This document shows, in pieces, positions 1-37,227 of a stretch of DNA of 37,227 bases; positions within the stretch are counted from its first letter, which is position 1, and each line of letters begins with the position of its first letter. The DNA comes from a virus: positions 1 to 37,227 of the IMG/VR virus record IMGVR_UViG_3300017917_000838, one strand, 5' to 3'. A program made the position numbers and the translations under genes. The notes beneath the pieces were generated by a model. That model was not told the DNA's origin. It saw only the letters and a list, made by a program, of their open reading frames with translations, and made no database searches.

Positions 1-245
1 AGTTTTGTTTCATTATATAATTGAGTAACATATTCCCAATTGAATTTTTCTTTTATTTCCCTTCTTACTATCTTTGCGTTTGAAAATTTAGAAACAATTT
101 CTTGTACTGAATCATATGTAGAAAAGTTTTCCCACTCATAAACTACAACATACATTTCATCTACAATTTCAGTATAATGATTAAGCATATGCCAGAGAGT
201 GTTTGTTCTGCTTCCTGTTACCGTAACCAATCTTTTTTTATTCAT
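1..245 (-). CDS. Glycosyltransferase-like protein, 3' end cut by the window
   Basis: An open frame starts with ATG at 245 and runs off the left edge, giving the first 81 residues, which begin MNKKRLVTVTGSRTNT. The opening beta strand followed by a predicted helix, then the strand VDEMYVVVYEWE, resembles the Rossmann-like N-terminus of GT-A glycosyltransferases. No catalytic motif is reached, so the assignment rests on the fold-like pattern and on neighbours that include several sugar enzymes. Only three bases separate it from the stop of the methyltransferase gene upstream, so it belongs to the same transcript. It could also be an unrelated nucleotide-binding protein. Confidence 0.55.
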   Translation of the reverse strand, partial: MNKKRLVTVTGSRTNTLWHMLNHYTEIVDEMYVVVYEWENFSTYDSVQEIVSKFSNAKIVRREIKEKFNWEYVTQLYNETK

Positions 246-248
246 TTT

Positions 249-1004
249 CTATTTTCTAGTTAGTATTGTTAAACCAGTGCTAGCAACTTTTTTATCGAAC
301 ATACGAAAATTTTTTAAATTTACCAAATTCCATTCTGGATTATTTTCCAATTCTTTTACAAATTTTGCAGGCCCATCGAATGTTACGAAATCTTTTTTAG
401 AATTTTCAGTAACAACAAATGTGTCATGATATTTTTGGTCGGTATCGTGTATTGTTATAATTGCATTTTCAGACATTATTGTAGAATATAATTCAAAGTC
501 CAATTTAACACCTTCGTATGAATGGTCTCCGTCAATATGTAAATAATCAATTTTAATATCTTGTCTTACAAAATAATCATAAAATGCTCTTTCAGATGTT
601 TCCAAAATAATTTGAGGACAAAAATGTTTTCTTAGGAATGAATCATCTGCAGTCCAATCGGTAAATCCACCAACTCCATTAGATGCATCAACTATTATAG
701 TAGTTCCTATATCCCCCCATTCATTTGCAGGATTTCCTTCAAAAATACCTTGTGCATGTAAATCCATTCTAGCCTGTGTCATTAAACGGGGTATAAATCC
801 ACCTCCAGAACCAATACAAACGCAAACTTTTGCCCGATTAAACATTATCAAAGAATATATCATCATTCCATCTCCTAAATGTAAATCGGTTGCACCATGT
901 GTCCAACGATATTTTATTGGTTCTAATATCATATTTCCATCTTCATCTATTGTGTGATTATTGGTAAGATATTGTTTAATATATTCTCTATCAAATAAGT
1001 CCAT
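249..1004 (-). CDS. Class I SAM-dependent methyltransferase
   Basis: The 251-residue protein carries a glycine-rich SAM-binding loop (GSGGGF, about residues 65-70) after the strand KVCVCI. A later acidic segment, IDYLHIDGDHSYEGV, and then ITIHDTD match the Methyltransf_24 and cephalosporin-hydroxylase-like group, where IDGDH marks the end of strand 4. The length is normal for that group. The acceptor cannot be read from sequence. Members of the group are common in polysaccharide clusters and O- or C-methylate sugars, which fits the glycosyltransferase and SGNH genes around it. Its start overlaps the end of the upstream SGNH gene by 14 bases, indicating translational coupling. Confidence 0.8.
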   Translation of the reverse strand: MDLFDREYIKQYLTNNHTIDEDGNMILEPIKYRWTHGATDLHLGDGMMIYSLIMFNRAKVCVCIGSGGGFIPRLMTQARMDLHAQGIFEGNPANEWGDIGTTIIVDASNGVGGFTDWTADDSFLRKHFCPQIILETSERAFYDYFVRQDIKIDYLHIDGDHSYEGVKLDFELYSTIMSENAIITIHDTDQKYHDTFVVTENSKKDFVTFDGPAKFVKELENNPEWNLVNLKNFRMFDKKVASTGLTILTRK

Positions 1005-1773
1005 TTTTTATTAATACATTTGGTTTTATAAATTCATTAAAAAAATCATATGATTGTGTTTTATCAAAATGCCAATTATTTTTTGGATATTCATTTTTTA
1101 CATTATATATCCATTCTAACATTCCACCACCAAACGGATTTCTATTATCATCAGTAAATAAAAATTTATTTAAATCTATCTTTTTTAATAAAACAGGAAT
1201 AGAATCGGTATCTATAAAAATATTTTGCATTCTTTCCATTTTTTCTAAAACATTTTCTCTATTTCCATAATAATCACCACTATTATCCATCAAATTTTTT
1301 ATTTGTTGAATTGTTGTTGATAATGTAAATAAATTACCGATTGTAATCATTGTATATGGAATATTTTCGGAATTTAAAAATTGTTGAGTAAATAATATAT
1401 TTTCTAATGTATCAATTACTGCACCATAAACTGAATAATAATGATTATAAAAATGTTCATTTTTTTCTCCTAAATTACTACCATTAGGCCAATATCTTAC
1501 AAATGTTGTATTTTCATTGTGTGTTATTGGGTAGTCCCATCTATCTATTGTACTCCATTGAATTATAATATAGTCCCATTTTTGTTCTAATGATTTTTTT
1601 GTAACCATTCTTTTTATCAATTCATTACTTGCACCTGGTAAACTAATATTACAAACATAAAGTTCATTTGTAAATTCTTCTTTAATCCAATCTGCCCAAC
1701 TATTCTCTCTTTCATCATTTTCACCATTAGTGTGGTGTGAAAAAGAACAACCAACAATTAATATACTTTTCAT
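991..1773 (-). CDS. SGNH/GDSL-like hydrolase, first copy
   Basis: The 260-residue protein opens with the hydrophobic strand SILIVGCSFS. This is a block-I motif with the likely nucleophile Ser10. Block II is probably GASNEL (residues 47-52), and QWSTIDRW near residue 75 sits where block III is expected. Near the C-terminus NWHFDKTQSYDFF resembles the block-V region, with Asn where Asp is usual before the catalytic His. SGNH enzymes act as esterases or acyltransferases, often removing or transferring acetyl groups on glycans. A second divergent SGNH gene lies at 4102-4902. The start overlaps the upstream stop by one base (TAATG). The exact substrate is unknown, and the altered block V leaves activity uncertain. 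Confidence 0.65.
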   Translation of the reverse strand: MKSILIVGCSFSHHTNGENDERENSWADWIKEEFTNELYVCNISLPGASNELIKRMVTKKSLEQKWDYIIIQWSTIDRWDYPITHNENTTFVRYWPNGSNLGEKNEHFYNHYYSVYGAVIDTLENILFTQQFLNSENIPYTMITIGNLFTLSTTIQQIKNLMDNSGDYYGNRENVLEKMERMQNIFIDTDSIPVLLKKIDLNKFLFTDDNRNPFGGGMLEWIYNVKNEYPKNNWHFDKTQSYDFFNEFIKPNVLIKNGLI

Positions 1774-3134
1774 TATTTAAAAATAAAATTTTGAACATCT
1801 TTCATACCATCTATATATTTTGAAAATATTTTATTTTTGGTATCAATTAATTTATATCTATTTTCTTTATAATACTTATCAATATCAAATTCTCCTGAAT
1901 TAATTTTATCTATTAATTCTTTTAATTTTTTTGTTACAATTTCACCTTGTTCATATGGACTTTCAATTTTATAATAAGAATTATCCAATCCAAATAAATC
2001 CAAACAATTATAACAGCCCAATTCCTCTAACATTTCATAAAATCTATTTGCACCATAAATTATAAAAAACTTTTCAGTTAAAATTGGGTAATATGATTTT
2101 TCTGAAAAATAAGAAAACATTGTTTCAAATAAAATATGTGTTTCTCCAACAACATCTATATAACTTTTTTTATATTCTTTATGTTGTAAATAATGTCTTA
2201 AGTGTGACCAAAATTCTTTACCTAAAGTATCTGGCATTTTTTGAGAATAGTAATCATATCCTCTATAATCAACATCTTTAAAATAATCATATAACCATTT
2301 ACTTTGCATTAAACAATTATCAGTAGAATATACAAATCCCCTATCTTTCCTTTCTTGATATTCACCATACATCATTTTATTTAATGTACAATACCCATAA
2401 TCCACTATATCCAAATCGTGTAATTTATTTATTACATTCATTCTATGTGGTCTTGGTTTTAATGTTAAATGAGAATATATTTTTTCTGCATTTTCAATTT
2501 CTTCAACTGGAAATAAATTATAAATGTTTTTAATATCATTTTCTCTAAACATTTCATTTATTTCAAAACTCATCAAATCACCAACTATATGAAATATATT
2601 AAAAGTTTTTGAAAAAATAAATCTATCATCCCCATCAAATAATTCATAATCAGTAATCTTAATACAATCGAATCCATAATTATATTTTATTAAAAAATAA
2701 TTTATAGTTTCGTATTCATTTGGTTCAAAGAATGCAAAATTAAATACAACTTTTACACTTCTATCTTTGTATCGTTGTATTAATTTATCAAAATCAGAAA
2801 TACCATATTGTTTGAATATAAAATCAAAGTATCTTTCAAATATCCATCTATCAAATATTACAATAGAATTTTCTGGTGGATTCATATAATAGTCATATTC
2901 TAAATCAACCAATCTTGTAGTTGGATTTGAATGTAATGCCGTTGTTGGATATGGACAAACATATAACTGAACATTTTCTTTTGTTTGGTTTATATCCAAT
3001 TCTAATTCTATGATACAAGGTTTTGTTTCCTTTATATCATAATATTTTAAAGTATGTAATGTTTTGTTTATTTTTGTAATATGTTCCGAAAATATTGCAT
3101 AAAATAACCCCTCCGTTCCTATAAATGTTTTCAT
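1773..3134 (-). CDS. Probable glycosyltransferase with GT10-like C-terminal motif
   Basis: A 453-residue protein without signal peptide or membrane segment. The C-terminal third contains ILFETMFSYFSEK, then PILTEKFFIIYG, then an LGCYNCLDLFGLDNSY segment. The order of a Glu-Thr, a Ser/Thr-Glu-Lys, a Pro-Ile-Leu and a Tyr-Gly resembles the donor-binding half of fucosyltransferase-like GT10 proteins and a related phage family. The N-terminal half is Tyr/Asp/Phe-rich and I do not recognise it. Its start overlaps the GT-B gene stop (ATGA, 3131-3134), and its stop overlaps the next SGNH start, so it is firmly embedded in the sugar cluster. The family call is by motif and context only. Confidence 0.5.
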   Translation of the reverse strand: MKTFIGTEGLFYAIFSEHITKINKTLHTLKYYDIKETKPCIIELELDINQTKENVQLYVCPYPTTALHSNPTTRLVDLEYDYYMNPPENSIVIFDRWIFERYFDFIFKQYGISDFDKLIQRYKDRSVKVVFNFAFFEPNEYETINYFLIKYNYGFDCIKITDYELFDGDDRFIFSKTFNIFHIVGDLMSFEINEMFRENDIKNIYNLFPVEEIENAEKIYSHLTLKPRPHRMNVINKLHDLDIVDYGYCTLNKMMYGEYQERKDRGFVYSTDNCLMQSKWLYDYFKDVDYRGYDYYSQKMPDTLGKEFWSHLRHYLQHKEYKKSYIDVVGETHILFETMFSYFSEKSYYPILTEKFFIIYGANRFYEMLEELGCYNCLDLFGLDNSYYKIESPYEQGEIVTKKLKELIDKINSGEFDIDKYYKENRYKLIDTKNKIFSKYIDGMKDVQNFIFK

Positions 3135-4105
3135 ATAACTTTCAATATTTCGTTAATCCAATTTTGTTTATTTGTATATTTTGTTAATCCATCTCTCAAT
3201 TTACAAAATTCTAAATTTACTTTTTCAAATTCATCTTCTTGTATTTCCAAATACCTTTGATGAAATTCTCCTTTACTACTTGCTCTATATTTGTAATCAA
3301 TATGTTTCATCCAATCGGTATGTATAATTGGAATTTTACCATTATCTACTGCATCAAATATTGCATACCCAAAAGGTTCTTTAATATAACATCCATGAAA
3401 TATTTGAAAATTACCTTCAAAAAATTTATTGTGAAAATGATAATCAAATTCCATAAACCTATGATAATCCGAATTAGTATTAGAAGCTTCCAACATTCTT
3501 TTATAATCATATTTGTTTGAAAATATAATGGATGGGATATAGTCTAAATAATGTGCATTCTTTCTGGTTTCACATCTTGCAGCATATCCTATTTTGTTAC
3601 TTACAATTCCTGTAAATGGTTTATTATGTTTCCATTCATAATAATTTGTAATTTTTTTTGTTTTTGGATAATGTTTATGTATTGTATCATTCTCATACCC
3701 TATCCAAACTATATTGTCGGAATTATCTAATATTTCTTTTTGCCAATTCCAATCGACTTTTGTCATTACATTTTCATAATTAGAATTTAGTCCCAACATA
3801 TCAGGAATGAAAGCGTGGACAAATGTGAGATAAGTTTTGTGTAAATAATTTTTAATGATAGGATTTGGTTTATAAGAGTGATGTAAGAAAATAATTTTAT
3901 CACACTCTCTTAATATTCTATCAACTTCCTTTTCGTTTTCGTAAGTGTAGATTGCACCAAATTCTTTAATCAAAGGCCTACCATCAATTACAATTTTGTA
4001 ATCTTCTTTAATTAATGGTAAAACATTATCTATAAAGTTATTGCACCACAAATCGGCACCACCAATAACATTTTTTCCGTAACCCGTTGTAATAAAAACT
4101 ATCAT
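3131..4105 (-). CDS. GT-B-type glycosyltransferase
   Basis: The chosen start at 4105 gives MIVFITTGYGKN, a hydrophobic first strand. It also makes an ATGA overlap with the upstream stop, and a further upstream ATG at 4144 would overlap that gene by 43 bases. The 324-residue protein continues with GGADLWCNNF, typical of the first Rossmann domain of GT4-like enzymes. The C-terminal half has FHGCYIKEPFGYAIFDAVDNGKIPII, where EPFGYAIFDAV corresponds to the ExFG...E nucleotide-sugar motif of GT4-like proteins, with Asp in place of the second acid. It should transfer a sugar from a nucleotide donor in the cytoplasm. Acceptor and donor are unknown. Confidence 0.72.
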   Translation of the reverse strand: MIVFITTGYGKNVIGGADLWCNNFIDNVLPLIKEDYKIVIDGRPLIKEFGAIYTYENEKEVDRILRECDKIIFLHHSYKPNPIIKNYLHKTYLTFVHAFIPDMLGLNSNYENVMTKVDWNWQKEILDNSDNIVWIGYENDTIHKHYPKTKKITNYYEWKHNKPFTGIVSNKIGYAARCETRKNAHYLDYIPSIIFSNKYDYKRMLEASNTNSDYHRFMEFDYHFHNKFFEGNFQIFHGCYIKEPFGYAIFDAVDNGKIPIIHTDWMKHIDYKYRASSKGEFHQRYLEIQEDEFEKVNLEFCKLRDGLTKYTNKQNWINEILKVI

Positions 4106-4902
4106 ATTCTTTTTTCTATAAACTGTTTTAATTTTTCTGCCCATTCAATTTGTGCAAAAAGACCTGCATGATTGTCTCCAGAGTATCCATTTGTTTCGTC
4201 TTTTATCAATTTATTTTGTTGATATGCCCACAAATTTAAACAATTATGTCCGTCAATCATAATTATATGCTTATCTCTAAAATCATTCGTATAAATTTCT
4301 TTCACCAAATAATTGTAAAAAAATCCATCGGTTGCTTCTATAAAAAAATTAATATTATGTAATTTAAAAAATGATATTAAACCTATAAATTGCATTGCTA
4401 ATTCATCATATTCATTTAATATAGAATGATAATTTTCTAAATAATTTTTAAAATCTAAATTATATTTTTCAAAATAAGAACGTGGTTTTGATGGATTTGG
4501 ATGTGAATCACAAGTTTCTATCCAATCTATTTTACCGTTGTCATCATATCTGCAATTTACAACCAAATTACAATTTAATTCTTTTGAATAAAAATCTAAC
4601 CTAACGGTTGGGTTGTTTATTTGTAAAAAAAATAAAGTTTGTTTTGATTCTTCTAATCCAACTTCTCTTATGTATTGCCAAGTTTTTCGTATCAATCTTC
4701 TAGCACCGGTACCGGATTTGGCTGTATTTATACATTTTAATCCCATAGAATCTGCCAATATTTTTGGGTATGCGACATCTTTTTCATTTTTATAAAATAT
4801 ATTATGATTTTTTCCATACCATTCAATTGATTGTGGCCACCATAATCCACCACCCGCTGTATGTGAACAACCCGTTGCATATAGTGTTTTTATTATATTC
4901 AT
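4102..4902 (-). CDS. SGNH/GDSL-like hydrolase, second copy
   Basis: This 266-residue protein starts NIIKTLYATGCSHTAGGG. GCSHT is a block-I motif with likely nucleophile Ser13. INTAKSGTGARRLI resembles block II, LQINNPTVR lies where block III belongs, and GDNHAGLFAQIEWAEKL near the C-terminus is a good block V with an Asp-x-His arrangement. All expected blocks are therefore present, more completely than in the copy at 991-1773. It probably acts on ester groups of a carbohydrate. Only one base separates its start from the stop of the upstream GT-A gene. The two copies are too different to be a recent tandem duplication and flank two glycosyltransferases. Confidence 0.68.
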   Translation of the reverse strand: MNIIKTLYATGCSHTAGGGLWWPQSIEWYGKNHNIFYKNEKDVAYPKILADSMGLKCINTAKSGTGARRLIRKTWQYIREVGLEESKQTLFFLQINNPTVRLDFYSKELNCNLVVNCRYDDNGKIDWIETCDSHPNPSKPRSYFEKYNLDFKNYLENYHSILNEYDELAMQFIGLISFFKLHNINFFIEATDGFFYNYLVKEIYTNDFRDKHIIMIDGHNCLNLWAYQQNKLIKDETNGYSGDNHAGLFAQIEWAEKLKQFIEKRI

Positions 4903-4903
4903 A

Positions 4904-5827
4904 TTACATTTTTAAATTTGCCGTTTCACAAATTTCCATCCAATAAAAATATGATGCTTTTTGTTTATCTATATTTAAATTTTCATTAAATGGAGATTTA
5001 TTTATATAATCTCCTTTATAAAATAAACCATCACAAGAACATGTTGCACCCGCATTGTGTAATATTGTATATTTTTTAACATCCGAATATGGGTTTGTTA
5101 CCCAACCAAAATCTAATCTTTTGTCTACTTTTGTTTCATTACCAAAATACCAAGCATTCCAAAGTAAAGACCACATACCAGCTGTCCATTTTTGAATTGG
5201 ATAAGTTGCATCTTTCCATTCCGGTTCCACTTCACAAAAGTAATTATAAAGTTTTATACTGTCTTTTTCTACCTTATCCCAAAATTCAAAATTAGTATTT
5301 TTTACTATGTATTGTGCACCACCAGAATTGTTGTTTAATAATTTTGGAATTAGTTTATCTATTCCAATTATTTCACACATTTTTTCATAAAGTTTTTCCC
5401 CTTTAGAAATAACATAATCATAATTTATATAAGAATTTGTATTACTCATATACCATATATTATCATCTATCATTGAAGTAAAATCAACCGGTCTTGTCAA
5501 AACTATATCAGCATCGTGTAAAAATAAAACTTCATCTTTTAATTCTGGATATTTTTGAAGATGTTTTTTCATCAAATGAAAATAAATTGATGGCAAATAA
5601 AATTTTTGTTCTCTTGTATCATTATAAAAATAAAAATTAACATCTTTATAATATTCCTCCAACACCAACCATTCGTTTGGTATTATATCATCTTCGATAG
5701 AACAGATTATATTGATAGAATCTGGTTCTATATCCATTTTAATAAAATTATTTAATAAAACTTTTATCTGCCAAAGATAATATGTGTTTGCAGGTTGGCA
5801 ACAAATGTATTGTAACTTTTTATTCAT
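4904..5827 (-). CDS. GT-A-type glycosyltransferase with DxD motif
   Basis: The 307-residue protein begins LQYICCQPANTYYLWQI, and a DxD signature sits in LFLHDADIVLTRP (Asp105-Ala-Asp107), the metal and nucleotide-sugar site of GT-A folds. Further on, GGAQYIVKN, then PIQKWTAGMWSLLWNAW, then TILHNAG resemble the middle and C-terminal parts of hydroxyproline O-arabinosyltransferase-like proteins and a phage family related to them. That resemblance is from memory of the pattern and is weaker than the DxD call. It is the first gene of the cluster after the small ORF at 5837-6016. The acceptor is unknown, and the Thr-rich fibre protein just upstream is one possibility. Confidence 0.7.
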   Translation of the reverse strand: MNKKLQYICCQPANTYYLWQIKVLLNNFIKMDIEPDSINIICSIEDDIIPNEWLVLEEYYKDVNFYFYNDTREQKFYLPSIYFHLMKKHLQKYPELKDEVLFLHDADIVLTRPVDFTSMIDDNIWYMSNTNSYINYDYVISKGEKLYEKMCEIIGIDKLIPKLLNNNSGGAQYIVKNTNFEFWDKVEKDSIKLYNYFCEVEPEWKDATYPIQKWTAGMWSLLWNAWYFGNETKVDKRLDFGWVTNPYSDVKKYTILHNAGATCSCDGLFYKGDYINKSPFNENLNIDKQKASYFYWMEICETANLKM

Positions 5828-5836
5828 ATTTTTTAC

Positions 5837-6016
5837 TTAAAGTATTGTTTCTTCCGGATAAGACATTATAGTATAAACATTTGATGTTGTATCTTTTAAT
5901 TCTTGTAATTGATATTCCGCTTCTTCGTTTGTATCAAAAATAAATTCATTATCATTTTCATCAATATAACTTTTCCACAAATTTGAATTAATTTTAATCA
6001 TTATTATATATTTCAT
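5837..6016 (-). CDS. Small unknown protein, 59 residues
   Basis: An ATG at 6016 opens a 59-residue frame ending in TAA at 5837. It fills the gap between the Thr-rich protein and the first glycosyltransferase exactly, with 15 bases on one side and 9 on the other. The peptide has a lysine/isoleucine-rich start, then IDENDNEFIFDTNEEAEYQL, and is acidic with no membrane segment. The layout of a short strand, an acidic turn and a helix resembles many small phage proteins of unknown role. Position, strand and codon habit support a real gene. No function is claimed. Confidence 0.6.
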   Translation of the reverse strand: MKYIIMIKINSNLWKSYIDENDNEFIFDTNEEAEYQLQELKDTTSNVYTIMSYPEETIL

Positions 6017-6031
6017 ATATTTTATTTTTTA

Positions 6032-7282
6032 TTAACATAAAGAACGAGCATCTCCAGCTACCGATATGTCTGTGTCTGAATTTATTGTAAATTGATGATA
6101 CCCATCTACAGGACAACCGGTTGGTGTTGTATATGTATTATTTGCCAAATCCGCACTAGATATACATAAGTTACTTCCTGCATCTGTTGTATTTAAATAC
6201 AAAATAGTTCCTGCTGCTAATGTAAATGTATATTTTAATGTACCTGTTCCTGATAGTGTATCTCCACCATTTCCAACCAGTGCGTCATTTATACCATACC
6301 ATATTAATGTAGTAAGTGCACCAAATCTCCTACCATATACTCTAACCGTATAATTTGTTGGTGCAGCCGTTGTTGTAGTTGTGGTAGTAGTAGTTGTAGG
6401 TGCAACATAACATGATAATGCAGTCATTACTTTTGTCATTGAATTTCCATAAAAATCACGTATTCTAATTCTCCAACTTATACCATCAGCCAATCCGTCT
6501 AATTTATATGATGTTACATTTCCAATTTCAATTATATTGGTTTCTGCATTTAATTCATTAACAGTTGCACCCCATATTACAAATTTAGTACTACCACCAC
6601 CTGCAATGTTAATTAAATTTATATAACCATTTGTTCCGGTGGTGTCATTACATCCTTGTGTACCCAAATCAAAAGTAATCGGTGGTAGTGTTGTGGTTGT
6701 AGTTGTCGTTGTAGTTGTGGTAGTCGTTGTAGTCGTTGTTGTAGTTGTCGTAGTAGTATATGTACACGAAATGTTTGCAGTTTTACTTACCGTAGTTACA
6801 CCATCCGTTACCTGTATAGCAAAGAAATCAGAACCACCTGTTGAATTTCTTAAACCCGTTGAACCATTGTAAGGTGATGTGTCACTTGTTATTGTAAATG
6901 GTGTAGTTATACTGACCCAAGAACTATATGTACCAGACCAACCAGCTCTCAATTGTAAATTACCATATCCACCCGATGATGTAACAACCACCCTTCCTTT
7001 ATATGTTCCAACATTATCACAATCCGGTGTTGTTGTAATAGACAATGGAGCTATTGTAGTAGTAGTTGTAGTGGTAGTTGTAGTGGTAGTCGTAGTAGTA
7101 GTGGTGGTAGTAGTTGCACCCGCGTAACTATAAAAATCACTAAGTTTATCAGGTATATCAAATTTTGTATCACCCGTTGCAGCCTTTGCAGTTGCAGAAT
7201 AATTTCTCAATGAGTTCGAAGAAGAACCCAAAAAGCTTTTAATTTCTGACATTTTTATTGGCCCACTAGACTGTAAAGGCAT
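6032..7282 (-). CDS. Virion adhesin-like protein with three poly-threonine linkers
   Basis: The 416-residue protein begins MPLQSSGPIKMSEIKSFLG and ends that segment with LSDFYSYAG. This N-terminal layout is recurrent in structural proteins of T4-like marine phages and probably docks the protein to the tail. It is followed by three globular segments of about 100 residues (77-175, 199-295, 306-416), each rich in beta-type residues. The first two have a Cys near each end and the third has three Cys in its C-terminal part. They are separated by unbroken Thr runs at 57-76, 176-198 and 296-305. The arrangement is beads on strings. Its start overlaps the fibre stop by one base. It probably contributes to host binding, and the Thr runs would be obvious targets for O-glycosylation. 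Confidence 0.7.
   Translation of the reverse strand: MPLQSSGPIKMSEIKSFLGSSSNSLRNYSATAKAATGDTKFDIPDKLSDFYSYAGATTTTTTTTTTTTTTTTTTTTIAPLSITTTPDCDNVGTYKGRVVVTSSGGYGNLQLRAGWSGTYSSWVSITTPFTITSDTSPYNGSTGLRNSTGGSDFFAIQVTDGVTTVSKTANISCTYTTTTTTTTTTTTTTTTTTTTTTTLPPITFDLGTQGCNDTTGTNGYINLINIAGGGSTKFVIWGATVNELNAETNIIEIGNVTSYKLDGLADGISWRIRIRDFYGNSMTKVMTALSCYVAPTTTTTTTTTTAAPTNYTVRVYGRRFGALTTLIWYGINDALVGNGGDTLSGTGTLKYTFTLAAGTILYLNTTDAGSNLCISSADLANNTYTTPTGCPVDGYHQFTINSDTDISVAGDARSLC
6368..6397 (-). repeat. Poly-threonine tract 3 (10 codons)
   Basis: Ten consecutive Thr codons (residues 296-305) join segments two and three of the Thr-rich protein. On the coding strand the third codon base varies among T, A, C and G, so this is a repeat at protein level and not a pure trinucleotide run. 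Confidence 0.9.
6689..6757 (-). repeat. Poly-threonine tract 2 (23 codons)
   Basis: Twenty-three consecutive Thr codons (residues 176-198) use all four ACN codons in irregular order. This is the longest of the three tracts. The opposite strand reads as an artificial poly-valine frame. Confidence 0.92.
7055..7114 (-). repeat. Poly-threonine tract 1 (20 codons)
   Basis: Twenty consecutive Thr codons (residues 57-76) link the N-terminal docking segment to the first globular domain. ACT and ACC dominate, with some ACA and one ACG. Confidence 0.92.
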
Positions 7283-10200
7283 TATTTATTATTTTTAAGT
7301 TCTTCTATTTCTGATTTTAATTCTTTGATGGCCTCAATTAAAAGGGCTACTAATTTTTCATATTGTACACCTTTATAACCATTATGTCTCGTAACTACAA
7401 TATCAGGTAAAATACTTTCAACTTCTTGTGCAATTACACCAATATCACTTCCTTTTTTAGAATGAATTTTTTCAAATCCTTTTTTCCATTTAAAAGTATT
7501 TCCGGATATTTTTAAAACTTTATCCATTGCATTTGGTATTTTAACAATATCTTCTTTTAATCTAATATCGGATGATGTGTTTGCTGTTACATCACCAGTA
7601 AATGAACCTTCACCACCAACTTCTAACATTACACCACTTGTTGCAGCTCTATCCATTTTTACATAGTTGTTTGCATCTCTACCAACTTGTAAACCACCGG
7701 CAATAATTTCAACAAATGAGTTTGCCGGAGAAGCCGTAAAATCAAATGGAGAAAAACGAAGTGTACTTGCAGTATAAACACCACCATTATATGTACCCTG
7801 TGCTTGCCAAGTTACTCTCGTTATTATCTCATATGTACCACCATCCCCCGCAATTGTAATACTATTTTGTTTGTTATTAATTGCTGCCAATGATACACTT
7901 GTACCAAATGAAACACCATCTTTATATTCTGCAATAAGATATTCAGTATTTGGTGAAGTTGTTTTTCTAATATACACCCTTTCCCATATATCAATTGCAT
8001 ATGGTGTTCCTTGTCCACTTGAAATTGTTACACCATTTGTACCATTTGCTTCGGTAAATACTGCCTTTAGATTCCAAGTTTTGCCGGATGTTAATATAAC
8101 TGAATTTAAAGATGTTTTTGAATATGTACCCTCCGAAATTGTTCCCGTATCGTTTGAAGCAGCACCATATCCTAATTGTGCAGAACCTGCAGATAATGAA
8201 GATAATGATGCATTTTGATTTATGTATATCCTACCGGCACCAGATGAATCAAATACTGTAATTTGTTTATTTGCAGAATCTAATGTTATACCATTTGTTG
8301 AATATATTCTACTTGAGTCAATACTCCATCCACCAATAGTTGCATCGGATGTTGTAAGTGAACCATTTATACTCAATGAAGAACCATTCCAAGTTAAACT
8401 ATTTGTACCATTTCCACTTAAATAAAAGTTTCCAGAATCACTCATATAAGTTTTCCAAGTACTACCATTATAATATCCCAAATAAGTAGAACCCAAATAT
8501 AAACCACTACTACTTGCAGATGGTGTTTTTGTTAATTTACCAGATGAATCCGTAAATACTTTTCCATCAACTACCGATGCAGATAAAGCAGCATTTCCGG
8601 CCGCAGTAGAAACATCCGTTGTTGTTGCCGCATTACCACCTGTAACGGTTATACTACCATTCACACTCAAACTGGTACCATTCCAAGTTAATTTATCTTT
8701 TAAAGAAAATTGTCCCGTATTATCTACATAAAAAGTGGTGTTGGAATTATTATATGTACCAGTTCCAACATACATTTTATTTGATGCAATAACAACACCA
8801 CCAATAGTTCCTCCTGTTGCCGTAATAGTACCATTGACACTTAATGTACTTCCATCCCAATTTAATTTGTCACCCAAAGAAAACTTACCAGCACTATCTA
8901 AATAAACATTTGTATTTGAGTTATTAAATGCACCTGAATATTCCGTATCACCAACAGGAACCGAACCACCTATGAATATTTTTCTTGGAGTTTGTCTTGC
9001 ATCTAAATAAATTGAATTTGGTGATTGTCCAACTTTAAATAATGTACTAAAATAACCCAACTGACCAGCAATTACTGGAGAATAAATTGAAGAACTTTCT
9101 ATAAATGTTCCAGGATATCCACCATCTGCCAATAATTTTACTTTTGACAAAGACGAAGATAAAGTTAATGCAACACTTTGTGAAATAGAACCACTAACAC
9201 TTCCAATTGTTCCACTAATAGAGGAACTGACACTTCCTATCGTTCCACTAACCGATGAACTAACAAATCCCAATGAACCACTAATTGAAGAACTATTGAA
9301 TGTAACAGTTCCAGAAATAGATGATGAAACTTGGTATAATGCATCTAATGATTGTGATAAAGATTGACTAATGGATGAACTAATAATAAAATCAACATCA
9401 ACTGCAGAACCCGTTGTTCCTCCCGTAAATAATGCGGATTGGGTTACAGCAACTGGAACATAATTGTTGTTTACATCATAAAATTCAAATTTAAAATTAA
9501 ATGTTTCATTACCAACAACGGTCGGCATTGTAGTTATAAAAGAAATTTCATCTGGTGAAAAAGCAGTATCTTGTGATAATTTTAAACTAACATTACCAAC
9601 ATACCATTCACCTTGTGATTGTGAAAAATATAAACTTGCACTTGGATAATTTCTATCTAATTTAAATGGAATAACAGTATCTAATAAATTTTTTGTAGGT
9701 TGTGTTCCGTATAATGTTCCAATACTACTTGAAACAATAGTTGGTGTTATTCCATCACCCGATGTTGTAACTTGACTTAAATAAATTCCTAAATTACTTG
9801 CAGTAGACGAAGAATAAAATGCGTCAAAATTTATTTCATATGTATTTGAACTTTTTATATCTAATGATTGTGAATATCTTAGATTTCCATTACCATTAAG
9901 TTTTAAACCACTTTCTACTCTACTACTTGTTAATTCTGCAGTTAAAGAACCAGTATTCCAATAATTTGTTAAAGTTTCTTGTGTAAAAATACCAGTATTA
10001 CCAACTACACTACCACTAAGGGTAAATGATGTTAATAATTCTTTTGCCTCAACTAATATGTCTTGTATTAAATCATAATCGGAAATAGTTCCTTCTGATG
10101 TTCTAAATACTTTTACTCTTTTTACATCTCCTGCAAATGTTTCTAAATTTGAAAGTTTAATATCTGCAAAAGATTGATTTATAGTTGTTGCAACCTTTGA

Positions 10201-10761
10201 CCCAGATTCTATTCTATATATCGGTTCTACAATTTCGTTAATAGTTGGTGTAGGCCTTTTATAAAAACGAATTTTGGTTGTATTTGGTAAAGATGGATTT
10301 ACATCAATTTGTTTTTGCCATTTTACATTGTATTTACCAACCCAATCAACTGGTACCGGTGTGGTTATCCCATTTCCATCAACATATTCGGAAACTTCAC
10401 CTAATATTGTTAATGTACATGGGCCATAAGCGGTATCATTGTATATATAAACAGCAACAACCTTTGAAACACCTTCAAAATATTCTGTTACAAATGCGGT
10501 TCCGTTAATTGAAGAAGAAATTAAACCTTCACCTGGTTCGTGATAAATGACATTACCAGCAGAATCCTTTAATTCTATTTGTATTTTAGTATCTGCAACC
10601 AAATTTTCAGAACCTGCAATTAAAAATGCATTCTTACCACCGGTAAATGTGTTTGGTAATTCGGTTATTTTAAAATACTTACTATCTGGTTCAGTATCTC
10701 TTACTAATACTGCAAATTTTTCTAAATTTTTTGGAAATAAGGTCTTTTTGATTACAGCCAT
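7282..10761 (-). CDS. Large tail fibre with C-terminal S74 intramolecular chaperone
   Basis: The start at 10761 (MAVIKKTLFPKN) is preferred because a TATTTATA element ends 12 bases upstream. An ATG at 10788 would lie upstream of that element. The 1159-residue product has a beta-rich N-terminal region, a Ser-rich stretch of 11-residue repeats and at least three copies of a fibre module with the signature LxWxGxxLSxNG. The last 100 or so residues start SSDIRLKEDIVKI and include GVIAQEVESILPDIV and YEKLVALLIEAIKELK, the hallmark of the peptidase S74 domain. That domain trimerises the fibre and then cuts itself off by a Ser-Lys mechanism. Ser and Lys of SSDIRLK are the expected catalytic residues. 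This is probably the main host-recognition fibre. Confidence 0.88.
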   Translation of the reverse strand: MAVIKKTLFPKNLEKFAVLVRDTEPDSKYFKITELPNTFTGGKNAFLIAGSENLVADTKIQIELKDSAGNVIYHEPGEGLISSSINGTAFVTEYFEGVSKVVAVYIYNDTAYGPCTLTILGEVSEYVDGNGITTPVPVDWVGKYNVKWQKQIDVNPSLPNTTKIRFYKRPTPTINEIVEPIYRIESGSKVATTINQSFADIKLSNLETFAGDVKRVKVFRTSEGTISDYDLIQDILVEAKELLTSFTLSGSVVGNTGIFTQETLTNYWNTGSLTAELTSSRVESGLKLNGNGNLRYSQSLDIKSSNTYEINFDAFYSSSTASNLGIYLSQVTTSGDGITPTIVSSSIGTLYGTQPTKNLLDTVIPFKLDRNYPSASLYFSQSQGEWYVGNVSLKLSQDTAFSPDEISFITTMPTVVGNETFNFKFEFYDVNNNYVPVAVTQSALFTGGTTGSAVDVDFIISSSISQSLSQSLDALYQVSSSISGTVTFNSSSISGSLGFVSSSVSGTIGSVSSSISGTIGSVSGSISQSVALTLSSSLSKVKLLADGGYPGTFIESSSIYSPVIAGQLGYFSTLFKVGQSPNSIYLDARQTPRKIFIGGSVPVGDTEYSGAFNNSNTNVYLDSAGKFSLGDKLNWDGSTLSVNGTITATGGTIGGVVIASNKMYVGTGTYNNSNTTFYVDNTGQFSLKDKLTWNGTSLSVNGSITVTGGNAATTTDVSTAAGNAALSASVVDGKVFTDSSGKLTKTPSASSSGLYLGSTYLGYYNGSTWKTYMSDSGNFYLSGNGTNSLTWNGSSLSINGSLTTSDATIGGWSIDSSRIYSTNGITLDSANKQITVFDSSGAGRIYINQNASLSSLSAGSAQLGYGAASNDTGTISEGTYSKTSLNSVILTSGKTWNLKAVFTEANGTNGVTISSGQGTPYAIDIWERVYIRKTTSPNTEYLIAEYKDGVSFGTSVSLAAINNKQNSITIAGDGGTYEIITRVTWQAQGTYNGGVYTASTLRFSPFDFTASPANSFVEIIAGGLQVGRDANNYVKMDRAATSGVMLEVGGEGSFTGDVTANTSSDIRLKEDIVKIPNAMDKVLKISGNTFKWKKGFEKIHSKKGSDIGVIAQEVESILPDIVVTRHNGYKGVQYEKLVALLIEAIKELKSEIEELKNNK
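8320..8935 (-). repeat. Three repeated fibre modules inside the S74 fibre
   Basis: Three imperfect protein modules are visible. Each has a segment like VYLDSAGKFSLGDKLNWDG, then STLSVNGTITATGG, and in two cases TIGG with a short helix or strand after it. Boundaries are approximate. They probably form repeated beta-helical or triple-beta segments of the shaft. Confidence 0.7.
9182..9330 (-). repeat. Tandem 33-base repeats coding 11-residue Ser-rich units
   Basis: Four or five imperfect copies code for units such as VSSSVSGTIGS and VSSSISGTIGS. The 11-residue (hendecad) spacing with Ile/Val at regular places suggests a trimeric shaft segment. Flanking units are more diverged. Confidence 0.7.
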
Positions 10762-10773
10762 GTAAATCTTTTT

Positions 10774-10781
10774 TATAAATA
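10774..10781 (-). promoter_or_regulatory. Candidate late promoter element TATTTATA before the S74 fibre
   Basis: The coding strand reads GATATTTATAAAAAAG, with the element ending 12 bases before the fibre ATG. The same element occurs before six other gene starts in the window, all on the coding strand. Its complement is the T4 late promoter octamer, so orientation should be tested. Confidence 0.55.
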
Positions 10782-10815
10782 TCTTCAAAAAAATTATTAT
10801 CTCATATTTATATAA

Positions 10816-10865
10816 AGAAAACTAATAAATACTATAATGTATTATAGAAAACTAAAGAAAACTAA
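10816..10865 (+). repeat. Three direct repeats AGAAAACTAA, probable operator
   Basis: Perfect 10-base copies lie at 10816-10825, 10846-10855 and 10856-10865. The last two are in tandem, and the first is 30 bases before the second, so all three lie on the same face of the helix. They bracket the TATAAT at 10833-10838 and end seven bases before the ATG of the ribbon-helix-helix gene. This is the expected layout for an autoregulated operator of such a protein. Confidence 0.7.
10833..10838 (+). promoter_or_regulatory. Possible -10 box for the rightward gene
   Basis: A TATAAT hexamer lies 34 bases before the ATG at 10873, inside the only divergent intergenic region of the window. No convincing -35 is visible at the usual spacing. 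The repeats on either side would place a bound repressor over this element. Confidence 0.4.
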
Positions 10866-10872
10866 ATAAGTT

Positions 10873-11058
10873 ATGAAATACGCAATGTTACAAATCAAAA
10901 AAGAAACCCATGAACTTCTCAAAGAATATTGTGAAGAACACGGGTTTAAAATGGGTAGTTTAGTTGAAAATCTAATTAAGAAACACGTCGGTGTCTCAAA
11001 ACCACAATCTAGTGTGTTGAAGGCTGATAAGGTTATTATTAGAAATCAATCATACTAA
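10873..11058 (+). CDS. Ribbon-helix-helix DNA-binding protein (CopG/Arc-like)
   Basis: This 61-residue protein is the only gene on the plus strand. KYAMLQIKKETHELLKEYC fits a short beta strand followed by helix A, and MGSLVENLIKKH fits helix B of a ribbon-helix-helix fold, with the Gly between helices as expected. The basic tail (KADKVIIRN) has no assigned role. Such proteins are dimeric repressors that insert the strand pair into the major groove, and three 10-base direct repeats sit in its own promoter. It probably represses itself and may affect the divergent fibre gene. Its last four bases overlap the end of the convergent dioxygenase gene. Confidence 0.75.
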   Translation: MKYAMLQIKKETHELLKEYCEEHGFKMGSLVENLIKKHVGVSKPQSSVLKADKVIIRNQSY

Positions 11059-11768
11059 ACTATTCCAGAATAAAAAGATACGATATTGTACTTCATATCT
11101 TTATTTACTTTTTCCACTTCGTGAAATAAATTTATATCCGAATCCAATACTACAAAATTAGGAAATACTGGATTTATTTTTATCTTTTCATTGTTTTTAT
11201 CATATAAAATTAAATGTCCTCCATTTTCTTCGTTCCATTCATTATTTAAAAAATATAGAAAAACACAAATTCTATCTTCTGGTCTGCCATCATCGTGTAA
11301 TTTTATCTCACAATCTTTATCATAGAATTGTAATTTAACATTTTTCATATAAGATTTATAATTCTTATCGGAATAATATTTCCTTGCAAAATTCTCTTGA
11401 AAATTAGATATGACATCACCATTAATTAAATTATCTATTTCTTCATCCATAGAAGTTCCAAAAACCCAAGTTGGATAAAAATCACACTCTTCCATTTTTT
11501 TAATCATATATTCATGTGATTTCTGATAAACAAAATCGGTAACATTTAAATTTCTATCTCTCTTTAAGAAATTTTCATATACAATTTCTTCCATATACGA
11601 TAAGTCCTTAAATTTATACCAATAATCGTATCTAGAAAATCTTTTGATATTTTTATTATCTATTTTCGATTTTATAACTTTAAATTTTTCTAAATCAATC
11701 AAATCTGTATAGTTTTCCAAACTATCCAATAGATAACCATCATTTCTAAATTTTTGAACATCCATCAT
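11055..11768 (-). CDS. 2-oxoglutarate/Fe(II) dioxygenase, prolyl-hydroxylase-like
   Basis: The 237-residue protein has the complete iron and co-substrate set of this superfamily. HDD at residues 158-160 gives the His-x-Asp pair, His216 lies in INLFHEVEK, and Lys226 sits ten residues later, where collagen-type prolyl 4-hydroxylases have Lys to bind 2-oxoglutarate. Between them ICVFLYFLNNEWNEENGGHL matches the double-stranded beta-helix core. The N-terminal 145 residues are helical and not recognised. It should hydroxylate a protein side chain or small molecule using O2. Two ATG codons (11768, 11765) are possible starts. It follows the Mre11-Rad50 gene by 11 bases, and a weak TATTTATT element lies in that gap. 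Confidence 0.8.
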   Translation of the reverse strand: MMDVQKFRNDGYLLDSLENYTDLIDLEKFKVIKSKIDNKNIKRFSRYDYWYKFKDLSYMEEIVYENFLKRDRNLNVTDFVYQKSHEYMIKKMEECDFYPTWVFGTSMDEEIDNLINGDVISNFQENFARKYYSDKNYKSYMKNVKLQFYDKDCEIKLHDDGRPEDRICVFLYFLNNEWNEENGGHLILYDKNNEKIKINPVFPNFVVLDSDINLFHEVEKVNKDMKYNIVSFYSGIV

Positions 11769-11771
11769 AAA

Positions 11772-11779
11772 AATAAATA
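11772..11779 (-). promoter_or_regulatory. Weak late-promoter-like element TATTTATT
   Basis: The coding strand reads TAATATTTATTTTTATG between the Mre11-Rad50 stop and the dioxygenase start. It differs from the common element in the last base, and the ATG is only three bases downstream (six for the second ATG). It could equally be chance in an AT-rich gap. Confidence 0.3.
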
Positions 11780-14700
11780 TTAGAAGTCAATCTTACTAAA
11801 TCCGTTTTCTTTTTTAATTTCAATAAGTCCATCTACGATATCTCTCATTTGTTCTAAGTGAGAAATCATCCATATAAAATCAAATTGAGTTTTAAGATAT
11901 TGCATCATCATAAATAAAGATGATAAATTATCCGCATCTAAAGTTCCAAATCCTTCATCTACTACTAAGAAATTCGGACGAGGTAAATTACATACATTGA
12001 TAAGTGCAACTCTAATTGCCAACCCACTTACGAATTTCTCCATACCACTACACATCTCCAATGGCCATTCCTGGTCTTCGTAAACAATTTTTGCATTGAT
12101 TGATTTACCATCCATTTCCATTGTAATACCAAAGTCTACAACTTGTCCTAAAATGTTATTTATTTCGGATTCAATTACAGGTAAAGCCTTTGTAATTAAC
12201 TCATATGGAATACCATCTCTCTTAACGGCATCTAAATAATAGGAGTATAATCGGTTCTTTTCTTCCAATTCCTTAACATCACTCATCTTTTGTTTGATAG
12301 TGTCTATATAAGTCTGTAATGAGGAAATAGACCCATTTATAGTAGCTATTTGTTTACTAATATCTTTGATATCTGATTCAATTTTCTTTTTCTCAATTTC
12401 TAAGTCTTTGATTTGTTTTTCTAATTCTTTATTGCTTTGAATTGTTTCTTCATTTTCAAAATATCTTTCAATATCTTCTTCTACCTTATCTAATTGAGTT
12501 TGTAATAATTCTTCTTTTGTTTCTAAACCAGACAATTCAGCTTGTGTCTTTTCTTTAATAACATTACCCTTTGACCATTTAGTTTTTAAGTCATTATATT
12601 CTTCCCAATGTGTTTCAATCTCACCAAAGTTTCCAATTTGTTGAAGTAAAGCATCGTAAGCAATATTCAATGTTTCCATTTCTTTAGTTTGACTTACAAT
12701 ATCTTCTTTTGCTTTCATTGCATCTTTTACGAACACATTATCACAACAAAATTTACAACTTGGGTCGTATTTATGATTATCTAAATGTGAAATCTTTCTT
12801 TGATTTGACTCAATTGATTGTTCCAATAATGCAATATAATGTCCCGTGTTTTTCTTTGAATTTAATGCAATATCATATTCTTTTTTAGCATCTTCAATTG
12901 GAGTATCATTAATAGTTTTTCTATTTTCAATTGATTCTGAAAGTTCGGTAAGTAAAGTTGTATATTCTTCAATCTTATCTTCTTTTGTTTCATAATCTTT
13001 AGTTAATTGTTCTAATTGTGATTTTAAGTCATCTCTTTTTGTTTCCAATGTAGGTAAGTCTAAATTAGAATCGATTGGAGTAAGGTTTCTACTTAATTCT
13101 AATATAACACTATCCAATCCATCTTTATCACCATTTAATCTAGATAATTCTTTTTCAAATTCTTTTAATTCACCTTTCTTATCTTTTAACTCATTTGATT
13201 TATCTGCAAGTTCGGTTGTAAAATCGGTTTTCTTAAAATTTTTGATAAGAACTGAAACTTCTTTAATATCTTCAATTGCTGTATCATATAATTTATCAAA
13301 TACATTCAATCCCATAAATTGAGCAAGTAAATCTTTTCTCTCACTTTGGGATTTATCAATGAATATAGAATTATTACCTTGTAAAGATAATGCAGTCAAT
13401 ACAAAATCTTCATACTTACCGACATATTGTTCAATGACTTGGTTTGTATCTCTTCTTTCGGTTCCATTTAATGATACCTTTTCATCACCATCTTCATACC
13501 AAAAGTTTACATCTACTTTTACATTCTTACCTTTGTTAATTGTCTTTGCAGTTCTTTCAATAAAATAATCTACTCCTTCAATTTGAAAATGTAAATAACA
13601 TCTAAAATCAGTCTTACGATTGTTTAAAATGTTTGCAGCTTTGAATGCTCTACTACTTTTATCATAAAGACAAAATGAAATAGCATCAAAGATAGATGAT
13701 TTACCTTGTGCATTTGGTGCAAATAATCCCATCAATCCGTTTAACTTGTTAAAGTCAATTTTGTTATCTTCACCATAAGAGAACATATTGGAGAACTCAA
13801 ATCTAATCGGTTTCCACATAATGTTTCTTAAAGTATCTTCATGTACAATTCTACTATTTACATCTCTGTTAATCTTTTCCAATTCTGCCAAATCATTTTT
13901 ATCAACAAATGGCATCATTCTCTCCACATACTCATTGATTAAAGAGTTTTGATAATTAATGTCTGAAATATCTTCAAAGTCTAATTTATTTTGTCTATCT
14001 CCTGTTTTCTTTTTTGATAATGAGTCTGTTCTAATAATTGTAAAGTCTTCAACACCATATCTCATTTTGATTTCTGCAATTACCTTTTTGGTATCTGCTG
14101 TATCGGTGTTTGACAATCTTACTCTTAAACGAGGATGTTTTGGCATATCATTTACAACTGGAACTTTACCATTGTCAATATCCATCGTATAATAACCATA
14201 ATCATTTGGTAAGTCAATTTCTTCGTAAGTCATTGTGTCCAAATCCCAAGCTAAGAAACCATGTTTACCCAATGTTTCACCAAAGTTTTGTTGAACCAAT
14301 GAACCGGCATAAACTACCTTACAACCTTTCGGACTTATCATCTCCTGGCGTTTATGAATATCACCCAATAAGGCTAAATCAAAACCATCAAATATATCCG
14401 TTGTAAAATGTCTACTACTTACCACATAACCTATATCAGTTTGAGAATTATCAACAGGTCCGTGGAATAATGCAATCTTTTTATCACCAACCAATTTATC
14501 AGCAGTAATCCAATTGTCTTTATTATCCAAAATTGAAAATACTGAAAAATCAACACCACCAATAGAAAATACCTGTGTATCTCTTAGGTAATAAAAGTTT
14601 TCCAATTCTAATGCATCTACGATAGGAGTAAGAACATCCATTCTATCCATATTGTTCATATTACAATCGTGATTTCCGGTAATAAGAATTGTAGGACAAG

Positions 14701-14923
14701 TTTTAGCACACTCTTTGAATAACCAACTAATCTCATTAACTAATTCTGGACTCATTTCCAATTTAGCATGAGCAATATCACCTGCTAAGTAAATGATTGC
14801 ATCTTCGGTTCCTCTTTTACGGATTTCCTCAAACATCAATTCAAATACCTGTCTATACTCTTTGTGTCTTTTTACATTACGAATATGGACATCCGCAATA
14901 TGATAAATTTTCTTTAAACTCAT
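11780..14923 (-). CDS. Single-chain Mre11-Rad50 (SbcD-SbcC, T4 gp47-gp46) fusion
   Basis: One uninterrupted frame of 1047 residues joins two enzymes that are normally separate. Residues 1-340 are an Mre11-type nuclease with the metal motifs DVH (11-13), GD (48-49), GNHD (83-86), His154 and GDIH (187-190). From about 370 comes a Rad50-type ATPase with a P-loop near APNAQGKSS (402-410), a long coiled coil, a zinc hook C-K-F-C at 723-726, the signature CSGMEKF (958-964), the Walker B and D-loop in FLVVDEGFGTLD (985-996) and a switch His1022. The P-loop has Ala where Gly is usual. The complex processes DNA ends and supports recombination-dependent replication in T4. Its start overlaps the primase stop (ATGA). 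Confidence 0.93.
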   Translation of the reverse strand: MSLKKIYHIADVHIRNVKRHKEYRQVFELMFEEIRKRGTEDAIIYLAGDIAHAKLEMSPELVNEISWLFKECAKTCPTILITGNHDCNMNNMDRMDVLTPIVDALELENFYYLRDTQVFSIGGVDFSVFSILDNKDNWITADKLVGDKKIALFHGPVDNSQTDIGYVVSSRHFTTDIFDGFDLALLGDIHKRQEMISPKGCKVVYAGSLVQQNFGETLGKHGFLAWDLDTMTYEEIDLPNDYGYYTMDIDNGKVPVVNDMPKHPRLRVRLSNTDTADTKKVIAEIKMRYGVEDFTIIRTDSLSKKKTGDRQNKLDFEDISDINYQNSLINEYVERMMPFVDKNDLAELEKINRDVNSRIVHEDTLRNIMWKPIRFEFSNMFSYGEDNKIDFNKLNGLMGLFAPNAQGKSSIFDAISFCLYDKSSRAFKAANILNNRKTDFRCYLHFQIEGVDYFIERTAKTINKGKNVKVDVNFWYEDGDEKVSLNGTERRDTNQVIEQYVGKYEDFVLTALSLQGNNSIFIDKSQSERKDLLAQFMGLNVFDKLYDTAIEDIKEVSVLIKNFKKTDFTTELADKSNELKDKKGELKEFEKELSRLNGDKDGLDSVILELSRNLTPIDSNLDLPTLETKRDDLKSQLEQLTKDYETKEDKIEEYTTLLTELSESIENRKTINDTPIEDAKKEYDIALNSKKNTGHYIALLEQSIESNQRKISHLDNHKYDPSCKFCCDNVFVKDAMKAKEDIVSQTKEMETLNIAYDALLQQIGNFGEIETHWEEYNDLKTKWSKGNVIKEKTQAELSGLETKEELLQTQLDKVEEDIERYFENEETIQSNKELEKQIKDLEIEKKKIESDIKDISKQIATINGSISSLQTYIDTIKQKMSDVKELEEKNRLYSYYLDAVKRDGIPYELITKALPVIESEINNILGQVVDFGITMEMDGKSINAKIVYEDQEWPLEMCSGMEKFVSGLAIRVALINVCNLPRPNFLVVDEGFGTLDADNLSSLFMMMQYLKTQFDFIWMISHLEQMRDIVDGLIEIKKENGFSKIDF

Positions 14924-15861
14924 AATGAATTTATTTTATTTAACAATAATTCTTCCGAAGTAAACTCTTTAGTTTTCTTTAGTTCTTCATAGAATTTTTC
15001 ATACCCCATATCGGCGGCATCTTTATCTTTTAGATACATCATTTTTACATGTATCCCATTTTTTCTAAAATACTCTGCAGCTTTTAATGCTTCATTGATT
15101 GCATCGTTGTCCAATGAAATAATGATATCACTAACACCACTTAAAAATATCTTTTGGACTAATTCTTTTGATGGAAACTTACCCAATAAAGGTATTGCAT
15201 TTCTCTTAATTGTAATTGCATCAAATACTCCTTCACATAATATGATTGGTTCTTTCCAATTAACCTGTGAGTCTAAACATATTACATTTTTACTGATTGG
15301 AGGGTTTTTGTATTTCATTTTCTCTTCTGGGTAATAAGAACGAGAAACAAAGTAATTTAATGAACCATCGGAATTATATGATGGAACAATCACTCTTCTT
15401 GCATACAATCCTTCTTTACAATACCCTATGTTATATTTGATTATATCCTTTTCAGTAATACCTCTTTGAGTAAGGTAATTGATTGCATGTTTATATTCAG
15501 GATTAAACCCCTTTGGAGGTTCACTAAGACTAATAAATTCTTTTGGTAGGGAAATGAACACCTTTGTATCGGCATCCTCTAATTGTGGGTTATATTGAGA
15601 ATCTCCATAGATTTCTCTAATAATTGAAATAGTCTTTCTATCAACATCCAATCTCTTTAATAAAGATGTCAATTTCTTACCACCACTATTACAAGTCCAA
15701 CAATGCCACTTTTGGGTTTCCGTATTAACTTGTAGTTTTGGTTTATGATGATTACAAAAAGGACAATAAAATGCTAACTCATTTCCTTTTAGGGTGAGAT
15801 GACTACCTAACACACCGGTTAGAGTAGATACGACTATATTCTTATCATTTTGCTTCAACAC
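14920..15861 (-). CDS. DnaG/gp61-type DNA primase
   Basis: The 313-residue protein has an N-terminal zinc ribbon (Cys33-x2-Cys36 and Cys54-x2-Cys57). A TOPRIM core follows, with Glu210-Gly in IILCEGVFDAI and Asp251-x-Asp253 in ISLDNDA, then KDKDAAD. It synthesises RNA primers for the lagging strand. The length is close to T4 gp61, and no helicase domain is attached. No ATG occurs before the zinc ribbon in this frame, so translation must begin at GTG 15861 or TTG 15858, directly after a G-rich run. Endonuclease I lies upstream and Mre11-Rad50 overlaps downstream, forming a replication and recombination unit. Confidence 0.9.
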   Translation of the reverse strand: MLKQNDKNIVVSTLTGVLGSHLTLKGNELAFYCPFCNHHKPKLQVNTETQKWHCWTCNSGGKKLTSLLKRLDVDRKTISIIREIYGDSQYNPQLEDADTKVFISLPKEFISLSEPPKGFNPEYKHAINYLTQRGITEKDIIKYNIGYCKEGLYARRVIVPSYNSDGSLNYFVSRSYYPEEKMKYKNPPISKNVICLDSQVNWKEPIILCEGVFDAITIKRNAIPLLGKFPSKELVQKIFLSGVSDIIISLDNDAINEALKAAEYFRKNGIHVKMMYLKDKDAADMGYEKFYEELKKTKEFTSEELLLNKINSL

Positions 15862-15877
15862 CCCCTAAATATACAAC

Positions 15878-15902
15878 AAATATTTGATATTACCAAATAT
15901 TT
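15878..15902. repeat. Perfect 9-base inverted repeat between endonuclease and primase genes
   Basis: The arms AAATATTTG and CAAATATTT flank a 7-base loop. One arm touches the stop codon of the endonuclease gene, and the other lies 17 bases before the primase start. The all-AT stem is weak for a terminator, so an operator or a promoter region (TTTG and TATATTTAG occur here) is as likely. Confidence 0.5.
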
Positions 15903-16330
15903 TAAGGTCTATTTTCCTCTAAAAACCACTCTTCTGGGATAAATTTGTCGGCATACTTAAATCCGTTTTTTTCACACCACATTGCGTAGGTAGTTTTTGA
16001 GTTTTTGCTGATTTTGTTCTTTGAATTGGAAAATACGAAACGAATGTCCAAATTAGGGTTTTGTTCCTTTACTAATTGGTGTTTCTTACGGTCTGCAGCA
16101 ACAAATCTACCTTTTGTTTCTACCCTGATACCATTAGGTAACTTAAAATCAGGATGGTAATTGTGAGATGAAGCAGGGATGATGTATTCAACCTTTTCAG
16201 TTTCATATTCTACCGGTATTCCTCTACTTTCTATTTGAGATGATATAGACTCTTCTAAACCAGACTTAAACCCATACTTCTTCGCAACCCATTTAGAGTT
16301 GTTCTTTTTCTTTGTAACTTTTTTAGCCAT
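15902..16330 (-). CDS. T7-type endonuclease I (Holliday junction resolvase)
   Basis: The 142-residue protein aligns by eye over nearly its full length with T7 gp3. Shared segments include KSGLEESISSQIESRGI, VEYIIPASSHNYHPDF, LPNGIRVETKG, DRKKHQLVKEQNP, LDIRFVFS and ADKFIPEEW. The catalytic set is visible as Glu26, Asp61, Glu71 and Lys73, matching Glu20, Asp55, Glu65 and Lys67 of T7. It resolves four-way junctions and branched DNA as a dimer. T4 uses endonuclease VII for this job, so this is a T7-like solution beside T4-like genes. The N-terminus is very Lys-rich, consistent with DNA binding. Confidence 0.95.
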   Translation of the reverse strand: MAKKVTKKKNNSKWVAKKYGFKSGLEESISSQIESRGIPVEYETEKVEYIIPASSHNYHPDFKLPNGIRVETKGRFVAADRKKHQLVKEQNPNLDIRFVFSNSKNKISKNSKTTYAMWCEKNGFKYADKFIPEEWFLEENRP

Positions 16331-16339
16331 TAAATCAAT

Positions 16340-16639
16340 TTATTTTGTTCTGTCTTTCTTACCGTATGGTGTAGTATCAGTATATCCATTTTTTAAATAT
16401 GAACTACCTCCACCGATTGTTCCACCTGCAAGACCATATCTATTTTTTGTCGGTGAATTGTTTTCAAATGCAGCAATTGCTTTATCGTCTGCGTTTTTTG
16501 TTCCAGAAAAATCAATACCTACCGAATATTTTGTTTTGTCTTTTGCTTTATTTGCATCTACCAAATCTGCAGCAGGTTTACCTTCTTGCCAACCACCTGA
16601 CTTTTGTTCATTGTATAATTCTAAAATAGTTTTAGCCAT
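16340..16639 (-). CDS. Small unknown protein, possibly virion-associated
   Basis: The 99-residue protein begins AKTILELYNEQKSGGWQEG. It is Gly/Lys/Asp-rich and mostly polar, with no membrane segment or Cys, and ends in a basic YGKKDRTK tail. It looks partly disordered, with a glycine cluster (GLAGGTIGGGSS, about residues 69-80). It has its own candidate TATTTATA element upstream and lies between a structural gene and the endonuclease gene. The late-type element suggests a late role such as a head or tail accessory protein, but I do not recognise the family. Confidence 0.6.
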   Translation of the reverse strand: MAKTILELYNEQKSGGWQEGKPAADLVDANKAKDKTKYSVGIDFSGTKNADDKAIAAFENNSPTKNRYGLAGGTIGGGSSYLKNGYTDTTPYGKKDRTK

Positions 16640-16655
16640 ATTATTTGTTTTTAAG

Positions 16656-16663
16656 TATAAATA
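16656..16663 (-). promoter_or_regulatory. Candidate late promoter element TATTTATA before the 99-residue gene
   Basis: The coding strand reads TTATATTTATACTT, ending 16 bases before the ATG at 16639, in a gap of only 29 bases between genes. Confidence 0.55.
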
Positions 16664-16668
16664 TAAGA

Positions 16669-17832
16669 TTATGTATCAAATCGTACAATAAAGTTTACAG
16701 GAATAGCTGGTTCTGACTTTATTGGTTGTGGAAGTTTAGCTACGGCAACCAAATCACAGTTATCATCATATAAACCAATTGTGGTTATAAATGGTGTTAA
16801 GAATGAACCAGTTGTATCTACGGAACTACTTAAATCATAATGTTCAAATCCTGCTAAATTAGTTCCCGTTGAACCACTATATCTATAATCCAAAGTATCA
16901 CCATTTTCTAATATAGATTTTTTACGAATATACTTACTTCCCGCTTTGGTTATTGTTTTATAAATCTTACCATCCGAGCCAGTTACAAATCCCGTTTCTT
17001 TTCCAACTTCTATAATTGCAGATGGGTTTTGAGATACATTAAATTCATCTTCATTTACAATCAACAAGTATTCGTGTTCGTATATTGTTTGTGTCGATTT
17101 AAATGATAAATCCCAATTTGACAATAACAATTCATTAACTGCCCTTGTAATAACAATCAATCCTTGAGTATAGAAAACATTACCTATTTTATTTACACCA
17201 CCCGCACCTTCTAAGAATGGAATATTATCTACTACCATTACACCGGTTTCAATATCAAAACTTATAATGTTCATATCGTAATTATCACCATTATAAGTTA
17301 ATTCAAATATTCCGGATTGAATATCAAAGCCCGCAGTTTGAAATGATGCAGTATATGGTGTTGTGGCAATATCTACAAATGTTATTTCATTTGCTTCTAA
17401 ATTAATTGAGCTAATGATGATAGTATCACCCGCCGCGTCTATTAAATTACCGAAAGTATCATCTACATATGTTTTATCATTATTATTGATAAAAGTTACA
17501 GACCCCTTTTTAATTCCTTCACCAACATATATTTGTGGAATTGAAATTACTTTTGCCGAACCACTTAAAAATCTATCTCTACCGGTTTCACTAATTTCAT
17601 ATGTGTTTTGTTTATCACCAAATCTTAAAAAAGGATTATCTTCTAATTGATTATAAAATTGAGCTCTTAATTGTCCGTATATAGAATTTTTAGGATAATA
17701 ACTGGAAGATACACTTGAAGTTGCGTTTGCTTCCAATAATGTAATTTCCGTAGATGTTTCATCAAAACTCCACTCCTTATGTGCCTTAAAAGGCCTAATA
17801 CTAATATCCGACTTTGGTATTCTTTTTAACAT
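16669..17832 (-). CDS. Virion structural protein with shared GLYDD C-terminal module
   Basis: The 387-residue protein is beta-rich, with no membrane segment. Its last 50 or so residues, including ITTIGLYDDNCDLVAVAKLP and then QPIKSEPAIP, match the end of the neighbouring 17907-19166 product, ITTVGLYDDANELLAVAKTS. The two probably share an assembly or docking domain. A Tyr/Asn-rich middle with repeated short strands (GIFELTYNG, GVMVVDNIPF) is consistent with a tail or neck protein. It lies just after a terminator, and a candidate promoter element ends only six bases before its ATG, implying an almost leaderless message. Confidence 0.65.
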   Translation of the reverse strand: MLKRIPKSDISIRPFKAHKEWSFDETSTEITLLEANATSSVSSSYYPKNSIYGQLRAQFYNQLEDNPFLRFGDKQNTYEISETGRDRFLSGSAKVISIPQIYVGEGIKKGSVTFINNNDKTYVDDTFGNLIDAAGDTIIISSINLEANEITFVDIATTPYTASFQTAGFDIQSGIFELTYNGDNYDMNIISFDIETGVMVVDNIPFLEGAGGVNKIGNVFYTQGLIVITRAVNELLLSNWDLSFKSTQTIYEHEYLLIVNEDEFNVSQNPSAIIEVGKETGFVTGSDGKIYKTITKAGSKYIRKKSILENGDTLDYRYSGSTGTNLAGFEHYDLSSSVDTTGSFLTPFITTIGLYDDNCDLVAVAKLPQPIKSEPAIPVNFIVRFDT

Positions 17833-17838
17833 ATCTAC

Positions 17839-17846
17839 TATAAATA
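17839..17846 (-). promoter_or_regulatory. Candidate late promoter element TATTTATA, six bases from the ATG
   Basis: The coding strand reads AAGATATTTATAGTAGATATG. It begins five bases after the terminator T-run, so it restarts transcription for 16669-17832 and downstream genes. Confidence 0.6.
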
Positions 17847-17850
17847 TCTT

Positions 17851-17881
17851 AAAACTAAAAACCCACCAAATTAAGGTGGGT
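17851..17881 (-). terminator. Intrinsic terminator after the 419-residue structural gene
   Basis: Arms ACCCACC (17861-17867) and GGTGGGT (17875-17881) form a perfect GC-rich 7-base stem with a 7-base loop, unusual in this AT-rich window. On the minus strand the stem is followed by TTTTTAGTTTT. It lies 25 bases beyond the stop at 17907. A T-rich run on the other side would also allow rightward termination, but no rightward gene reads into it. Confidence 0.88.
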
Positions 17882-17906
17882 CATAGTTTTTATTTTTATT
17901 CTCCGA

Positions 17907-19166
17907 TTAGAAATCTAATTTAACTTTGATTGCAACTTCCTTATCAAATGATTTTTCAATTGGTTTAGAAGTTTTTGCAACTGCTAATAATTCATTTGCG
18001 TCATCATAAAGACCAACTGTTGTAATATAAACTTTAGGGTCTCTTTCAAATGATGATTGAACAAATTGTCCAACTGAACCAGTTACGAATGTTGGGTTGT
18101 TTGAGAAGTTAAATTCTCTATTGTTTGCTCTTACGAAGTAATGAGATGTAGAAACATTCTCAGTTCTTCTCACTTGGAAATCAGAACCACTAGCTAAAGC
18201 GTGTAATACTGCAATTGAACCAGATAAACCAACATTTACTGAAGCAGATGTTGAGTTATTGTGATAAACATCTTTAATTGAAGAACTTGCAGCTGATAGG
18301 TTTGGATTAACACCAGCAGATAAAGCTGCAGGGTTTAATAACATAATTCCCATATCAGGATAGAATAATCCCCAACCTTGTCCGTTAGACGCGGTGTAAG
18401 TATTAATAGATGCAGTTAATGCACTTCCTATTTCTAATGAACCACTAACCAAGTTGTAAACTCTACCTGCAGTTGTTACATTCTCATCAGTTCCACCACT
18501 ATCGTCAATTAAAGTTACAGTACCTAATGTACCAACTAATTTTAATGAAACATTACCTGGGTCTAATCTTTCTTTGTATCTAGCTCTATTCACATTAATT
18601 GCGTAGAAATTTCTCAAATCATGAGCTCCTGCAGTTGAACCACTATAAACACTAAAATATGCATCTGCACTATCCAATAAAATATTCTTATATTGATTAT
18701 AAGTTGCCTTTGTTGGAAGTGTAGAAGAATCGGTTTGGTCTAGTGTAGGTGCACCATATCCATCAACATCACCATACGCAATTGAGAATTGAACCTCAGC
18801 AGCATCAGAAGAAGTTAATGCGTTATACACATCAATGTAGTATTTACCACTCACACCTGCAACTTGTGCAGAAGAAGTGTATGTTGCATTTACTGCTAAT
18901 GAACCTGTATCACCACTCCATATTCCAGAAGTTACGATTTCAGTTCTGTTAGTTACTTTGTCAATTGTACCAAATTTTTTGTAGATACCATTTGTGATTG
19001 TAGTGATATCTGAACTGATTTGTTCACCAGTTCCTAAAAATTGGTTTACGATTCTAACTAATTCGTTAGTATCTACTGGAGTTCCTGCAGTGTTTGCTGC
19101 ACTAGCTAAGTAAGTAGATATATTACTTGCTAAAAGGGCTCCTCTATTGTCTCTTATTACTGCCAT
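17907..19166 (-). CDS. Major-type virion structural protein (419 residues)
   Basis: The product begins MAVIRDNRGALLASNISTYL and is Ser/Ala/Thr-rich. The middle contains LRNFYAINVNRARYKERLDP and LKLVGTLGTVTLIDDSGG, then GWGLFYPDMGIMLLNP. I associate these segments with a structural protein family widespread in T4-like marine phages. The C-terminus carries the same GLYDD module as the next gene. It is in a two-gene unit with 19176-19799, bounded by a candidate late promoter upstream and a strong terminator downstream, which suggests an abundant protein. Tail tube or sheath is possible, but I see no diagnostic sheath motif. Confidence 0.65.
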   Translation of the reverse strand: MAVIRDNRGALLASNISTYLASAANTAGTPVDTNELVRIVNQFLGTGEQISSDITTITNGIYKKFGTIDKVTNRTEIVTSGIWSGDTGSLAVNATYTSSAQVAGVSGKYYIDVYNALTSSDAAEVQFSIAYGDVDGYGAPTLDQTDSSTLPTKATYNQYKNILLDSADAYFSVYSGSTAGAHDLRNFYAINVNRARYKERLDPGNVSLKLVGTLGTVTLIDDSGGTDENVTTAGRVYNLVSGSLEIGSALTASINTYTASNGQGWGLFYPDMGIMLLNPAALSAGVNPNLSAASSSIKDVYHNNSTSASVNVGLSGSIAVLHALASGSDFQVRRTENVSTSHYFVRANNREFNFSNNPTFVTGSVGQFVQSSFERDPKVYITTVGLYDDANELLAVAKTSKPIEKSFDKEVAIKVKLDF

Positions 19167-19175
19167 AGTATTTTA

Positions 19176-19799
19176 TTATTGAACGTAAGTTACTGTTACT
19201 GGAATAGTTTGTGAACCACCCGTTTCGTTACCATAAACTGTAATAGTTGTTTTGATAGTCGAAGTTAAAGATGGGTTTGGAATAAATTTGAAAGATAAAC
19301 CTTTAGCGATTGAAGCTGTTGCAGATACATCGTCTCCGATGAATACTGGAACTGAACCAATATCAGAAGTTACACCTTCACCAATAATATCACCTGCGTT
19401 TTTGTTAGATAATACGATTGTATATCCTAAACTTCTATTTCCTGCAGGAGATGTGGTTGGAGATAATGCAACCTCACCACTTTTTTGATTTACTGCAATG
19501 TTAGGAACACCAAATTCAACAACTGGAATTCTAGTTGTATTTTTTGGTAAAGTTACTAACTTATACTTCATTACTTGAGTTTCATCAGGATTAGCTTCTA
19601 ATACAGGCATATTTTTAATAGCTGCATCATAATAAGCTGAACCCAACGGGTGAGCCGGTTCGTAAAGTGTGTAATCAATCTCATCATCTGCTAATGCAAA
19701 TTGAGTGATGTTTAATCCTTGTCCAGCTGCTAATTTTTCTCTACCTTTTTTTGTTAAGATAGCGTCAACTGTTAATTCGGTATTACTTAAATATCCCAT
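19176..19799 (-). CDS. Virion structural protein, phage tail/neck family (207 residues)
   Basis: The N-terminus MGYLSNTELTVDAILTKKGREKLA and the following FALADDEIDYTLY, with SAYYDAAIKNMPVLEA, form a pattern I recognise from conserved structural proteins of marine T4-like phages. There the start usually reads as a disordered Leu-Thr-x-x-Gly-Arg segment. The remainder is beta-rich and ends TIPVTVTYVQ, perhaps an Ig-like fold. It heads a short transcript with the 419-residue gene nine bases downstream, and its candidate promoter lies 22 bases before the ATG. The exact position in the particle is not determinable here. Confidence 0.65.
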   Translation of the reverse strand: MGYLSNTELTVDAILTKKGREKLAAGQGLNITQFALADDEIDYTLYEPAHPLGSAYYDAAIKNMPVLEANPDETQVMKYKLVTLPKNTTRIPVVEFGVPNIAVNQKSGEVALSPTTSPAGNRSLGYTIVLSNKNAGDIIGEGVTSDIGSVPVFIGDDVSATASIAKGLSFKFIPNPSLTSTIKTTITVYGNETGGSQTIPVTVTYVQ

Positions 19800-19821
19800 A
19801 GTATTGTATTAAATCTTTGTT

Positions 19822-19829
19822 TATAAATA
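19822..19829 (-). promoter_or_regulatory. Candidate late promoter element TATTTATA before the two-gene structural unit
   Basis: The coding strand reads TTATATTTATAAACAAAG, ending 22 bases before the ATG at 19799. With the terminator at 17851-17881 it delimits a two-gene transcript. Confidence 0.6.
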
Positions 19830-19848
19830 TAATAATTTTCAAATTCCG

Positions 19849-22800
19849 TTATTCTACTTCCAAAATTGGTTCAGAGGTATTTCTACCTGTTCTATTTACA
19901 GTCAATGTATTAGGATTAGATACAAATGTTTCAATCGGTGGAGTACCATCTAATGTAGTTGCCGCCGTATTTTTTGAACCTCTAAAGAATGAATTTTCCA
20001 AACCTCTTGTTAAATCCGATGTATTTCTATAATGTGTTTTCAAATATCCATCAACAGGAACTACCGATACAATATTACCTTTTATAACTGGTACTACCGA
20101 ACCAGAAAATGGTTGTATATTCAATTTAGTTTCAGTATATGTTTGTATATCTGATATATAACCACCTCTCGGGTCACCTAATCCATTTGCAGAAGCCGTT
20201 ACAGCAAATTTAGTTACTATTCTTTCTTTTTCTTCTGTGATTAATTGAACTCTAACTCTTTCTTTTACTCTTCTATTATTTTTATCAAAATATGTTCTAA
20301 TAGCAGAACCACTTTGTGCATAAATACCAAATCCAACCATTTCATATGCAGATTGACCAACTATTTCTAAAGGTAATTCAATTTCTGCCAATATAGTTGC
20401 ATCTCCCAACCCAGCATCAATAATTACTTCCTTTTGATAATTTTCAGCAGATGTTAATGTAGTATCTTCGGTATTTATTAGACTATCATATTGATAATTT
20501 TCTGCAATAGTATTTTGTACCGATGCAGTATAAATTATAGTTTCATATTGATTATTCTCTGCAAATAAATTCTCAGATAAATCTGCATTAACTATTGTAT
20601 CATATTGATTGTTTTGTGCCCCAACTAATGTAGTATCTTCGTAATGAATTGTTACTTGTTTTTGATAATCATCACCTGTTGGTTTTTTTCTTGCAATCTT
20701 ACTTCTTTCCAAAATATGTGGTTCAATTAATAAACCGGTAGTTGCCTTAACTCTTGCAGGTAACATCTTCTTAATATCTTCAAACATTGATTTCTCATAT
20801 AGTTTGATTAAGTTAATGTATGCGTAAATGTCTCTACCATCAAATCTTTGGAAATAATAATTTCTCAAAGAATCTAATCTTTTATAATTTGATTTATAAT
20901 CATCCGATGGGTCACCAATATAGTTATCTAAATTTAAACCACCAAAAGCTTTTGCAATATCAATATTCAATTCTTTTGTAGGAGAGAAGAATAAACCAAC
21001 TCTATTAGAATCAACAGGTGATTGGTCAAACGCCTTTTTAGTTGCTCTACTTTTAGATGATAAATCTGCAATTAAAGTTTGTTCTTCGAATCTAACTTTA
21101 TTTGTAGAATATCTAGTAGAACCGGCAGTTGGTATTTCCAATGTAACCGTTCTATCTATAGCTTCAAATTGATAAGGATATGATGTTATATTATCAAATC
21201 CACTTGCGGTTACATATAGTAATGGAGATGGGTTTTCTGAATATAATGATGCAGTTGTTCCATTTTCATAATTATTTCTTGTTAAACTATTTTCAAAATA
21301 TACATTAGTATCAACATTTATTAATGAAGATGTTCCAACCGTTCCATATAAATTTTTAGGATATTCAAAATCCAATCGTAAATATAAATCATCGGTAGAT
21401 GCGGAAAGGTGATTACCATTAATCATTTCAGGAAAAGAAACGTGTTCATAAAATCTTTCAGTATCTAAAACATCAGACCACATACGGAATTCATCTACAC
21501 TACCGGAATAGTTACCACCCAAATATATAGTAGACCCATTGTTCCAATTGGTTGTTGCGGATGCACTAACCGATTGTTGGAATATTGTTTTTTCTTTATT
21601 AGATTGTCTTACATCCAATTTTAATCCATTAGAACCACTACTTACCGATATACCAAAGAAATTACCATTAAATATTGGTAAGGATGTCGTTGAAAGAGAT
21701 GTAGAACCATCGTAATTAAATACAACACTACCAAAATTACTATTATTAGAACCACTTAAACTCACATTCCAACCACTACCACTAATTAAAGTATAGTTTG
21801 AATTTGTTGCAGGTTTTACAAATAATTCTATTGTGTTTGGTTTTCTACCTTTTTCAGTATTCTTCCATTCCATTGAAATAGAAGATGTTAAATTCATTTT
21901 TAACGCAGTAGTTACATTGTCAAACTCAAATTTAGTTTTATTTGTAGTGGTTACTTCTGGTCCACCAAATTCTAAAATTGAAAGATTAGATGATGGTATA
22001 CCATAACAACTTAATAATGCATATACACCCCTTCTTGTACCTTTATGTTTCAATAAGTAAGGTAAGTTATTTACAATTCTTCTCCAAACTTCATATGTTC
22101 TTTTCTTTGCAGGATTTGTTTCTTTAACATTACCATCTTTATCCATTCCAAAAACATAATTCCACAATTGACTATCTGCAGCTAAGTTTTTAGCATCCCA
22201 GTTAAATGATTTTAATACATCAAATAAAAGTTTATCGGAAATACCATCTTTAGATTTATATCCTAAATTTCTACTTTTTTCAATTGACTTAGTGTGAAAA
22301 TATATGTTATCAAAATGTTGTCCTATCATTGAAAAGAATAATAAGAAACTTTGGTTTTCATTATTATTTACAATGTATTGTGGAATATTATTTTGAACCC
22401 AATTTGGATTGTTTACATCATATGATTCTGCCAAATCTATTGTATTGTCATACCAACCTGTGTTATTTATGTTTGTTACCAAAGTAGAATCACTCAATTC
22501 TCTAACATTACCCGTATAAGGCCATGACATAGATGAAGATGTATATAAGAACTTTTCAAATCCATCAAATCCCTGAATTAATTGTTCTTTTTTAATTCTT
22601 TGTCTTTCTATTTCTTTATTTGATTGTAAAGTTCCATTCCAAGAAGCTGTTTGTGCATTTTCAATGGCCTTTTCATATATTTCAATTAATTGTACTTTAT
22701 AAACAAAGTTATCAACTCTTTCTTTAGCAGAAGAGAAGTGTACAAAATTATTCCATGCATATGTAGAACCTGTAACATATTCAATATTTAAGTCATCCGT

Positions 22801-24549
22801 ATTTATTAAAGAACCACTTAAAAATTCCGATATTAAATTTGTAGATGAAGAAACGGAAGAACTTAAAATTAAATCATCTAAAGATTCATAATTTGTTGAT
22901 TGTCCTTTTACAAAATCAACATCTATATTAAAATTTGGCCCCTTAAGTGGAGGACAACTTAATGTATTTTGTTCAGTTAATACAACAGTTTCAACAAGAG
23001 GATTTGTCAATAATCTTGTTATCCAAAATGTTGAATTTTCGGTTATATTTGATGCAAGTGGTGAATACAATTTTAAAATTAAAGATGGAACTTCTTTTGT
23101 AATTACTGTATTACCCAATTCATCGGTTTTTTTATCCGATAGTGTAAAATTATCTTCTTCCCAAGATGAAATTATGATTTGTTCATCATTACCAAAGTTA
23201 GCAAGATGTGTTAAATATTTACTTTCTTTTTCCGGCTCTGTAAATTTTATATTTTGTACAAATGCATCAAACAATGATTTTTTAAGTATATCTTCATCCA
23301 AATTTATTTTCGGAATAGATAACATTGTTTTTATTTCATATTCATTACCAACCAATTCTTGTGAACCTAATCTATTATATGGTTTAAATATTAAGGTTAC
23401 ATTATCACTTCCATTCCATTTTGTAAACTTTGTGGCTAAATCTCTTAAATTTATTTTAAGTTTACCATTTGGTGTTAAATTTTTAAATAATACAATTTTG
23501 GTATTATCTTTTTGTAATAATTCAACATCAATAGACGAAACTGCAAAAGAATTCCACTCTATTTCGTATTCTATTTGAAAATCAGAAAAAGAAGGAATAT
23601 CAATTACACTAGGTGCTATAATTTGTGTAATTGATGGAAAATCGTTTACACTTATAAAATTAATAAGAATATCAGTTCTATCTCCTGTTCCATATAAATT
23701 ACTATAAGGAACTACAATTAATTTTTTACTACCATAAACACCACTAAAATCATTTTTAAATGATAAATCCAAAACACCACTATTAGCGTCTACTCTAATT
23801 TTTTTGTCTGATGTTAAATAAAAATCAACAAAGTCTGCATTAGATGTTTTAAATAAAATACTTACCTTTGTATCCGTATCCGAATCTTTTACATTAAAAT
23901 CATATTTTGTTGTTGGAATAGAAATTATTGGTTTGTCAAAACCAATTTCTTTTTCCATTACAACCGAAAAGGCCAAACCACCAGTTAACAATTCCGATGC
24001 AGGTAATGTATTTGAAATGTTACCAACATTCCATTTTGAAAAATCATTTGGATAAGTTTCGGCTATCTTTCTATTAGCCCAATATATTTTTAATATCTTA
24101 TAATTTGCAGGTAAATCTCCTTTTATATTTAAAGATACATTACCATTTGTAAGATTTGACTTTAATAATTGTTTGTTATCCGTATTATAATCCGATAGAG
24201 TTAATTTATCGGTATCCAATGTAGTATCTCCTGAAACGATGTTGTATTCCAATGTCAATAAATGACCAACTTCATTTTGTAAATTTGATATGAATATTAT
24301 TTCATAATTTATCAAATAATCGGTAATGATTGGATTTGGTGTAGGATTTGTTGGTGTTGGTATTTCAGGTGATGCTGGTGGAACAATATTAACTGGAATA
24401 GGATTAAATTCAACCGTACCTCCACCACCGAACGAAGTTCCAATAAATTCAGTATTTAGATTGTTACTTTGTTCGTCATTTGTGAATGGCCCAACTGGTC
24501 CTTCAATATCAGTATTTTGTCTATATTGTCTATCGTATCTTATTGACAT
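19849..24549 (-). CDS. Giant tail/baseplate structural protein with LamG-like domain
   Basis: The largest protein of the window has 1566 residues. The N-terminal 500 residues contain repeated beta-type segments resembling Ig or fibronectin domains. About residues 820-853 carry WRRIVNNLPYLLKHKGTRRG and then VYALLSCYGIPSSNLSILEF, a segment I associate with large tail proteins. Residues 890-1030 look like a LamG/concanavalin-like jellyroll, with SIYLGGNYSGSVDEFRMW-type ending. Residues 1300-1375 are four 19-residue tandem repeats. The C-terminus is polar. No enzymatic motif is seen. Its candidate promoter lies 11 bases upstream, while baseplate genes lie further upstream. It is likely a peripheral baseplate or fibre-attachment protein that may bind carbohydrate. 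Confidence 0.7.
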   Translation of the reverse strand: MSIRYDRQYRQNTDIEGPVGPFTNDEQSNNLNTEFIGTSFGGGGTVEFNPIPVNIVPPASPEIPTPTNPTPNPIITDYLINYEIIFISNLQNEVGHLLTLEYNIVSGDTTLDTDKLTLSDYNTDNKQLLKSNLTNGNVSLNIKGDLPANYKILKIYWANRKIAETYPNDFSKWNVGNISNTLPASELLTGGLAFSVVMEKEIGFDKPIISIPTTKYDFNVKDSDTDTKVSILFKTSNADFVDFYLTSDKKIRVDANSGVLDLSFKNDFSGVYGSKKLIVVPYSNLYGTGDRTDILINFISVNDFPSITQIIAPSVIDIPSFSDFQIEYEIEWNSFAVSSIDVELLQKDNTKIVLFKNLTPNGKLKINLRDLATKFTKWNGSDNVTLIFKPYNRLGSQELVGNEYEIKTMLSIPKINLDEDILKKSLFDAFVQNIKFTEPEKESKYLTHLANFGNDEQIIISSWEEDNFTLSDKKTDELGNTVITKEVPSLILKLYSPLASNITENSTFWITRLLTNPLVETVVLTEQNTLSCPPLKGPNFNIDVDFVKGQSTNYESLDDLILSSSVSSSTNLISEFLSGSLINTDDLNIEYVTGSTYAWNNFVHFSSAKERVDNFVYKVQLIEIYEKAIENAQTASWNGTLQSNKEIERQRIKKEQLIQGFDGFEKFLYTSSSMSWPYTGNVRELSDSTLVTNINNTGWYDNTIDLAESYDVNNPNWVQNNIPQYIVNNNENQSFLLFFSMIGQHFDNIYFHTKSIEKSRNLGYKSKDGISDKLLFDVLKSFNWDAKNLAADSQLWNYVFGMDKDGNVKETNPAKKRTYEVWRRIVNNLPYLLKHKGTRRGVYALLSCYGIPSSNLSILEFGGPEVTTTNKTKFEFDNVTTALKMNLTSSISMEWKNTEKGRKPNTIELFVKPATNSNYTLISGSGWNVSLSGSNNSNFGSVVFNYDGSTSLSTTSLPIFNGNFFGISVSSGSNGLKLDVRQSNKEKTIFQQSVSASATTNWNNGSTIYLGGNYSGSVDEFRMWSDVLDTERFYEHVSFPEMINGNHLSASTDDLYLRLDFEYPKNLYGTVGTSSLINVDTNVYFENSLTRNNYENGTTASLYSENPSPLLYVTASGFDNITSYPYQFEAIDRTVTLEIPTAGSTRYSTNKVRFEEQTLIADLSSKSRATKKAFDQSPVDSNRVGLFFSPTKELNIDIAKAFGGLNLDNYIGDPSDDYKSNYKRLDSLRNYYFQRFDGRDIYAYINLIKLYEKSMFEDIKKMLPARVKATTGLLIEPHILERSKIARKKPTGDDYQKQVTIHYEDTTLVGAQNNQYDTIVNADLSENLFAENNQYETIIYTASVQNTIAENYQYDSLINTEDTTLTSAENYQKEVIIDAGLGDATILAEIELPLEIVGQSAYEMVGFGIYAQSGSAIRTYFDKNNRRVKERVRVQLITEEKERIVTKFAVTASANGLGDPRGGYISDIQTYTETKLNIQPFSGSVVPVIKGNIVSVVPVDGYLKTHYRNTSDLTRGLENSFFRGSKNTAATTLDGTPPIETFVSNPNTLTVNRTGRNTSEPILEVE
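20425..20652 (-). repeat. Four tandem 57-base repeats coding 19-residue units
   Basis: Four contiguous units of exactly 19 residues end in NNQYDT, NNQYET, NYQYDS and NYQKEV, each preceded by a Thr/Asp/Glu-rich stretch. A partial unit precedes them (DDYQKQV). The repeats fill residues 1300-1375 of the 1566-residue protein. Confidence 0.88.
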
Positions 24550-24560
24550 TTATTGTTTTT

Positions 24561-24568
24561 TATAAATA
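24561..24568 (-). promoter_or_regulatory. Candidate late promoter element TATTTATA before the 1566-residue gene
   Basis: The coding strand reads GAAATATTTATAAAAAAC, ending 11 bases before the ATG at 24549. It fills the short gap after the 423-residue gene. Confidence 0.6.
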
Positions 24569-24581
24569 TTTCTATTTAATT

Positions 24582-25853
24582 TTATTTTTGGCCATTTACA
24601 GTTAATGACTTATCAACTTTACCAAATTGGTCTCTATTAATCATATTGCTATATGTATCAACGGCCGTTCTTTGATTACCACCGGAACCTCCCGTCATTG
24701 CTCCACCACCATAATTAGGTGTAGGTGGAATATAAACCGGTTCAGCCGTAACCGGTAAAACATCAGCCTTTATTGGTTGAACTACTGGTATTGGATTTTT
24801 TATAACCGAAGCAACTGGTGTTTCAACTTTATCATTGAAATTTACATTTACTTTACTTGGATTATAAACATTTCTTTTAACTTCTGAAAATGTAGAAAAT
24901 GATTCTATATTATTTTGAATTTGTTTTCTCAATTCTGTGATTTCAAATTCTTTTGGTAATTGTTTTATATCGGTTGTTCTTCGTCTTAAACTTTTAATAT
25001 TAAAATCTATACATCTATTTAATATAGATTGAATTTCGGATATCATCATTGTAAAATCATATACCTCAAAATCATCAAATCTTATTTCGGATGGTTTGCC
25101 AAAATTGGATTCACCAATAGTATAATATTTGTTTGTTAAATAATATGTCGTTGAATATTTAAAATCTTCAAATATTTTATTTCTAAATTTTGCAAAATCG
25201 TTTAACCCAAAATCTTTTTTTATAATATTAAAAAAATCTTTACCAAATTTGGTTTCCAAATGTGTATCTATTTTTGTTAAAAACACATTATCGAATGAAT
25301 TTAATGTATCTAATAATTGTGTTTTGTAATAAATAAAATCTTTGTTTAAACTTTTAAGATTTTTGAATTGATTATTTGTTATTTTATTGACATTCTCATC
25401 TTTCGTTTTTAAAGGCAAAATTCTAATTTCTTCTCTTGAAGGTGATATTTCTTGCACCCATACTTTGGTTAATTCATTTTCAGAACCAACTTTGTTTCTT
25501 ACAAAATTTATATTAATTTTAAAAATACCATTTTTAAAACCCAAATCATTTAATAACTTTTCTACATTAATAGCAAGTTCTCTTTGACCACCTTTGTTTG
25601 TAAGGTTATATAAATAATTTTTAATATCACCTGTTTTTATATAAGCAACATTATTTCCTGATTTTTGTGGTAATAAATTATTATTAATGTCATAAACGGA
25701 TACTTCCATAACATCATACTTTCCAACACCAAAATCTGTTTTTTCTATTTCATTTTTAGAAAGTATAAACAAATCTTTATCCTGTATGAATTTGCCTTCA
25801 TTTGCAGAATTGGAGTTTATAGATTCAATATTTGTATATTTTTTAATACTCAT
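24582..25853 (-). CDS. Baseplate-region structural protein, unknown family
   Basis: The 423-residue protein starts SIKKYTNIESINSNSANEG. A beta-rich first third contains DVMEVSVYDINNNLL and ends near VWVQEISPSREEIRILP, a pattern seen in baseplate proteins that wrap others. A helical, Phe/Lys/Asp-rich middle follows (residues about 155-300). The C-terminal 100 residues are Pro/Val/Gly-rich and probably flexible, including IPPTPNYGGGAMTGGSGGN. No enzyme motif. It lies between the coiled-coil protein and the giant protein, 13 bases from the former. The role as a structural connector is inferred from context. Confidence 0.55.
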   Translation of the reverse strand: MSIKKYTNIESINSNSANEGKFIQDKDLFILSKNEIEKTDFGVGKYDVMEVSVYDINNNLLPQKSGNNVAYIKTGDIKNYLYNLTNKGGQRELAINVEKLLNDLGFKNGIFKININFVRNKVGSENELTKVWVQEISPSREEIRILPLKTKDENVNKITNNQFKNLKSLNKDFIYYKTQLLDTLNSFDNVFLTKIDTHLETKFGKDFFNIIKKDFGLNDFAKFRNKIFEDFKYSTTYYLTNKYYTIGESNFGKPSEIRFDDFEVYDFTMMISEIQSILNRCIDFNIKSLRRRTTDIKQLPKEFEITELRKQIQNNIESFSTFSEVKRNVYNPSKVNVNFNDKVETPVASVIKNPIPVVQPIKADVLPVTAEPVYIPPTPNYGGGAMTGGSGGNQRTAVDTYSNMINRDQFGKVDKSLTVNGQK

Positions 25854-25865
25854 AATTTATTTTAT

Positions 25866-26972
25866 TTACCAACTAGGATATGATTTATTATGTTGAATAT
25901 TGATAGTGCTATCAAATGTTTTTGATTCACTTGTTCCATCATTTCTAACAATTTTAATAACAGTTTGTCCCTTTTTATTGGTACTATGATTATTGTAATA
26001 ATCTCTCCATTTAAAGTTTCCACCCATTTTAAAATCTATTTTTTCTGTCTGTGATGGACTGATTGTGAATTTTGTTTTTGGAACATATAAAAAATCTGCA
26101 GGTAATATTTCAACACTTATTGGGTCTTTATCATTATTTGTTATTGATATAGAACTACCATATTTAAATTCAGTATCACCTGTTTTATTATTAACAGCCA
26201 AATATATAATTGGTTTACCCTCTTCAGCTTTTGGATTAAATGATACTAAACCAACTTTGTTAATTAACTCAGCACCTGCAGCCAATGCAGATTGTTTAAG
26301 TGACTCCACAATTGTTGATTGATTTTGAACTGCACCCAATTGTGATTGTAATCCATCTATTATTGAGTTTAAAGAATCAATTTGTTTAATTAAAGCTTCA
26401 ATCTGTGCCTTAAATCCTTCATTTTGTGATTGTAAAGAACCTCTTAATATAGATTCATCTACCGACTTTTGAAGAGATATTGTTATTTGATTTGCAAAAT
26501 CACCGATTGTAGCCGTTAAAGTATCTATTTGATTTGTTAATAAATCATTTATTTGTTCAATTGAAAGTCTATTATTTATTTCACTTTGAACTTGTGCCTT
26601 TAATGATTGTACTTCTGATGTTAAATCGGAAATTGTTGTATTCAAATTTGTAACTTGTACTCTTAAATCTGCACTTGCACTTAATTCTAAATTATAAATG
26701 GGTCTTGGTACTAAATCTAAATTTGAATTTGGAATATTTGGTGCCAATTCCTTTACCTGAACATTAACAGCTTTTATTAATTCTTCGTTATCATATTTAG
26801 ATTTTGTCAATCCTTTAAATACCAAAGAAGATGCAATATTGGAATTATCTACCACATTAACACCATATTCATTTCTATTTATTGCAGCAGAACCAGATAC
26901 ACTTAAAATTGATTCTAATTGTTTATCTTTTTCTTGTTGTAATTTTATTGATATTGCCTCTAAATTAGTCAT
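25866..26972 (-). CDS. Coiled-coil virion protein with beta-rich C-terminal domain
   Basis: A 368-residue protein. Residues about 105-225 hold a long heptad-patterned helix with alternating hydrophobic residues, for example LRVQVTNLNTTISDLTSEVQ and later IEALIKQIDSLNSIIDGLQS, interrupted by short breaks. This suggests a trimeric stalk. The last 120 residues are beta-rich (TEFKYGSSISITNNDKDPI, then FKWRDYYNNHS) and could form a small globular tip. The gene starts four bases after the DNRLRE-like gene stops. A short fibre or whisker attached to the baseplate is a plausible role. Confidence 0.6.
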   Translation of the reverse strand: MTNLEAISIKLQQEKDKQLESILSVSGSAAINRNEYGVNVVDNSNIASSLVFKGLTKSKYDNEELIKAVNVQVKELAPNIPNSNLDLVPRPIYNLELSASADLRVQVTNLNTTISDLTSEVQSLKAQVQSEINNRLSIEQINDLLTNQIDTLTATIGDFANQITISLQKSVDESILRGSLQSQNEGFKAQIEALIKQIDSLNSIIDGLQSQLGAVQNQSTIVESLKQSALAAGAELINKVGLVSFNPKAEEGKPIIYLAVNNKTGDTEFKYGSSISITNNDKDPISVEILPADFLYVPKTKFTISPSQTEKIDFKMGGNFKWRDYYNNHSTNKKGQTVIKIVRNDGTSESKTFDSTINIQHNKSYPSW

Positions 26973-26975
26973 TTA

Positions 26976-28058
26976 TTAAACTATTTCAAATGTTAATTTT
27001 TCGTCTATAATAGTAGATATTCCACTTTCAACTATTTTCAATTTTAATCTATAAGTTCTACTCATTGGTAATGTTGATAAATCTATTATAAAATAATTTG
27101 AAGTAGAATCACAACTTACTTTAGTATACTCACCAAATGGAAATATAATTTCACCTGTCTTATAATCTTCTATTTGATAGTAAGTTGTTGTTGGTAAATA
27201 TTTAGTTTGGTCGTATTCGAATGTTGTTCCAAATGATTTTAAAGGATACATATCTCTACCTTTAACTCTTATTTTTATTTTTTGGTTTTTAGGATATTCT
27301 TTTTTCAAATTTGAAACTACAACTTTATAATCCGAATCCGATGCAGAACCTGTTACGGGTGTTAAACTTCCAGTAACAAATGAACTATCATCCCATACTA
27401 ATTCTAATTTAGGTTCGTATATTGTATTAGTTTCTTTTGAAAAGAATTTAAGAACACCATAATCTAATGTATTTGCTTCATTTTCTAAACTATGATGAAC
27501 AATTAAACCATTATTTGGTAAAGAACCACTAACCCATTGATGCATAATATTTGTTACATCCATTCTAACATCATCCAATTCATATGAATAAGATTGAGAT
27601 GCAGAACCCGTTATATACCAAGTACCACCTTCTGCATTTGCAGAACCCGTTGTACCACTAACATAAACTGCAGTACCGGCAGTTACATTTTCTTGCCATT
27701 TATCTACACCATTTCTATATTTCCAACTAATACCATCCGTTGTAATATTATCAAATTTTGTACCAGTTCCCATTATCCAACTTTGAGATACAGCATTTGC
27801 ATAAATTGTATATTCCAAAGGTATTTCTTCTGAATTTGCCGCTTTTAAATTTAAAAAAACTTTCCAATTGTTATTTGCAATTGTTTGTATATCCGTTTTA
27901 ATTGAACCCGTATCAAATTTTAATAAAGTTCTAGCTATATCCATAGTAGAACCATAATAAAGTTTACCTACTTCTAATATTTCATCTCTACCAGTATTCT
28001 GGTCGGGTTGTTGTAAGTAGATACTTGCATCGTATGATGATGTATAAAATTTATGCAT
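26976..28058 (-). CDS. DNRLRE/CBM96-like virion protein
   Basis: The 360-residue protein contains ARTLLKFDTGSI early. Later come VRMDVTNIMHQWVSGSLPNN with GLIVHHSLE, and then VLKFFSKETNTIYEPKLELV. The order of a Leu-Lys-Phe strand, an Asp-x-Thr-x-x-x-x-Trp segment and a Gly-Leu-Ile strand with a closing Pro-x-Leu-x-Val strand is that of DNRLRE/CBM96-type beta-jellyroll domains, here in a virion setting. The last 110 residues form another beta domain with no recognised family. Its ATG overlaps the gp6/J stop by one base. Sugar binding is possible from the domain family but not shown. Confidence 0.68.
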   Translation of the reverse strand: MHKFYTSSYDASIYLQQPDQNTGRDEILEVGKLYYGSTMDIARTLLKFDTGSIKTDIQTIANNNWKVFLNLKAANSEEIPLEYTIYANAVSQSWIMGTGTKFDNITTDGISWKYRNGVDKWQENVTAGTAVYVSGTTGSANAEGGTWYITGSASQSYSYELDDVRMDVTNIMHQWVSGSLPNNGLIVHHSLENEANTLDYGVLKFFSKETNTIYEPKLELVWDDSSFVTGSLTPVTGSASDSDYKVVVSNLKKEYPKNQKIKIRVKGRDMYPLKSFGTTFEYDQTKYLPTTTYYQIEDYKTGEIIFPFGEYTKVSCDSTSNYFIIDLSTLPMSRTYRLKLKIVESGISTIIDEKLTFEIV

Positions 28059-30058
28059 TATAAAGCCCTCCCTTTTATGTCTTTATTTGGATATTTAACT
28101 TCGAATATTGAAGGGTCTAAAGATGGATATACAATCTTACCTTTAGTAGCTTCATCTATGTTATATCTATTTGTTGAATAATTTCCGTCACCACCACATA
28201 AGTTTGAAATTTTAACGGATGGTACACTCATAACTCCTTCTACATTTGCCAATATCAATTCTATTTCTGAAATGTTAATTGGTTTATTGAATGTCCAATT
28301 ATCTATATTAAAATAATTTTGAACTTCAGTTAAACATTGTGTTATAACTTCTCTTTTATTATAATTTGAATAACAAATTACTTCAAAATCAACTCCTATG
28401 TTTATAATAAATCCGTTTATAATATTTACACCATCGGTTAACATTCTATATTCGGATATATAAGTTTTTAAATTTTGTTTAACAGCATCATTTAGATTTG
28501 TTAATTTTTTATTAGTATCATATCCCAAAACATACATATTGATTGCAAATGGATTGTTTACTTCCGCAATTGCAGTTTTCTTTTGAGTAAGATATTTAAT
28601 TAATTCTTTTTGGATATCCTGTTTTGATAATCCTTTGATTGAATCCACCAAATTCGTAAACTCCGTAATATTTTTAGGGTTTGCAAGAATTGATGCGGGT
28701 GAATTATTGTCTATCTCACCATCCGGACTAACATATACTTTTGCAACACTACCATATCTTTCTGGCATTGACATCGCTCTAACTACATAATCCTCTTTTG
28801 TTACTGCTCTATTTTGAGAACCAAATGTTGCCAATGCATTTTGTCTAATCTCTTCAATTGATTCGGAACTTCTACCTCCAGTTGCAGCTGTTGAGTTTTC
28901 AACCGCTACTGATGTTTTGGTGTCGTTATATGAATTTAATTTATCATCTGGAATAGATAATAAATCATCATCAAAATCTATTCTTCTTATTTTTATTAAA
29001 TCTCCTTCATTAACATTTGATTCAACACCACCACCAATCAAATATTTTATAGTTAATGTTTTTCCTGCCGGTGCAATACCAAATGTATTTGTTTTTAAGA
29101 AATTAGATGGGTCAATTCCTTGATTTAATCTTTGAACAGAATTTGCCAATCCCAATCCAACATTTTTTGAATTTGGTAAAATGATTTCATCATCCAATGA
29201 AACATCTCCACTACCAAATTGTAAATCAATTGTGTTATCCGAATTTACTTTAACACAAAATCTTCTTGGAACTTTTTGAACTTCTAAAACATATGGAACC
29301 GAACCTGAGTATTGATATAAATCACTATTATATTGTGTATTAGGTTTTTCTATAAAAATACTTTCTTGTGCCAAATATGGTACTTCATAGTATTTGTTAT
29401 TATCTGCATCCGTTACTGATATTATTTGTATAATATTTGTATCAGGTAAAGTTATTGAAGGATAATTTGTATCGGAATCCATTGTAATGGTTGTACTAAT
29501 TTCTTCGGCAGATATTGCTTTTACTTTTTTACTTATTAAATATTTTGAAGGAACACCGGTTACATCTCTTTCATAAACTTCAATTTCTCTACCGTCTTCG
29601 GATGAAAAATCAACAGCATCTATTGTTCTAAATACAATTGATGTATTTGTATTTGATTCAACTTCCATCCCATCCTTTATTCTTAAATAATAACTTGCAT
29701 CAGGAACATTTCCATTTGCAGGAACTAACTGATAAACAATGAGTTCAGAAACAGCTGGTGTTGTAACTTTTGGTTTATAACCCATTTGTTGTGCCAATGC
29801 CATAACATTCTTCCTTTCAGTTGCATGTACTAACATTGATTCTTTTAATTGTATATCTTGATAAAAAGATAACATATCACCAATAGCGGATGCCTGGTCT
29901 ATGAATATTGTACCAGGAGAAGCTTCGGAAAAATCAGAATATTGATTTGGAAAATATGTTTTGGTAAATTCAACTAAATTTTGTTTTAAAGTAGCAAAAT
30001 CTTTACCGACATATGATAAATCTTTATTTCCTATATTATTTAAAGGTTTAATTGCCAT
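28058..30058 (-). CDS. Baseplate wedge protein, gp6/baseplate J-like
   Basis: The 666 residues are almost exactly the length of T4 gp6. The N-terminus has DLSYVGKDFATLKQNLVEF and then FSEASPGTIFIDQASAIGDM with a helix LSFYQDIQLKES. This is the characteristic J-family start. A central segment with TATGGRSSESIEEIRQNALA and FGSQNRAVTKEDYVVRAM is the most conserved J core. It forms the iris-like ring of wedges around the central hub of contractile tails. It stands directly after gp25, as in many contractile tail clusters. Confidence 0.92.
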   Translation of the reverse strand: MAIKPLNNIGNKDLSYVGKDFATLKQNLVEFTKTYFPNQYSDFSEASPGTIFIDQASAIGDMLSFYQDIQLKESMLVHATERKNVMALAQQMGYKPKVTTPAVSELIVYQLVPANGNVPDASYYLRIKDGMEVESNTNTSIVFRTIDAVDFSSEDGREIEVYERDVTGVPSKYLISKKVKAISAEEISTTITMDSDTNYPSITLPDTNIIQIISVTDADNNKYYEVPYLAQESIFIEKPNTQYNSDLYQYSGSVPYVLEVQKVPRRFCVKVNSDNTIDLQFGSGDVSLDDEIILPNSKNVGLGLANSVQRLNQGIDPSNFLKTNTFGIAPAGKTLTIKYLIGGGVESNVNEGDLIKIRRIDFDDDLLSIPDDKLNSYNDTKTSVAVENSTAATGGRSSESIEEIRQNALATFGSQNRAVTKEDYVVRAMSMPERYGSVAKVYVSPDGEIDNNSPASILANPKNITEFTNLVDSIKGLSKQDIQKELIKYLTQKKTAIAEVNNPFAINMYVLGYDTNKKLTNLNDAVKQNLKTYISEYRMLTDGVNIINGFIINIGVDFEVICYSNYNKREVITQCLTEVQNYFNIDNWTFNKPINISEIELILANVEGVMSVPSVKISNLCGGDGNYSTNRYNIDEATKGKIVYPSLDPSIFEVKYPNKDIKGRAL

Positions 30059-30060
30059 TA

Positions 30061-30498
30061 TTAATTATTTACATTTATTTGTAGTGTTTCTGATAAAGTT
30101 GGGTTTGATACTAATGAAAATTTTATATCCAAAAATATTTTATTATTGTCTATATCATTGTTATCATAATCAAACACAATTTGGTCTATTTTTATATATG
30201 GCATCCATATGGATACGGCATCTAATATTACAGACTCTATTCTATTTTCAATTAAACTTTCGTCTATTTGTTCAAATATTATTTTCCAAATGTCACAACC
30301 AAATTCTGGTTCCATAATTCTTTCTCCTTTATGAGTTAGAATTAAATTTTTTAAACTATCCTTTGCTTGAGTTAGTGTAGTATAATTAACTGCAAAAATA
30401 CCACCCGAATCGGAACTTCTATTTATTCCAATTCCAAGTATTTTATAATCATTTTCCGTTAAATCGGTAACATTAACTTTACCTAACTCTATTGCCAT
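30061..30498 (-). CDS. Baseplate wedge protein gp25-like
   Basis: The 145-residue protein contains LTHKGERIMEPEFGCDIWKI, with the family's diagnostic EPEFG at residues 63-67, and FEQIDESLIENRIESVILDA after it. This is the GPW_gp25 fold, shared by phages and type VI secretion, which joins the baseplate to sheath assembly as part of the wedge core. Its start overlaps the upstream stop by one base. Gp25 next to gp6/J strongly supports a contractile tail. Confidence 0.95.
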   Translation of the reverse strand: MAIELGKVNVTDLTENDYKILGIGINRSSDSGGIFAVNYTTLTQAKDSLKNLILTHKGERIMEPEFGCDIWKIIFEQIDESLIENRIESVILDAVSIWMPYIKIDQIVFDYDNNDIDNNKIFLDIKFSLVSNPTLSETLQINVNN

Positions 30499-31013
30499 TA
30501 TTTAAATCTCTTTACTAATTCCGAATAATCTCTTGTTAATGCCTTTATTGTAGCATCTTGTAATTCATCACCAGTTGATTGAAATTGTTGTGGAATATTT
30601 TGAGGTACTTCCATATCTCTATAATCCATTGTTTCCCAATCATCTTCCATTCCTCTTTGTGGTTGTAACATATCCAATACACTACCACCAGTCATTCCTG
30701 GTGTTCCACCCTCTGCTCTTTGTGCAGATGTGAATGGTGTTGTCATATTTAAAATCTCATTAATCATAGGGTCTTTTGTGAACTCCTTTGTTTGTTGAGG
30801 TCTTTGTGTTTGTTGAACAGGTTGGGGTTTTCTAACAGCCACATCATATTGACTAACTTCAGTTAAATCTTTTAATGAAGGTGTTGATTTTTTTTGTGTG
30901 TTTAATGTAACCGCACCAGATTTAATAAGTTTAGCAACTTCTTCTTTTACTTGTTGTTTAACTTCGTTTTTAACAACTTCTTTGATTAAAGTTAATAAAA
31001 TGTCTGATTTCAT
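30498..31013 (-). CDS. Unknown protein, polar and partly disordered
   Basis: The 171-residue protein starts with an amphipathic Lys/Glu-rich helix (LLTLIKEVVKNEVKQQVKEE) and then a Gln/Pro/Thr-rich stretch (KPQPVQQTQRPQQTKEF). A Gly/Met-rich segment, TPGMTGGSVLDMLQPQRG, leads to a short C-terminal helix ending in YSELVKRFK. The disordered middle bounded by helices is common in phage scaffolding or chaperone proteins, but no family is recognised. A candidate late promoter element lies 24 bases upstream, so it may head the gp25-gp6 transcript. Confidence 0.6.
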   Translation of the reverse strand: MKSDILLTLIKEVVKNEVKQQVKEEVAKLIKSGAVTLNTQKKSTPSLKDLTEVSQYDVAVRKPQPVQQTQRPQQTKEFTKDPMINEILNMTTPFTSAQRAEGGTPGMTGGSVLDMLQPQRGMEDDWETMDYRDMEVPQNIPQQFQSTGDELQDATIKALTRDYSELVKRFK

Positions 31014-31037
31014 AATAATTGTTTGTATATGTTTAGT

Positions 31038-31045
31038 AATAAATA
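31038..31045 (-). promoter_or_regulatory. Late-promoter-like element TATTTATT before the baseplate wedge genes
   Basis: The coding strand reads CAATATTTATTACTAA, ending 24 bases before the ATG at 31013. The last base departs from the common element. The gap of 53 bases is among the longer ones in the tail block. Confidence 0.45.
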
Positions 31046-31066
31046 TTGAAAGTTAAAATTTACCTT

Positions 31067-32053
31067 TTATGTTTTAGATACACCATTTAGTTTATCGGCA
31101 GATGCCATTAATTGTTGTTCATCATTTGTAATTATAGCCTTTAAAGCTGCTTGAAAGTCTTTATCTACCTGAGATTGACTTCCTTCGGTAAATCCTTTGA
31201 CTAATTGTTTTGCAACGGTATTTGTTGTAATTCCTTCTCCACTATCAATCACATTATATGCCGTTCCTGCTGCAAGAGAAACCATATCTTTAAAATCCAA
31301 AGACTTTAATGGATTTGTCAAACTCAATGGTTTAACAAAATAACCAACCCAAGGTAACACTCCAGGAGCTGGAGGTGCAGGTGGTGGATATTGTGATGTC
31401 GTTATAAATAATCCCGATAAAGTTAATAAATGTACCGCAGCTGATATTATAAAATTTAAAAGCCATGGTGATACACTACCCATTGGTGGAACTGATATCG
31501 GTGTCCATACTCCAGGAAATATAACCAATCCGGTCACCGTTACTATATTTGTAACCGCTCCAGGAGTTGGTACCGTTGGTGGTTTTTGAGATAGATTTGC
31601 ACCAACCCAATATGCGTAAATTGCTGGAGCAATATCTCTCAATAAATCACCATTTTTATTTAATTGTGTCGAACTTAATATTCCAACCAAAGTTGCCTGC
31701 ATAAGTTCTTTATTACCTCTAATAACGGATGTACCATTACCACCTATTAAAGTAAATCCAGATTTAACTACCTTATCATATTCTTCGGTTAATGATTGTG
31801 CAAACCAATAATTTTCATTTATATTTGTTAAAGCTTTATTTGTTAAATCATTTTCAATAAAACTATTATTTAAAAAATCTAAATTTGCATTTGCTGCCAA
31901 TTTTCCACCAATTTTATTTTTAGCAACATTTTCGGCCATTTCTAAGGCCATATTCAGGTAAAAATCGGTCCAGGAATTAGATATCCCTGTTAAACCCGAT
32001 AATTTAGATGCCGAATTATATACATCCGTTGCTTTTGATAAATTAATAGCCAT
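31067..32053 (-). CDS. Unknown virion-region protein with hydrophobic Pro-rich centre
   Basis: A 328-residue protein. The N-terminal 150 residues look helical, with MALEMAENVAKNKIGGKLAA. The central part holds a Pro/Val-rich stretch (VTGLVIFPGVWTPISVPPMG) and a strongly hydrophobic segment, WLLNFIISAAVHLLTLSGLF, long enough to cross a membrane, followed by YPPPAPPAPG. The C-terminal 90 residues are polar and helical. It lies directly between the spike-like gene and the gp25 cluster. A hydrophobic helix in a baseplate protein could belong to a tape-measure-like or membrane-inserting component, but this is only a suggestion. Its stop is followed by the promoter-like element. Confidence 0.5.
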   Translation of the reverse strand: MAINLSKATDVYNSASKLSGLTGISNSWTDFYLNMALEMAENVAKNKIGGKLAANANLDFLNNSFIENDLTNKALTNINENYWFAQSLTEEYDKVVKSGFTLIGGNGTSVIRGNKELMQATLVGILSSTQLNKNGDLLRDIAPAIYAYWVGANLSQKPPTVPTPGAVTNIVTVTGLVIFPGVWTPISVPPMGSVSPWLLNFIISAAVHLLTLSGLFITTSQYPPPAPPAPGVLPWVGYFVKPLSLTNPLKSLDFKDMVSLAAGTAYNVIDSGEGITTNTVAKQLVKGFTEGSQSQVDKDFQAALKAIITNDEQQLMASADKLNGVSKT

Positions 32054-32054
32054 C

Positions 32055-33269
32055 TTATTTACTTAAGAAATTGGTAGAAGAAAGAATATCCTTTAATCTA
32101 TTTGAAATACTAGTAAAATCGTTTAAGTTTTCAGGTCCCACTTTAGATGGTCCAGATGGTGTTAGATAATTTGTTGCACCTATTGCAGCAATTAAGTCTT
32201 GAAATATACTAATTAATTCACCACCCAATACCATTTGTTGTACAGGTGCACCAACTTGTCCTGCTCCTTGGTTTTTACCTAAATATATTTTTCCACTATC
32301 TGAATTTAAAAATATTTGATTAGAACCTTCGGAATGAATTGTTATATTTTTCTTATTGTGAAAATATATTTCTTTTTCTGCGTCAATAGAATAATTACCA
32401 TCGGTAATTACTCCCGTATTTCCTTTACCAAAAATAATAAATTCTTTTGATTTTGCCGATAAAACAATTCTATCGGAATTTACAAATAATTGGTCACCAC
32501 TTAAATCTTTTGAATTTGGGTAATCTTTAAATGCTATTTTTGTTTTTTGTATAGTTTCTTTAAACGGAACTTTTACTTTATTGGATGTCATATACACCGA
32601 TGTTCCATCTCTGTTTATATCTTCATCAACCAATTCACCAATTTTTTTATCATCCAATTGTGGATTTTGTTTATTACGAATGAATATTGATGGTGATGAT
32701 GTTTTATCATCTTCCGTTAAGAAAAATTCACTAAAACGAATTGTATTGCCAACTCTACCACTTATAATAGTATCACCCTGTTTAGGTTTTATAAATTTTA
32801 TCTTTTCTCTTATATTGTAACCAATTTTATCTTTTTGATTAGAGTTTGGATTTACCGTTTTACCTCCGGTTTTTGTTTGTTCTTTATATGTTTTTGAACT
32901 CTTATCACTACCTTGTGTATCTACCGGTCTTGTTGCTTTATATGTTATTGCATCTCTTCTATAATTTGAGTATGGAGTATTTGTATATGGTAACCAAAAA
33001 GTTTGGTTAAACATTTTCATAATAACAACAGTTTCACCTTTTATTGGAAATGTGAAATTATTTTTATCAAATGGAAATGCATAATCTTCAACCTCAAATG
33101 TATCTTCAAATTCGTAAGTTATCGCACCATACATTCTGGAATCAGTATCAGAAAAATTTTTATTATCATTATATACCGCAACACTATCTTCATCGTCTCT
33201 TTTAATGAAATTGGTATTGGTTGGATATACATTATTTACAATAGCTAAAAATGATTTTATTTCAGTCAT
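32055..33269 (-). CDS. Baseplate hub/spike-like protein (gp5/VgrG-like C-terminus)
   Basis: The 404-residue protein has an N-terminal region with FPFDKNNFTFPIKGETVVIM and FWLPYTNTPYS, reminiscent of an OB-fold domain. The second half carries GDTIISGRVGNTIRF and SVYMTSNKVKVPF. After this comes a series of short strands: VNSDRIVLSAKSKEFIIFG, NYSIDAEKEIYFHNKKNITI and NQIFLNSDSGKIYLG. This strand ladder resembles the triple-stranded beta-helix of gp5 and VgrG spikes. No lysozyme domain is visible, unlike T4 gp5. It probably pierces the outer membrane at the tip of the tail. Confidence 0.68.
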   Translation of the reverse strand: MTEIKSFLAIVNNVYPTNTNFIKRDDEDSVAVYNDNKNFSDTDSRMYGAITYEFEDTFEVEDYAFPFDKNNFTFPIKGETVVIMKMFNQTFWLPYTNTPYSNYRRDAITYKATRPVDTQGSDKSSKTYKEQTKTGGKTVNPNSNQKDKIGYNIREKIKFIKPKQGDTIISGRVGNTIRFSEFFLTEDDKTSSPSIFIRNKQNPQLDDKKIGELVDEDINRDGTSVYMTSNKVKVPFKETIQKTKIAFKDYPNSKDLSGDQLFVNSDRIVLSAKSKEFIIFGKGNTGVITDGNYSIDAEKEIYFHNKKNITIHSEGSNQIFLNSDSGKIYLGKNQGAGQVGAPVQQMVLGGELISIFQDLIAAIGATNYLTPSGPSKVGPENLNDFTSISNRLKDILSSTNFLSK

Positions 33270-33673
33270 TATAATTTAGTTTTAATTTCTTCAATTTCTA
33301 TTTGAATATCCGTTAACTTCTCTTTGTTTTTTTCTTCTACTTGATTTATAGTATCTTCCATATCTGCAAGTAATTGTGCTTTTTCATTTTCACTTAACCA
33401 ACCATCTTCACCAATACCCTTAGCTTCTGCAGCTGCAAGTCTTTGTGCAATCGTTGCAAGTTTAATTAAGTGGTCATCATTCTTAACTGATACCTCAATC
33501 AAATCTTTTATGATTGGTGCAATAACCGTTGCTTCACCAACATTACGAATTAATTTCCTTAAAGATTCAATCAATTCGGAAATGTTTTTCTTTTTGTTTT
33601 GTTGGTTTTCGTATATATCTTTAAACAATGATGATAGATTTTTACCATCAAATAGTTGAAATTCTGTTGCCAT
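33269..33673 (-). CDS. Helical unknown protein of 134 residues
   Basis: The protein is almost entirely helical by composition. It starts ATEFQLFDGKNLSSLFKDIY and ends in an acidic, Lys/Glu-rich amphipathic helix (AQLLADMEDTINQVEEKNKE). A helix with IAQRLAAAEAKG sits in the middle. There are no Cys or membrane segments. The start is separated from the carbamoyltransferase stop by 23 bases, and its last base overlaps the spike gene start. A chaperone or tail-assembly helper for the spike is possible from position alone. Confidence 0.6.
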   Translation of the reverse strand: MATEFQLFDGKNLSSLFKDIYENQQNKKKNISELIESLRKLIRNVGEATVIAPIIKDLIEVSVKNDDHLIKLATIAQRLAAAEAKGIGEDGWLSENEKAQLLADMEDTINQVEEKNKEKLTDIQIEIEEIKTKL

Positions 33674-33696
33674 AATTCTATTTTATATACTAATAA

Positions 33697-35400
33697 TTAT
33701 TTACTTATTAAAAACTTACCTAAAACCAAGTAATCCATATCACAATTATTAAATGTCCAAAGTGCTTTTTCTGGGTCATTTGTCATTGTGTGGTCTTTTA
33801 AATTGAATGATGTATTCAATAGAATAGGTGTTCCTGTTAGTTTTTCAAACTCTTTTAGTAAATCATAGTAAATTGGGTTATCTTCTCTTTTAAGTGTCTG
33901 TATTCTTGCCGAATTGTCAACATGGGTTACCGATGGAATGTTTACTCCACTTCTAACTTGAACAACTTGATTCATATAAGGAACATCTTCTTGTGATACA
34001 AAATATTTCTTATAATCTTCATGGGTTACCGATGGAGCAAATGGTCTAAACATCTCTCTCTTTTTGACAACCTTATTAATTCTATCTCTGATATCAGATA
34101 AATGTGGATTACCCAATATAGAACGATTACCCAATGCTCTTGCACCAAATTCAGTTCTACCTTGAAACCAACCAACTATATTTCCATCGTTAATTAACTT
34201 TGCAACTTCTTTACATAAATGATTCATACTATCATACATCATAATAGAATTACCTTGAACTCTTTTTTGCAAAATGATTTTAAGTAATTCAGGATTACTC
34301 CATTCTTCACCCAAATAAGGAGATTGATTATCACCACCTTTTACTTTTGGATTACCCAATATAATGTGATGTTGATACAAACATGCACCTATTGCAGAAC
34401 CAGCATCCGATGGTGCAAATGGAACCCACACATTCTTAATTGATGTGTATGTTTTTATTTTACCATTAGCCGTTCCATTGTATGCACATCCTCCACCTAA
34501 TACTAAATTCTCACTATTCCAAATATTGGTTATTCTATTAATAGTAAAATATAAAGCACTTTCATACCATCTTTGTAGTGATGCTGCGAGGTCTTTATGA
34601 TGTTGTTCTATTGGTTCATCTTTGAAACGAGGTGGAAATCCAATCAAATCAATCAATTTATGATTAAACATATCATTATCGGATGTTTCCCATGTAAAAT
34701 ATTTCATATCCATCTTTACGATATCATATTCACCACCAATGGTTGCAACCCTATCAAATATAGTATGGTATCTTTGTTTATCACCATATGGTGCCAATCC
34801 CATCACTTTATACTCACCTTCGTTTGGTTTAAATCCCAAATAAGCAGTAAATGCCGAATATATCAATCCCAATGAATGTGGGAATTGTAAAGTTTGTATT
34901 TTATGAAACCCTTTACTATCACACATTGTGGCATATATTGAATGTCTTTCACCAACTCCGTCAATTGATAATCCAATTGCGTTATCAAATGGTGATGTGT
35001 AATATGAAAGTGCTAAATGTGATAAATGATGCTGCGTGTAAGTAATAATTCCCTCATATCCAATAGACCACAATAAAGGCTTCAATGCACCTTCATCCAT
35101 ATTCCATCTTTGTTTAAAATTTTTCCATTTTTTCGGATATCTTAAACCACCCCACTTACCAATAGTTTCTTTAACTCGTTGGTATTTGTCATCCGGATTT
35201 TCATACCAACAAACCATATCAACTTCGTCAATTCTTATTTTTGTATAATCCAAACACCATTGAATTGCCTTAAACGGAAAAGAACTATCGTGTTTAATTC
35301 CCGATAGTTTCTCCTCTTCTATTGCACATATTACTTTACCATCTATAACGATTGCAGCTGCTGAATCGTGGTAAAATCCTGATAAACCTAATTGAATCAT
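33697..35400 (-). CDS. Carbamoyltransferase, NodU/CmcH/TobZ family
   Basis: The 567-residue enzyme has the two-domain layout of the family. The N-terminal ASKHA-like half begins LGLSGFYHDSAAAIVIDG and includes HHLSHLALSYY (residues 124-134) with IDGVGE, then GGGCAYNG (302-309). The C-terminal half holds GWFQGRTEFGARALGNRSIL, the family signature near residues 410-429, and a TSFN motif near the end. Family members use carbamoyl phosphate and ATP to put a carbamoyl group on a hydroxyl of a sugar or antibiotic. The phage copy sits between the late sigma factor and tail genes and away from the sugar cluster at the other end. Its substrate could be glycan or nucleotide. Confidence 0.93.
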   Translation of the reverse strand: MIQLGLSGFYHDSAAAIVIDGKVICAIEEEKLSGIKHDSSFPFKAIQWCLDYTKIRIDEVDMVCWYENPDDKYQRVKETIGKWGGLRYPKKWKNFKQRWNMDEGALKPLLWSIGYEGIITYTQHHLSHLALSYYTSPFDNAIGLSIDGVGERHSIYATMCDSKGFHKIQTLQFPHSLGLIYSAFTAYLGFKPNEGEYKVMGLAPYGDKQRYHTIFDRVATIGGEYDIVKMDMKYFTWETSDNDMFNHKLIDLIGFPPRFKDEPIEQHHKDLAASLQRWYESALYFTINRITNIWNSENLVLGGGCAYNGTANGKIKTYTSIKNVWVPFAPSDAGSAIGACLYQHHIILGNPKVKGGDNQSPYLGEEWSNPELLKIILQKRVQGNSIMMYDSMNHLCKEVAKLINDGNIVGWFQGRTEFGARALGNRSILGNPHLSDIRDRINKVVKKREMFRPFAPSVTHEDYKKYFVSQEDVPYMNQVVQVRSGVNIPSVTHVDNSARIQTLKREDNPIYYDLLKEFEKLTGTPILLNTSFNLKDHTMTNDPEKALWTFNNCDMDYLVLGKFLISK

Positions 35401-35402
35401 AA

Positions 35403-36107
35403 TTAAATTTTTATATCACCTTCTCTATCAAATTCGTTATATAATTCCATTTGTCTTTCTTTCATTTTATTGACAACTTTAGTTATATAATGAGTTGGAT
35501 GTCCGGTCATTTCTCTAATAAGTAGATATAATGATTTTTTATTAAAATTTTCTATGTATTCTGCTCTTCTAAATAATTCCAATACCGAATCTGCAATTTG
35601 TAAATCTCTTTTCTTTGGAAAATAGTTTTCTAAGTGTTTATCCCAATATTGTAACATTCTAACATTAAAAGTTCTATGTTCATCATTTCTTTCCTCTTCT
35701 CTAAAATTATTTTCAGTATCAAAAGACTCAGGTAAACCAGACATTATATCGGTATCTTTATATCTCTTATAGTTTGCATTGTTATTTAAGATAAGATAAT
35801 TTCTTGCAACAATTGTAAAGTAAGAGAATGCTTTACCTTTACCATTTTTATACATATGAATCTTTTCAATCATAAATGCAACAACTTCTGCCATTACATC
35901 TTTTGGGTCATCATCAAAATATGTAAATTTCCATTTATTATAAACAATCTCTGCAAGTTTTTCAAATGCAGATGCAATTCTTTCTCTATATAATTTATCT
36001 TTTATATACTGGTCAGTTGTTGAATTATATTCTATTATTGCATCTTCAGTATCTTTTGTAAAATACTGTCTATTAGGGCCTCTTTTTTTTCTTTTAGTGA
36101 CTGCCAT
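35403..36107 (-). CDS. Late-transcription sigma factor, gp55-like
   Basis: The 234-residue protein has the region-2 pattern of phage late sigma factors. A helix with DVMAEVVAFMIEKIHMYKNG precedes AFSYFTIVARNYLILNNNAN, equivalent to the -10 recognition helix, and then a basic YKRYKDTD. The basic N-terminus (KRKKRGPNRQ) and a C-terminal helical half that may contain a helix-turn-helix (SLYLLIREMTGHPTHYITKV) make it longer than T4 gp55. T4 gp55 guides host RNA polymerase to a TATAAATA element. Seven TATTTATA-like elements in this window are its natural candidate targets. Two bases separate it from the carbamoyltransferase start. Confidence 0.8.
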   Translation of the reverse strand: MAVTKRKKRGPNRQYFTKDTEDAIIEYNSTTDQYIKDKLYRERIASAFEKLAEIVYNKWKFTYFDDDPKDVMAEVVAFMIEKIHMYKNGKGKAFSYFTIVARNYLILNNNANYKRYKDTDIMSGLPESFDTENNFREEERNDEHRTFNVRMLQYWDKHLENYFPKKRDLQIADSVLELFRRAEYIENFNKKSLYLLIREMTGHPTHYITKVVNKMKERQMELYNEFDREGDIKI

Positions 36108-36108
36108 A

Positions 36109-36375
36109 TTATTGTCTTTGTTTGAATTTTTCGATAGTTTCTTTTATTTGATAAAATATAGAACCTACTTCATCATCCTTCTCAAACATTTGACGATTAT
36201 CAATTTGTCTTAATGCCTCCAGTAATGCTTCGTTTCTTTGTAATTCCGATTCAATAAATAAATCGTTTTCTTCAATTGCATCTTCATACTTTTCTAACTT
36301 ACCAAGTAAATTATAAACCGCATAAGTTAAAACTGCAGTAGATATTGTTAATGTTGTTATTACTATTGTTTCCAT
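36109..36375 (-). CDS. Membrane-anchored coiled-coil protein, 88 residues
   Basis: Residues 1-25 (VITTLTISTAVLTYAVYNLL) form one membrane-spanning helix, with no charged residue after Glu2. A highly charged helix follows, with LEKYEDAIEENDLFIESELQ, and then RQIDNRQMFEKDDEVGSIF. The latter segment recurs in unnamed small membrane proteins of T4-like phages, as far as I remember. It should sit in the inner membrane with the helix in the cytoplasm. The gene is packed within four bases between peptide deformylase and the sigma factor. The function is unknown. Confidence 0.7.
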   Translation of the reverse strand: METIVITTLTISTAVLTYAVYNLLGKLEKYEDAIEENDLFIESELQRNEALLEALRQIDNRQMFEKDDEVGSIFYQIKETIEKFKQRQ

Positions 36376-36378
36376 AAA

Positions 36379-37014
36379 TTAAACGATTTCGTATCCTTGT
36401 AAAAAATAATTATTTGCTTTTTTGTACTTAACTTCTACCAATTCACCTGTTGGTGACTTCATAACAATTAAATCGTTTCTACCATAGTTTTGTCTTTTTA
36501 CAACTTGAGTATTATAAACTCTATCTTTAATGGTAAATCCATCTAAGTGGTCTATTTCATGTTGAACAATTACGGTCATCATAGTTTCTTTTGAAACACT
36601 TTCGTTTGCCTTATCTCCTTCTGGATTAATTTCAAAAGTCAATTCACCTAAGTTATCAGTTTGAACAACAATCTTAGAAGCTCTAATTGTTCTAACAGGT
36701 CTTTCAATAGTTGATGGAATTGATAAACAACCTTCATAAAAAAGAAATCCTTCTTTTGATTTTTCCTTAATAAATGGATTAACTAAAAATAATTCTTCAT
36801 CACCAAAATTGATATAACAAGCTCTCTTCTTAATTCCAATTTGTGTTGCAGAAATACCTAAACCCGGATGTTCAACTAATGCCTGAGTCAATTTCATTCT
36901 TAACTCATCTGCCTCAGATTGTGTAATTTCTGTTTTAGGGGTTGGTGTTTTTAGATATTCTCTAAATTCTTTTGTTTCCAACCCTAATTGATTTTTGTCT
37001 ACTATTAATTTCAT
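36379..37014 (-). CDS. def: Peptide deformylase
   Basis: The 211-residue protein has three family motifs: GLGISATQIG (51-60) for motif I, EGCLS (94-98) with the metal ligand Cys96, and QHEIDHLDG with HEIDH at 152-156 providing the two His ligands and Glu. Motif I normally reads GxGLAAPQ, and here Ile-Ser-Ala-Thr-Gln replaces part of it. It removes the formyl group from new proteins. Phage-encoded deformylases are known in marine T4-like phages. It is larger than many phage deformylases and has a basic C-terminal extension (EVKYKKANNYFLQGYEIV). It lies three bases after the DUF2061 gene. Confidence 0.95.
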   Translation of the reverse strand: MKLIVDKNQLGLETKEFREYLKTPTPKTEITQSEADELRMKLTQALVEHPGLGISATQIGIKKRACYINFGDEELFLVNPFIKEKSKEGFLFYEGCLSIPSTIERPVRTIRASKIVVQTDNLGELTFEINPEGDKANESVSKETMMTVIVQHEIDHLDGFTIKDRVYNTQVVKRQNYGRNDLIVMKSPTGELVEVKYKKANNYFLQGYEIV

Positions 37015-37017
37015 ATT

Positions 37018-37227
37018 TTATTTTTTTAAACCATATTTTATCCATTTATACCAAACTCTTTCGTGAATATAGTATTGAATGGGTTTATAAACTAATTCTG
37101 CAACACCAAATGCTGCACCTATTTTAATATCACCACTTACCCACCACATTATACCAAAACCAATTAAAGTTGATACAATACGATATGAGATAGTTTTAGC
37201 TATGTGTCGTTTCCTCTCTACTATCAT
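37018..37227 (-). CDS. DUF2061 membrane protein (start at window edge)
   Basis: The 69-residue protein has the pattern KTISYRIVSTLIGFGIMWWV, then GAAFGVAELVYKPIQYYIHE, then RVWYKWI. This is the DUF2061 pattern of two short hydrophobic segments, with YxxHERxW at the end of the second. The ATG is the last three bases of the window, and the length is normal for the family, so it is probably complete. It is an inner-membrane protein of unknown role. It is the first gene of the visible minus-strand series and is three bases from the deformylase gene. Confidence 0.85.
   Translation of the reverse strand: MIVERKRHIAKTISYRIVSTLIGFGIMWWVSGDIKIGAAFGVAELVYKPIQYYIHERVWYKWIKYGLKK

Follow-up and report, generated by a model that had tools for sequence, protein, structure and literature searches.

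The element [A/C]TATTTAT[A/T] is probably (at a probability of about 0.78) the -10 box of a distinct class of late promoters, read in the usual orientation, in a lineage of T4-like phages. In T4, late promoters carry TATAAATA at positions -13 to -6, which gp55 reads together with gp33 and the gp45 clamp. We propose that the element would act as a stand-alone box with no upstream element, opening late transcription units as TATAAATA does in T4, and that initiation would occur about 4-5 nt after the octamer. The most likely reader of the box is a gp55-like sigma factor that the phage itself encodes, acting on the host RNA polymerase, while early genes would use promoters of the host primary sigma, TTTG-N20-TATATTTG. 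Some elements are positioned such that the A of the ATG would be the first transcribed base, and these would give rise to leaderless late mRNAs.

The window (the whole stretch of DNA analysed, a 37 kb virus record) belongs to a T4-like phage. Its minus strand carries 33 genes, and its plus strand a single small one (10873-11058). The recognisable genes encode gp6-like and gp25-like baseplate proteins, a tail fibre, a fused SbcD-SbcC, a primase, endonuclease I, a peptide deformylase and a carbamoyltransferase. A single 1047-aa ORF (11780-14923) combines the recombination nuclease subunits that resemble SbcD and SbcC (gp47 and gp46 in T4), and auxiliary genes encode a NolO-like carbamoyltransferase (33697-35400), the peptide deformylase (36379-37014) and a 2OG-Fe(II) oxygenase (11055-11768). 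The product of the plus-strand gene, 61 aa long, is homologous to Arc-like repressors (PHROG 3180, E 1.5e-6) and is 88-95% identical in close relatives.

A preliminary description of the window had placed seven sites on the coding (minus) strand, 3-24 bases before an ATG, almost always in short gaps rather than in genes and in a single orientation relative to the genes. All seven were recovered at these spacings (Table 1), along with two that it had not listed: a TATTTATT in a minus-strand gap and a plus-strand TATTTATA ahead of the sole plus-strand gene. On the coding strand, TATTTAT[AT] occurred eight times in gaps and four times in genes (Fisher 2.5e-12), and its sense-to-antisense ratio in gaps was 8:1. 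The corresponding gap/gene counts were 5/2 for TATTTATA (Fisher 2.5e-8) and 7/0 for ATATTTAT (Fisher 3.3e-13), although the gaps total only 679 bases. The total number of TATTTATA octamers in the window was at chance level (10 on both strands versus 12.4 expected); the signal lies in their position and orientation. The mechanically called ORF 7282-10788 has as its first codon a TTG that lies upstream of the 10774 element; its true start is probably the ATG at 10761, so that this element falls outside the gene.

Table 1. Proposed late element sites and associated features in the window (G numbers denote related records)
Feature	Position	Strand	Context and conservation
TATTTATA	10774..10781	-	12 nt before ATG 10761 of the tail-fibre-like gene 7282-10761; 11-13 nt in G001-G005 and G007, 20 nt in G013
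TATTTATA	10805..10812	+	60 nt before the Arc-like gene 10873-11058; 50-60 nt in G001-G005 and G007, 26 nt in G013
TATTTATT	10824..10831	-	Same divergent gap as 10774 and 10805; kept in only some relatives
TATTTATT	11772..11779	-	ATG of the 2OG-Fe(II) oxygenase gene follows after 3 nt; leaderless start predicted; identical spacing in G007
TATTTATA	16656..16663	-	16 nt before gene 16340-16639; also at the G002 homologue (39% identity)
TATTTATA	17839..17846	-	6 nt before gene 16669-17832, a spacing found also in four relatives
Terminator-like hairpin CCCACC-TTAATTT-GGTGGG and T run	17857..17880	-	Immediately upstream of the 17839 element
TATTTATA	19822..19829	-	22 nt before gene 19176-19799; kept from 97% to 43% protein identity, including immuto and Mel-JY01
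TATTTATA	24561..24568	-	11 nt before gene 19849-24549; kept though the relatives' upstream sequences are unrelated
TATTTATT	31038..31045	-	24 nt before gene 30498-31013; kept in eight relatives
Candidate gp55-like late sigma, 234 aa	35403..36107	-	Region-2-like part at about residues 17-110 and extra helical C-terminal domain at 140-234

The window's sigma-like protein matched hundreds of environmental contigs and, at 35-45% identity, three kinds of deposited genome: Flavobacterium phage immuto (NC_055915, 160 kb, complete), Microcystis phage Mel-JY01 (PP395634.1, 190 kb, complete) and LR756508 (484 kb). A baseplate protein matched the same genomes, and the gene order around the sigma gene is shared. 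Virion genes of the gp17, gp20 and gp23 types are T4-like in immuto, Mel-JY01 and LR756508.

Seedless counting of 8-mers in gaps versus genes was applied to 13 related records, comprising ten larger environmental contigs, immuto and parts of Mel-JY01 and LR756508. ATATTTAT was the top gap 8-mer in 9 of the 13 (G012 and G014 were among the exceptions), and TATTTATA ranked second in immuto. The gap density of TATTTATA exceeded that in genes by 8-141 fold across the relatives, mostly by more than 30 fold, with a weaker signal in G001, G012, the LR756508 stretch and the non-structural half of Mel-JY01. Thus, over the approximately 1.2 Mb of relatives in which the gap and gene counts suggested in the preliminary description were made, the octamer was not equally frequent inside genes. 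Among all TATNNATA centres, only TT was strongly enriched in gaps, and the gap/gene counts summed over the window and G001-G005 were 63/47 for TATTTATA versus 12/43 for TATAAATA. Tested against the T4-type late consensus (TATAAATA, or NATAAATA/CTAAATA), the element did not conform, and for this reason we do not file it under that consensus. As a control, the same counting method recovered TATAAATA from the T4 late region. No TATTTATA was seen in the gaps around gp55 of T4-like controls (Vibrio, Pseudomonas and two cyanophages), stretches that are too poor in late genes to display their own motif well.

Like T4 late promoters, the element stands in the sense orientation ahead of late and structural genes. 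In the immuto structural cluster, TATTTATA occurred 14 times in gaps and never in genes, and stood ahead of the genes for terminase, portal, tail sheath, tail tube, baseplate hub and tape measure; a number of sites in immuto lie before non-structural genes. At orthologous genes, the spacing of the element was nearly constant while the flanks had diverged, in one case over the entire upstream sequence. Genes within operons lacked it in the window and mostly also in the relatives, with few gains. Terminator-like hairpins lay just upstream of 23 of 163 elements, compared with 18 of 1317 other gene starts (P 8e-13). The enrichment, the fixed orientation and the conservation before orthologues lend good support to the suggestion of the preliminary description that the lineage uses a distinct late promoter.

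A second promoter class was present in the same genomes, with -33/-7 boxes of the form TTTG(G)-N20-TATATTTG or TATATTTAGG. Repeated early promoters, TTTG(G)-N20-TATATTTG or TATATTTAGGTATCAATAATTAAAA, were found ahead of small genes in immuto, G009, G012 and G014 and are of the host Bacteroidota primary-sigma type, for which the consensus is TTTG/TAnnTTTG (PMC6847099, PMC9723704). Beyond 75 kb of immuto lay 28 of the 42 late sites versus 1 of the 20 early ones (P 5e-6); the two classes were more mixed in the environmental contigs than in immuto.

That early class bears on whether the element is itself a variant of the -7 box (TAnnTTTG) of Bacteroidota primary-sigma promoters and is read by host sigmaA, which would make the phage sigma irrelevant. 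The element and TATATTTG, which stands at early genes of the same phage genomes, have ATATTT in common, and the hosts are probably Bacteroidota. However, when examined for TAnnTTTG and a -33 TTTG, the late element had neither: the near-invariant G is always A and is followed by T, a T two bases ahead of the element was found at only 41% of sites, and no -33 box or other conserved upstream (-35) element was detected. Since a genuine host-type class with strong -33/-7 boxes (host consensus, PMC6847099) exists separately in these genomes, we consider a host -7 variant unlikely. A role in RNA, with the element serving as a translation enhancer or an mRNA processing site instead of a promoter, would accord with its closeness to start codons and with the disuse of Shine-Dalgarno sequences by Bacteroidota, but its distance from the ATG can be anything between 3 and 40 nt, it is found after terminators, and most intra-operon genes, which also need translation, do without it; this makes such a role distinctly improbable.

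The preliminary description had also raised the possibility that the lineage reads the T4 element in the reverse orientation, and TATTTATA is the exact reverse complement of the T4 octamer TATAAATA. Because TAT..ATA is self-complementary, changing AA to TT in the centre of TATAAATA also yields its reverse complement, which renders a flipped reading unnecessary. Moreover, the orientation of sigma fixes the direction of transcription, and the element, equal to TATAAATA with two central bases changed, keeps a fixed orientation to the downstream gene, often with a terminator upstream, with start codons downstream at fixed distances and with a -10-like distance to the predicted start. We therefore reject reverse reading as highly improbable. 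Finally, gaps are about 83% A+T and the overall octamer total in the window is at chance, as would be expected if AT-rich gaps simply produced TATTTATA. Yet Markov-simulated gaps yielded 0.4-1.0 sites compared with the 5-8 observed, other TATNNATA centres were not enriched, and the element is conserved across diverged relatives; a chance origin is thus rejected as practically negligible. Together, these results show that the elements form a genuine late-promoter-like class that is deeply conserved and altered in its core, and whose likely reader is a distant gp55-like sigma.

The probable start site of this late class was located from base composition and start codon positions. With octamer positions numbered from 0 at the first T, and with the sites limited to those at least 10 nt from their ATG, we found a purine peak at position 11-12, compared with position 13 in T4 (nine sites); position 11 was a purine at 84% of sites in the environmental relatives and at 89% in immuto. 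The octamer-ATG distances were bimodal: the ATG followed at 3 nt in 14 cases and at 4 nt in 7, hardly any sites fell at 7-10 nt, and a broad class began at 11 nt. With orthologues collapsed, the 3-4 nt class held 16 sites versus 8 expected (P 0.006), and the 7-10 nt void held 2 versus 14 expected (0 of 5000 shuffles). From the purine bias and the clustering of start codons 3-4 nt after the octamer, we infer a start 4-5 nt downstream, in place of the approximately six bases suggested previously, and predict a class of leaderless mRNAs; on the simplest reading, transcription would begin at position 11-12, which in the close class is the A of the ATG itself. Leaderless mRNAs are reported to make up 5.5% in a Flavobacterium (PMC9723704).

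The likely reader of the element is the product of gene 35403-36107, which had been described as a gp55-like factor. That call was right, as indicated by weak late-sigma and region-2 matches in relatives that fall exactly on this gene and by a sigma-like predicted fold, with the qualification that the similarity is remote: Pfam and PHROG scans of the window protein gave nothing significant. In the complete immuto genome, the sole late-sigma match was gp118, the orthologue of this protein, and no second sigma factor was found there with the late-sigma and sigma-region-2 families; weak sigma-region-2 matches in two relatives coincided with the same gene. Profile comparison with gp55 gave P 0.0015 over residues 17-105 (HHalign probability 16%), and the predicted structure (pLDDT 81) matched sigma factors, best over region 2, with a best Foldseek E of 0.011 and none below 0.001. 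A PDB search with a four-sequence profile returned chance-level matches only. The tyrosine equivalent to Y97, which stacks on A-12, was invariant in 41 homologues. These weak but consistent signs point to homology with sigma region 2, a mark of the gp55 family, and the protein would be a candidate to read the TATTTATA element. An H95-to-F change was rejected as the cause of the altered bases, because F also stands at this place in the gp55 of cyanophages, whose late promoters are NATAAATA. Residues 140-234 (35403-35690) form a conserved helical domain absent from T4 gp55, with a pLDDT of 94 when folded alone and no structural match in the PDB. Considered as sigma region 4 or as gp33, this domain gave no significant sequence or structure match, and no T4-like hydrophobic/acidic tail (the sliding-clamp-binding motif) was recognised in the C-terminal alignment, which was inspected by eye only.

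We also searched for the T4 helper proteins. For gp33 (phrog_254), matches were found in T4 and Syn30 and none in immuto, Mel-JY01, LR756508 or four large contigs. Searches for gp45 (PF02916, phrog_223) gave no convincing match in immuto, Mel-JY01, LR756508 or the large contigs, although very divergent clamps could escape them; the T4 clamp was found by both families and that of Syn30 by phrog_223. A family A DNA polymerase is annotated in immuto. Since T4-type gp33 and gp45 were undetected, very divergent versions aside, the lineage may drive its late genes without clamp coupling. A further, rather doubtful possibility is that a single fused late sigma, combining a gp55-like region 2 with a C-terminal domain that replaces gp33, serves TATTTATA promoters with a leaderless subset in the absence of any sliding clamp. 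A review of T4 states that a fused late sigma has not been found in nature (PMC2988020).

The proposed promoters share with T4 late promoters a single -10-like box, the lack of a -35 element, a position ahead of structural genes and, putatively, a phage sigma of the gp55 kind acting on host polymerase. They differ in the central AA, which is TT in this lineage, and in a box about 2 nt nearer the predicted start; the sigma has an extra C-terminal domain, unlike that of T4. With position 11 taken as +1, the conserved ATATTTA falls on T4 ATAAATA (-12 to -6), with mismatches at -9 and -8, whereas direct alignment of the octamers puts the differences at -10 and -9. In T4, gp55 has pockets that take up the flipped bases -12, -9 and -8 (PMC7892883), so that one flipped base, -9, is changed in both registers. 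In immuto, C precedes the octamer at 42% of sites, which fits the position-11 register less well. Lineage-specific box variants with a diverged gp55 have been described for the late promoters of Aeh1 (CTAAATA) and cyanophages (NATAAATA) (PMC1524935, PMC2984593); in those boxes the variation is confined to the 5' edge and the AAATA core is intact, whereas here the core itself is altered. A literature search, outside whose reach most subscription papers lay, found no paper naming a TATTTATA late element.

The lineage is a widespread group of T4-like phages whose hosts are probably Bacteroidota, as argued by the Bacteroidota-type early promoters in the phage genomes. Mel-JY01 is recorded as a Microcystis phage; its nearest relatives infect Bacteroidota or carry Bacteroidota promoters, and the recorded host may merit a check. 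T4 late promoters are a textbook system, and their core is altered here across a large environmental lineage with a cultured member, the isolate Flavobacterium phage immuto. The element allows late units to be annotated in hundreds of environmental phages and offers a natural change of specificity that is useful for studying base choice by sigma region 2. The lineage also seems to lack the clamp and the co-activator that couple late transcription to replication in T4, which makes the dispensability of clamp coupling testable; if the fused arrangement holds true, its sigma would be the fused late sigma noted as missing from nature (PMC2988020).
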